NCBI RefSeq assembly: GCF_026151205.1
Contig: NC_087072.1
Coordinates: 9,049,669 to 9,113,668 of the forward strand
Length of the DNA stretch: 64,000 nucleotides
Origin: Bolinopsis microptera
Taxonomy: Eukaryota; Ctenophora; Tentaculata; Lobata; Bolinopsidae
Reading direction: 5' to 3'
The translations under genes and the position numbers were made by a program. The notes below the pieces were generated by a model, which was given only the letters and a program-made list of their open reading frames with translations, was not told where the DNA came from and did no database searches. Shown here in pieces: positions 1-64,000 of the stretch. Positions within the stretch are counted from its first letter, which is position 1. Each line of letters opens with the position of its first letter.

Positions 1-2
1 AA

Positions 3-392
3 TTGGAGAAAAAGATGGACAGTATAGACGAGTCCGTAAGGAATTGCATTCATGTCCTGGATCGCGGGCTCCAGGACATGAATTTCCTCCCTCAAGATAA
101 GGAGCCGAGGGACCACCCAAGCCCACCAAAGACCCCGGACCATGTGTCGATTACCATTGAGGAAGACCTTGTTCCCAACCTTCCAATCGGCATATGGTCC
201 GGCTGGAGCCCTCCTACGACACCCCGGAGTATGGAAACTACACCCAGCTCTGGGGACAGTTTTATTACTGTGATAAGGGCTCCAGGATTCCCAGGTTCAC
301 CACGATCAGTGGTGAGCCTGGAGGGCTTTTGGAATATGACCAATAGGACAGAAGAAGAGTCCTCAGAAGAAGAAGTCCTCTTCCCCGTGTAA
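3..392 (+). CDS. Unit 1: coiled-coil and Pro/Ser/Thr-rich tail, 5' end outside window
   Basis: The reading frame is open from the first bases and ends at TAA 390-392. It starts inside the amphipathic segment (LEKKMDSIDESVRNC), so the membrane helix seen in unit 3 lies off the left edge. It continues through PDHVSITIEEDLVPNL and IGIWSGW, then a Ser/Thr/Pro-rich stretch, SFITVIRAPG, and an acidic end (EEESSEEEV). This is the most complete tail of the array, about 129 residues. It could be a cytoplasmic tail of a single-pass membrane protein. That is inferred from the order of segments in unit 3. No family was recognised. Confidence 0.4.
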   Translation: MEKKMDSIDESVRNCIHVLDRGLQDMNFLPQDKEPRDHPSPPKTPDHVSITIEEDLVPNLPIGIWSGWSPPTTPRSMETTPSSGDSFITVIRAPGFPGSPRSVVSLEGFWNMTNRTEEESSEEEVLFPV

Positions 393-1445
393 GAGAAAAA
401 AAGAAGGACTTACTATTTCTGTCTCTATGTAAATTTCTACAAGTAATTGTTTTATTTCAAATCTCACTAATTTGAAGCTCAATCATCTGAATTTTTAAAA
501 TAAATAAATTCATAACCAAATTTTTTCAAAAAATCAAACATTCAACAAATCACAAGCAATAATAATACGATGGAACTATTGGACATTAAATTACAGGAAT
601 ATCTGCCACAAGGGAAAACAATCCTGTGATCTTGAGTCTTGACCTGTTTTACTCTATACCACTGATCTTATTTCAGATTACAGAAATCGAGTTAACGGAT
701 GTGTGAAGACAAAACCATTACAATTTTTAAATCCGCTAGTGTTTCAGTGTTTGCATTAGAATCCAGGTGAGGGATGAGGTTTCGTCCCAGAGATAAAATG
801 ATCTTTGTTAGAAAAGTGCTGGATTCATCATATCTTAATCCTGCCGTTAATCGATTCAGAGTGATATTTCCTTAAGAAGTAGGTAGGCTATACGAGTGTG
901 ATTATTACCCGTTTCCATCTAAGATCTGTCAGATACATTGACACGTTGAATTTTGTTTATCGGACACATCGTGAATTTTGATTCTACAAATCTAGATTTT
1001 TCAATTAACGCACGCGCGTTACCGCTATGTTGAAAAAAAAACTTTTAATACGTCTGCGGTAATCGCGGCTGCGGAGAAATATGCATTCTAATGATTTCTA
1101 GCAACTTTCTGAAAGATGGGTTTTCTTCGCCGGCTAATTTTGTCCGGTTGATAATAGTTGGTGGTCTTCTGCACCGGTTCCGCCTCGAAATGGTGAAAAA
1201 ACTAGGCATGCAAACTGCAATTCGAAGGTGATCGCAGTCATAACTTAATTTGTACGTCTAACGCTTTTCGGCAGTTACTGAAACCGAAGAAACATCGACA
1301 ATTAGCGATATCATACACGATAGTAGCCGTACTTCAGAACTGCACGTGCATTCTAACTTGGCAGGTAACTAAGCAATAGCCTACAAAAATATGTAAATAC
1401 ACGTGCATCTTTATTTCAACACAACAACAACTTGAAAAAGCCTTA
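393..1445. other. AT-rich spacer without recognisable gene
   Basis: I see no convincing coding exon, RNA gene or element end here on either strand. I looked for the missing C-terminal ABC exons (signature motif, Walker B) on the minus strand and did not find them. Confidence 0.5.
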
Positions 1446-1911
1446 TTGCTACTGCTCCTAGGAGAGCTTTATGCCCACATAAAAGAAATTGCAGAAAAAA
1501 GTGGACAGTATAGAAGAATCCCTAAGGAATTGCATTCATGTCCTGGATCACAGGTTCCAGGACATGAATTCCTCCCTCAAGATAAGGAGCCGAGGGACCA
1601 CCCCAAGCCCACCAAAGATCCCGGACCATGTGTCGATTACCATTGAGGAAGACCTTGTTCCCAACCTTCCAATCGGCATATGGTCCGGCTGGAGCCCTCC
1701 TACGACACCCCGGAGTATGGAAACTACGCCCAGCTCTGGGGACAGTTTCATTACTGTGATACGGGCTCCAGGATTCCCAGGTTCACCAAGATCAGTGGTG
1801 AGCCTGGAGGGCTTTTGGAATATGACCACAAGGACAGAAGAAGAGTCCTCAGTCCTGGAGTATGGAGTATGGAAACTACGCCCAGCTATGTGGACAGTTT
1901 TATTACTGTGA
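1446..1911 (+). pseudogene. Unit 2: repeat copy with an apparent frameshift
   Basis: The hydrophobic helix (LLLLGELYAHIKEIAEKS) is read in one frame from 1446. The following amphipathic helix, HVSI, IGIWSGW and SFITVIRAP motifs are read in another frame from 1489. The switch falls in an A-run near 1493-1500. There unit 3 has a sequence that keeps one frame open, so a single-base indel in the homopolymer explains it. This is either a disabled copy or a sequencing error. The tail matches unit 1 closely, and the part after about 1850 repeats the TPSSGDSF-type segment. Confidence 0.45.
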
Positions 1912-1917
1912 TCCGGG

Positions 1918-2216
1918 CTCCAGGAGGAGCAGCAGCCTTTGTGCTGCTGCTTCTAGGAGGGCTATATGCCCACATGATATTTCTGGCAAAGAAATTGGAG
2001 AAACAGATGGACAGTATAGAAGAATCCCTAAGAAATTGCATACATGTCCTGGATCACAGGCTCCAGGACATGATTAACCTCCTCGAGATAAGGAGCCGAG
2101 GGACCAACCCAAGCCAACCAAAGAGCCTGGACCATGTGTCGATTAACTTTGGGAATGACCTGCACGAGCAGCTTAGCTTTTGCTACAACAACTACTACTA
2201 CAGCTACTATTACTAA
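1918..2216 (+). CDS. Unit 3: single-pass membrane helix plus coiled coil, tail truncated
   Basis: This is the clearest copy of the N-terminal half. A hydrophobic helix (AAAFVLLLLGGLYAHMIFL) is followed by a Lys/Glu-rich amphipathic helix (KKLEKQMDSIEES), a variant linker and LDHVSINF, then a Tyr-rich end at TAA 2214-2216. The frame is continuous with the preceding SFITVIRAPG segment, so the tail of one unit reads directly into the helix of the next. Either the array is one long repetitive gene or these are exon-sized blocks. Short for a complete gene. Topology (one membrane pass) is inferred from the hydrophobic run. Confidence 0.4.
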
Positions 2217-2313
2217 AACATTATCATCAGAAACCAAGAAATGCTCCCCTCCTTCAGGACATGGCGAACCAACTCAAAGTAACTCAAAGTAAATTACACC
2301 AAATCCACACAAA

Positions 2314-2652
2314 ATGCGCTCACTGGATGGCACTATCGATCAATTCATTCAGCGCCAAACAAAGATCTTAGAAAGGAGTCCAGTAAATAAACCAACGACC
2401 CCAGCGGCCCCAATAACTCCAAGGACCCCGGACCATGTGTCGATTGACATGTCACTCACATTGCATGGGGGACGACCTTGTGACCTTGTCCCGGATCTTC
2501 CAATCGGTACATGGTCAGGCCCTCCAACAACGACTAGAAGTGGAGCCCCAGAAGCACAAACTAGTAGCTCCCATAGAGGTTTCATCACCGTCATAAGAGC
2601 CCCAGAAGTCTGTGGTGAGCCTAGAGGGCTTCTGGGATCTTACCATTTGTAA
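2314..2652 (+). CDS. Unit 4: tail-only repeat copy
   Basis: Open frame of about 112 residues ending at TAA 2650-2652. It holds TPDHVSID, then an insertion relative to unit 1, DLVPDLPIGTWSG, a TT-rich segment, GFITVIRAPE and GLLGSYHL. The hydrophobic helix is absent and the amphipathic part has diverged. Codon-level conservation of the motif order suggests it was coding until recently. I cannot show that it is expressed. Confidence 0.35.
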   Translation: MRSLDGTIDQFIQRQTKILERSPVNKPTTPAAPITPRTPDHVSIDMSLTLHGGRPCDLVPDLPIGTWSGPPTTTRSGAPEAQTSSSHRGFITVIRAPEVCGEPRGLLGSYHL

Positions 2653-2729
2653 AACAGGGCCTGACTGCAGTCAATAAATGGAGAAGATACGACGAAAAAC
2701 TCCGGAGGATTATCATGAGATATCCTACA

Positions 2730-3225
2730 AGCAGTAGCCCTAGTGCTACTGCTCCAAGGAGGGCTTTATGCCAACATTCTAACATCGGTAACTATCCAGA
2801 AGGACATAAAAGACTTAGAAAAAACGATAGGAAAGTTCAGTCATGTCATGGAGCTGGAGCTCTGGCGACTGGAGGACAAGATGAAACCCCGGACCATGTG
2901 TCGAACTGCTTGACGGAGCAGCTACAAGACTTTCATCTACAGAGCATCTTAAAAAACAAACCCAATAAAGAAACCAACGACGCCAACGGCCCCAATGACT
3001 CTAAGGACACCAAGGACCCCGGACGATGTGTCGATTAACATTGAGGACGACTTTGTTCCCAACCTTCTGGTGAGCTTGGAGGGCTTCTGGGGTCTCACCA
3101 TTGAGCCCTCCAACGACACCTCGGAGTATGGAAACAACGCTCAGCTCTGGAGACAGCTTTATTACTGTTATACGGCTGCAGCTCTCCTAGGACTGGAAAT
3201 ATCTCAACCACAGATGACAGCATAA
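2730..3225 (+). CDS. Unit 5: membrane helix, coiled coil and diverged tail
   Basis: One frame encodes a hydrophobic helix (AVALVLLLQGGLYANIL) followed by a charged helix (QKDIKDLEKTIGKF) and ends near 2912. A second frame (from about 2995) encodes TPDDVSINIEDDFVPNL and a diverged tail ending near 3225. The two halves are in different frames, so the copy needs an intron or is broken. It is the most diverged unit of the array. Confidence 0.3.
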
Positions 3226-3410
3226 TCACAGTGATTAGCCCAAGAAGTCCCCAGCTCAACAGATCAATAAGGAAACTGGAGGACAAGAGAAAACACCGAA
3301 CCATGTGTCGAACTGCTCACGATATTCTTAATAACATTTATTTTTAAAATGGTGTTTTCTTTCTCCGTTATAGTAAATAGAATTTCAAAAACCCAAAACT
3401 TTAGACAAAC

Positions 3411-6400
3411 CTCAGAAATATCCTGATTATCAACAGTAATAAGACCAGAGTTGATATCGTAGAATCTGAACAGTAGTTTCATTATCGTGGACTTGCCGTG
3501 GCCAGAAGGTCCAACTATCGCCACCGACTTACCACTCTCAACCTGGAAATGTTAACATGATTGAGTATGTAAAATGTGGCCAAAGTACACGCGAAGAAAA
3601 GTCATAAAAATCATCGTAATTTCTTGACGTATTGCATTCAATTTATGAAGGCTGTGAAGCTGTAACTGAAACTCACAGTAAAGGAAATGTTGTTGAGGAC
3701 CTCCTTGTCCTCTCTGTATTTGAAAGTGACGTCATCAAAACAAATTCTACCCGCAGTGACCTGAGATGTTGTTGTTGAATAAAGAGGATTAAAAGATTTA
3801 AAAGCACTTTGAATAATGTCAATACTTATCAAAAATTTATAGATAAATTCTAGCAATGAAAAGATAAGATAAATTAAAATTGAGAATTTTATTAACATTG
3901 ATTTCAGGAGCATCAGGTTGATCGGAGACATCTTTGGGTTGGTCCAGTAGCTCGAACATATTCTCCATATCAATGAAGTTGTTCTGTATCATTCGGTAGT
4001 AGGTCCCGAACCAGTTCAAGGGGAGGTACAGTTGTCTGATATACGATACGAACAGTACAAAATCTCCTGAACAATTTAATTTTTAGAGCTGGCTAATTAA
4101 CTTAACTACAGCGTCCAAACGTCATCTTTCCCCTCAATAGTCAACCTTACTGATCAAACAGCGTATATGGGATGTGATACCAAAATTGATCCCAAATTAA
4201 GCCAAAAGCCCAAAAATGTTAGCTATTCTTTAACAAACACGATTGATATCAAAATCAACATTTTTGCTCAACACTTCAGTTATAGAACCCAGAGGGAAGG
4301 ACCTGGGATATCAAGAAAACATACCAACAGAGAGTCTACCAGCGTGAACATCGTAAACAATAAGAATGCAGCCTCCCAGAGTTCCTACACTGATAATCAT
4401 GTTTTGTACCAGGTTCAGGAGGTTTAGTGTAGAGACTGCCATGTACTGAGCTGTTAGGTATTCTCCTAGGGACTTCGCATACCTGACATAGTTTAGTTAA
4501 AGTGGCATGATAACTGGTATTGAATTTAAGATAAAATTATGCGTCATTGAATAGAGATTAGAGATTGATAAAAAATCTGATTCATTAATCGGATCGGGCG
4601 AAATCAAAATCATGAAAAAGGAAATAACAAACACTGCAATCTATAAAGTTTATTTGAGGATGTTTTGCACCACCAACATAATATAACAGTGTATACAACA
4701 GCAAATGGGCATTACAAATAAATTCACCTGTTAGACTCGAAGTCTTCAGCTCCGTAGTATTTGACAGTTTCAAAGTTGAGGAGCGTATCCACTGCTTTAG
4801 CTTTCACTTCATTATCACATTGGTTCATTGTACGTCGAAACTGGGTTCTCCATTCCGTCAGAACTATTGTGGCAACTGCGGAACAATAAATGGTTTACTT
4901 CCTCATTTGCCAACCAGATTGTATTTGTTTCATTTAAAGATTCAATGATATAAACGTACCGCAAGATGCAAATCAATAATTTATTAAGTTGATATAAAAC
5001 GGACCGGAGTAAACCAACTTACCCATGTAAAGAGACATTGTAACGAAGATGATGAGTCCATACCAGATGTTAAAAGCAATGATAAAGTACACAATAGCGA
5101 TCATAAGATCTATAATACAGGGTCCAATACTGAACAGGATATAACTGAGGAGAGTTATTATTTTATTAGGAGAAATGTTGGGAACTGTTGTGAAATTAGA
5201 TTGAGTTAGATAACACGTGCAGTAATAGTAATTTGAGCTGCTGATATTATAGTATTATGCAGTAGTAATTGTGATCTCTTACTTAAACCAGTAGTAAAGG
5301 AGTGTGGACAGTAACTATTTATATCGATTGAAAAAACGCAAAGGATCCTGCAGGATTCCTGCTATATATTGAAAAACTCTTCTAGTATTATAGATGAACT
5401 AGATGACTTATTTTACTGGGCTTACAGTTCAGCCTCATCAAACACCGTCCAACATGGTCACTCTCTCACTATTGCCACTAATGGCATATTTAGTGAACAT
5501 TACATAACATCCCATGTTGGAATGCTGTCTGCAAGCATACTTACTCCTCAGCTGCACTGGGCTAATAAACTGTTTCTGAACCTATAGCCCTGATTTCAAA
5601 ATGTATCTAAACTTTAGCTGTTGCAGTCTGATTTTATTAATTCAACTTTTTTAGTAATATTCGAGACAAGAGAAACGCCATCTTAGGACGAGAGGAGAGT
5701 AAGGACTCCTCGGACTACATTAAATCAATTCTTATTGTAACGTCCTCAAGAAATGTATTTAATTGTAGTTGTGGACATAGCTTTAAACTCATACTAACTC
5801 AACTAATATACATTGTGCATTGTACATTGTACATTGTACATTGTACAGTGCACTTACTTTAGTAAGTTGGTGATAGCACTGCTGGATCTGTCCACTATTC
5901 TTATCACCTCCCCTGTTTTCCGACCCAGATGCCAGGCAATTGATAACCTGTAATACGTGTGGTTAGTGGTGACTACATGTTAAATTCATTGCTTAACTGT
6001 TAAGATTTTACTAAAAAATTTAGAAAATTATAAATTTAGAAAAATTTAGTTTTTCCAGGTTAAGAGGGAAAAAGTGACTCAAAAGTCAAAAGTATGATAC
6101 GAATTAACTGTTTCACAATATAAATAAAACTGCACACTTACTCCTGAATATGTCTGAAGAGCTGACAGTTAACCTCCTTATTAGTGTACTGCGTAATACT
6201 TAACCACAGTTGACTGCGAGTAGAGCCTAGCAGCCCGCTGTTACCCATACCTGAACATACCACATTTTACATACCTGCACATACCACATGTTACATACCT
6301 GAACATACCACATGTTACATACCTGAACATACCACAGGTTACATACCTGAACATACCACATGTTACATACCTAAGCATACCGCATGTTACATACCTGAAC

Positions 6401-9400
6401 ATACCACATGTTACATATCTAAGCATACCGCATGCTACATACCTGAACATACCACATGTTACACACCTGAACATACACAATACATGTAATGTGCATTTAA
6501 GGTTCAGCGCTGTAATTCTACTTATCACAGGTTCAGTTAATTAGAAATTTGAGAACCACACACACACAGTACACAAAACATCTGGCCCAATAGAGTTAAG
6601 AGCCACACTTCTACAGTGTGCTGTGTTTTAACAAAATCAATAATGAAATTTAATAAGATTTAAACGTGATTATATTTTCTAGAGTAAGTAGGTCATAAAT
6701 ATATTGTAATAATATGTTGTAGCCGTGTATTAATTAAATGATCTTGCATTAAAGTATTAAATGTTTTCTGATCAGAAAACATTGAATATATAACATTGTA
6801 TAATACATGATATTGATAACATTATTTATTGCTATATCGGATCTGATGCTGCAGATTCTCAGAATATAAGAGAGGCTATATTTCAGACTAAAACGAAGTA
6901 TCAAATTTATTTAATTAATAAATGTATAGTAATTTAAGTATGTTAATAAATTTAATAACGTTAGGTTGGCAGATTGCAGCAGCTGTTATTTTGACAGATG
7001 TAAGAGAGTAAGATAAAATAGCAGTGAAGTTACGCAGGTAACATACGTAAATCCTTACGATTGTATAAGACAGTAAAATGTACCAGCTCTTAGTGCGTCA
7101 GTTTTATACAATCACCACTGTTAGTTGGATTATAGTGTACACTGTTAGTTGGATTATAGTGTACTTACCAGTGCCCTGAGCAGCGCAAACCAAGCAGTAG
7201 AGACAGATAGTCTTGAGGGCTAAATTTCCGGTTGACAACTCGTTCACTGGGAGGTAAAGGAGTCAGTGCCTAACAAACGTAGGCACTGCCTTAAGGAATT
7301 AATAAGTACATTATAACATTATAAGGTAATAAAAGTTGATAATACCAAGGCGGCACCTGCAAAGTACAAGTAATTTTAGCCATTTAACCTACCAGCATCT
7401 CTGTATAACAGAGGAAGGAGCACGTTTATAGCACGTCCAGCCGCCAGTAGTGCAATACATATTAGTACAAACATCTGCAACATTCTGAAGAGCGAGAGAG
7501 TAGTTATTTTACTTCTAAAGGCTTACCCGGAGTGATAGTCCACACCGTGGCTCCATAATATTTAATAACATTATGAAGAATTTGTTTAATTCTAGATAAA
7601 AAGATCGAATATGAAGTATGAACCATTGAACCATGTTTTAATAATTAATCCCAAAGTTCAAGAATACCAATTATGTACTATTTTAACTAACAAGGATCCT
7701 TTAGGCCAGACGAAAGGGAAAAGTTTGATGACTTTAACGAAGAAGTTAGACCAGGTAGATGAGGAGGTGATGTCAGGACGAGGTCCACCAGGAAGCCGGG
7801 GGTTTGTCTGTCCCTGCAACAGTTTGTTAAGAGTCCCTGGTAAAAGAGTACATTATTCTGTGTAGTGCTTGTTGGGTACACTTGATGTGGTGCTGACCAC
7901 CGCATATATAATATTATAGTGTATGTAAACATGGCACACTAGACAAGGGGAATCAGTCACGAGGGCGTCAGGGCGGAAGTACATACTCTGGGGATAGGGA
8001 CATACTCTCTAGAATATGTAAACATACCTTATTTTAGTGTGGTTAAAATGATTTCAGAATAATTTACATGCTATTGTAAATCGAGGGTTTTTTGAGAAAA
8101 AGGAAAATGGAACGGTAATTCGGGGTGCACATTAAATCGGAGTTTTATTTTTGAGTCACAGTCAAATCGCATGGTTTCTCTTTTCACAGTTGTGGTTCTC
8201 AATAATGAGTTGTGGTTGACAAGAACTCGATCAGGGTAGATAGGGCCAGGGTATTTAACGAGCCTGGCAGGCCATGAAGTCATGGTTATGGGGGAAATGG
8301 AATAGGTACGGCAAATCGAGATTTAAGCTTTTAAGGTAAATCAGAGTTTACTGTGCAGAATACTGAAGAGTATATGCTAGAATGATGTGCTTTTTTGGAA
8401 AATCACTGACACGATTAGAGGCTCTTTTGGGATTTAAAGCGTCTAGTATTTACTAATTCAATATTCCTATTTTTAATATCGAGATTGGAAACCTCAAACT
8501 GAGTGCCTGATAGTACGAGAATACGGTAATGGCATACCTCAACATGAGAATGAGAGCCTCCAAATAAGGACCTCCAGAAAGCGGGGGAAGTCTGTCCAAT
8601 ATTCATTATTACTCATCAATCTCAAATCCATGTTCATATCACACTCAACCCAATTAGAGGCAACATATAGGTGGCAGGTGCGGTAATATTTAGCAAAAAA
8701 TGCGATTCCGCACCTGCCTTGATTTTTATGTGCGGCACATTCGGAGACAAAAACACCGCAATTAAACTTGAGAACAATTCGCCAAATTTTCAGCCTTTAG
8801 GTACTATCAAGTTGAATTATTTGACAGCGTAGTATACTTATATTTAAACGTTATAACGTTCAGTGGTCGACCGGGGACGGGATTTTAACCGGGGCCGGGG
8901 ATTCCCAATCTAGCCGGGGTTGGCCATTGACATTTGGCCGGGACCGGGATATCTTCCATTTTGCTGGGGCAGGGGCCGGGGGTGGCTTACAATTCTGAAG
9001 TCAGAAATTGAAGCATAAATTTTATAATAATTTTCGAATTTTATAATAATTTTGGGCAAGTTTCCATAAACGATATTTTATGATCGGCGCCGATAATCGC
9101 TTATTGAGCGCTTTTTCGGCGCTTTTTAAAAAAAAACCGTTTACAATCGCTTTTTTTACGATTATAAACGGTTCAAAAAAAAATCGCTTATAATCGACTA
9201 TAATTGATGTCATAATTCAAAAAAGCGCTTTTTTTAATTTAAAAGCGCTTATAAGCGCTTTTAAGCGCTTACTAGCGTCGCTGAGCGATTTGAAAGCGGT
9301 TTTCCAGTATGATTGGCGCCAAAAACGGGTGGATAAGCGGTTGGCCGGATAAGCGATTCGTAGGCGCTTTTTTGAACCATTTATAAGTGATTATAAGCGC

Positions 9401-12400
9401 TTATAATTGGGGTGCAATTTAGCTGTTTGTAAAGCGCAAATAAAGCGCTTATAAGCGCTTTTAAAATTGAGTCAGGAAAACGCTATATTACATCTTATAA
9501 CCGCTTATAATCGATTATAAGCGTTTTTTAAGAAATCGCTTATTACGGCTAATTCATCGCTATTACCGCTTTTCCTATCATCCATGGCCAGGTGAGCAGG
9601 AATTAAAAAGCGCTTATAAGCGCTTTTTCGATGCTGCCCCTAGCCTGGTCGGAACGGGGTAGTGCCCGGAATTTAAAAGCGCTTATAAGCGATTTCTCAA
9701 TTCCCCTTAACCTGGTTGGAACTTTCATGTGCTTTTCTGAGCAACCTGGGGTGCACCGGCAGAGTCAGGATTTAAAAACGCTTATAGGCGCTTATGATCG
9801 CTTTTCTACCACTTTTCCTATCACCCATGGCATGGGTTGGCAAGAATTATAAAGCGCTTATAAGCGTTTTTCAATGCTGCCCCTTAGCTGGTCGGAACGG
9901 GGGAGTGCCCGGAATTTAAAAGCGCTTATAAGCGCTTTTTCAATGCCGCCCCTAACCTGGTCGGAACGGGGTGGTGCCCGGAATTTAAAAGCGCTTATAA
10001 GCGATTTCTCAATTCCCCTTAACCTGGTCGGAACTGGAGAGTGCCCACTTGCATGTGCTTTTCTGAGCAACCTGGGGTGCACCGGCAGAGTCAGGATTTA
10101 AAAGCGCTTATGATCGCTTTTCTACCGCTTTTCCTATCACCCATGGCCTGGTTGACAAGAATTAGAAAGCGCTTATAAGCGCTTTTAAATCCTGACTCTG
10201 CCGGTGCACCCCACTCCCCAGGTTGCACAGAAAAGCACTTATAAGCGGGCACTCTGATTTCTAGTTCCGACCAGGTTAAGGGGAATTGAGAAATCGCTTA
10301 TAAGCGCTTATTAATTCCAGGCACTCCCCCGTTCCGACCAGGTTAGGGGCAGCATTGAAAAAACGCTTATAAGCGCTTTATAATTCTTGCCAACCAGGCC
10401 ATGGGTGATGGGAAAAGCGGTAGAAAAGCGATCATAAGCGCTTTTTAATCCTGACTCTGCCGGTGCACCCCAGGTTGCTCAGAAAAGCACATGAAAGTTC
10501 CAATATAGGGGGGGGGTGACATGTCTCCAATGTCTCCCGCACCTTATCTTTTCGAAAAAGACAAAGACATTGGAGACATTGGAGACACAGCTTTTGGAGA
10601 CATTGGAGACATTGGGGACATTAGGGACATTAGAGACACAGCTTTTGGAGACATTGGAGACATTGGAGACATTGGGGACATTGGAGACACAGCTTTTGGA
10701 GACATTGGAGACATTGGGGACATTGGGGACATTAGGGACATTAGAGACACAGCTTTTGGAGACATTGGAGACATTGGGGACATTGGGGACATTGGAGACA
10801 TTGGGGACATTAGGGACATAAAATGGATATTAGGAGCATTGGAGACATTGGAGACACAGCTTTTGGAGACTCCTCCTCCTCCTCCTCCTCCTCCTCCTCA
10901 GTCCTCCTCAGTCGTTCTCCTCCTCCTCCTGAGTCCTCCTCCTGGGACCTGGGTCCTCCTCCTGACCTCCTGGGTCCTCCTTCTCCTGGGTCCTCCTCCT
11001 CCTCTTCATCCTCCTCCTCTTCCTCCTCAATCATCAGTCCTCCTTAATCCTCCTCCTCATCCTTCTCGTCTGTCCTCCTCCTCCTCAGTCCTCCCCAAGT
11101 CCCCCTCCTCCTCAGTCCTCCCCCAGTCCCCCTCCTCCTATTCAATCCTCCTCCTCCTCCTCCTCAGTTCTCCTCAGTCCTACTCCTTCTCAGTCCTCCT
11201 CCTGAGTCCTCCTCCTGAGTCCTCCTCCTGAATCCTCCTCCTCTTCCTGAGTCCTCCTCCTCCTAGGTCCTCCTCCTTCTCCTCCTCCTCCTCCTCAGTC
11301 CTTCTCCTCCTCCTCCTCCTCCTCCTCCCTCTCAGTCATCCTCCTCAGTCATCCTCCTCAGCCATCCTCCTCAGCCATCCTCCTCAGCCATCCTCCTCAG
11401 CCATCCTCCTCAGCCATCCTCCTCAGCAATCTTCCTCAGCCATCATCCTCAGTACTCCTCAGTCCTCCTCCTCAGTCCTCATCCTCCTCCTCAGTCCTCC
11501 TCCTCATCCTTCTCCTTAGTCCTCCTCCTCCTCAGGCCTCCCCAGTCCCCTCCTCCTCCTATTCACTCCTCCTCCTCCTCCTCAGTTTTCCTGAGTCCTC
11601 CTCCTGAGTCCTCCTCCTCCTCCTGAGTCCTCCTCCTGGGTCCTCCTCCTCCTAGGTCCTCCTCCTTCTCCTCCTCAGTCCTTCTCCTCCTCCTCCTCAG
11701 TCCTCCTCCTCCTCCCTGTCAGTCATCCTCCTCAGCCATCCTCCTCAGTCCTCCTCAGTCCTCCTCCTCCTCCTCAGTCCTCATCCTCAGTCCTCCTCTT
11801 CAGTCCTCCTCCTCCTGGGTCCTCTTCATCCTCCTCCTCTTCCTCCTCAGTCCTCCTCCTCATCCTTCTCATCAGTCCTCCTCCTCCTCAGTCCTCCCCA
11901 GTCCCCCTCCTCCTCCTCCTCATATTCAGTCTTCCTCCTCCTCCTATTCAGTCCTCCTCCTTCTCATTCCTCCTAAGTCCTCCTCCCTGAGTCCTCCTCC
12001 TCTTCCTCCTGAGTCCTCCTCCTGGTTCATCCTCCACCTAGTTCCTCCACCTTCTCCTTCTCCTCCTCAGTCCTTCTCATCCTGCTCCTCCTCCTCAGTC
12101 ATCCTCTTCAGTACTCCTCAGTCCTCCTCCTTCTCAGTCTTCCTCAGTCCTCTTCCTGAGTTCTCCTCCTCCTCCTGAGTCCTCCTTCTGGGTCCTCCTC
12201 CTGATCCTCCTAGGTCCTCCTCCTTCTCCTCAGTCCTACTCCTCCTCCTTAGTCCTCTTCCTCCTCCTCCTCCCTCTCAGTCATCCTCCTCAGCCATTCT
12301 CCTCAGCTATCCTCCTCAGTCTTCCTCAGTCCTCATCCTCCTCCTCAGTCCTCCTCCTCCTCCTCAGTCCTCCTCCTCCTGAGTCTTCCTCCTCTTCATC

Positions 12401-15400
12401 CTCCTCAGTCCTCAGTCCTCCTCCTCATCCTTCTCGTCAGTCTTCTTCATCCTCAGTCCTCCCCAGTCCCCCTCCTCCTCCTCCTCCTATTCAGTCCTCC
12501 TCCTCCTCATTTCTCCTCAGTCCTCATCCTTTTCAGTCCTCATGAGTCCTCCTCCTCCTCTTCCTCCTGAGTCCTCCTCCTGGGTCCTCATCCTCCTAGG
12601 TCCTCCTCCTTCTCCTTCTCCTCAGTCCTTCTTCTCCTCCTCCTCCCTCTCAGTCATCCTCCTCAGTCATCCTATTCAGCCATCCTCCTCAGTACTCCTC
12701 AGTCCTCCTCCTTCTCTGTCCTCCTCAGTCCTCTTCCTGAGTCCTCCTCCTAGGTCTTCCTCCTCTTCATCCTCCTCAGTCCTCAGTCCTCCTCCTCAGT
12801 CCTCCTCCTTCTCAGTCCTCCTCCTGAGTCCTCCTCCTGAGTCCTCCTCCTGAATCCTCCTCCTCTTCCTGAGTCCTCCTCCTAGGTCCTCCTCCTTCTC
12901 CTCCTCCTCCTCCTCAGTCCTTCTCCTCCTCCCTCTCAGTCATCCTCCTCAGTCATCCTCCTCAGCCATCCTCCTCAGCCATCCTCCTCAGCCATCCTCC
13001 TCAGCCATCCTCCTCAGCAATCCTCCTCAGCCATCATCCTCAGTACTCCTCAGTCCTCCTCCTCAGTCCTCATCCTCCTCCTCAGTCCTCCTCCTCATCC
13101 TTCTCCTTAGTCCTCCTCCTCCTCAGTCCTCCCCAGTCCCCCTCCTCCTCCTATTCACTCCTCCTCCTCCTCCTCAGTTTTCCTGAGTCCTCCTCCTGGG
13201 TCCTCCTCCTCCTAGGTCCTCCTCCTTCTCCTCCTCAGTCCTTCTCCTCCTCCTCCTCAGTCCTCCTCCTCCTCCCTGTCAGTCATCCTCCTCAGCCATC
13301 CTCCTCAGTCCTCCTCAGTCCTCCTCCTCCTCCTCAGTCCTCATCCTCAGTCCTCCTCTTCAGTCCTCCTCCTCCTGGGTCCTCTTCATCCTCCTCCTCT
13401 TCCTCCTCAGTCCTCCTCCTCATCCTTCTCATCAGTCCTCCTCCTCCTCAGTCCTCCCCAGTCCCCCTCCTCCTCCTCCTCCTCATATTCAGTCTTCCTC
13501 CTCCTCCTATTCAGTCCTCCTCCTTCTCATTCCTCCTAAGTCCTCCTCCCTGAGTCCTCCTCCTCTTCCTCCTGAGTCCTCCTCCTAGTTCCTCCACCTT
13601 CTCCTTCTCCTCCTCAGTGATTCTCATCCTGCTCCTCCTCCTCAGTCATCCTCTTCAGTACTCCTCAGTCCTCCTCCTTCTCAGTCTTCCTCAGTCTTCT
13701 TCCTGAGTTCTCCTCCTCCTCCTGAGTCCTCCTTCTGGGTCCTCCTCCTGATCCTCCTAGGTCCTCCTCCTTCTCCTCCTCAGTCCTACTCCTCCTCCTC
13801 AGTCCTCTTCCTCCTCCTCCTCCCTCTCAGTCATCCTCCTCAGCCATTCTCCTCAGCTATCCTCCTCAGTCCTCCTCAGTCCTCATCCTCCTCCTCAGTC
13901 CTCCTCCTCCTGAGTCTTCCTCCTCTTCATCCTCCTCAGTCCTCAGTCCTCCTCCTCATCCTTCTCGTCAGTCTTCTTCATCCTCAGTCCTCCCCAGTCC
14001 CCCTCCTCCTCCTCCTCCTATTCAGTCCTCCTCCTCCTCATTTCTCCTCAGTCCTCATCCTTTTCAGTCCTCATGAGTCCTCCTCCTCCTCTTCCTCCTG
14101 AGTCCTCCTCCTGGGTCCTCATCCTCCTAGGTCCTCCTCCTTCTCCTTCTCCTCAGTCCTTCTTCTCCTCCTCCTCCCTCTCAGTCATCCTCCTCAGTCA
14201 TCCTATTCAGCCATCCTCCTCAGTACTCCTCAGTCCTCCTCCTTCTCTGTCCTCCTCAGTCCTCTTCCTGAGTCCTCCTCCTAGGTCTTCCTCCTCTTCA
14301 TCCTCCTCAGTCCTCAGTCTTCCTCCTCAGTCCTCCTCCTCATCCTTCTCATCAGTCCTCCTCCTCCTCAGTCCTCCCCAGTCCCCCTCCTCCTCCTCAT
14401 ATTCAGTCTTCCTCCTCCTCCTATTCAGTCCTCCTCCTTCTCATTCCTCCTAAGTCCTCCTCCCTGAGTCCTCCTCCTCTTCCTCCTGAGTCCTCCTCCT
14501 GGGTCCTCATCCTCCTAGGTCTTCCTCCTTCTCCTTCTCCTCAGTCCTTCTTCTCCTCCTCCTCCCTATCAGTCATCCTCCTCAGCCATCCTCCTCAGTA
14601 CTCCTCAGTTTTCCTCCTTCTCTGTCCTCCTCAGTCCTCTTCCTGAGTCCTCCTCCTCCTCCTGAGTCCTCCTCCTGGGTCCTCCTCCTCTTGGGTCCTC
14701 CTCCTCCTAGGTCCTCCTCCTCAGTCATCCTCCTCAGCCATCCTCCACAGCCATCCTCCACGGCCATCCTCCTCAGCCATCCTCCTCAGCCATCCTCCTC
14801 AGTACTCCTCAGTCCTCCTCCTTCTCGGTCCTCTTCCTGAGTCCTCATCCAGCATCCTCCTCCTTCTCCTCCTAAGTCCTCCTCCTGGGTCATCCTCCTC
14901 CTAGATCCTCCTCCTTCTCCAATCATACATCTACGTCTCCAGTGTCTCCAATGTCTCCAATGTCTCCAAAAGCTTTGTCTCCAATGTCTCCAATGTCCCC
15001 AATGTCTCCAATGTCTCCAATGTCTCCAAAAGCTGTGTCTTCAATGTCTCCAATGTCTCCAATGTCTCCAGGACATGTCTCTGCACCCTATTTTTTCAAA
15101 AAAGACAAAAGACATTGGAGACATTGGAGACATTGGAGACATGTCACCCCCCTCCCCCCCCCCCCCCCCCCCCCTTATAAGCGGGCACTCTGATTTCCAG
15201 TTCCGACCAGGTTAGGGGCAGCATTTAAAAAGCGCTTATGAGCGCTTTTTTATTCCGGGCACTCCCCCGTTCCGACCAGGTAAGGGGCAGCATTGTAAAA
15301 CGCTTATAAGCGCTTTATAATTCTTGCCAACCCATGCCATGGGTGATAGGAAAAGTGGTAGAAAAGCGATCATAAGCGCCTATAAGCGCTTTTAAATCCT

Positions 15401-18400
15401 GACTCTGCCGGTGCACCCCAGGTTGCTCAGAAAAGCACATGAAAGTTCCAACCAGGTTAAGGGGAATTGAGAAATCGCTTATAAGCGCTTTTAAATTCCG
15501 GGCACTACCCCGTTCCGACCAGGCTAGGGGCAGCATCGAAAAAGCGCTTATAAGCGCTTTTTAATTCCTGCTCACCTGGCCATGGATGATAGGAAAAGCG
15601 GTAAAAGCGGTGAAATAGCGATGAATTAGCCGTAATAAGCGATTTCTTAAAAAACGCTTATAATCGATTATAAGCGGTTATAAGATGTAATATAGCTTTT
15701 TCCTGACTCAATTTTAAAAGCGCTTATAAGCGCTTTATTTGCGCTTTACAAACAGCTAAATTGCACCCCAATTATAAGCGCTTATAATCGCTTATAAATG
15801 GTTCAAAAAAGCGCCTACGAATCGCTTATCCGGCCAACCGCTTATCCACCCGTTTTTGGCGCCAATCCTACTGGAAAACCGCTTTCAAATCGCTCAGCGA
15901 CGCTAGTAAGCGCTTAAAAGCGCTTATAAGCGCTTTTAAATTCAAAAAAGCGCTTTTTTGAATTATGACATCAATTATAGTCGATTATAAGCGATTTTTT
16001 TTGAACCGTTTATATAATCGTAAAAAAAGCGATTGTAAACGGTTTTTTTTTTAAAAGCGCCGAAAAAGCGCTCAATAAGCGATTATCGGCGCCGATCATA
16101 AAATATCGTTTATGGAAACTTGCCTAATTTTGTTTGATTAAGTGTTTCATATTTTATAATTACGATTTAAGGTACAGTTAAATTGTGTATAATTGCTTAT
16201 TATATATTATAGTCATAACATTTTCTGAAATAATTCATTAAATCCCCGGCTGTGCCCTCGGCAGATGTATGGTTATTGGCCGGGGCCGGGGTAAATATTT
16301 TGGCCGGGGCCTGCCCCCGGTTAATTGCTAAATTTTGGCCGGGGCCGGGAAGAGCCGGGGTTGTGATTTTTGCCGGGGCCGGGGACCAGGTCAAACACTG
16401 ATAACGTTGCATTACACAATTGTTGAGTTTAACATAATATTATAACAAATAACTTATAAGGTTAATGTCTTACATTGAGTTTCCTTACAATTCAACTTGA
16501 ATTGTCGGGAAACTTGAATTGAATTCAAGATGTATAATTCTAGAATTATCCTCATAGAAGTTTTTACAATTAGCTGGGCAAGATGACTGGGACTAGTTGA
16601 GCTGGCGAAGCCGCGAAGGGCATAATTCAATATTGTAACTTTTGAACATTAGATTCCAATACATTATGTGTACTAGCAGGAACCCGTATAATATAACCCT
16701 AAACGGTGTCAAGACTCAATATACTAAAATAATTATTACCTATTTAATTGGCGTTTTTGACACCACTTGGGGGTCCAAATTTTAGGCTCTAAAATCATTA
16801 TTCCTTGGCCAATTTTTTATTTTTTCATGCTGATTTGAAGGCCATTAAAGCATTTGACCCAGCCAAAAAAGTTCCAGTTGTATATCTTTTACGGTTTTTG
16901 CGGAAAGTCGCGTTAAAGTTGATGCCGTGGTGTCAGTAAAATGGCACAGATATATATATATATCGTCTCGCTTTATATATAGTAAGATAAGCTAATATAA
17001 TAGCTAAGATGCCTGCAATATTATCTAACTACAAGTACAACTCTAATACATTTCATCGTGAATTGAGCGACTCTATTTCGATCTGTTGAGGGATTACGAT
17101 CCAAGATTAACCTTCTTTTGTTTTTATCAATTATCGATAGTATTAAAACTTGCTGCATTATCAACTTACCATCTGACAATCTGTTTTCCTGATTTAAAAG
17201 TAATACTTTCTCTCCGGTGTTTTTCATTTTACATTTGAAAAACTTTTGACCCTAACCATAGTTATGGGCATGTCGATATTATCTCATTGTACACAGCAGT
17301 ACAAAGTACACAAATCTGATCGAACAAATATCGGCCGATGGTGCGATAAAGTGCGGTATTAAGTAAATAGTGCAATTCTGCAAACCGCACCCACCGCACT
17401 TATATGTTGCCTCTGAACCCAATCATATGTAATTAAATTGTGCTCATTTCACTAGCAAAGCTTACAGATATAAGACCCGCGTTACAAACAATAAGAGTCC
17501 TAATGTAAGACACCAAATAGCCACCGATTATACCTGTGCATCAGAGCTGAAGAGGGTAGAAGAGGAGGTAGGATGAGGAACTTCAGGGCCACTACCAGAG
17601 TTAATGAGGAGGACTCTGTCACCATCAGAGGGTCTACAGCAGCACGTGCAAAACACTGAAGACACACTGTACACACAAATGTAGAGAAGACTCGCTACTT
17701 GCGCGACGTACAGGTAGAACTGTACTTCGTTCAATGTGTCTTGTCTGAGGGAGGTAACTTATTTGTTATCAGTCAGATAAAATTAATATATTCACGTCAA
17801 AACAATTGTACTTCTTGACTATAATAAGCTCTATGAATGGATGAAGCTTTAAAGAAGTACCAAAAAAGCAGGTTGACTTGAAGATAATTGAAAAAGGTTG
17901 GTCCAAATAGCAAACCTTTGAAAGAACCAGTGCGGACTATTCCAAGCAGAGAAAGAGCCCGCATACCTAGCAAGGTTACCAAACCAGAACAGGGACGGTA
18001 CTATGGGCAACATCTTCTTACTGGTCAGATAGAGGGATGTGGTAATTATCCAGGCTATCAGGTCTATACTGATCTGAGAGGGAGAGGGGTAATCATTTCA
18101 TTGTTAATTCAATGATTTGTTATTAAGTTGTGTTTTAAGAATACTATAATATCATGAAGATGATTTGAGTATGGACTATGAGGAGGTAGTCAAGTGACTT
18201 CTATTATCTAGTAAAACATTGTCCATATTATTAGTGTGTGATTAAAAAGTTCAAAGCATTGGAAATTATGAAATTATGAACACAAGATTATGATGTTTGG
18301 GATGTTTGTTATGCTTTATATAGTTAGTGAACCAGCTAACTACGTTTCCTTCGCTTTGTAATTATTGTTTAAATTATTTAGTTATATTTTATTCGATATC

Positions 18401-21400
18401 TTTGTCGCAAAGAAGCGGGGTAGTAAGTACTGTGTTTCGTTTCGTTTCGTTTCGTAATTGTTATTATTAATTGAGGGAAAGGCTTGCATTAAGCTTGTGT
18501 TACTGGAGCGTGTCACAGTTGTCAGAAGTGTGAAAGGAGCAAGCATGCCGTAACCACGGTAACGAGATTTTTACATCTAGCCATTAGCAGCCGGTAGCAC
18601 GATATTTTGCTGACTTAGCTAATTGTACTCCTAAGACTTCAGAATCATACGTCACCGGTCACCTGAAGACCGCGCAAAGCATAATTTTGTCTCACCCCTA
18701 TACCATGACAGATTGGCCATGGTAACGTGTAACTCTAGGTAGTATGTACTAGATATAATATAAATAGAAGGTAACAGGACCGACTATATATAGAGCCTGG
18801 AATCTAATCAGTTGTGATTTAATTATTGGTAGATATTGGTCTGATGACCACGTACCCCGATCATTTCCCCTTCTGTTCATGTTGTATTCTGCAGGCAAGA
18901 AGATTGACATGGTCAGACGTTTAGTGCAGTGGTCGTGTCATTTTTTAGGATGTTCCTTATGTAGATCGAGAAACTAACGCGAACGCCTTAAAATCAATGA
19001 ACAAATACATTTTTATGGTATTATTATATATAAGAGTAAAATATGTACGCTAATGACGATTACAGTAACTCGGCGACTGAAAGGATGCCCATAATTTTCA
19101 TCAGCACAAGATTGTATTGAAATATTATAAATCTATTATATCTAAGTGTCGTAAATCAATTTTTAATTGTCGTACGACAAAATTTATATCAGTCTGATTT
19201 TAGTTGGAATGTGACTACCGAACTTAGAAGTAGCAGCACAAATAATTCACTATTTGTCCTTCGATATTAGTTCCTATCTTAGAACAAGTATGTTCATCAG
19301 TTCATGGTTTCTTCCTTTGTGTGTTCTATTGATAAAATCAAACATTTGCTACGTCCGCCGCAGATTTTTATTCTTCCGCAGAACTTGTTTTTCTTGTGCT
19401 AATACTTTCTCGTCTCGCTTAATAAACACTAAAGCGTTTATTATTCTGAGCAGTGAGCTGTAGGCTCGAACACTTCCTCTTCTCGAAATTCGTCATGCTT
19501 ATCTAGTATCTACCCTCTCCTCGCTTGGATGTTTTCTACAATTACAAGGGCGGGGATAACTTGTTTTATTGATGTTTTCGAGCAGAAACAGTTTTTCTTC
19601 ACACCTGTACCGGATAACGGTTTGATAAGGACTTCATACGTTTTCTGCCTGATGTACGTGGGGTAAACACTTATGTGACTTTAATGTTTTTCTGAACCTC
19701 ATGACTAGTTTTGTTTATAAGGCTCTACAGTCTACAGTTTTCTTAATCAAGATATCACTGTACTATGGGGTTCTAATATTAAGACGCAATGAAACTACCT
19801 AACTATAAGGTTTTCTATTATAGTCTACTATCTAGGTTTCTCTTGTTACTCTTATTACTGTGCAAGCTGCACCTGAAAGGTGGTACTACTGATTTTGCTG
19901 GTGATATTTTGCAGTGATTACTGTGCAAGCTGCACCTGAAAGGTGGTATTATTGATTTTGCTGGTGATGTTTTGCAGTGATTACTGTGCAAGCTGCACCT
20001 GAAAGGTGGTATTATTGATTTTGCCGGTGATGTTTTGCAGTGATTACTGTGCAAGCTGCACCTGAAAGGTGGTATTATTGATTTTGCTGGTGATGTTGTG
20101 CAAGCTGCACCTGAAAGGTGGTATTATTGATTTTGCTGGTGATATTTTGCAGTGATTACTGTGCAAGCTGCACCTGAAAGGTGGTATTATTGATTTTGCT
20201 GGTGATGTTTTGCAGTGCTTTATATTAATATGATATGCACATTTTTTCTTCGCCGACACGTCAAAGCATAACTTGTAGTTGTACTGATCATTAAAATATT
20301 CGCAAGCGCCGAATCCATCTTACAGAGAAGCCATTGTAGTCCATGTTACAGTTGACAGTTCAGAGTTTCAGTTGTTGTAACTTCATATTGCATCTGTATC
20401 TTGATTGTAGATTTGCATTGGGTTTTGATGGCCACTCATATTTTTCATAATCGCACCAGATTTGTGTCCAGTTTTTTCTCCTCCATGCTAAGTGTAAGTT
20501 TTGAAACTTGTGACCGGACAGGGAGTGCAACTATAAACTAATCGCACCGTTTTGAGAGCACCTGACAACATAGTCGGATCAACTATAAACTAATCGCATT
20601 GATTTTCTAAAACGAACTGTAATATCGTGTTCCATAATTTCAATACATAAGGGGTCGTTCACATAATATCACGTAATCAATATTTAAGCAATTAATACCC
20701 CCCTCTGTAATCAACCGTAATTAAGACCCCACCCCCGCCCCCCCCCCCCCCCCCCCCTCCTGACAGCAATATTACGTAATCATGGCCTCCCCCCCCCCCC
20801 CCCCTTGACTTTTTTCCCTAGAAAACACTTATCTCTACGTTTCATGCTACCCTGATCATGCTATCATGATGAGCCGAAACCATTGTTATGATATCCAGCC
20901 AAGCACCTTCTAAACTACTGACTATTATAGCCGGATATTCGATCAATTTCTAAATTGTATCACTGCAGCTGAACTACAACGATACTTCCCAAAGAATATC
21001 TTCTCTCATAGTTCGTTATCCCCATGACAAGTCAGGATTATGAGTACAGTAACCAAACTGTTTATAGCATTAAAAGTGATGCAGTACGGTACACTTTGGC
21101 AGGATACTACCTGGTCGTCATCAGCTCATCTTTCATAGGAGACACAATCATTCTCATAGCATCTATAAAATACAAGGCTTTCAAACTGCACAATGTGATG
21201 ATTGTCATCATCCAGCACATTGCGGTCTGTGATTTGTTGGTTTCAGTTGCAGAGGTACTCCCGAAAGTTGTTTCTATTTCCGCTGGTGAATGGGTGTTAG
21301 GCAGATTCCTGTATCACCTCTTATATTATCTGAGACTTTATGTCATGATATCAAGCTTACTTCTTATCTGTACCATGACCACCAGCAAGGTGCTGCTCCT

Positions 21401-24388
21401 AGAATACCCCCTCCGACTCGGCGCAACATCATCCAACAAAGCACATGTGATCTGTGCGGCAAGTTGGCTAGCTGCTTTTGGGTTACCTCTGACTCATGCT
21501 ATCGTAGATCGACAGGATAGCTTCTTTTCATACAGAGATTATTCAATCGAATACGGTTACTCATCTGATATTTGGAAATGGCTGCGACCTTTAAGTGCAG
21601 TGATATTCGGAGTAGTACCAACGTGTCTGGTTGTAGTGAACACAATGTATTTGCTGATAAAAGCCAAGCGAGTGGCTCGCAGGGGCCAAGAAAGTCTGAA
21701 GTGGCAAGGGATCAACGCGACTATTCTTACAGCAACGGTTTACTGTCTTTCTGTCTTGCCAATGGTTACGTACTTTATTGGAGAATCCCAAATCAAAGTT
21801 GATGAAAAAAGCCAAAGTTTCTTCCACACCTCTTTTTACAGAATAGCTTCTTCATCATTTTCCCTGAATACCATCTGTAACTTTTACATCTATAGTTTGA
21901 CTGTGAATGGTTTCAGAAACTTTGTCCGATCGATAAAAACACTAGTGTCCAGTAGGCTTTCTGCCAATTTGGAGGGAACGTCAACTAAACACGGTGAGAG
22001 ATTTATTGACTTAATTTTATTTACCACACTGATAAATTTCAGTAAAATTTCTACTCAGTTGTCAATTACTTACTGTAACTGTTAATTCAGAGTGTTGTAA
22101 CAGTTCATTCTTCAGGTGGAGGAAAACCGAAAGCGAAAGCGAACACGGGAAATGCTAATGGTAAAATAATAGAAGGAACACCAGTATGATTGTAATTGGT
22201 AACATTTATTTTGGGAATGGATTTCGAAAACCTTTCGGAACTTGTAATTTTACAATCAGAAAATGAAAGAGACAGTTAAGTGACCCCGACCCTTTCTTCA
22301 GATATGAAAGTTGAGCCCATAATTTATAACTTTGTTAATATAAGAGTTTGTGTGTGTTTTATTATTTAGTTATTTATTTCCGGTGTTTTTACTAGGTTTA
22401 CCCCTTATTTCTTAATCAATGTATCTGTTGAAACTCTTATTGATCAGTGTTTTGTGAATGATTAATGTTGTGATGTGGTATACTTGGATCGTTTTGATAT
22501 TTAATATATAATTTTAATTTTATTCGTAACACAACTCATTCAGCAATTTAACTAAACCAAACAAATTCTTCTCAAGAGCATAAGAAATAATTAATGTCTT
22601 GATAAATGGTACACGAAAGTAATAGAATTTCAAATAATCACCAAACTCAAATTATAGCTGAAACGTTAGGTACTAACATGAATAATGAGGTAAGCGTATG
22701 AAGGACCCTGCATAACGATGTATGTTACCATCCGAGCAATCAGCACTCCTATCACAACCACGTGACACAGCAGTTTTAATCTGCTGCCCTGTTGAAATAA
22801 TATCGTTACTGTAGTTTTACCACGATTTTACCTCAGCGTTACCTCAGTGTTACCTTAGTGTTACCTCAGTGTTACCTTAGTGTTACCTCAGTGTTACCTC
22901 AGTGTTACCTCAGTGTTACCTTAGTGTTACCTCAGTGTTACCTTAGTGTTACCTCAGTGTTACCTCAGTGTTACCTCAGTGTTACCTTAGTGTTACCTCA
23001 GTGTTACATCGGTGTTACCTCAGTGTTACCTCAGTGTTACCTCAGTGTTACCTCAGTGTTACCTCAGTGTTACCTTAGTGTTACCTCAGTGTTACCTCGG
23101 TGTTACCTCAGTGTTACCTCAGTGTTACCTCAGTGTTACCTCAGTGTTACCTCAGTGTTACCTCAGTGTTACCTCAGTGTTACCTTAGTGTTACCTCAGT
23201 GTTACCTTAGTGTTACCTCAGTGTTACCTCAGTGTTACCTCAGTGTTACCTTAGTGTTACCTCAGTGTTACCTCGGTGTTACCTCAGTGTTACCTCAGTG
23301 TTACCTCAGTGTTACCTCAGTGTTACCTCAGTGTTACCTTAGTGTTACCTCAGTGTTACCTCGGTGTTACCTAAGTGTTACCTCGGTGTTACCTCAGTGT
23401 TACCTCAGTGTTACCTCAGTGTTACCTTAGTGTTACCTCAGTGTTACCTTAGTGTTACCTCAGTGTTACCTCGGTGTTACCTCAGTGTTACCTCAGTGTT
23501 ACCTCAGTGTTACCTCAGTGTTACCTCAGTGTTACCTCAGTGTTACCTCAGTATTACCTCAGTGTTCCCTTAGTGTTCCCTTAGTGTTACCTCAGTGTTA
23601 CCTCAGTGTTACCTCAGTATTACCTCAGTGTTACCTTAGTGTTACCTCAGCTCAGTGTTACCTCAGTGTTACCTCAGTGTTACCTTAGTGTTACCTCAGT
23701 GTTACCTCAGTGTTACCTTAGTGTTACCTCAGTGTTACATCAGTGTTACCTTAGTGTTACCTCAGTGTTACCTCAGTGTTACCTCAGTGTTACCTCAGTG
23801 TTACCTCAGTGTTACCTCAGTGTTACCTCAGTGTTACCTCAGTGTTACCTTAGTGTTACCTCAGTGTTACCTCAGTGTTACCTTAGTGTTACATCAGTGT
23901 TCCCTCAGTGTTACCTTAGTGTTACCTTACCCATGGTACAATCCAGCCACATAACAAGGAGTCGAGAGAAATTTTTGCAAGTATGACGTAATGACGGATC
24001 AAACATTCCAAATCAATCAGGGACCGTTCACATATTACGTAATCGCTTTTTGGTCAATTTTTAACCCCTCCTCTCTCCCCCATCCGTAATCAATTTTATA
24101 CATAGCTATTGTGTCAAAATTACACTAGCGTCATCATTTCGAACCCCCCCCCCCTCGGCTGATTACGTAATATGTGAACGACCCATAAAGAGACTAATCA
24201 GTTATTTAAACGAAGGTGAAAGTGAAACTACAAACCCACGTAGGGAGTTTGATCGGTTCTTTGGGGGCGATCAGTGAAACTAGGAGACCGAAGAACGCCA
24301 GGGTTCCCAGAAGAGTTGCACATAGCAACTCGTACATGCATGGGTTTATACCGTCATCAAACCATTGCGTTATCGAGATAGGACACAC
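3411..24388 (-). CDS. ABCB6: ABCB6/HMT1-type half ABC transporter, 3' end outside window
   Basis: Fifteen exons splice in frame (1938 nt, 646 codons): 24236-24388, 22678-22788, 17916-18073, 17534-17744, 7692-7813, 7393-7484, 7169-7246, 6142-6250, 5858-5947, 5023-5144, 4728-4875, 4325-4482, 3897-4066, 3677-3760, 3411-3542. Start is ATG 24388. Residues 1-251 form the extra N-terminal membrane domain typical of ABCB6 ([15 protein letters not shown]). The next ~320 residues are the transporter membrane domain ([42 protein letters not shown]). Then the ATPase domain begins, with Walker [10 protein letters not shown] at about 613-621. Signature motif, Walker B and H-loop are not in the window. Family role: ATP-driven export of porphyrins, haem or metal-thiol conjugates across mitochondrial or endolysosomal membranes. 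Introns hold the hAT element, a GPCR gene and several satellites. Confidence 0.85.
6246..6480 (-). repeat. 24-bp minisatellite abutting an ABCB6 splice acceptor
   Basis: About nine to ten copies of a 24-bp unit (plus strand core ACATACCTGAACATACC) lie immediately upstream of the exon at 6142-6250 in transcript direction. On the transcribed strand each typical copy contains TATGTTCAGGTATG, the same string that spans the real intron-exon junction (TATGTTCAG then GTATGGG). The array therefore appears to have grown from the acceptor itself. Most copies also look like 5' splice sites (CAG/GTATGT). Confidence 0.75.
7117..7164. repeat. Exact 24-bp direct duplication at an ABCB6 donor site
   Basis: Two adjacent copies (7117-7140 and 7141-7164). 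The second copy runs into the donor region of the exon 7169-7246. It is a small local duplication with no other sign of mobility. Confidence 0.7.
10508..15174. mobile_element. G/C-homopolymer-bounded foldback element 1, nested in the hAT element
   Basis: It starts with nine G (10508-10516) then TGACATGTCTCC, and ends GGAGACATGTCA then a C-run with one T (15147-15174). The ends are therefore inverted repeats. Inside lie 9-bp units (GACATTGGA; reverse ATGTCTCCA) at 10562-10860 and 14938-15142, and a 4-kb pyrimidine-rich array between them. Flanks are AATATA on the left and TTATAA on the right, not a clean target duplication. It splits the two arms of the hAT element. No protein is encoded: open frames in it are translations of simple repeats. 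Confidence 0.75.
10868..14925. repeat. 4-kb polypyrimidine (plus strand) minisatellite
   Basis: It is composed almost wholly of CTCCTC, CAGTCCTC and CAGCCATC type units. It contains a higher-order duplication: about 11715-12850 recurs at about 13276-14330, offset by 1.53-1.56 kb, with the same order of variant units. The ABCB6 transcript would carry the purine-rich complement. Confidence 0.85.
16741..16982. repeat. Dispersed repeat, copy 1
   Basis: About 240 bp related to 33479-33682. Both contain TTTGACACCAC, GCATTTGACCCAGCC, TTTTTGCGGAAAGTCG and an end near CGTCTCGCTTTATATATA. No ORF. It lies inside the same ABCB6 intron as the hAT element. Class unknown. Confidence 0.65.
19857..20220. repeat. 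63-bp tandem repeat, six copies
   Basis: Copies begin at about 19861, 19924, 19987, 20050, 20099 and 20162. The period is 63 bp, with one interval shortened to 49 bp. Core GTGCAAGCTGCACCTGAAAG contains a short palindrome (GTGCAAGCTGCAC). It lies in the ABCB6 intron between exons 22678-22788 and 17916-18073. The open frames through it exist because 63 is divisible by three. Confidence 0.85.
20652..20804. mobile_element. MITE copy, incomplete, with C-homopolymers
   Basis: The left end GGGTCGTTCACATAATATCACG matches the terminal repeat of the MITE at 24020-24184. It contains two long C-runs and an ATTACGTAATCA segment, but a full right terminus is not seen. It is probably a truncated or diverged copy. 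Confidence 0.5.
21024..22189 (+). CDS. Rhodopsin-like seven-helix receptor, orphan
   Basis: Two exons, 21024-21993 and 22116-22189, join in frame (1044 nt, 347 aa). The donor is CACG/GTGAGA and the acceptor TTCTTCAG/GTGG. The unspliced frame also stays open to 22085, but splicing gives a polar Gly/Lys-rich C-terminus. N-terminus has an N-glycosylation sequon (NQT). Seven hydrophobic segments are present. The helix-3 DRY motif is replaced by TTSK followed by VLLLEYPL, and the helix-7 NPxxY by NFYIYS, so coupling may be atypical. Ligand cannot be predicted. The gene lies entirely inside an ABCB6 intron on the opposite strand. Confidence 0.8.
22829..23932. repeat. 11-bp satellite, about 100 copies
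   Basis: Unit GTTACCTCAGT with variants GTTACCTTAGT and GTTACCTCGGT, nearly uninterrupted for 1.1 kb. Variants are ordered in a larger pattern (for example blocks near 22858-23030 and 23120-23290), suggesting unequal exchange. It lies in the first ABCB6 intron. Long open frames are trivial translations of the unit. Confidence 0.95.
24020..24184. mobile_element. MITE with 25-bp terminal inverted repeats
   Basis: The left end GGGACCGTTCACATATTACG and right end CGTAATATGTGAACGACCC are inverted repeats with one mismatch, about 165 bp apart. The inside has a C-run. It is non-coding. The same ends occur at 20652 and 62742. The flanks do not show an obvious target duplication. It lies in the first ABCB6 intron, just inside the donor of exon 1. 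Confidence 0.75.
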
Positions 24389-24399
24389 TGATTAGTTCA

Positions 24400-25550
24400 C
24401 AAATAATTAATCGTATTTATTCGAATTTGTCGAATCAGGGTAAATTATTTGCTGTTTAATAGGTAAAGTCAATTATTCAAATAAGAAAGAGGATAAAATA
24501 ATACTCGTAATAATATTCTGGAACCCACCATTGATGTCTTTAGGCAGTAGTACCCTCATTTTCTCCCTCAAGATGGTAAGATCTCAGTTAGGCTATGTGT
24601 TATGTTGGCGAGCTAGATTGGTCCATCTGAATCCTTCGTGCACTAAGTCAGATTATTGTCATTGTTTTAAAAACTTAATACAAATTATTCATTTTTGGTT
24701 GAATTGTAATTTAAACTTTTAAACTGATCAAAACAAATAAGACAAGTTGGTTTGCTACTGTCCACTTTACGACAATATTAAACTATCATCATGATTTTAA
24801 ATTATGTGATACCAGCTGTATTAATTTAAATAGTTGCACGTGTAATTTGTATAGTTGTTTTGGTCCAAAAGAATTTTGGAAACCTTGATTGCATATTTTC
24901 TAGTATTATACTTTCAAAGAAAGGAAAATAAAGTCTATGAAATGAATTATGAACCCAAAATTATAATATAGTAAATTATCGTGACGCCACGGAAAAGAAA
25001 AGTGGAAGTAACCCCTTTATGTTTAAAAGCTATTTTCTTAGTTTTTAGCCAAAGCGATTTTCGCATAAAACATGATAACATATAATACAATTTTGGAACA
25101 ATCGAAAATTCAGCAATATTAGATTTTAAAATATATAAATTAAGCAAAATAAAGGTATATATACCTTTATTTTGCTTAATTTATATATTATTAAAATAAT
25201 GCGTGATTGAGCAATTAAAAGATTAGAACTGACAAAGAACAAAAATGAACAATAATTTAATATACAGAACTGTGAAGACTCACAGTGACCATTTGACCAA
25301 AATACAGATGTAACTTGTTGTTCTACAGTTCAGGTGTATTGATAAGCTTATCAAATTATGATAATACTATGTAACCCTGCCTTCGACCGGATTTCATTGT
25401 CGCAGTTAAAACGGTGCCAAAGTATAAACCCGCTTAGTCAAAAACCCGCATCAGACTGCAACAAAATTGTCAAGCAAATAGGAGTCATGAGTAAAGTAAA
25501 ATTTCAAGTAGCAGAATATGAAGTATTACCAGAGAGGGTGAAGCATTACC
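24400..25550. other. AT-rich intergenic region upstream of the ABCB6 start
   Basis: Expected to hold the ABCB6 promoter, but no specific element can be assigned. A perfect 60-bp palindrome is listed separately. Nothing else was recognised. Confidence 0.4.
25130..25189. repeat. Perfect 60-bp palindrome
   Basis: Centred between 25159 and 25160. The arms contain AATTAAGCAAAATAAAGG and its exact reverse complement with no loop. It may be a minimal foldback transposon relic or a cruciform-prone site. Confidence 0.85.
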
Positions 25551-27565
25551 GGGGGGGGGGGGTGTCATGTCCGTCTATGTCCGCCTATGTCCTGTCCTTT
25601 TTGGATTCTATGAGACAACGGACGTGTTTTTTGGGACATTGGCGGACACGGACGGACATTGGCGGACTCGGACGGACATTGGCGGACTCGGACGGACATT
25701 GGCGGACTCGGACGGACATTGGCGGACCCGGACGGACATTGGCGGACTTGGATGGACATTGGTGGACATTAGCGGACATTGGTGGACATTAGCGGACAAA
25801 CATTTTGAGGACTGAAGAGTACTGAAGAGTACTGAAGAGTACTGAGGAGGATGGCTGAGAAGGATGGCTGAGGAGGATGGCTGAGGAGGATGAATGAGGA
25901 GGATGACTGAGGAGGATGACTGAGAGGGAGGAGAAGGATCAGGAAGATCCAGGAGGAGGAGGACCCAGAAGGAGGACCTAGGAGGAGGAGGAGGAGAACT
26001 GAGGAGGATGACTGAGGAGGAGGAGGACTCAGGAGGAGGACTGAGGAGGACTGAGAAGGAGGAGGATGGCTGAGGAGGATGGCTGAGGAGGATGGCTGAG
26101 AGGGAGGAGGAGGAGGAAGAGGAGGAAGAGGACTGAGGAGGAGGAGGAGAAGGACTGAGGAGGAGAAGGAGGACCCAGGAGGAGGAGGACCCAGGAGGAG
26201 GACCCAGGAGGAGGAGGAGGACTGGGGAGGAGGAGAACTGTTGAGGACTGATGAGGAGGACTGAGGACGAGGAGGAGGAGTAGGAGGAGGACTGAGGAGG
26301 AGAGGAGGAAGAGGACTGGGGAGGATCAGGAAGACCCAGGAGGACCCAGGAGGAGGAGGAGGAGGACTCAGGAGGAGGAGGAGGACTGAGGAGGACTGAG
26401 GAGGAGGACTGACGATGACTGAGAAGGAGGAGGACTGAGGAGTACTGAGGAGGATGGCTGAGGAGGATGGCTGGGGAGGATGGCTGAGGAGGATGACTGA
26501 GGAGGATGACTGAGAGGGAGGAGGAGGAGGACTCAGGAGGAGGACTCAGAAGGAAGAGGAGGAGGACTCAGGAGGAGGACTCAGGAGGAGGACTTAGGAG
26601 AAATGAGAAGGAGGACTGAGGAGAACTGAGGAGGAGGAGGAGGAGGAGGACTGAATAGGAGGAGGAGAAGGAGGGGGACTGGGAGAGGACTGGGGAGGAG
26701 GAGGACTGATGAGAAGGATGAGGAGGAGGACCCAGGAGGAGGAGGACTGAGGACCGAGGAGGAAGAGGAGGAGGATGAAGATGAGGAGGAGGATTGAGGA
26801 GGAGGAGGATTGAGGAGGAGGACTGATGAGGATGGCTGAGGAGGATGACTGAGAGGGAAGAGGAGGAGGAGGAGGACTCAGGAGGAGGAGGAGGACTGAG
26901 GAGGACTGAGAAGGAGGAGGAGGAGGAGGACTGAATAGGAGGAGGAGGAGGGGGACTGGGGGAGGACTGAGGAGGAGGATGGAGGACTGAGGAGAAGGAT
27001 GAGGAGGAGGACTGAGGAGGACTGAGGACTGAGGAGGAAGAGGAGGATCATGAAGAGGAGGAGGAGGACCCAGGAGGAGGACTCAGGAGGAGGAGGAGGA
27101 CTGGGGAGGAGAAGGACTGTTGAGGAGGAGGAGGAGGAGTAGGAGGAGGACTGAGGAGGGGAGGAGTAAGAGAACTGAGGAAGATCAGGAAGACCCAGGG
27201 GGAGGAGGAGGAAGAGTAGGAGGAGGAAGCATCTAAATGTTATTTCCATTTTTGTCCGTTTCTGTCCATTTTTGTCCGCTTTGACCTTTGTCCGCTCTAT
27301 TTTTTGTCCGTTTTGAAAATATAGGGTACCGAACGGACAAAAAACATGATCCCCCTATAACAGCAAAAATTGAACATTTTATTTAGCAATTTAGGTGTCC
27401 ATTTATGTCCGCCTATGTCCGCCTATGTCCGTCTATGTCCGCCTATGTCCGCCTATGTCCGCCTATGTCCGTCTATGTCCGTCTATGTCCGCCTATGTCC
27501 TGTCTTTTTTGGGTTCTATGAGACAAGCGGACATAGACGGACGTGACACCCCCCCCCCCCCCCCC
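25551..27565. mobile_element. G/C-homopolymer-bounded foldback element 2
   Basis: Begins with 12 G (25551-25562) then TGTCATGTCCGTC, and ends GACGGACGTGACA then 17 C (27549-27565). Left arm has 10-bp units (CGGACATTGG) at 25635-25800; right arm has the inverse (TATGTCCGCC) at 27400-27500. A polypurine array (AGGAGGA, ACTGAGG, GATGGCTG units) fills 25805-27235. It is flanked by ATTACC on both sides (25545-25550, 27566-27571). A longer near-duplicate, ATTACCAGAGAGGGTGAAGC, lies at 25525-25544 and again at 27566-27586. Sequence closely matches element 3. No protein encoded. Confidence 0.8.
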
Positions 27566-27586
27566 ATTACCAAGAGAGGGTGAAGC

Positions 27587-28200
27587 GAACACATTTAAAC
27601 TTAATTAACATATCGAAACAGAATGTTGTGCCCTATTTGAACTTCCTATAAAGCACCGTTCACCCGACAATAACCTTATTACATGAAATTTTAACCTCTC
27701 TTTAGTCCGACAGTAAATTTTTGCTCACTTTATTTGTTGTCAGGGCGGACGGTAAGTAATTGGTATGGAGGCAAATCCGCTCCCTCACTCAGACTGAGGA
27801 GCTAAGTGTCTCGTGATCGGACCTCGTCTCTATTTCAGATCAATCTGTCGCTGTAATAAAAAGCAGCATGCGACCAATTCAACCACAAATTGAACCACTT
27901 AGAGGTTGTTCGCATATTATACAATCACTATTTAGCTAATTTGTAGCCCTATTGGTCCTATTGGTAATTTGCAGTGGCTAAAAAACATGGTGAAACTTAC
28001 ATCATCAACAAAAAGCTAAAACCAATTCATCAATATAGTATAACCCTCGATAAAAATTCGACTTTAATTATTCTTATTTCTTAACAAAAAAATCAAGCTA
28101 TTATTCTTGAAATCAATTAGTATTTAAGGTTTAATCTCAATTTAAATTTAACAACAAATATCAGCGCCTCTTTTGTCTACCAGTGTTTAAATTAGTTTAA
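27587..28200. other. Intergenic spacer downstream of the MCFD2-like gene
   Basis: AT-rich. One MITE-like fragment (GTTGTTCGCATATTATACAATC near 27905) resembles a single end of the 24020 MITE. No gene seen. Confidence 0.4.
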
Positions 28201-29420
28201 TTAACTGGCTTTTTTAACTTGTCCGATGTACTCCGCAAATGATACAAGGCCGTCGTTGTTCTTGTCGAAATCTTTCAAAGTTAAATCTACGATACCTGAG
28301 AAAGAAATATCGTTAATATTAGGAGTAGTGCGCACATTTCATGATATTGTGTTACTTAAATAACATAAGAAAGGTGTTATGTATGGTTTTATGTATGGAA
28401 ACACAGATCGAGATGATTAAGTTGATTCTGAAATACTGGAAATTCAATGCAAACCATATATACAGATAATAAGATAATAACTTAAAGGAACTAACCGACA
28501 TAAGTTTGTAAATCTTTATCATATTGTTCAGCAGTGTAAGTGTCATCTATCTTCTTACTTCTGTGATCTCCAAATGAGGTGAGGAGTTCTAACCCGTCCA
28601 TAAATCCTGTATATAATTAACTTATAACTTTAGTGAACATTGTGATACATATAAGTTTAAAACTCGGCTTCGCCTCACACTTGAAGAGCCCTTCGGTGAA
28701 TAGACGGAGAAGTGAGAACCCTACGCAAAGCACTGTCAGTTCAAGGCAGAGTAAGTTCTCTTGGTTTAAAACACGAGTCTAATAAAGTCATTTAAAATCT
28801 TAAAATCTCTGATTTCTGAAAGAGACAAACCGTCTTTATCGGTGTCATGAACGTTGAAGTATCCAAAATAAACATCATCTTCAGTGTCTAGTTTCACATC
28901 CTCTGCCATCTCAGCTAAGTGTTCTTGTAGATGCCTGTAATCGTGGTATGTGAATATTCAAGAAATCACTTCCTGTCACTCAATAATTTGTAACTGTTCC
29001 ACAGCATTAGATATTATTAGCTTTGTAACGTTTAATAAAATGTTTACACAACAGTACACACCATCAAACCCTAGTGAGCGGTCAAAGTGCGGTCGTTCGT
29101 GTCGGGTTATGATTTAGTTCTGTCGAGTTCAGTCCTGTTTATAGTCTAATCTGCAATCTGTGCGATAGCAGTCTTTTGTTTAGTTAATATTCCGTTTTCT
29201 CAGAATATAGTCAATCGGAGATTTACCATTCTTTAAATTTTGACATGTCACTGTTGAGTCTGGTTGACAAGTTGTGTCTACCTCGTTGGGTTTAAGTCGG
29301 GTTTACAACTCACTCTTTCATGTGCTCATCATCAGGGTTAACTTCGAAACTCTTGCTTTCGTGTGCCATTACTCCACAGAAGAGTAGAACTAACACCAAC
29401 ATACCGGTCATAGCTGACAT
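28201..29420 (-). CDS. MCFD2: MCFD2-like EF-hand secretory cargo protein
   Basis: Four exons, 29314-29420, 28831-28934, 28496-28606, 28201-28295, join in frame to 138 aa (417 nt with stop). Start ATG 29420 gives a signal peptide (VLVLLFCGVMA, cleavage near residue 20). Two canonical 12-residue EF-hand loops are visible: DTDKDGFMDGLE (residues 66-77) and DKNNDGLVSFAE (118-129). Length, spacing and HLQEH before the first hand fit MCFD2. In vertebrates MCFD2 is the calcium-dependent partner of the lectin LMAN1 in ER-to-Golgi export of glycoproteins. The first EF-hand is split by an intron after the fifth loop residue. Other small secreted EF-hand proteins are possible but fit less well. Confidence 0.8.
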
Positions 29421-29967
29421 TTCTGTATTATATATGAGTTTATTTGATAGCGGTAGGAACCGAGAACATGATTAAATTACGATGTTTTTTATGTTTGATT
29501 CTATGACACAGAATACTCATGATAATAAATCCTCAATATTTTTTGTCTTAATTCATTGTTCTGTAATGCGTATTTTCTCAAGATTGGTGAGATGAAACAT
29601 TCCATTTACGAGCATTATGCTAAATAAAATTAAGAATACAATTAAAAGATAAATTTAAAAGATGTACAAATGACAACGAGATACATATTGCAGGATAACA
29701 ATTCCAGGGAACATAATACTTCAAAGAATGTTTCAAATTATAAAATAATGCTTCGTCACGCTTTCCCGACAATCCACTTCGTCAAATATTTTCAAACAGA
29801 ACAAAAATAGCTCTGAAAACCAGGACTTTATAAACATATTCAAACCACGGTTATTAATTAATGCATCTAATATTTTATCTAATATGAACTTTTAGAACAG
29901 TATCTTGTGAAAGTAACATAAACTGAATTATCGCCCTCTTTGTAAAAATGAAGCTATGTTTTTATCT

Positions 29968-32900
29968 TCACTGGATCTTATGAATAAAAGTGGTGAGATC
30001 CTCCACAACTCCATCAGTATTGTCAAGATGAGAGAAATGTCCTCCGTGGTCGTGGTAAGTAAATCTGAGGATAACAATTCAAATTATTGTGATAATAGCC
30101 GGTTTGGACTTTAAAAATAACGTCTAACGAGCCACAGATTTCTGAGCCTTGAATGCCACAAACATTAACAATAATTCACAAAATGAACAAACAAGGATAA
30201 ACTAACTGTTTGATGTTGTTGAAAGTTCTCCAGGACGTGAACTTGGTAAGATGTATTATCTCGTTAGGAAAGTTGGAGATAGCAACAGGAACTGTGGGAA
30301 TTGTGAAGTTCTCCAGATATTCTCGGTCATTCCAGTAAAAGTCGTAATACATCCTGTAATCAATTACATTAATCAACCAGCATTCCTTTACACAATATTC
30401 TGTTTTTATAACGTTCTACCACTCTGTAACATGAGCGGAAAGTTTGTCAGTTTATTTACGCTGAAAGCAAAGTTCAACTTTGACTCAAAGTTGTCCTCAA
30501 CCAGGATATATCCTGTAGCTGTCTTTGCACGGATAAGGAATAGTTTAAGTTCCATCTATCTTATTGTTGCTATCTTATTGTTGCTACAACTCGAAGAAGT
30601 AGCAAATAACAACAATCTCAAACAATTACCTGAGGGAAGCCTGAGCGTTCCTCATGGCCCAGAAGATAAGAACAGTTGCACAGACATTATCTAAACCATA
30701 GTTGATGAGTCCTTTTCTCCACTGTTTAGGGTCGTTGTTCGGAGCACTCATTGTAACCAGAGGAGAACCTTGAAAGAGGATAATTAGTGAAGGTTGAGAA
30801 CATACTTTATATTTACAGAAAATAAAGTGAGCCCAAGGCTTTAGAGCAAGCAGATTTCATAAAGCTCAGAAGTCGACAGATTATAAACAATTTCCAACTC
30901 TTCGTTGTGAGATATAAAACATATCCATGTGTTCACCTATCCAGGAGATGAGTCCGAGAGGTGAGTCCACTAGAGCGTATCCTAATGTGTCTGGTATAAC
31001 TGTCTGGATGTGGAAGAAGGCAAACTTCTTGTACATCCTGGGGGAGAGGGAGCTTAGCAATAATATCATTTATAAATACTTTAACATCACAAGCTGACTT
31101 ATAGATATATCAGGGCTAAATTACAATTAAAATACAGAATTGCATATTCGCAGTGACTACAAAGGTAGGTTACCTCTCTTCTAGTCCAGATATAGGGTTG
31201 ATAAAGGCCTCTTCCTGATGCGTCTGGTAAACCAACTTAGGAGCGAACAAGCCAACTAGCAGCTGACTGACCTGTCTCCAGCCGAAGTGAATGTGGTTCA
31301 ATGTGTTGTGCAGACCGATCACGTGATCAGGATACACGTGGGTCATTACAGCTCCGATTATTGCTCCCCAGTCTCCACCGTGTATCTGGTGAAATGGAGA
31401 GTACTGAGTAACGGGAGAATCAGTTTCAAGGACCTAGTTAGAATGTAGTGTCCTATAACCACACCTAAGAGACTGAACTTCATGATATAGTTATATTATA
31501 TCTTATTCAGCAGTTTGACATGCCCACTCTCCCGTTTTTGTATTTAAAGTACTTGAAAACCTCGGATTTTTGAGTGGTCTTTATGCACTTTTATCAGAAA
31601 CGGCAGCACTAACATCTGAATATATCATGTAAACGCAATTTAAACCATGTTTACACAAAGGATCCGTCCCCTAACTCACGATATATTTGTGATATCCTAG
31701 TTTCACCATGAGTTTGTGGTATGTAAGAGCGACAATACACGGTGAAACACCGGGCAGTGTGGGAGCTTCTGTAAAGCCGTGTCCAGGCAGACTGGGTGCT
31801 ATTACTGTATACCCTGGAGAAGATGGTGCTATTATTAGATTTACAGGGGCAGTGGTAATACATATATCAATCATCAATATTATCATTATTATTGAGATTT
31901 ACACAGAGCAGTGATAATCTATTAAGTTATCTTAGTTATGTTAATGTACAATAAGTACAAAGTAATATTATGTATAATATTAATGTATAGCAATATTATG
32001 TTGGTTCAAAATAAATAGGGCAAAAAACACTGTACTCAAAATGACAGAAAAGGGTAGAGGTCTAACCTTGCTCAACCAGCATTGGGATTGATTTGTGGAA
32101 CTCCCAAACTGTGCTTGGCCAGCCATGAAGTAACATGATAGGAGTGGACTTCTTCTCCTCACTTCCAACCATGTGTATAAAGTGCAAGTTGATATCTCCT
32201 GGGAAACAACAGGAAGTTAATATTTATTGTTTCTACAAACTTGAAATAATACCTTATTTACGAAGTATGTAAATGGAAAATGGAGCAGGTTAAATTTCAC
32301 AAAATCTTGACAACCAGTAAGTAGTCAATACAGTGGTCTCTGTTAAAAAATCTAACAACTTGCCTATAACAGTTTTAAAATGTTTAAACTGATCAAGGAC
32401 ACTGTTAACATCTGCAATCTCGTAGAAATCAGTCAGGTGATTAGCTACCATGTTAACATAGCTAACTGGAACACCGTAAGGGCTGCTGTCAGGGTCCTCC
32501 AGGTTATTGTTTATAACCCTCTTTCTCAGACGATCTGAATTGTGGAAAATGTGAGATTTGTGGATGACAACTTGATTGGAAAACTGAACATATCATCATT
32601 TAAGGGTTACAGTATAGGACAGTTTCAATGAAATTAAGTTTCAAATTCCTGGACGTTGCTATCACACAAAATAATCATTAATTGTAAATCACCTATCATG
32701 TCGAGAAAAAACTCCTCAGTAATCAGATCAGTAGGATTAAACTCGACAACATCTGAATCTTTCCAGGATTCGGCCAATTCAATATAGCCTTGTTTCCTTT
32801 CCTTCATCATGGCAGATATCTTGCGTTTCTTCATAAAGGTAACGAGTCCAGCCACAGCAAGGGGCATCCCAACTATCACTACTATGTAGCAAAGTTCCAT
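29968..32900 (-). CDS. Microsomal-type epoxide hydrolase A
   Basis: Nine exons join in frame to 446 aa: 32693-32900, 32364-32534, 32067-32198, 31680-31813, 31174-31385, 30937-31037, 30630-30768, 30207-30353, 29968-30064. The N-terminal membrane anchor is residues 1-20 (CYIVVIVGMPLAVAGLV). The alpha/beta-hydrolase core shows HGWP (151-154, oxyanion hole), nucleophile Asp220 in GGDWG, likely acid Glu397 in NFPNE and His424 in HGGHF. Glu-His spacing is 27, as in human EPHX1. Expected role: hydrolysis of lipid or xenobiotic epoxides to diols at the ER membrane. The donor of exon 2 is GC (ATAG/GCAAGT). Unlike genes B and C, it lacks the intron after the Asp-containing segment and has one between 31174 and 31037. 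Confidence 0.88.
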
Positions 32901-33478
32901 CACTCTGAAGAAGGTATGGTTCAATTTTGCAAAACAAAGTTGATTATCAGAAAGCTTCAAGAAGGAATTTGTCTGTAAGTCGAGTAAATTAAGAAATGTC
33001 AATTTGACAAAGATTGTTTCAAAAATATCATATTAATATTGTGATGTTATCGATCAAAGCAAAATATTCAGTGTTCACTGGAAACGTTAAATTCAATTTA
33101 TAAAGCAACGCAACTCAATAGAATTTGATACTATTGACAATGAACACATTAGGGATAACTTAATCTTCAAATTATCTCATAAGCAAGAAGATCAAATTTC
33201 AACCTGAAATTGGTGATATCAACTCCCATCCAATCAAATATCTCCCAACATTAATTAATCAAATATCTCCAGTATTAATTAATAATTATGTTTACCTAAA
33301 TTATCTGCATCAACTTTAATCCGCCTTCTTGTCTTAGCACCCCACTGTATGATTATTTACCAATGTAAATAACATTATAAATCCAGCGAACTAATGTTGT
33401 TGAAACCTGTAACTGAGAGTTTGAAATAAACGAACAAAATTCGTCAAGAAACAAAAAACGATATTTTTTTAATTTATC
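32901..33478. other. AT-rich spacer upstream of gene A
   Basis: Presumed 5' flank of hydrolase A. No motif could be assigned with confidence. Confidence 0.4.
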
Positions 33479-33682
33479 GATTTTGACACCACCTGAGAGT
33501 CTAATTTTTGGGACCTTTTGTATTTCTTCATACTGATAGAAAGGCCATAAAAGCATTTGACCCAGCCAAAAACGTTTCAATAATATATCTCTCACAGTTT
33601 TTGCGGAAAGTCGTATTGAAGTTGATACTGCAGTGTCAGTAAATGGCAACAGATATACACCAATATCGTCTAGCTTTATATA
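33479..33682. repeat. Dispersed repeat, copy 2
   Basis: Related to 16741-16982 over most of its length and ends at the same CTTTATATATA string. A Tigger-like MITE is inserted directly at that end. Confidence 0.6.
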
Positions 33683-33684
33683 TA

Positions 33685-33872
33685 CAGTAAAACCCCGATT
33701 TATTGCGCCCCCGATTCACCACATACCCCAAAATACCGCGGCCATTTCCTTTCCCCCAAATAGGGCTAAACATACATAATGTAAACCCAACAAACCCCGA
33801 CTTAATGCGGACCCCGATTTACCGCGGTTGTTTCCTTTCCCCCAAACTCCGCGGTAAATCGGGGTTTTACTG
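33685..33872. mobile_element. Tigger/pogo-like MITE
   Basis: 188 bp. The ends CAGTAAAACCCCGATTTA and TAAATCGGGGTTTTACTG are perfect inverted repeats, flanked by TA on both sides. CAGT ends and a TA target duplication fit the Tc1/mariner superfamily, pogo/Tigger group. Non-coding. Confidence 0.85.
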
Positions 33873-33874
33873 TA

Positions 33875-34481
33875 GTACGATATTGGCAATTTAATGAATG
33901 TGTGATTTTATATTTGAACACGCAAATAATTAATTAGATTGTGTCAAGAGTAACAGAGTAACTACGCGATGTATGATCATTTTGATAAATGGTCAAAATA
34001 TTACTACAATTCATATCAATTATTTCATGTAAAACCAAAAACACGATAAAAATCAAATAAATCAAGAACCTTACTTTTAAGCATTCGTAGGTGATAATTT
34101 AAATAGCTAAAGCCTTTCGATAAAACTTGATGAATCAAAACGTAAATTATATCTATTAGCTTGTGATAAAAGTGGTAATTCGTAATTAATTATAAAATTT
34201 GGTAATATATGTTAAATTAGTAAATAAAAACATAAAACTCATCTGTTAAACATCATTTATCATATAAAAACAAACAGTAAATTAGCACACAATGGTTCAG
34301 TTTAATTTATAAATACTCTGAATAAAAATCATTACAAGCTAAAAAGAAAGATATCACATCAATCATGTCTAAAAATCGTCTCCATAAAGTAAGGGTATTG
34401 ATAATTTGATGTAAGTCCACTCGACTTACTCGACTTAGGGCGGCTTCAACGTCCGAACATAAAGTCCAGAAGAGGGATTTT
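33875..34481. other. AT-rich spacer between hydrolase genes A and B
   Basis: No gene. The part near 34340-34420 is duplicated at 38160-38240, downstream of gene C (shared CATCAATCATGTCTA), showing that the B/C duplication included 3' flank. Confidence 0.6.
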
Positions 34482-37200
34482 TCACTTAATTTTCTGGATA
34501 AAAGAGGTCAGATCCCCGACAACAGCCTTTGTGTTGTCAATGTGGGAGAAGTGTCCTCCGTGGGTATGGTAGTTGTACCTAGGGTTGAAAAAAAGTAGCT
34601 TTTTTTGACAATTTCAAGTCAGATAATTGAATTAAATCAAAATATTTCAGGCGCTTCAAAAATAAACATGTACGTCTAAAGAGTTGATAATCAATAGTGA
34701 TCTGAAAATATATTATACTCACTGCTTGATGTTGTTGAAGATGGCGCCGGTTGCAAATCTAGTCAAATGAATACCCTCGTTAGGGAAATTAGAAATAGCA
34801 ACAGGGACATTTGGGATACACAAGCTCGAAAGTAGTTCTGTATCGTTCGAGTAGAATTCGTGGTAAATCCTGCAATTTGAATTAATGGAGATTGAAGGTA
34901 GTATAATAGCTGATAAACAAAATAATATTTTCTGGCATTTAAAGATTTAATCAAAAGATCTTAGGATAAATAATGATTAGCACCACGTTGAACGTCAAAC
35001 GTTATTTTGTGATCAAAATATAGCCAAATTGGCACGTCATATCATATTCCAAATTTTTGCACACCCATTTTACACAATTCTAAGTCAGTGCCAACTGCTA
35101 TATCCGACTAGCACTCCATAACAAAAATCTCGAACCTGACAGGAAACAGTATTTTATATTCACCTCATTGAAGCTTGTGCACTTTTTACAGACCAAAATA
35201 TGCTTATCATGGCACAGATATTGTCAAGTCCAAAGCATTTTATCCCATCTTCAATATTGGCCATTGCACTCTTAGTCGTATCCTTTGAACTGCTAGCCAT
35301 AGCATAACAGGATCCTGAAAGCAGTATGTAAATTAATAAGAATTCAAAAAATGTATAGGCTTGGAAGATTTTCCACCCGAGAATACTATTCGAGAAGTCA
35401 AAATTCCACAGAAAGATTCTAGATGGTAATATCATTATTAGAGATTACCTATCCAACCAATAAGTCCAACTGGGGAGTCAACCATGCCATATCCATAGGA
35501 ATCCGGTAGCACAGACTGCACATGAAAATATGCAAATTTTTGATACAGCCTTTGACCAAATTTGGAGACAGGGTGCATAAATCCTTTCTCTTTTGCAGTG
35601 GTGTACACCAAAGAAGGAAACACTGCTCCAACCAAGGTTTGGAGTATTTGTCTCCAACCTGAAAAATTGGAAAGTGATTCATTTTAAATAAAAGTGCATC
35701 TTCAATAAATGAGTAAGATTCCTTCTTTTTTTTCAACAAGGTGCCCATTCAAGAAAGCCAGGCAGGAAAATTAAATTAAAATTATGATTTTCACGATAAA
35801 ACATTAGATTTCAACAGGTCAAAACAGTCTCAAAACTTACAAACATATGAAAATATTGCATACCAAATTTAACTTGATTCATAGTATTGTGAAGTCCAAT
35901 AATACTCTCAGGATACATATAGGTCATCAGAGACCCAATAATAGACCCCCAATCTCCACCATGGATCTGAAGAATTGAATAACTATCTGACCAAAAGTTG
36001 GGTTTGAAAATATTTTTTATCGGTGGCCAAAAATACAAGCATTAGCTAACAGATTACAGATAATAACCAGTATAATTGACACATTAACTTTTATAATTTA
36101 TATCAGAATACTTACAACGAATCTTTTATAGCCTAGCTGCAGCATTAGTTTGCGGTAAGCACAGGCCATCACAGCAGGGCTAACTCCGGTTACATTTGGT
36201 GGTTCTGTAAACCCAAGACCAGGGAGACTTGGTATCACTACGGTATAACCTAAGAATAATGTCTTTAAGAGTATAATATCAGTTCATATCATTCAAGGAA
36301 GCATTTAATGAACTATTAAACTCAAACTCAGGGCTTAAAATTTCAAGGATTGACACGTTTAAATGTTCAAACCTTGTTCAACCAGCATTGGGATTGATTT
36401 GTGGAACTCCCAAACTGTGCTTGGCCAGCCATGAAGTAATATGATAGGAGTGGACTTCTTCTCCTCACTTCCAACCATGTGTATAAAGTGCAAGTTGATA
36501 TCTCCTGGAGGAGTGACATGCTTATATTGAATTAATTATGAAATCAAAACTTGAGGTATAATTTTTAAATCAGCCACAACTATTCAATGGAGGTTCTAAG
36601 CATTAGTTAGTTTGCGATATTATTTGTCAAGCAACTGAGGAACTTACTTTGTACTGTTTAATGTTTATTCTACATACCTATTACTGTTTTAAAGTGCTTA
36701 AACTGACAAAGCACATTGTTCACCATAGAAAAATCAAAAGAATTCGTCAAATGATCTGCCACGAGATTGACATAAGTCGCTGGTGTTCCATAGGGACTGT
36801 TCTCGGGTTCAACCAAGTTGGGAATAACAATCCTCTTCTTCAGTCTATCTGGTAATTATAAAATTTTAAGTTTTAATATTGAGTACTTATACAGCATTAA
36901 TGCAATAGAAATACATTTTTTTCAGAGGAATCTTCCTGAAAATGCACCGATAAATGATCATTGTCACACAGAAACTGAATAATTCCATAGAAATGTACCT
37001 GTCATCTCATTGAAGTCAACTTCAAGCATTTTTGTTCGAGGATCAAACTCAATGATCTCAGATTTATCCCAGGAATTTGCTTTGTCCTTCAAAGCATCAA
37101 CAAGTTTTTTTAGTCGAAGAGACTTCCTCCTTTTGGCCAAAAGGACTATGAATATAATGAGGAGAAGAAACCCTCCTACGAGAGTTGAACAACAGAACAT
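34482..37200 (-). CDS. Microsomal-type epoxide hydrolase B
   Basis: Nine exons join in frame to 448 aa: 36999-37200, 36678-36848, 36373-36504, 36116-36249, 35864-35966, 35449-35658, 35164-35314, 34723-34869, 34482-34578. N-terminal anchor GGFLLLIIFIVLLAKRRK. Triad: Asp218 (GGDWGS), Glu399 (NFPNE), His426 (HGGHF); HGWP at 149-152. Intron phases match gene C exactly. Relative to A it has an intron at VKFG/WRQ and lacks the one before LYQKFAYFHVQ. Exon 3 is almost identical to that of gene A, although the other exons are much more diverged. A decayed extra exon 7 lies 28 nt downstream of exon 7. Confidence 0.88.
34990..35135 (-). pseudogene. Decayed second copy of exon 7 in gene B
   Basis: It aligns with the alternative exon of gene C (38849-38993), starting after the same CCTGTCAG acceptor and the same GTTCGAGATTT start. 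It contains in-frame stops and lost the donor. It sits at the same 28-nt distance from exon 7 as in gene C. Confidence 0.7.
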
Positions 37201-37234
37201 TTCACTTCAACAACCTAAAGAATTTAACCGTAAA

Positions 37235-37548
37235 GGGGGGGGGGGGGAACCAACGGGCATTAATGGGCATTAATGGGCATTAATGGGCATTAATGGCAAT
37301 GGCAGTCTGAGCAAAATTTTAAAATACTGCCATTAATATGCCCATACTTTTTTATTCGCTTTTGAAACTTTCAGGTCACTTTAGGGTACTGTGAAACTAG
37401 ACTCACATACTAAACTGATGATTTGGCACGTATCTACCGAAATTTAGAGACCATAGACATTTTTCTATTAAATATGGGCATTAATGTGCATTAATGTCAA
37501 TGGCAGTCTGAGCACAATTTTAAAATACTGCCATCAATGCCCGTTGGT

Positions 37549-37580
<32 letters not shown>
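37235..37580. mobile_element. G/C-homopolymer-bounded foldback element 4 (short)
   Basis: Begins with 13 G then AACCAACGGGCATTAATG, and ends CATCAATGCCCGTTGGTT then 31 C. Units of 10 bp (GGGCATTAAT) occur in the left arm. Each half holds a hairpin motif of the form GGCAGTCTGAGC..AAAATACTGCC. CGTAAA flanks it at 37229-37234 and 37583-37588, the right copy offset by two bases. It inserted 34 bp upstream of the start codon of hydrolase B, so it may lie in the promoter or 5' UTR. Confidence 0.75.
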
Positions 37581-37581
<1 letters not shown>

Positions 37582-37589
37582 TCGTAAAT

Positions 37590-38262
37590 AGTACATAAAC
37601 TGTACATTGTACATGTGCTCAAGTATTATCATAAATAAATAGGGTCATACACACATGCTTCAACACAAATTACCCATTTTCGGGCATGTTGTGGGAGTAT
37701 CTCTTATGCATGCCTATGATAATCCGTTGAGGAATAGGTGGGCTCTCGTTTTTTCATTTTCGAAGTTTTAAAATTTAACGGTGTGACACATTTCACTCTT
37801 GAAACAATTGTCTCCATTTTTTAAAGCACAAAATTACATCGTAAGAACTAACATTTTTACTGCTACAATAAATTGTTAATAGTTTTACTTTATTCGTACA
37901 AAACATCAAAAAGAAAACCATCACAATATTATAAAAACTACTAAGTTAAGCTGGAAATGTTTGCACATTTCGACAGCTATCTGCTATATATTAAATATTA
38001 TAATCAATTTTAATCAATCATAAATCATTAAAATCAAAACGTAAATCTTATCAGTTCAAAATCATTAGAATTTAAAAACATGCCGTATAATTTGCACACA
38101 TTGGTTCGGCTGAAGTAATGAAGTATTCTGAATGAAAATCGTAATTATGAATAAAAATCGTATCAAGCTAAAAAGAAAGATATCACATCAATCATGTCTA
38201 TAAATCGTCTCCATAAAATAAGGGTATTGATAATTTGAGGTTAAAGTCCCGGAGAAGCCTGT
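37590..38262. other. AT-rich spacer between hydrolase genes B and C
   Basis: Contains the 3' flank of gene C, duplicated from or to the 3' flank of gene B. No gene seen. Confidence 0.45.
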
Positions 38263-41200
38263 TCACTGAAGTTTCTGGATAAAAGAGGTGAGATCCCCGA
38301 CAACAGCCTCTGTGTTGTCAATGTGAGAGAAGTGTCCTCCGTGGGTATGGTAGTTGAACCTAAGGTTGGAAGTGGTAAAAATAACAGAACAGTATTTAAT
38401 TTCTTCCAATTTCTTAAAAACTAGCTTCAGTTTTTTATTCAAGTTAAATTGAATTAATTTTAAAATATATGTGCTACTAACATGATGTGTATAATATATC
38501 ATATGTTTTAAAATTTGAGGCAATTCAAAATATATTTTAAGAATTTACTATTATCCATAGATAATCGACTCACTGTTTGATGTTCTTGAAAGTGGTCCAT
38601 GATGCAAATTTAGTCAAATGAATAATCTCGTTAGGGAAATTAGAGATTGCAACAGGGACATTTGGAATTGTCAAGTTTGAAAATAGTTCCTTATCGTTCC
38701 AGTAGAATTCGTGGTAAATCCTGTAATTTGAATTATTCTAGTCTAAACTGTTCATGTTTGAGGATGAAACAGTGGAATAGATCTATATTATCCAAATCTC
38801 GGGATTTTTATTCTTTTTGTTCATATTTTATTAAATCCTAAGAAGTACCTCATTGAGCTTAAAGCGTTCTTTTGTGTCCAAAATATAGCCAAATTACTGC
38901 ATATATTTTCAATGCCAAAATTTTGCACACCCTCTCTCCACATTTCTAAGACAGTGTCATATCCGTTGGTACTCCATAACACAAATCTCGAACCTGACAG
39001 GAAACAGTATTTTATATTCACCTCATTGAAGCTTGTGCACTTCTTACAGACCAAAATATGCTTATCATGGCACAGATATTGTCAAGTCCAAAGCTTGTCA
39101 CTCCTTTATTAAGATTGGCCATAATGTTCTTGGTCAAATCCATTTGACAGCTAACCAGGGGATATGTGGTTCCTGACAAATGATTTAAAATTTTGAAAAT
39201 GTTTTCTTTTTCACCTCAAAATAAAATTCGAAACGTTGGTCAATGGTATTAAAAGAATTATAGTATTATTGTTGAGGTTACCTATCCAACCAATGAGTCC
39301 AACTGGGGAGTCAACCATGCCATATCCATAGGAATCCGGTAGCACAGACTGGACGTGAAAATATGCAACTTTTCGATACATCCTTTCACTAAATTTGAAC
39401 ATAGGGTGCATGAATCTTTTCTCCTCTTCAGTGGTGTACACCAAGGAAGGGAACACAGCTCCAACCAAGGTTTGAAGTATTTGCCTCCAACCTGTAAGAT
39501 GAAAAGTCATCCATTGTATCTATGAAGTGCAACATCTCTAATCAAGTCAGATTTTAATAATGGATTAAATGAAACAATAGATTTGAAATTGAGTTTCTTC
39601 TGCCAAAAGGTGTTCCACTCAAGAAACTAAAGAGATAAATAAATAAAACTCAGAAAATGAATCAAAATATCGCATACCAAGTTTGAAGTGATTCATTGTA
39701 TTATGAAGTCCAATAACACTTTCAGGATACATGTAAGTCATCAAAGACCCAATGATTGCCCCCCAATCTCCCCCATGAACCTGAAGAGCCCCAAATCAAA
39801 GTTTAAACAGATTTAATCTAAACTGGATCTCCTGAGGATTCTCCTCTCAGTAAATGATTCAAAATGAATATACAGTGTACATATAACGAAATGAGCATAA
39901 ACAAACAGATAATATCCAGAAAATAACACATCCACACATTAATGTCAGAAGACTTACAATGAATCGTTTGTAGCCTAGCTGAAGCATTAGTTTATGGTAA
40001 GCACAAGCCATCACAGCAGGGGTTACACCAGTAACAGATGGTGGTTCTGTAAAACCATGGCCAGGAAGACTTGGAGCAATTATGGTGTAACCTAAGAACA
40101 GTGGCATTTGAAGGGCACAACCATTTAACATTCAACCTCTCGATATTATCATATTAACTTAGTTAGCAGATAAAGTTATTAAATGCGTCTTTTTATAGAT
40201 AATTATTGTTTATGCTAATTTAATACTGTTACACTGCAGTTCCACGGCTCAGTTTTGCAACCAGATTTGCTCACATTTTTTCTCACATTTTTGCGACCGG
40301 AAATGAAATTCAAAAATATTTCTCCGCACGGAGAAATATTTTTGATATGACTCAAAACTCCGTGAAAGCAGTTTTAACCTGGGCGCTTGCGTGGGACATT
40401 TCATTATAATACGCCCACGTGCGCGCGCAAATCTGCGTGCAAAAATACCAACCGTGGGAACGTACATTGTAAACAAAACTGCCTTCGCGGAGTTTTGCCT
40501 TACAAAACTCTTTTCGCGGAGTTTTGTGTCAAATCTGGTCGCAAAACTGAGCCGTGGAACTGGGCTGTTACCAGGGTTAATACCTAATTATGCCCTGAAA
40601 TTCATGTTCAAACCTTCCTCAACAAGCATTGGGATTGATTTGTGGAACTCCCAAACTGTACTTGGCCAGCCATGAAGTAACATGATTGGAGTGGACTTCT
40701 TCTCCTCGCTTCCAACCATGTGTATAAAGTGCAAATTGATGTCTCCTGAAAGAGTAACTGGGTAAGATTGAATTATTACAGAACCAAAACATGAGGTATA
40801 CAGTACTGTATTTACTTATTTACGTTGGCCACTTCTCTTCATATCAATGGGAAATGTAAATAATAAGTTGTATTATTGTGAAATTGTTAAAGCTACTTGG
40901 AAAGTTACTTTGTACTGTTTATTCCACATACCTATCACTGTTTTAAAGTGCTTAAACTGACAAAGCACATTGTTCACCATAGAAAAATCAAAAGAATTTG
41001 TCATGTGATCTGCCACCATATTGACATAAGTTGCTGGTGTTCCATAGGGACTGTTCTGGGGTTCATCCAAGTTGGGAACAACAATTCTTTTCTTCAGTCG
41101 ATCTGGTAATGATCATTTGAATTATAATATTACTTATATGCCATCTAACATGTGAAATAATCCTATCATTTTAGATCAAACTTAAATTTCATGAATATGC

Positions 41201-41454
41201 AAAGACACACAATCATTGTGACACAATCATGGATGATTCTCTAGAAATGTACCTGTCATTTCATTGAAATCATCCTCAAGCAATTTTGTTCGAGGATTGA
41301 ACTCAATGACCTCAGATTCATCCCAGGAATTTGCTTTGTCCTTTAGAGTATTAACACGGTTTTGTATTCTGAGAGACTTCTTTCGTTTGGCCAAGAAGAC
41401 AATGAATATGATGAAGAGAACCAACCCTCCTATGAGAGTAAGACAGCAGAACAT
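38263..41454 (-). CDS. Microsomal-type epoxide hydrolase C
   Basis: Exons 41253-41454, 40932-41102, 40614-40745, 39958-40091, 39678-39780, 39282-39491, 39022-39172, 38574-38720, 38263-38359 join in frame to 448 aa. The N-terminal anchor is GGLVLFIIFIVFLAKRKK. Catalytic residues: Asp218 in VHGGDWG, Glu399 in NFPNE, His426 in HGGHF; HGWP at 149-152. Every exon length equals that of gene B, marking B and C as the youngest duplicates. A second version of exon 7 (38849-38993) follows the first after 28 nt. It has the same length modulo three, good splice sites and no stop, so two protein forms differing in the segment before the Glu-bearing exon are likely. Confidence 0.88.
38849..38993 (-). CDS. 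Alternative exon 7' of hydrolase C
   Basis: 145 nt, bounded by CTGTCAG/GTTCG and ATGAG/GTACTT. Translation begins GSRFVLWST and ends NALSSMR, parallel to exon 7 (GTTYPLVSC to SAQASMR). Both exons leave one base modulo three, so the frame survives only if exactly one is used. The intervening 28 nt is too short for a normal intron, which would enforce exclusivity. Confidence 0.7.
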
Positions 41455-41540
41455 TTAAGCCTAAAGAAAAATCATAAACAGTTACTGTTCTACACAATTT
41501 GTACCTTCTTCTTCAAACGAAAGGCTGTTCAAACAATATA

Positions 41541-44500
41541 GGGGGGGGGGTGTCATGTCCGTCTATGTCCGCCTATGTCCTGTCCTTTTTGGATTCTATG
41601 AGACAACGGACGTGTTTTTTGGGACATTGGCGGACACGGACGGACATTGGCGGACTCGGACGGACATTGGCGGACTCGGACGGACATTTACGGACCCGGA
41701 CGGACATTGGCGGACTCGGACGGACATTGGTGGACATTAGCGGACATTGGTGGACATTAGCGGACAAACATTTTGAGAATTTTTCCCAGAAGGAGGACCT
41801 AGGTGGAGGAGGAGGAGAACTGAGGAGGATGACTGAGGAGGATGGCTGAGGAGGATGGCTGAGGAGGATGACTGAGAGGGAGGAGGAGGAGGACTCAGGA
41901 AGAAGAGGAGGACTTAGGAGAAATGAGAAGGAGGACTGAGGAGAACTGAGGAGGAGGAGCAAGAGGAGGACTGAATAGGAGGAAGAGAAGGAGGGGGACT
42001 GGGAGAAGACTGAGCAGGAGGAGGACTGATGAGAAGGATGAGGAGGAGGACTGAGGACCGAGGAGGAAGAGAAGGAGGATGAAGGGGAGGAGGAGGACCC
42101 AGGAGGAGGAGCTGAGGACTGAGGAGGAGGACTGAGGAGAATGGCTGAGGAGGATGACCGAGAGGGAAGAGGACTGAGGAGGAGGAGGAGGAGGAGGAGG
42201 AATCAGGAGGAGAAGGAGGAGGACTAAGGAGGACTGAGAAGGAGGAGGACTGAAGAGGAGGAGGACCGAGGAGGAGGAGGAGGACTGAATATGAGGAGGA
42301 TGGGGGGGACTGGGGGAGGACTGAGGAGGAAGATGAAGGACTGAGGAGAAGGATGAGGAGGAGGACTGAGGAGGACTGAGGAGGACTGAGGACTGAGGAG
42401 GAAGAGGAGGAGGATGAAGAGGAGGAGGACCCAGGAGGAGGACCCAGAACGAGGACTCAGGAGGAGGAGGACCCAGGAGGAAGAGGACTGTTGAGGACTG
42501 ATGAGGAGGACTGAGGACGAGGACAAGGAGTAGGAGGAGGACTGAGGAGGGGAGGAGGAAGAGGACTGAGGAAGATCAGGAAGACCCAGGAGGAGGAGGA
42601 GGAAGAGTAGGAGGAGGAAGCATCTAAATGTTATTTCCATTTTTGTCCGTTTTTGTCCATTTTTGTCCGTTTTTGTCCGCTCTATTTTTTGTCCGTTTTA
42701 AAAATATAGGGTACCGAACGGTGGAGGACTGAGGAGTACTGAGGAGGATGGCTGAGGAGGATGGCTGAGGAGGATGACTGAGAGGGAGGAGGAGGAGGAC
42801 TCAGGAGGAAGAGGAGGAGGAGGACTCAGGAGGAGGACTTAGGAGAAATGAGAAGGAGGACTGAGGAGAACTGAGGAGGAGGAGGAGGAGGAGGACTGAA
42901 TAGGAGGAGGAGAAGGAGGGGGACTGGGAGAGGACTGAGCAGGAGGAGGACTGATGAGAAGGATGAGGAGGAGGACTGAGGAGGAGGACTGAGTACCGAG
43001 GAGGAAGAGGAGGAGGATGAAGAGGAGGAGGAGGACCCAGGAGGAGGAGGACTGAGGAGGAGGACTGAGGAGGACTGAGGAGGATGACTGAGGAGGATGA
43101 CCGAGAGGGAAGAGGAGGAGGAGGAGGACTCAGGAGGAGAAGGAGGAGGACTAAGGAGGACTGAGAAGGAGGAGGACTGAGGAGGAGGAGGAGGAGGAGG
43201 AGGAGGACTGAATAGGAGGAGGATGAGGGGGACTGGGGGAGGACTGAGGAGGAGGATGAAGGACTGAGGAGAAGGATGAGGAGGAGGACTGAGGAGGACT
43301 GAGGAGGACTGAGGACTGAGGAGGAAGAGGAGGAGGATGAAGAGGCGGACGAGGACCCAGGACGAGGACCCAGGACGAGGACTCAGGAAGAGGAGGACTG
43401 GGGAGGACGAGGACTGTTGAGGACTGATGAGGAGGACTGAGGACGAGGACAAGGAGTAGGAGGAGGACTGAGGAGTAAGAGGAGGACTGAGGAGGGGAGG
43501 AGGAAGAGGACTGAGGAAGATCAGGAAGACCCAGGAGGAGGAGGAGGAAGAGTAGGAGGAGGAAGCATCTAAATGTTATTTCCATTTTTGTCCGTTTTTG
43601 TCCATTTTTGTCCGCTCTATTTTTTGTCCGTTTTGAAAATATAGGGTTACCGAACGGTGGAGGAGGACTGAGGAGGGGAGGAGGAAGAGGACTGGGGAGG
43701 ATCGGGAAGACCCAGGAGGAGGACCCGGGAGGAGGAGGACCCAGGAGGAGGAGGAGGACTGAGGAGGACTGACGAGGAGGACTGACAATGACTGAGAAGG
43801 AGGAGGACTGAGGAGGATGGCTGAGGAGGATGGCTGAGGAGGATGACTGAGAGGGAGGAGGAGGAGGACTCAGGAGGAGGACTCAGGAGTAAGAGGAGGA
43901 GGAGGACTCAGGAGGAGGACTTAGGAGAAATGAGAAGGAGGACTGAGGAGAACTGAGGACGAGGAGGAGGAGGACTGAATAGGGGGAGGAGAAGGAGGGG
44001 GACTGGGAGAGGACTGAGGAGGAGGAGGACTGATGAGAATGATGAGGAGGACTGAGGAGGAGTACTGACCGAGGAGGAAGAGGAGGAAGAGGAAGAGGAG
44101 GAGGATGAAGAGGAGGAGGAGGACCGAGGAGGACTGAGGAGGATGGCTGAGGAGGATGACTGAGAGGGAAGAGGAGGAGGAGGAGGAGGAGGAGGAGGAG
44201 GAGTCATGAGGAGGAGGAGGAGGACTGAGGAGGACTGTGAAGGAGGAGGACTGAGGAGGAGGAGGAGGAGGAGGAGGAGGAGGAGGAGGAGGAGGAGGAG
44301 GAGGAGGAGGAGGAGGAGGAGGAGGAGGAGGAGGACTGAATAGGAGGAGGAGGGGGACTGGGGGAGGACTGAGGAGGAGGATGGAGGACTGAGGAGAAGG
44401 ATGAGGAGGAGGACTGAGGAGGACTGAGGAGGACTGAGGAGGAAGAGGAGGAGGATGAAGAGGAGGAGGAGGACCCAGGAGGAGGACTCAGGAGGAGGAT

Positions 44501-44952
44501 GAGGACTGGGGAGGAGGAGGACTGTTGAGGACTGATGAGGAGGACTGAGGACGAGGAGGAGGAGTAGTAGGAGGACTGAGGAGGGGAGGAGGAAGAGGAC
44601 TGAGGAAGATCAGGAAGACACAGGAGGAGGAGGAGGAAGAGTAGGAGGAGGAAGCATCTAAATGTTAATTCCATTTTTGTCCGTTTTTGTCCGCTCTATT
44701 TTTTGTCCGTTTTGAAAATATAGGGTACCGAACGGAAAAAAAACATGATCCCCTATAACAGCGAAAATTGAACATTTTATTTAGCAATTTAGGTGTCCAT
44801 TAATGTCCGCTAATGTCCGCTTATGTCCGTCTATGTCCGTCTATGTCCGCCTATGTCCGCCTATGTCCGCCGCGCCTATGTCCTGTCCTTTTTGGATTCC
44901 ATGAGACAAGCGGACATAGACGGACGTGACACCCCCCCCCCCCCCCCCCCCA
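41541..44952. mobile_element. G/C-homopolymer-bounded foldback element 3
   Basis: Begins with 10 G then TGTCATGTCCGTC, and ends GACGGACGTGACA then 21 C (44932-44952), with ends nearly identical to element 2. AATATA flanks both sides (41535-41540 and 44953-44958). Left arm has CGGACATTGG units; right arm has ATGTCCGC units. The purine-rich interior has about three long repeats, each closed by the same GCATCTAAATGTT then TTTTGTCCG segment (near 42620, 43567 and 44655). Element 2 has only one. It lies 86 bp upstream of the start codon of hydrolase C. Confidence 0.82.
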
Positions 44953-44959
44953 ATATATA

Positions 44960-45590
44960 TATTACAATACATTCAATTAAATCAAGTGATTTGGTAGAGC
45001 ACAATAACCAAGCAACGAAAATTTCAATAATAGTGATTCAATCGGCAGAGCACCATAAACAAACAAAGAAAATGTCAATAATATGTACACTTATGTCCAT
45101 GTTAACAAGTTTCAACTTCTGCTTGGAATGCCCAAGACACACAGGTCCTCTCAGTACTACCAAGAATAATTTTAACAGTCACACACAAACATAACATTAT
45201 AAATAATGCCTCTCTGGGCATCTCAACAAGAAATTCACAGAAAATGAACAATCATATGACTCGCGAGATGGAATGAGATTAAATGGAATGAATTCCACAT
45301 GAGCCTCTTTCACTGCTTTTCCACTCACTCATTATATTGTAATTTTTATTTTGATTAATGCAAAACAGAGATTTTATTTTATACCCATAATAAATGTGTT
45401 CAATTAATAATCATAATACAATTTCAAAAATGTGTTTCGTAAGTAACGCTACTAAACTTTAGCCCAGGCAGAGAGTGCATGATTTAAATAAAAGTGTTAC
45501 CTAGTCTAGGAAGTAAGCTTAACATTACGTTGAATCCGATACAACATTACACATCTATGTACATTCTCCTCCATTGAGTCATCCTAATGA
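44960..45590. other. Spacer without recognised features
   Basis: AT-rich. The open frame running from the element end into this spacer starts in repeat sequence and shows no family resemblance. Confidence 0.4.
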
Positions 45591-47469
45591 TGCCTCGCCG
45601 GGCTAAAGTATTGGATGTCCTTGCTGTACGGCAAGTTAAACAAGGAACTGAAACTACTAGGTTCCTTACAGACTCAACTCTGCACCCATGTCAATATGTT
45701 CATTATATGCAAGCCTCTTGATTTATAATCACCGGGTCTAGCAATTGTTTAAGAGGATTGATTTTGGACACGAAGGGAAACACACAAATTTGGCTTGGAA
45801 ACTTCGTTTATTACATCGCTAGAGCCTACAAAAAAGAAATAAATTAGTCAGATAAAATCAATCATAATACTCAGTCAAAGAGATTCAAAAATTTATAAAA
45901 AGGTCATGATTAGAGAATATCATGAAAGACGATCAGAAAATGGAATACGATAAAATTGTTTCACTGATAGCGTGGTAGATAAAATTTATAAAGAAATATG
46001 ACGCAAAATTGGCACAAAGTTGTTAAAATTAATTAATTACAGAAATTGGTAAATACCACAAAAAAAACTATCTTTTAATTTCCATCCTATTTAAACCCCA
46101 AACATTAGTTCTAAACTTTGCACAAAATCTAGCCTCTTCCCTATCTAATAGGGAAGGTTTAGTCTTTTTCACAATCCCGAATTTGAAACAGTCAAAACTG
46201 AAAGTGTCCTTGTGTACATCGTAACAGTGCATTGATAAGGCTGAGTGCTCGTAGAGGGCACGGTCGTCAATGTTGAACTTGTTCCGGTGCCCATTGAGCC
46301 TAATGTGGAATGGAGTCAACGTCTGCCCAAAGTAAGTGTCCTCAGATCCCTCAATAGCCCTACACTGCTGGCATTGTGCAACGTAAATAATGTGCTTATC
46401 TTTGCACGTGAGGGATTCGTCTAGATTAAGCTCCATGCCGTTGACCATGATCTTAGAGTCAAGATCAAACAATACCGGGCAAGTCTTGCATCCAGGGGCT
46501 GAGCACTTCTGTGATGTTTTTTGGGGACATTCAGCCTTATTTCCAAGTTGTCGATTCTTCACTACCCTGTTCCCGATTGAAGGATGTTTTCGTGTGGCAA
46601 ATATCACACGTATATCTCCACAGATCCTCCTGATGTCCGGTCCAAGTTCGTGAATCAACTTCTTCAGCTGAATGTTGTCCGAAGAGTGTTGTACTGAAAA
46701 GACTAAGTTATCAGCGTTCTCACTCTCCTTAGACCTGTTGGCTCCGTGGGTGTTCTCCAGTACTCTGACAACTGCTCTCGGCTCGATCTCCTCTAACTTG
46801 ACGCTGTTATGTCCGCTTTTAGATAAATCTGCTTTCAGCTCCATTAAGTCTTCTACACAGGTTGAGTCTTGCGAGTTCCTTTCTATGATTCGTATCATCT
46901 GGGAAAACGCCACAGATTCGAATACATGGTGAGGATGAAAGCTATCCGTTCGCAAGTAATTCCTAGCATCTGTCTCCTTTCTGTAGAGTCTATATTGGAT
47001 CTGGTTGTAAGTATCCAAGGTTAGAGTGATGTCAAGGAAATTAACAGTTTTACCGATTTGTTGGTCAGCAAATCTGATTCCAAATGGTTCTGCCAGTTTG
47101 TTCAGTTGCTCCACGAATAGATTGAACTGTCGGACTGTTCCTAACCACACCCCAAGTACATCATCAATAAATCTCCTCCAGAGGTTCTCTGGCAGTTACG
47201 AAGCTCGAGAGAATGTGGGATACTGAAGGGAAAGGAAGCAGTTCTAACGAGCGCTTCTCAAACACAAGGATATATCTTGTGAACTTGGCTAGTATATATG
47301 AAACATTTGACATGGAGTTGTAGAGTGAGTTATGTGCCTCGCCAGGCTAAAGTAGTGGATGTCCTTGCTGTACGGCAAGTTAAACAAGGAACTGAAACTA
47401 CTAGGTTCCGTACAGACTCAACTCTGCACCCATGTCAATATGTTCATTATATGCAAGCCTCTTGATTTA
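45591..47469 (-). mobile_element. Penelope-like retroelement remnant with flanking direct repeats
   Basis: Two direct repeats of about 135 bp (45591-45725 and 47335-47469) flank a minus-strand coding block. Both contain TGCCTCGCC, GATGTCCTTGCTGTACGGCA and AAGCCTCTTGATTTA. Such LTR-like repeats are typical of Penelope-like elements, often from partial tandem copies. The N-terminal part of the reverse transcriptase is absent, so this copy is 5'-truncated. Confidence 0.75.
46068..47335 (-). pseudogene. Penelope-type reverse transcriptase C-terminus with GIY-YIG endonuclease
   Basis: A main frame of 360 codons runs to TAA-side stop near 46068. In-frame sequence upstream of its first ATG supplies the catalytic palm motif RFIDDVLGVW. 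The conserved upstream part (NSMSNVSYILAKF, FEKRSLELLPF) is read in a different frame, implying a frameshift near 47185-47195. After the polymerase come a connector with a Cys cluster (CSAPGCKTC) and a GIY-YIG nuclease core: KHIIYVAQC, then TYFGQT about 20 residues later, then HIRLNGH. Penelope-like enzymes use this nuclease for target-primed integration. The domain looks intact, but truncation and frameshift make the copy inactive. Confidence 0.8.
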
Positions 47470-48013
47470 AAAACCATGATTAAGTGTTAAATGAGAAGGA
47501 ACCTTGCCAAAAGATCAAATATCTTTTAATAACAGGATTGAAGATACCCCTTTGGTATTAGTTCGACATGGACGTATTTTGAACACTGATTGTTAATGAC
47601 TTCACAGACATAAGGCTAAAATGCTTCCTTTGCAAATTATCGCGTAAAATTTTCTTATAAGGAAGTGGGTCAAATTTCCCTTTAGGCTGGGATGAGAATT
47701 TTTTAAATACTTTGAAAGCACCAATACACAATAACAATATTAAATTATATTAATTTTGTGGGTTTTTTCTTTTCCGTTGTTATTGGACTGAACGCTCGCT
47801 GCTATACTATATAACAAATAATTTGAGGTATGTGAAATGTACAAGTAGTGGAATCGTAAACAAGCTATAACGGTGGCTCTGACCAGACAAGGCCTCCAGA
47901 CCAGTCACTGAAGACCTTTCTTCACTTCTCATCTAAATCTTTAAAGGGAGTCCGACCCACAAGTCGGAACCTCTCCGGTGGGTTAAATCTTTCTCAATTT
48001 TGTTTCGACATCT
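47470..48013 (+). other. Probable 5' region of the LINE
   Basis: Non-coding stretch between the Penelope remnant and LINE ORF1. The last ~250 bp, with CGACCCACAAGTCGG just before ORF1, are plausibly the LINE 5' UTR. The exact boundary cannot be set from one copy. Confidence 0.4.
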
Positions 48014-49447
48014 TTGGATCAACACATACTTTGGACAGCGTTCGGAATGGCTACTCCTATAAAGTTAATTTTAACTGAACTAACCTCTCCTCAGCTTGAT
48101 AGTGTTTTATCCAAATTCCAGCTGACTGCTCCAGAGGGCTATGACGAGGATGGAAAGCGCAAACTTCTTCGCAGCAGCAAAGTCTTCACAAGAGGAATTG
48201 GTAACCATGATAATGATAACACTTTGGCAGTATTTGATAAAAAAGGTACATTTGTTGATTTCGAATCAGTAGATGGAACGGTAAAAGGAATTTTTGCTAA
48301 ATCAGAATCGGGTAAGGTGATGTACCCATGTTCAGTTTGCTGTAAAGAGGTTACAAATAACTCGGATACATCAGGTCTTGGCATTGAATGCAGTGGATGT
48401 GGGTGGTATTTTCACACCAACTGCACAGAGAAGCCCATTAGTCTCAGCCTGTTTAAAGCACTTAGTGATTCTCCAACATACATTAAGGTGCTGTGCCCCC
48501 CATGTAACTCAGTTTATGGTAGTGCTCTATCCAAGTTGAAGCGTGTGGAGCGTAAAGTGGATGCTATTACCGTAAAAGTTACCACTGTTGTGAAACAGTT
48601 AAAACAGGCAGCAAATAAAGGACCATTATACAGTGCAGCTGTTTCAAACGGTATCTCCAAACATAGTCCTATCCCACAAAAGGTCATGGAGGGTCTGAAA
48701 TCGATTTCAAAAGCTAAACAGGACTCTGACGATGTTGAGCGACTCAAACGTACCAGAGTTGTTATCCGACCAGAAGATACTACCATAAGGACTAGTCGTG
48801 ATATCCGTAAGGCTTTTAATCAGCATTACCAAGGCATGGTGATCAAACATTGTAGGTTAACGGCATCAGGTTCCATCACATTTGAATTTGAGGATGAAAA
48901 CACAGCTAAAACTGTGCAGTCTAACTGGAAAACCAGTCATTTTGGTGGTAACAAAGGTATGAAAATACCAGGTGACTATAACACTGTTGCCATGGTTAAG
49001 CATGTGTATGATGATCACAACGAGGATGATATGAAGAAGGATATTATGCAGAATTACCCTGGTATAATCACTAAGTGTGAATTTCAACAGAAGAGGTCTG
49101 ATAAATCATTCAATGGAATGATCAAACTAGAATTTTCATCACGAGAAGCAATGACAAAAGTTATAACAGACAAGATAAAGTTTTGCCATCAACGCTACAT
49201 AGTTGAAGAGTACAAAAGAAAGTCTAGGGTAATCAAGTGCAACAAGTGCCAAGGTTGGGGACATATTCACCGATATTGTACCAAACCAGCTAAGTGCGGT
49301 AAATGTGCAGAAAACCATGAAAGCAATAGCTGTCCAATAACTAGTGGCTTCAAATGTGCACATTGCAAGGAAGATCATCAAGCAGGTTCTTTTGACTGTG
49401 CAGTGTACAAAGAGAAATTGGCTAAGTTCTCCCATGATGCATTATGA
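48014..49447 (+). CDS. LINE ORF1: PHD finger and zinc-knuckle protein
   Basis: 477 aa, intact. A PHD-type C4HC3 finger spans about residues 106-164 (Cys106, 109, 126, 129, His134, Cys137, 161, 164). A basic, coiled region follows, then a central part that could be an RRM-like fold. Clustered CCHC-type knuckles lie at about 409-462 (CNKCQGWGHIHRYC, CGKCAENHESNSC, CAHCKEDHQ). Gag-like ORF1 proteins of this kind bind LINE RNA to form the ribonucleoprotein; a PHD finger could tether it to chromatin. The stop TGA overlaps the ORF2 start in ATGA, pointing to coupled termination-reinitiation. Confidence 0.88.
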   Translation: MDQHILWTAFGMATPIKLILTELTSPQLDSVLSKFQLTAPEGYDEDGKRKLLRSSKVFTRGIGNHDNDNTLAVFDKKGTFVDFESVDGTVKGIFAKSESGKVMYPCSVCCKEVTNNSDTSGLGIECSGCGWYFHTNCTEKPISLSLFKALSDSPTYIKVLCPPCNSVYGSALSKLKRVERKVDAITVKVTTVVKQLKQAANKGPLYSAAVSNGISKHSPIPQKVMEGLKSISKAKQDSDDVERLKRTRVVIRPEDTTIRTSRDIRKAFNQHYQGMVIKHCRLTASGSITFEFEDENTAKTVQSNWKTSHFGGNKGMKIPGDYNTVAMVKHVYDDHNEDDMKKDIMQNYPGIITKCEFQQKRSDKSFNGMIKLEFSSREAMTKVITDKIKFCHQRYIVEEYKRKSRVIKCNKCQGWGHIHRYCTKPAKCGKCAENHESNSCPITSGFKCAHCKEDHQAGSFDCAVYKEKLAKFSHDAL

Positions 49448-52400
49448 TCAAAAATCATAACTCAATCGGAAATGCTGAAAATAACACTGTGCTTGGAAAA
49501 TTCTGCACAATAAACATCTGTGGTCTATCTCAAAGAAGCAACATGATGCTAAGCAAGTATGCGTCTGATAACAACATTCTTCTTTTTGGTGTGCAGGAGA
49601 CTGGTAGTAGCAGCCAGTGGAAATCACTAACCAACATGAAAACCTTTGAAGATACAAATAAGAATAGCAACAAAGGATGTGCAATTATTGTTAAACAAGA
49701 AGTCATGTTCACACAGCTTCCTGTTATCTCACATATTTCATCCAATATTGACTCGGTTTGGGGAATATTATCTTGGAACGGCAAGAGGTACATAATTGGG
49801 AACCTTTACCTGAAACTAGACTATCTATCAGGTGTCAAAGAGATGCTGGTAATGCTTGATAAGGCAAATGAACTGAGTAGGTTTTACAAATGTGCAGGTG
49901 TGATTGCTATGGGGGATTTTAATGCTCGCCATTATATTTGGAATGATACTGTGGTAAATAAGTACGGAAAATATATTGAAGAACATCTAGACTGGTCTAA
50001 GTTCTGTGTGCATGCATCTTCCTCAAGTACATTTTTGGCAAGGAATGGTAGCAGTCATATCGACTTTTTTATCACATCCACTCAACTTGATAAATATCTA
50101 GATCATCCAATTGCAGATCATTTTGCTAATTTGTACAGTGGGGCTCCCCTGAGAGGTCATGTCCCAATCTCAATCAATATCCAAGTACAACCTGTCGCAA
50201 TCAGGTCAGAGAATGTTAAGAAGTATAACCTTAAATCAATGGACTGGTTCAACTGGACTAGAGACATAGAGCTTGACCTGGCAATTGAAAAAATTGACAG
50301 CTTAGCTACTGATGGGACTATCAAGGAACTGCTGGAGGCCATTAACACAGCTATTGATGTTTCCACAAAAGAAAACTGCCAAATGAAATGTGTCTCCAAA
50401 CACAGCAAACCGTACTGGACCCCCAAGCTATCACTACTCTCTGAAAGACTCAGATTGGATCTCAAATCATATCTATCCAGAAATACTGACTCAGCCTTTG
50501 AAGCTCTGCAGGCTTCCAAGAAAGAATTTGAGGAAGCAAGAAAGCAGGCATGTCAGCAGTTTATTCTTCGAAAGACAAATGACCTTAACACTTCTCAGGC
50601 AAAAAAGTTCTGGAAGGAGTTTAATAAGCTTTTCAAACCCCCATCAGATCAGATGGTTGAAGCTCTTATATCGGAGGATGGAACTATTCTTACAGGAAAT
50701 GCTGACATTGAGAAAGAAATGTTTGAAACATTTTTCCAGGCTAAACACATCGAAAATAATATCGATAAATTCGATAATGCTTTCTTTCAGGATATAAACA
50801 AACTGTATGATGACATAAAATACAGAAACTTTCAACCCAGTGCAACTGAGGCAATGGCAGATAGGTTTACCAACAGCTCCACCCTTTATTGCCCTGTTAC
50901 ACCATGGGAGGTCTCTGCTACTCTGAAAGGCATTCAATCAACAGCTGCCAGTTTTGATAACCACGAAGTGCATCAGTCTATGCTAAAGAAACTAGGTCCG
51001 ATTGCAATTCATGCACTAAGCAAGCTTTTTACACTCTGCCTGCGAAATGGGCTCTGGCTGTGGAACGATTCTAAGATTGTGTTTCTCAAAAAAGACGGAA
51101 AGTCATCATACTCCCAAGCAGGTGCATACAGGCCCATTTCAATATCTTCATATGTAGGGAAATTGTTTGAACGAATCCTGGCACGACGACTTGATATATA
51201 TCTTATGAAAGTGGGACTTACGGATGTAAATCAGGAAGGATTCTCAAAAGGCAAGAATACTATTAGATACCTCAATCGACTGACTGTTGGTATTAAAGGT
51301 GATATTATAAAGAAGCTTACGGTACTTTGCTTGTTTATCGACTTCGAAAAGGCATTTGATTCCGTCTGGAAAAAAGGTCTAATTGTTAAGCTCTGGAGAG
51401 CTGGTGTTCATGGCTGTTACCTAAAAACTATAGACAGTTTTCTATTTGGTCGCACAGTGTGCCTATTAATAAATGGATTCCTTGGCCCTGTTAGGGACTG
51501 CTTGGACTATGGGTTACCACAAGGATCTGTGCTGTCTCCTATTTTGTTCAAATTCTTCATTATGGATATTGAGGCAGTCTGTTCAGTGTACCAACAAATA
51601 AGTGTGTTAAAATTCGCTGATGATGGTACGGTGAAAGTGGTTGGTAGAGACTTGGAAGAGTGCCTTTTCTATCTCAACCTGGCTATGGACAGCATTGAAT
51701 ATTGGACCTCTTGTTGGCGCATGGTTATTAACTGCAACAAAAATAAGACTGAAATTATTTGCTTCAACTGCTATGATCATGCTGGAGTCCCGACTTCATT
51801 CAACCTTGGAGGGAAAACAATTCAGTTAACGGATCAGACAAGGGTTCTTGGTGTCATTTTGGACAGTAAGTTAACCTTCAAACAGCATAGCAAGCATGTA
51901 CACAACAATCTAGTATATCGCTGGGTTTGTATGAGCCGTTATGCAAACAGGAACTGGGGCATGAACCAAGCAGTTATAGTGAGAGTGACCAAAACAATTC
52001 TGTTCTCGACCTTGTTTTATGGTTCTACCATATGGATGAACAATTCAAATATGTCAGACATAAACAAACTATGGTACAGAGTGTCTAAAGCTGCAGTTGG
52101 AGCTGTTTTCAACGTCCATGGGGCCATACTTGAAGTCATTCTGGGTGTGCCACCACTCCAAACTTTGGGAAGAATAATCTCGATCAAACACTACCTCAAG
52201 GTTCTCCATGACTCAAATGACATTCACTATGACTTTGTGAAAACTCAGCTAAATGAAAAGAACCCAACAGTGCTCTGTCATCTCCGAGAGGTGCAGAAGT
52301 TCCTACAATGGAAAGCAGAACATTTTAACACAGAAGTTCAGGCCTGTGACCTCGGTGAAATCAGCCACAGAAACCTGGACCACATTCTGCTACTATCCCC

Positions 52401-52902
52401 AAAGACTTACAAGTACACCAAGGGAATGATACAGCAGTTCACAGAGCTACTTTGGCAAGAAAGTCTACAAAACCTACTACTTATGGAAGGATGGTCTGAT
52501 ATTCCAAGAGTCTCCTGCAACCCCCTTCCCATCCCCTTTGGAGGGAGCCGCGAAGTGGAAGTATTGGTTATGAGTCTCATGTACAAGAACAATCTACTGA
52601 ACTCGTTTCTCTTCAGAGTTGACAGAGCAGCGGCCTCTCCGCTGTGCATCTGTGGCTCGGATGAGCAAACAGCACTGCACCTACTATCAAGTTGTGAGCT
52701 TGTGGACACAAATCTACAATGTCAAGCGGAACGAATCATCACCCTGTGCAACAGTGGTAGGCCCATAGTCGATCTAGCAACTGAGCAGGGCTCCATCATA
52801 CTAAACTGCTCAAGGGACGATATATTTATAAGTGTGTGTGTTAAAATTGTAGAAAGCAAGGGGTTAAATCTTAAGCGGAAGATAAATCCTTCGAAAAGAT
52901 AA
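49444..52902 (+). CDS. LINE ORF2: endonuclease/reverse transcriptase
   Basis: 1152 aa, uninterrupted. The N-terminal apurinic-type endonuclease has QETGSS, GDFNARH and SHIDFFI blocks (about residues 10-240). The reverse transcriptase domain shows YRPISISS, DFEKAFDSVW, GLPQGSVLSPILF and the catalytic FADD at 724-727. A C-terminal Cys/His motif (CICG then HLLSSC) begins at about residue 1068. This order is that of the Jockey/I/R1/CR1-type LINEs; I cannot place the clade more precisely. Both ORFs being open suggests a recent, possibly active copy. It performs target-primed reverse transcription. Confidence 0.92.
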   Translation: MIKNHNSIGNAENNTVLGKFCTINICGLSQRSNMMLSKYASDNNILLFGVQETGSSSQWKSLTNMKTFEDTNKNSNKGCAIIVKQEVMFTQLPVISHISSNIDSVWGILSWNGKRYIIGNLYLKLDYLSGVKEMLVMLDKANELSRFYKCAGVIAMGDFNARHYIWNDTVVNKYGKYIEEHLDWSKFCVHASSSSTFLARNGSSHIDFFITSTQLDKYLDHPIADHFANLYSGAPLRGHVPISINIQVQPVAIRSENVKKYNLKSMDWFNWTRDIELDLAIEKIDSLATDGTIKELLEAINTAIDVSTKENCQMKCVSKHSKPYWTPKLSLLSERLRLDLKSYLSRNTDSAFEALQASKKEFEEARKQACQQFILRKTNDLNTSQAKKFWKEFNKLFKPPSDQMVEALISEDGTILTGNADIEKEMFETFFQAKHIENNIDKFDNAFFQDINKLYDDIKYRNFQPSATEAMADRFTNSSTLYCPVTPWEVSATLKGIQSTAASFDNHEVHQSMLKKLGPIAIHALSKLFTLCLRNGLWLWNDSKIVFLKKDGKSSYSQAGAYRPISISSYVGKLFERILARRLDIYLMKVGLTDVNQEGFSKGKNTIRYLNRLTVGIKGDIIKKLTVLCLFIDFEKAFDSVWKKGLIVKLWRAGVHGCYLKTIDSFLFGRTVCLLINGFLGPVRDCLDYGLPQGSVLSPILFKFFIMDIEAVCSVYQQISVLKFADDGTVKVVGRDLEECLFYLNLAMDSIEYWTSCWRMVINCNKNKTEIICFNCYDHAGVPTSFNLGGKTIQLTDQTRVLGVILDSKLTFKQHSKHVHNNLVYRWVCMSRYANRNWGMNQAVIVRVTKTILFSTLFYGSTIWMNNSNMSDINKLWYRVSKAAVGAVFNVHGAILEVILGVPPLQTLGRIISIKHYLKVLHDSNDIHYDFVKTQLNEKNPTVLCHLREVQKFLQWKAEHFNTEVQACDLGEISHRNLDHILLLSPKTYKYTKGMIQQFTELLWQESLQNLLLMEGWSDIPRVSCNPLPIPFGGSREVEVLVMSLMYKNNLLNSFLFRVDRAAASPLCICGSDEQTALHLLSSCELVDTNLQCQAERIITLCNSGRPIVDLATEQGSIILNCSRDDIFISVCVKIVESKGLNLKRKINPSKR

Positions 52903-53485
52903 GGCTTTATTATAGCATCTAATTTTGCTAATTTTGCTACTATTATGATAAAGGATTAAATACCAAGCATATTGAAGTGTAGTATAATGTTATTGGACTA
53001 TGTTTATTTGAAAACAATCACCTTTAAACTAAATATTGTTATATTAATAACAAGGGAATGAGTTTTTCTATTTGAGCTGTTCAGTTCACAGGAAAGCAGA
53101 TATGGACTGCTTTAAAACTTTTATTTTGGATAAAGTTTGTTTCAGTAACCATTAAGAACCAGTGGCCTTTTGTTACTGCATCTTCAACCTCAGTTTCATT
53201 TTGAAACGTCAAGAGACTGGTAAAGTCAAATATTTTGTTACATAAACATTTTTATTAATTTTTGAAGGGTAGTAATTGTTTAGATCATAATTTTTATACG
53301 AAACTATTAATGTTTTTTAATAGCTGTTAGCAGGGTAAAATTTGTTAGGTGTGTTTCTATAAATTTCTCTATTGGAAATTAAAGTTTTTGATCTCTACTA
53401 TTTATTGTTATTAAAATGCTCATTGTAGCCAGTTATTTTTAAAAGATTTTCATCATCATCATTGATCATCATCATCATCGCTGCG
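52903..53485 (+). other. Probable LINE 3' UTR ending in an ATC microsatellite
   Basis: AT-rich, non-coding. A CATCATCATC microsatellite at about 53450-53480 may be the 3' terminus, since several LINE clades end in short tandem units instead of poly(A). No target duplication could be matched. Confidence 0.4.
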
Positions 53486-56198
53486 CTACATCAACTTTCG
53501 GGGGCCCTTTAAGAACAATCTCGAAGATCGACTGTAGATTGATTTAGCACGCTCGACTTCATGAACATTTCCAGTTTTATGTCGAAAGCTTTATTTGATG
53601 AACGGCGCGACCCAATTAAATAAATCATTATCAATCAAGACCAAGGTACAAATCGTTAATCAAATTTTTAAAAAAACAAAGCATATACTTGTTTGTTATT
53701 GACGCTAAATTTTGCAAATAGCCGCGCACTTTATCTCCCATGAAAGAACATTAAATTAATTTAATGCATATTAGCTAGTAGTATAGTTTTATAATTTGTT
53801 TTATTTTGCAAATTGACTTACTGGGCGGCACTCAGCCTGTCATTCGGCCGAATTTCTATTATGAACATAAATATAATAGCATGGGGTCCCCAGGTAACAA
53901 GTTGACGTGCCCATCGACCAAAATTAAACGGGGAATCGTTTAAAATTACTTGTAGCGCGATGCGTTACTGTGCCACGCCGCGCACTCAATTATGCTTTTC
54001 GCAACCAGATCGGTGAAATGCGCTACTGGGCCTCACCGAGCTGCGATGAATGGACATCGCGATCGTCAATTGAAAATTACTTTCGACATTCGAGACATTT
54101 TTATTTAACAAAAGCTATTTATACTATTGTGCTTTTTACAAAGAATTAAGACAATATTGTTTTTGAGTTTGTTATTATCTTTCAAAATCATCCCAAGCGA
54201 TTCATACAAGTATAACTACGCCTTTTGCAAATGGTTAACAAAGTACACCGTTTAATTGCAACAACTTACATGCCCAACGCGAGCTGATTACTCAGCACTC
54301 AGAATGCGCGAGCACGTCAACATAAAATTTTTCGCGCCCTACAAACTTCGGTAGACCTTATAATTTGCAACTGAACGCTTGCGTATGTCGTAGTTCAAGC
54401 TGCGCGCGCGGTATGAGTATTTTCATTGCATCATACAACATAAATTATCGGATTATAAGTAGAAGCTATTTGTACAGGGATTTTCTCATCGATACTTTAA
54501 ATGACTAATCTTTAAAAAACAAGGTCGATTCTTATACAATTACAATATATTTTGCATATGCGCGTTAAATCAATTCGTTATCATGTAATAATGTGTGTCA
54601 TACTTAAAGCTAGGAATATTTGTGTATGGATTTTCATTCTAAAACATGGAAAGATTTCATCAATTAATGTAACTTGGTACTATATGGTTTATTTGATCTT
54701 ATATGTTATCGATCGCGATTTATATAGTTTTACGTTATCGTGTATCATGTATTGATAGTTATACATTATTATTATACAACGAGTCCAACCCAGCGCGCGT
54801 TTTGGTAGTTTATAAACCTACAAATAATTTTATCCCCTGATAAACTCCAAGATATTATACATCAACGGATTATAATCTCATTGTATAGTCACATAACATG
54901 ATACCATGACCTAAATTTTGACAAATGGCTAAGCTCTTGACAAAAATTATAACCTGTAAAAGTCATAAAAATGATAACTTCACATAATCGGGTGGAAATC
55001 ATGCTTTTTAAAATTTTTCACGAAAGTTTTTAACAGCATATTATTTATCACATTTTTTTACACAAGATTTGAATCATGTTGTAATTTTTTTTTCCATTAA
55101 TTGACGATGTCAATTCATGGCAGCTCGGCGCGGCACAGTAGCGCATCTCGCCGATCTAGCCAGGAATTGATGAATTCCAGCAAAATACGCGCCAAAAGAC
55201 GCGCAGTTGCGGAGTGATGTCAACCATTACTTTACACACTGATATCACTATAATTTGGCGTGACACACGTGTAATAGTAGAAATTACTAAGCAAGAAGTA
55301 TACTTTCACAGGATTGACTTCGTGCAGTGATGTCAATGATTTCTTTGAGCACACCGATGTCATTATAATTTGGCGTAACCTGTGATATATATATAATAGT
55401 CTGAAAAGGAAAAACACATGGAGATTGTAGAAATTACTTAATTACTAGACAAGGAGTATACATTTACAGGATCGACTTCGTGCAAGCTTTCAAGACGGTA
55501 ATCACATTCGACCGAAAGAAACACGTAATATAATAGATTCGTTCAGACCCATGATATACTTTTTCCTCAGCAAGGGTGTACACTTAAGACAACAGGACCA
55601 TTAACCTTGCGCAAGTTTGTACAATACATTATAATAATAACAAATTATTAATCTCATCTCGGTAACTTTTTAAACGTTCATGAAGGCAGTTTTTGACAGA
55701 ATGGCAACTTTACTTGTTATCAGTGTTCATTGTCATGTTAAAGGTTTCCTTTATACAAGTGGTAGCTTAGGCGAACTTAATTATACTGTGTCATGTGTCT
55801 TAACAGAGTATTTACTATTATTGTGCGGCAAGTATCAGTATTCATGCGGCAATGCAAGGAATAAAAGCAAAAGAATCACAATTTTAATTGTTCACTCTCC
55901 GATCTAGCGCACCCTGACAGAACAGACTGTCCTTGCATGGTTTTACCATTACAACATGATGAATTAGGTAAAACCCCGGTAAAACTATAGCCGAGCACTC
56001 CCCAGCAAAAACGTGACCAATGCAATTCAATGTAATTCCACCATATCTATCAATCGTGTTAATGATTACAAAAGCCCGAGGTCCACCGGTAAATATAATC
56101 AAGTGGAAAAAGGTTGTAGACATATCACAAAATCTATATTAACTTAGATATTCTAATAATTGGGAATAATTTGATTACATACTTTAAAGAGAACAGTA
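53486..56198. other. Long non-coding stretch with a local tandem duplication
   Basis: No gene recognised. At about 55210-55490 a block of 120-130 bp recurs two to three times with divergence (shared TATAATTTGGCGT, AGTATAC, ACAGGAT.GACTTCGTGCA). The rest is AT-rich with scattered GC-rich words. Confidence 0.5.
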
Positions 56199-57958
56199 AC
56201 CCTGGTCATTAGAAACAGTGAAACACCCCTAAAAGTTCGGTTTTTGACAAAAAATTTAAAACTTCTGTAATTTCATTTCTGTTTTAGTTACGCATTTGAT
56301 TTTTGGTATGCGTATAGAAAATCGATACGGCTTTAAAATGAGATGTCCGGCGACCTCTTAGCTTACTCACTAGACTCAGTAGGAGTGATTTAACTGCGAG
56401 GGACAATTGAGGCTAACGAATTAGCCTCATCACTTTCAAAAAATAACTTTCTCGTGTAACGTCCATGATATCCAAGTTGCAAGTATAATCCATTGTGATT
56501 ATACTTGATCGAGATCTATTCGAGGTGAAAATGAGGCTAACCACCTTTTGAGAGGGTGAAATGAGGCTAACAAGTATACTTTTGTGTATATTTTCGAGTA
56601 GGTTCGGTATTGTGACTATCTTAAATATGTCAACAACAAAGATTGATTTATCCTCTTCAAGCTCAACATTTCAGAAATCGCAGAGTCTACTTGTAGGATG
56701 CCGAAATGAGGCTAATAAAGAATTCGACCGCATTTTAACTTTAATGTACGGAAACAGGTTAACAGCTCACAAGTTACTTGATATCAAGGTTGCACATGAA
56801 ATTCCTTGGGATTATACTTAATCGGTATCTAAGCTTCAAATATTCGAGGTGAAAATGAGGCTAACCACCTTTTGAGAGGGTGAAATGAGGCTAACAAGTA
56901 TATTTTTGTGTATATTTTTGAGTAGGTTCGGTATTGTGACTATCTAATATGTCAACAATAAAGATTGATTCATCCTCTTCAAGCTCAACATTTCAGAAAT
57001 TAAATATTATAATAAGAGTGTCATGAGTTAGCCTCAATCTCACCTCTCAAAACTCATGTCAGGTTAGTATATGATTATCAACTAATCATGAATACAGGTT
57101 AGACAGAAACAATTTGAAGGGCTAGTCCGAAGAAGCAGTAGAACAAGAAATGAACAAAACCTTGATAGTTAGCCTTATTTTACCCTCCATCAAAAGACAG
57201 AAAGGGTAGGTGGAGTCTACCATCGACCTAAAGTATCCATATAATGTATACCAGGGCAAAGGATAGTTTAAAAGGACGTTATTGCTCAAACATAATTCAA
57301 AAATTAGAAAAGATTTGTCAGCCTCACTTTACCCTCCATTAGAACTAGAAGGAAAAAAGGGGTCGGCTGGGCCAGCCTTCGACCTAGAGCATCAATGTAT
57401 CTCATGTATTTTAGGTTAGAGGATACTTTGATAGACGTTATTGTTCAAAAATAATTCAAAAATTAGAAATGATCTGTTAGCCTCATTTTACCCTCGATTA
57501 AAAGGAAAAAAGGGGTCGGCTGGGCCAGCCTTCGACCTAGAGCATCCATCTCATGAATTTTAGTTCAGAGGATACTCTGATAGACGTTATAATTCAAATA
57601 TAATTCATAACTTAGTAATGACTTGTTAGCCTCATTTTCCTCTCAATTAGCGAAAAAATTTCCCTCTTCACTTCGGATTCTGAAAGAGTTCGATCTGACG
57701 AATCGATTGAACACGTTTAAACTTTTATTACATACTTGGAAGCTGTCATTAGAATACAAAATGTAAAATGACTCGTTAGCCTCAATTTGCCCTCGACTAA
57801 ATGCTTCACAAATTTTATTAATCGAAGCTCAATTAGTTGAAATATGGACTTGTGAAATATCATATGCCTATCTTAAAAGTTGTTGCTGTGACAATCTTCT
57901 AAAGTTAAATTGGAAAAAACGTGGTCCATCTCGTGCGAACTTTCCTAATGACCAGGGT
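56199..57958. mobile_element. Candidate foldback element with internal GAGGCTAA repeats
   Basis: The ends ACCCTGGTCATTAG and CTAATGACCAGGGT form an inverted repeat of about 14 bp. The left half contains duplicated AAAATGAGGCTAACCACC blocks (56528 and 56851). The right half contains four or so TTAGCCTCATTTTACC blocks in the opposite orientation (57180-57790), so GAGGCTAA words are inverted between halves. No clear target duplication and no transposase. Probably a non-autonomous DNA element. Confidence 0.5.
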
Positions 57959-58138
57959 CCAGAACATGATCAATGATGGAGACATTCGTAAACTATTGAC
58001 AAATAGATTTACGAGAGTGCTATGGCCAGTACCAAATACACAAATCACTAATCATGATTCCTAGCTTTGAATTTACCCGGGAACCCCGGGCTTTGTGTTC
58101 TCAAACAGTCGTTATATTAATATGAGACTTAAGTTAAT

Positions 58139-58140
<2 letters not shown>

Positions 58141-58176
<36 letters not shown>

Positions 58177-58864
58177 AACCATATTAAAGTATATTAAAAT
58201 GTAGGATTTTTCCCGATTTTGACCCGGGGATATACTTTAATATACTTTAATATACCTACAATATACTTTAATATCCCTATCTCCTTGGAGGCCTACTTCA
58301 AAAATTGTTGCCCAAAATAAGCTTGAAATGCAATTCTTAATCTATTCCAAAAAGTTCTTGAAAAAATATTGAAAACTGATGGAGTTATTTCAATTTTAAT
58401 GAAGTCATTTTGGCTAGTATTCCGAACCGAGATATTATGTGCAATTTTCCCAATTTTGTTCATGGAGGTCTTTTTACTTAGTATCCACTATATTCAACAA
58501 ACACTGAGTTATATCTTTCACATAGAGTTAGTCTCATTAAAAAATATTGAAATTTTATCGAATTTGGTCAAAAGCGAATTTGGGCAAAAGTGTATGCCCA
58601 AATAGGGCATACTTTTTAAAGCTCATAGCTCAGCCAATTTTTGACCAATCTGGATGGAAATTCATGTACTAGTCCTAAAACAGGCTTATCTTGCGAATCT
58701 GAGTGAAAAATATAGTTCATCATGTAAATCTTAACGAAGAATATAAATCTTCTAATTGTAAGGTATATTTAAGTATATTAAAATGTAGGATTTTTTTCCG
58801 ATTTTGACCCGGGATATACTTTAATATACTTTAATATGGTTGCCCCCCCCCCCCCCCCCCCCCC
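58141..58864. mobile_element. G/C-homopolymer-bounded foldback element 5
   Basis: Begins with 34 G (58141-58174) then CCAACCATATTAAAG, and ends CTTTAATATGGTTG then 22 C (58843-58864). The subterminal 10-bp unit is TATACTTTAA and its inverse. Each arm also holds GTAGGATTTTT..CCGATTTTGACCCGG. AATTT flanks both sides (58136-58140 and 58865-58869). The interior ORF of 78 codons has no family resemblance. Confidence 0.78.
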
Positions 58865-58869
58865 AATTT

Positions 58870-59490
58870 TAATAATATTCTTGATTGATACGTGTATGAA
58901 AACCTAAAAAACAGGGTCCCCAGGTAATAAGACTAGATTATATATTTCAAAGATTTCGATACGAGAGGTTATCATACCTCATGCTACTGCTAGCTATGCA
59001 TTTTTCGTATAATACAGAATGACATTAACTGCGGAGCACCGTACTAAGAGTAAGTTTCTACAACAAGGTCTATTATATACTGAACATGCGAAGATGATTA
59101 ATCACTCAACACTCGACTAACGCATAATATACTTTAACAGTTAACACGTACTTCAAGTAGTCCTTATTGACTATTTAAAATCCAAACCCAAACTAGAGCG
59201 CAGAGCATATGTTGAAAACCCTAATCCGTACGAGAAATTATACCAACATCCCTATTTGGTCATACCACCTGGTCATTATAAAGAGGTTCATAAAACCAAA
59301 ACATATCTAAATAATTTTTGATCAATTAGACTTAATTGACGTTCATAACGCTCAATAACAATCAAACAAATTTTCAAGTTTCAACTTGAATTGCTCCAAG
59401 AGTTTTTTGGCCTATTCTTGCTGCAAGGAGACTTCTTAGCTCTAGAGGTAGGTCTTTATCAAACAAGGATAGTGGGATTTGCTCTTCAGT
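58870..59490. other. Spacer without recognised features
   Basis: AT-rich, no gene or repeat boundary identified. The string GGGTCCCCAGGTAA near 58914 also occurs near 53884. Confidence 0.4.
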
Positions 59491-59494
59491 TAGG

Positions 59495-60546
59495 TATCAT
59501 GTATGCCTGTTGAGGACTGTCGTGGTGATGGCTGATACTCTGTCTACACTCTTGTACTTCTGAAGACTATGTAACAAACGGATGTCGTCGGAGGCTGCAG
59601 ATTCAAGGAAAGAAGCGCTGAACCAAGCTCTCAAGTAAACGAAGACAACAAAGTGAACACGTTTCTCTTCTTCGTCCAGTGAAATGGTAGCTAATGAAGA
59701 AGAGCCGTCTTCATAATGTATATGGCATGGTGGATGGTGGTCAGCTCCAGGTCATTGTATCTGGAGGAATCCTTTCTTCATCTCTATGCTTTCTCACTCG
59801 ATTAGTTTAGCAAGCTCTAGGAATTCATTGTAATCTCCTGGGCTGGTTGTTGAGTTGGCGGATGTGATTAATGAAGGATAGAAGGTCTCCTAATCCTACG
59901 TCGTTCCTGTAGCAAGTAAGGATATCGGGAAGGACGATGTTCTGCAGATCGAGATCTTCCCAGGAGGTCTTCTTGATCTTGAAAAGGGTTATTTCGAGTG
60001 ATGTTGTGTCACCGAACAGTTGCTTGGAGGCAGATCCTCTTACAAGCTCCGCCTCCAGGACGTGATGTCTCCAGGCGGGTAGGCCATCCTGAGTATCTGT
60101 CGATTGTCGATTGAGGAGCTGCTGAAGAATAGTACATGCCCTTTTGTGAACTCCGCCAGTATTGGATGATGTCGTATCAAATCCAACGGCTATCATTTTA
60201 TCTGCTAGGCTCCGGTCGTCGAGAGTCTTCTTCACTTTGTCTGCTTCGTCATAGTCCTTGTAGAGTCACTCGTCTTACAGATTGCGAGTATCTTGTTCTC
60301 CTCATCTTGTACTAGGACCACAGCCAGTCTGTTTACTTTCCTAAATCCTCCGAGGTCTGCCAGGAGTTTTCCATCGAAATTTTTCTGTCTGACATTGGAC
60401 GTTAGGTCTCTTTTGATCTTTGCTGCTTGCTCTGATCGGATTGAGGCTCTGTGACGACGTGCAGTGGACTTTGAGAGAGAGATAACAGCCTCATATCCCC
60501 GTATCTTCACCGAGCATTGCGATGCAGTGTCTCCTCGAACCGTCAC
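59495..60546 (-). pseudogene. Transposon-derived protein fragment (FDTTSSNTG family)
   Basis: Two frames, 60232-60546 and 59825-60235, encode successive parts of one protein. The first gives DGKLLADLGGFRKVNRLAVV; the second gives VGFDTTSSNTGG and then WRHHVLEAEL. I recognise this arrangement (DGK..L, FDTT.SNTG, CRHH.LE) from repetitive uncharacterised invertebrate proteins that look like transposase or RNase-H-fold derivatives. The assignment to a superfamily is uncertain. In-frame stops and frame changes occur at 60235 and throughout 59500-59825, so the copy is dead. The Cys usual before RHH is Trp here. Confidence 0.5.
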
Positions 60547-60549
60547 TGA

Positions 60550-61288
60550 GGGAAAGAAATGTTCACAAATCTGATTTATTTTTCAATAAATAATGAACAT
60601 GCAATATACATGAAGGTTTTAACAAACAGGGTTCAAGCCAGGCAGCATGGTTGAATAGTGAATAGTAATACCTGATAGTGAGAGAAACAACTGCACCAAG
60701 ACTGAAGACGAATGAACTCCGTAAATTTCTGGCCGAAAATAAATCGTCTTTGCAAATTGTAGATCCCCTCCTAAAAATATAATCTATATTTAAGAGATGT
60801 AAAAAATTACCCCATACGTTTGGTCTTATGGCATAACCATTCTTTATTAGTTTATATAATATGTTTAGCGTAAAAACATCGATTAGATCAGGTACTAAGT
60901 TCTGTACGTGGCATCGACTAAGTGTAATTTTGGAATTTAGTCAAAAACCCACCCACCGACCCTTCTGTGGTATTAAATGTTGAGAAATCACGGTACTAAC
61001 TGTGTCTTAGTATATAAACAGCTTTAAACAGCTCATTAAACAGTGGGAAAATTATACCCACTAGGGGTTTTGTTTTCAATGTAGTCGAATTAGATGAAAT
61101 AAAAAGTTACAAAAACAGGAATAAACTCAAAATCCCAAAAATACTCAAAATTGAAATTAGAGGTGAAATGGGTTTTTTGGGCTTAGTACCATATGCCTGT
61201 TTTTCTGGGAAATGTGCCATGTAATAACTGTGTTTTGGAAGAAAATATGACCCACCCCAACGTCACCTACGGTACTAAGTGTAAGATT
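60550..61288. other. Spacer with short local duplications
   Basis: GGTACTAAGT-type words recur (60890, 61270), and a long C-run at 61289-61311 ends the region. No gene recognised. Confidence 0.35.
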
Positions 61289-61311
61289 CCCCCCCCCCCC
61301 CCCCCCCCCCG
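61289..61311. repeat. C-homopolymer at the 5' edge of an RT fragment
   Basis: About 23 C. Unlike the six bounded elements, no matching G-run and no inverted sequence could be paired with it. It may be a remnant end. Confidence 0.5.
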
Positions 61312-61588
61312 ATTACAATCTAGCGATTGGTATGGACATGTAGTTAGAATGCCAGACTCTAGACTACCGAGGTTTCTGTTGAACTGGAAGCCAAATTATG
61401 GAAAGAGGTCAAGGGGCAGACCCCGTAAGAACTGGAAGTCCTGCGTACTCGAAGATGCTGCTAAGTTTACAGGTGTTGAAAACATCGACAACAACACAAC
61501 AGAAGCTTTGGCTACCAACCGAGTACAGTGGAGACATATGTTACGCCGCCAACGCGATGTGTGTGATGCAGGCCACTCCAACGACTAG
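61312..61588 (+). pseudogene. C-terminal fragment of a LINE reverse transcriptase ORF
   Basis: About 90 codons: WYGHVVRMPDSRLPR, KRSRGRPRKNWK and RVQWRHM, ending at TAG. This is the familiar tail of several LINE ORF2 proteins (WxGHVxRM followed by GRPxxxW). No polymerase core precedes it; the homology starts right after the C-run. It is a 5'-truncated relic, not from the LINE at 48-53 kb, whose C-terminus differs. Confidence 0.75.
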
Positions 61589-61614
61589 GAGGAGACCTTA
61601 CCATGTAACATGTA

Positions 61615-62475
61615 GGGGGGGATGCAACGTCAATTAATGTCAATTAATGTCAATTAATGTCAATTAATGTCAATTAATGTCAATTAATGTCAATTAATGT
61701 CAATGTCAGTTTTGCAAAATTTTGGAATACTGACATTAATTGACACGATATTTTTCGACCAGAGATTATGTAGTTCTACCATATTTTTAGCACTTTAGAA
61801 CGTTTATATCATCAATTTATTCACTACTATCACATATGGAAATGTGAAATGTGAAAAAAATTCAGATCATTAAACAATAAAACTAAAATAATACGGTTTT
61901 CCGAAATTTAATTTTCTTAAATGGGCGTGGCCATCCAAGGGCGTGGTTCTCAACATCATCAGAACTTAAAACCCACATTAAACGAAATGCCTTCATGACA
62001 TTTATATTTGAATAACGAATCTTAAACAGCTAGCATTACTACTTCATACTAAAAAAGCCGATTCTAGATATTTTACCTGTAAAAGAAACCAATAAAATAT
62101 GGGCGTGGCCGGTGGGGACCGAAGATGGAAGAGTTTGAAGCTGAAATTTTTTTTTGTGGTCTTTGAACCTAAGGATCAACAGATAAGAACATACTCATAA
62201 TTATTCAAGGACATTTTGTTTTTTGAACCGGTCTAACTTACATAGACGTGAATATCTTGAATATTTATCGAATAATGATAATCTCAAATTTCAAGACAAA
62301 TTAATGTCAATTAATGTCAATTAATGTCAATTAATGTCAATTAATGTCAATTAATGTCAATTAATGTCAATTAATGTCAATTAATGTCAATTAATGTCAA
62401 TTAATGTCAATTAATGTCAATGTCAGTTTGGGGTTTTTATGGAATACTGACATTAATTGACGTTGCATCCCCCCC
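61615..62475. mobile_element. G/C-homopolymer-bounded foldback element 6 with perfect 8-bp target duplication
   Basis: Begins with 7 G then ATGCAACGTCAATTAATG, and ends CATTAATTGACGTTGCAT then 7 C. The flanks are AACATGTA on both sides (61607-61614 and 62476-62483), a perfect 8-bp duplication. Arrays of the 10-bp unit GTCAATTAAT occur at 61629-61705 and 62301-62420. Each is followed by a hairpin of the form GTCAGTTT..GGAATACTGAC, matching the GGCAGTCTG..ATACTGCC hairpin of element 4. Interior 61760-62280 is AT-rich and non-coding. Confidence 0.85.
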
Positions 62476-62741
62476 AACATGTATGTATGTATGTACCAAT
62501 ACAAGTGTGTGGCTATATTGATTGATCCATGTCACGTGTCATTTGTATATGATATGATCTCTTAAAACTATTAATACTACATTCGAAGTGTTCTAAACGG
62601 TAAACATCCTTCATTCGTGTTTATTAAATTTTCGGCGAAATAACCACCGAAAAACAGTTCACTTTACCGTCTGTACTTGAAAATTCACGGGACGAACTTA
62701 TGAATATATCGAAGTTCCGGTGTTGTGTTATAGTGATTTAT

Positions 62742-62977
62742 GGACCGTTCACATAATACGTTATCAACACAGAGTCAGTATTACTAATTATTATCGAAAT
62801 ATATTATACGACTGAAAGATCAAGCCGTCTTAAATCCTGAGACAAAAGATTTAACGGAAGCTTCCTGAAAAAATCACACATTGAATAATTAAGCTAAATA
62901 ACGATACAGTTAATTCCCCCCCCCCCCCCCCCCCCCCCCGCCCCATCGGCTGATTAAGTAACATATGTCAACACCCC
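62742..62977. mobile_element. MITE copy related to 24020-24184
   Basis: The left end GGACCGTTCACATAATACG and right end CTGATTAAGTAACATATGTC match the inverted ends of the 24020 MITE with substitutions. A long C-run (about 62917-62939) lies near the right end, as in the other copies. Confidence 0.6.
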
Positions 62978-63167
62978 GGCCCCTCAGTACGCCGGTGATA
63001 AAAACCGGAAGAGAAGCGCGGACAAACTTAGAAAGAACTGCTGAAAGAAGTGTATTTTATATTAAAACTGGTGTATTATAACTGATGTATAATTCTGTCC
63101 GTGACCCAGAACGTGATCTGAGCCGCGCGCACGTGCTACAACGGTGATTACTGCAGCTCGGAGCTGA

Positions 63168-63233
63168 CTCGGAGCTGACTCAGCTCTGTACACACAGAAT
63201 GGAATGTGTGTACAGAGCTGAGTCAGCTCCGAG
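63168..63233. repeat. Perfect 29-bp stem hairpin
   Basis: Arms 63168-63196 and 63205-63233 are exact reverse complements, separated by an 8-nt loop GAATGGAA. The arm contains GAGCTGACTCAGCTCTGTAC. It could be a foldback relic or, if transcribed, a short-hairpin RNA precursor; neither is shown. Confidence 0.8.
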
Positions 63234-63428
63234 CTGAGTGTAGATAACTGATTTGAGTGACACACTAACTATTCAATTTTAACTGTTTAGAGAGATTTTC
63301 AAAGAACGTTCCATGGTTCCTAGAATACCAAATAAAAGATTCGAAATGTAGCATACAGTGAATATGTCCCTATAAAACATTGTAATGTAGATTATTATTA
63401 TCGACAATATAGGCAGTCGGCAGAGTGA

Positions 63429-63956
63429 ATGAGTTCAGCCATCTACAGATTATCGGGAGACCCCCGAATTGCCCGTATCCATGGAAACGTAAAAAATACT
63501 TAGACGTCGCTCAATCTTTCGCAGGTAAGTTTAAGGCATATCTTTTCTAAAACGGAAGAAAGACTGATTGTTTTAGTTCCATCCAGTTAAACCCAATTGT
63601 CAAGCGACAAAATATTTATGAATGTGCTAGAACCTGGTGTCCCTATATATGTAGACGAGATTATTTGTGAATTATTTTTACGACTATGATCATTTTCTCA
63701 GACTGTCAAAAGAGACAATTTTGAAAAAGCGTTGAAAGACCTCATGGATCAAATCAGCTTTGGATCAATGCCGTTTCTCGATAATGACTTGACAGAGGGT
63801 ATTATCAAATTGATTGTACAGGAGTGCCACAAAATCTGCTTTCCACAAGATTTGGATGCCTTGGTGTCGGGGTTGAGTGAGTCAACTAAATTGGACATCA
63901 TGGAAATATTTTACGATATTTTTAGATTGAAGAAGGTCGACGGGATTTCGATGTAG
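63429..63956 (+). CDS. Possible two-exon small gene, 104 aa, unknown function
   Basis: The last exon is well supported: after TTCTCAG it is open from 63702 to TAG 63954-63956, with FEKALKDLMDQISFG, IIKLIVQEC and DIMEIFYDIFRL, a helical-looking protein. A candidate first exon 63429-63488 starts at an ATG (MSSAIYRLSGDP), and the donor AAC/GTAAAA joins it in phase. The stronger-looking donor at 63525 (GCAG/GTAAGT) would keep phase but include a TAG, so the 5' structure is uncertain and further 5' exons may exist. No family recognised. Confidence 0.35.
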
Positions 63957-64000
63957 TTATGTCTTATAGCAGTCGCAAATACATTTGACATAATATTGGA

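Follow-up and report, generated by a model that had tools for sequence, protein, structure and literature searches.

The window, the whole stretch of 64,000 nucleotides analysed here, contains six foldback insertions that begin with a homopolymer of G and end with a homopolymer of C. The locus raises the question of what kind of mobile element has such ends and by which enzymes it is moved. A sequence-only reading had described the six as one group sharing one plan (G-run, short terminal word, arm of 9–10-bp tandem units, interior, then the inverse arm, inverse word and C-run), had seen no transposase and had considered Merlin- or Mutator-like elements. All six members were found at the coordinates proposed in that reading, the sole change being the end of the fourth, at 44951 and not 44952. 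They are listed below with their families (F).

10508–15174, unstranded: w1 (F1), G9 tip at 10508–10516, word TGACATGTCTCC, arms of 9-bp units, interior a CTC array, C6-T-C21 tip at 15147–15174, no clean target-site duplication (TSD)
25551–27565, unstranded: w2 (F2), G12 tip, word TGTCATGTCCG, units ATGTCCGCCT, GA-rich interior, C17 tip, TSD ATTACC
37235–37580, unstranded: w3 (F3), G13 tip, word AACCAACG, units GGGCATTAAT, C31 tip
41541–44951, unstranded: w4 (F2), G10 tip, GA-rich interior, C20 tip, TSD AATATA
58141–58864, unstranded: w5 (F5), G34 tip, word CCAACCATATT, units TATATTAAAG, C22 tip, TSD AATTT(T), nested within F10
61615–62475, unstranded: w6 (F6), G7 tip, word ATGCAACG, units GTCAATTAAT, C7 tip, TSD AACATGTA, inserted into a repeat present in many copies

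Of the 18 runs of at least seven G or C in the window, 12 form the outer ends of the six members, each of which has its G tip on the left and its C tip on the right. A strict tip-pair detector (run of at least 7, 8-bp inverse word, at most one mismatch) recovered four of the six pairs; w1 was missed owing to a T within its C-run and w5 owing to an additional C in its left word. No pair of opposite polarity was found in the window by the same detector. The unit length of 9–10 bp in the arms was confirmed. To this description can be added that each arm folds on itself, as units, loop and inverse units. When folded with RNA parameters, 11 of the 12 arms scored better than 60 mononucleotide shuffles (z from -2.1 to -7.9); in the left arm of w1 a hairpin is visible, but its score is no better than that of its shuffles (z -0.2). 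Branched folds were seen in some arms, e.g. the left arms of w3 and w6.

The tips were searched as exact patterns, one family at a time, in the 264.65-Mb genome. Matches were found at 324 places for F2, 123 for F1, 94 for F6, 10 for F3 and 554 for F5, some of the last counted twice, and the patterns of these five families read backwards gave no match in the genome. The homopolymer tips are real, as first described, with the correction that G-runs are most often 7 long in F6 (14 of 24 tips) and 8 long in F2 (11 of 44 tips), a usual length from which they drift up to 50 or more. Long homopolymers are error-prone, so exact run lengths are unsure. The longest runs belong to F5. Over all copies taken together, G-run length is weakly correlated with C-run length (rho 0.40, n 60); inside F1, F2, F5 or F6 the correlation is not significant.

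TSDs were scored in 61 copies of seven families, comprising the first 20 listed F2 tips on contig 1, listed plus/minus pairs with exact tips (10 of F1, 10 of F5, 10 of F6 and three of F3), the six window members and two copies met by chance (F7 and F8); choosing copies by exact tips favours young ones. The duplications lie directly outside the homopolymers. Of the 45 copies of F1, F2, F5 and F8, 33 had an exact 6-bp TSD (several 6-bp copies could also be taken as 7 bp if a letter was absorbed) and one had 8 bp; 15 of 16 copies of F3, F6 and F7 had an exact 8-bp TSD. Upon shuffling of the flanks (2000 shuffles), the 6-bp class gave a mean of 1.5 and a maximum of 7, the 8-bp class a mean of about 0.95 and a maximum of 5. 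In F6, 8 bp was found in 11/11 copies and 6 bp in none; in F1 and F2 together, 6 bp in 26/33 and 8 bp in none. If an interrupted run is taken as one, F1 rises from 8/11 to 10/11 copies and F2 reaches 19/22. One F5 copy (L127/L128) counts as a miss only since the fetched stretch is all G to its edge (run of at least 51). The sole 9-bp TSDs are alternative readings of two copies (L073/L074 and L115/L116) in which absorbed letters are counted in.

Within the window, the short flanking repeats reported earlier were upheld, with 6 bp at w2 and at w4 (7 bp in either if the C-run has taken up one C), 8 bp at w6 and 5 bp at w5, or 6 bp if its final T has gone into the G-run. The offset 6-bp match reported at w3 is an 8-bp TSD with two mismatches (ACCGTAAA/GTCGTAAA), and the flanks of w1 showed no TSD. 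The classes also differ in their targets. F1 and F2 insert at NNTANN, with T at position 3 in 26/26 sites and A at position 4 in 24/26 (flank frequencies 0.31 and 0.33); four of the 26 sites are ambiguous through an absorbed G or C, where the choice of G favours a TA centre, and without them the counts are 22/22 and 20/22. Targets of F5 and F8 are TA-centred in one of seven. In the 8-bp class T2 was found in 9/15 sites, A7 in 9/15 and both in 7/15. There are thus at least two kinds of transposon by TSD, a 6-bp and an 8-bp class. Since the duplication is 6 bp in some families and 8 bp in others, at least two enzymes seem involved, and the six insertions do not form one group by mechanism: the usual duplication is 6 bp in four families and 8 bp in the other three.

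The empty site of w6 occurs at 83 exact places in the genome, and that of w5 in two other copies of its host, identical over 972/972 nt (100%). Empty sites lacking a duplication had been named as the result that would speak against insertion; the outcome was the opposite, with the duplication shown for w6 and w5, and the members are insertions rather than assembly joins. An origin of the homopolymer junctions in errors of assembly or sequencing would fit the general experience that long homopolymers are error-prone, but given TSDs outside the runs, hundreds of tips and the empty sites, this reading retains hardly any probability. Age alone was rejected as the cause of long runs, as the F5 runs are the longest and yet the window copy w5 is young. 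Being young despite its long runs, w5 either took them over from its donor, where they were already long, or had them grow very fast.

The interiors of F1 and F2 consist of several kb of GA/CT array. Of the longest tip pairs, among them an F6 pair of 5.5 kb and an F5 pair of 10.4 kb, three were read inside in search of an autonomous copy. None was found in an F6 copy of 8.1 kb, of which the interior is a separate nested piggyBac flanked by TTAA, in an F3 pair of 2.5 kb, of which the interior is a CCCTGA/CCCTAA array, or in an F1 pair 13.6 kb apart, which was CTC array at the 4/4 points sampled (651 bp each). No integrase gene was seen in the elements read. Domains of the hAT type are common in the genome (150 scored of 365 candidates), and none of the 150 scored lies inside the four longest tip pairs (F1 C10, F5 C2, F6 C5 and C9), as compared by eye.

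The earlier statement that there is no transposase is correct for the six members themselves and not for their surroundings: another G-run tip, at 61289–61310, is part of an element, F10, with a decayed transposase-like gene.

61289–61310, minus strand: F10 tip, C22 on the plus strand, which is G22 AATCTTACACTTAGTACC on the minus strand
60235–60582, minus strand: upstream fragment of the F10 gene (NFDGKLLADL), in another frame, with a frameshift near 60265
59828–60265, minus strand: fragment of the decayed transposase-like F10 gene (VGFDTTSSNTGG ... WRHHVLE)
57961–61310, minus strand: the stretch of F10 that is homologous to other copies, with w5 nested inside
56196–57960, unstranded: E2, an element nested in F10, without G-run tips, with ends G(TA/G)ACCCTGGTCATTAG and a 6-bp TSD AGAACA

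Allowing up to three mismatches, the F10 tip was found at 78 places in the genome, usually in the form G7 ATCATACACTTAGTACC; its word is none of the words of the six members. The tip lies about 1 kb upstream of the gene, on the same strand, in 4/4 gene copies at 99–100% identity (window included). Outside the window it stands beside 3/3 of the closest gene copies, against a chance expectation of about 0.001. Long open frames near C9:273716 and C1:5440380 are candidates for an intact F10 relative. The other end of F10 and its TSD were not found; this end appears to lie left of 56190. Comparison of the F10 protein with Pfam and PDB gave no significant match, and an AlphaFold model of the fragment, made with no alignment, has a mean pLDDT of 39 and is meaningless. 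At the level of motifs, FDGK, GFDTTSSN and RHH have what we take to be a hAT look. In searches of open-access literature, the motif FDTTASNTG gave no paper, and none of the papers listed for poly-G-tipped transposons was on point.

Known superfamilies were compared by way of excerpts of the sources cited. In these, hAT elements duplicate 8 bp, or 6 bp in hAT6 (PMC12730594), and both lengths are those of the classes found here. A TA-centred target, usual in F1 and F2 but not in F5 and F8, may be compared with that of Buster hATs, nnnTAnnn (PMC3499496, PMC3517528). Hermes has the target nTnnnnAn and binds short subterminal repeats (PMC10368747); the 8-bp class shows a weak nTnnnnAn trend, as in the Hermes/Ac type, and short subterminal repeats are present here as in Hermes. 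Small non-autonomous copies are a further likeness to the hAT superfamily. Unlike hAT elements, which have a CAGGG-like start (CAGRGGTAGGC in Mar, PMC3517528), all families listed have G-run tips, and the long arrays of hairpin units are another difference. In the 8-bp class G1 and C5 also occur in 9/15 sites, a preference that nTnnnnAn does not predict. The piggyBac target TTAA was not found among the TSDs. A 7.07-kb outer foldback at 9055–16124 starts GGCA and has palindromic subterminal arrays and an 8-bp TSD, TAATTTTG; one Merlin copy of the genome likewise starts GGCA and has palindromic subterminal arrays.

Merlin elements have a GG tip and an 8–9-bp TSD in the excerpt of PMC8101967, and F3, F6 and F7 share both end traits. 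The proposal that the 8-bp families are Merlin-type elements, of which the GG has grown into a G-run, is also favoured by 58 Merlin domain matches in the genome and by the start and arrays common to the Merlin copy and the outer foldback. Four of the seven families (F1, F2, F5 and F8), however, have 6-bp TSDs, and the two Merlin loci read, of 58, start GGCAGTTTACAAG and end GGCAGTTTAC with no G-run. We regard the proposal as unlikely; the Merlin-like fit suggested earlier falls for the 6-bp families and keeps a small probability for the 8-bp ones. The Mutator-like fit found no support. Mutator/foldback or Rehavkus-type elements with minisatellite arms would account for foldback arms with tandem repeats, as the majority of foldback elements have been classed under Mutator (excerpt of PMC4079207), Rehavkus carries a minisatellite (excerpt of PMC6446971) and 88 MULE domain matches exist in the genome. 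The latter excerpt gives TSDs of 8–11 bp for Mutator and 9 bp for Rehavkus; the usual TSDs here are 6 bp (four families) or 8 bp (three), not 9, and no 6-bp family fits. A G/C-tip pair was present at 0/30 MULE loci read, of 88, within 1.5 kb on each side of the domain, a reach that misses the tips of longer elements. Such an origin is very improbable. Drosophila Foldback and Tetris likewise have long inverted arms of tandem units and a non-coding middle, but the units are of about 220 bp in Tetris against 9–10 bp here, the TSDs are of 8–10 bp against 6 or 8 (excerpt of PMC4079207), and the tips here are G-runs.

That the 6-bp class is made by Polinton, IS3EU or another integrase-type group would agree with the 6-bp TSDs of all of these (excerpt of PMC10045372). 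The ends of IS3EU are described there as TA..TA and elsewhere as TAYGG, not G-runs, the letters adjoining the G-run here vary and belong to the TSD, and against any integrase-type reading the 13.6-kb F1 pair is CTC array at every point sampled; we consider this explanation improbable. One undescribed superfamily for all G-tipped families, with transposases making 6- or 8-bp TSDs and such an enzyme encoded by F10, would explain why tip and hairpin-unit arms are common to all and why a transposase-like gene without a Pfam family stands beside a G tip. It is set back by the strictness of TSD length within F6 and within F1/F2 and by the different targets, and seems doubtful to us. The earlier judgement was right that these are foldback insertions with genuine duplications and that no superfamily matches cleanly.

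Since the TSDs outside the runs are family-specific, the tips are conserved by family and two sites are found empty, the six members are, on balance, probably non-autonomous TIR DNA transposons moved by cut and paste, an explanation that we hold together with the following readings of tip, run and arms. At least two transposase lineages would serve the G-tipped families. The tip would be a templated run of about 7–8 G followed by the family-specific word; the G-run may grow by replication slippage, with long runs staying transposable. The 9–10-bp units, each about one helical turn in length and arranged as hairpins, most likely serve as arrays of sites bound by a transposase. Among the enzymes that could act here, hAT-like transposases are tentatively put forward as the likeliest, with the decayed F10 gene as a candidate relative, and a hAT-like origin of the G-tipped elements is our best guess. 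No intact autonomous element was present among the copies read, which counts against this explanation of non-autonomous cut-and-paste transposons. A bolder reading, somewhat unlikely as a whole, is that homopolymer-G tips define one or more undescribed DDE transposon lineages. An F10-type enzyme outside Pfam would then recognise a templated G7–8 tip together with 10-bp sites arrayed as hairpins, would tolerate growth of the tip to 50 bases, and would have relatives that split into 6-bp and 8-bp cutters with the plan of tip and arm kept.

As a rule, a transposon ends in a fixed sequence recognised base by base; in these elements a homopolymer, free to change in length, forms the outermost part. 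This raises the testable question by what cue a transposase locates the edge at which it cuts when the length of the run is not fixed. With its G34 and C22 in host DNA 100% identical to the two empty copies, w5 indicates that copies with changed runs keep moving. The interiors of F1 and F2 show foldback elements spreading satellite-like DNA. The same plan of tip and arm with two TSD lengths offers a natural test of which is the better guide to kinship, TSD length or end structure.

The six foldback insertions of the window that carry a G-run at one end and a C-run at the other are genuine: they are non-autonomous DNA transposons, numerous in the genome and active until recently, with an unusual homopolymer tip in common. 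Families were named by tip word:

10508-15174, w1, family F1
25551-27565, w2, family F2
37235-37580, w3, family F3
41541-44951, w4, family F2
58141-58864, w5, family F5
61615-62475, w6, family F6

The plan described in the sequence-only reading (G-run, word, 9-10-bp units, interior, inverse units, inverse word, C-run) was confirmed by the six stretches and the list of runs. Twelve of the 18 window G/C runs of at least 7 are tips of the six members, with G left and C right every time, and no pair of opposite polarity (C left, G right) was found among all these runs. Solitary C-runs, tips of no recognised pair, lie at 20738-20757, 20789-20804, 24144-24154 and 62916-62939, the first two inside a repeat that also occurs beside MULE loci. 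In the genome searched (264.65 Mb, 232 contigs, with the window at 9,049,669-9,113,668 of contig 1), exact tip patterns were located at 123 places for F1, 324 for F2, 10 for F3, 94 for F6 and 554 for F5, the last including double counts as the pattern permits an extra base. Read backwards, each of the five patterns gave no match in the genome. The majority of the 94 F6 tips were paired (+/-) at a spacing of about 730-1200 bp.

Each arm is a hairpin of a few units, a loop and the inverse units. Eleven of the 12 arms folded better than 60 mononucleotide shuffles, with z between -2.1 and -7.9; the left arm of w1 folded no better than its 60 shuffles (z -0.2). The interiors examined are non-coding. 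A purine-rich array fills the interior of F2 (16 elements profiled) and, read as CT, that of F1, where a tip pair 13.6 kb apart showed the CT array at all four sampled points; one F3 copy contained a CCCTGA/CCCTAA array. In F6 the G-run most often has 7 bases (14 of 24 tips); in F2 the commonest length is 8 (11 of 44 tips, with a tail to 36). F5 runs are longer, with G-runs from 8 to at least 51 and C-runs of 9-34 bases, the exact lengths of long runs possibly including sequencing error. The tip would be a templated run, its length drifting through slippage.

The window also contains about 100 tandem copies of an 11-bp unit, TTACCTCAGTG (22828-23927), a rhodopsin-family receptor open frame (21012-22085; 7tm_1, E 1.6e-14) and two overlapping LINE-like open frames (47987-52902), of which the second matches RVT_1 and endonuclease.

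Target-site duplications (TSDs) were assessed by comparing both ends of 61 elements: 20 F2 loci, 10 pairs each of F1, F5 and F6, three F3 elements, the six window members and one copy each of F7 and F8, two further families encountered by chance. One letter absorbed into a run was permitted. An exact 6-bp TSD was found in 33 of 45 elements of F1 (8/11), F2 (18/22), F5 (6/11) and F8 (1/1), several of which can alternatively be read as 7 bp with one absorbed letter, and an exact 8-bp TSD in 15 of 16 elements of F3 (3/4), F6 (11/11) and F7 (1/1). Randomly paired flanks gave means of 1.5 and 0.95, respectively. The F7 copy is:

L081:2189-2592, 404-bp G-tipped foldback, unit AGTCCCCATT, 8-bp TSD TTCACAAC

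Elements without the exact 6-bp TSD were w1, L097/L098 and L103/L104 in F1, L045, L049, L052 and L058 in F2, and w5, L115/L116, L121/L122, L125/L126 and L127/L128 in F5; w3 lacked the exact 8-bp TSD of F3. L097, L103 and L052 fit the expected TSD if an interrupted run is counted as one, L045 and w5 show one mismatch and w3 two, L115/L116 matches over 8 bp, not 6, and the stretch fetched for L127 is G up to its edge, its flank lying outside what was read. A single occurrence of another family, F9 (L045:4245 to L007:2171, with an F2 copy nested inside), has G28 and C16 tips, tip words forming no obvious inverse pair and the 6-bp TSD ATTATC.

The F1/F2 target is NNTANN, with T3 in 26/26 and A4 in 24/26 sites (flank frequencies 0.31 and 0.33), or 22/22 and 20/22 after removal of four sites readable two ways. 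F5/F8 targets are less clear (TA centre in 1/7), and the 8-bp sites (n=15) favour G1 (9), T2 (9), A4 (10), C5 (9) and A7 (9), with no TA centre. These differences in TSD length and target between families argue for different enzymes.

Empty sites, a check named in the sequence-only reading, were found for both w6 and w5. A 20-base pattern joining the w6 flanks through a single 8-bp repeat was matched exactly at 83 other places; with up to 2 mismatches allowed there were 222 places, including the window's own left junction, versus 8 when read backwards. Thus w6 was inserted in a multi-copy repeat, which we take to resemble a LINE tail; the ORF of this repeat had no match in Pfam. The 972-nt join of the w5 flanks matched two other places end to end, 100% as printed. 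Both fall in copies of F10, a further G-tipped element, which makes w5 a very young insertion within F10. Nesting also involves:

9055-16124, outer foldback of 7.07 kb enclosing w1; ends GGCAAGTTTCCATAAACG, arrays of AAGCGCTTATAAGCGC, 8-bp TSD TAATTTTG
56196-57960, element E2 with ends G(TA/G)ACCCTGGTCATTAG and 6-bp TSD AGAACA; nested in F10

The right end of E2 recurs at 7 listed places with 94-96% identity. One F6 copy (L079-L081, C9:2751510-2759750) holds a TTAA-flanked piggyBac (PF13843, E 4.7e-80), which also has an ORF of 13-residue repeats, STVKVIGDEEQTE.

The tip of F10 was absent from the sequence-only list:

61289-61310, minus strand, F10 tip: C22 on the plus strand, G22 AATCTTACACTTAGTACC on the minus strand

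It was found at 78 genome places at up to 3 mismatches and at none when read backwards, and is exactly GGGGGGGATCATACACTTAGTACC in 35 of the 56 places with letters listed. F10 tips do not form close +/- pairs, and the other end thus has a different word; it was not located and appears to lie beyond the nested E2. A second F10-type tip is present at C1:9113749-9113772, about 80 bases past the window's right end. Adjoining the F10 tip is a broken, transposase-like minus-strand gene, whose best fragment (59828-60265) has 83 genome matches. All four copies at 99-100% identity (the window's included) are preceded on their own strand by an F10 tip at a distance of 0.9-1.0 kb, and two of the four by a second one farther upstream; the remaining matches have no listed F10 tip within 5 kb. 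About 0.001 such coincidences are expected by chance. Among relatives, open frames of 435-507 aa occur. Neither the fragment nor the gene read-through gave a significant Pfam or PDB match, and an AlphaFold model built from the fragment by itself was unusable (pLDDT 39). The motifs FDGK, GFDTTSSN and RHH may resemble the catalytic core, with its C-x2-H, of hAT.

Merlin- or Mutator-like elements had been suggested from the sequence. For F1, F2, F5 and F8 both are excluded by the 6-bp TSDs. The 8-bp families agree with Merlin in the GG at the tip and in the TSD, and these families may be of Merlin type; the two Merlin loci examined, of 58, start GGCAGTTTAC, without a G-run. No tip pair was seen within 1.5 kb of MULE domains at the 30 loci examined of 88. 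In excerpts of the literature, IS3EU ends are TA..TA (PMC10045372), the hAT6 TSD is 6 bp (PMC12730594), Buster hATs favour nnnTAnnn targets (PMC3499496, PMC3517528) and Hermes, with BED fingers binding its short subterminal repeats, favours nTnnnnAn (PMC10368747). hAT is the closest work-alike of the G-tipped elements, a likeness short of membership: the G tip differs from the ends typical of hAT, and within the G-tipped elements no hAT gene turned up. A more novel reading, resting on the tip common to the families and on the unclassified F10 gene, may apply. By TSD and target, the G-tipped elements comprise at least two classes.
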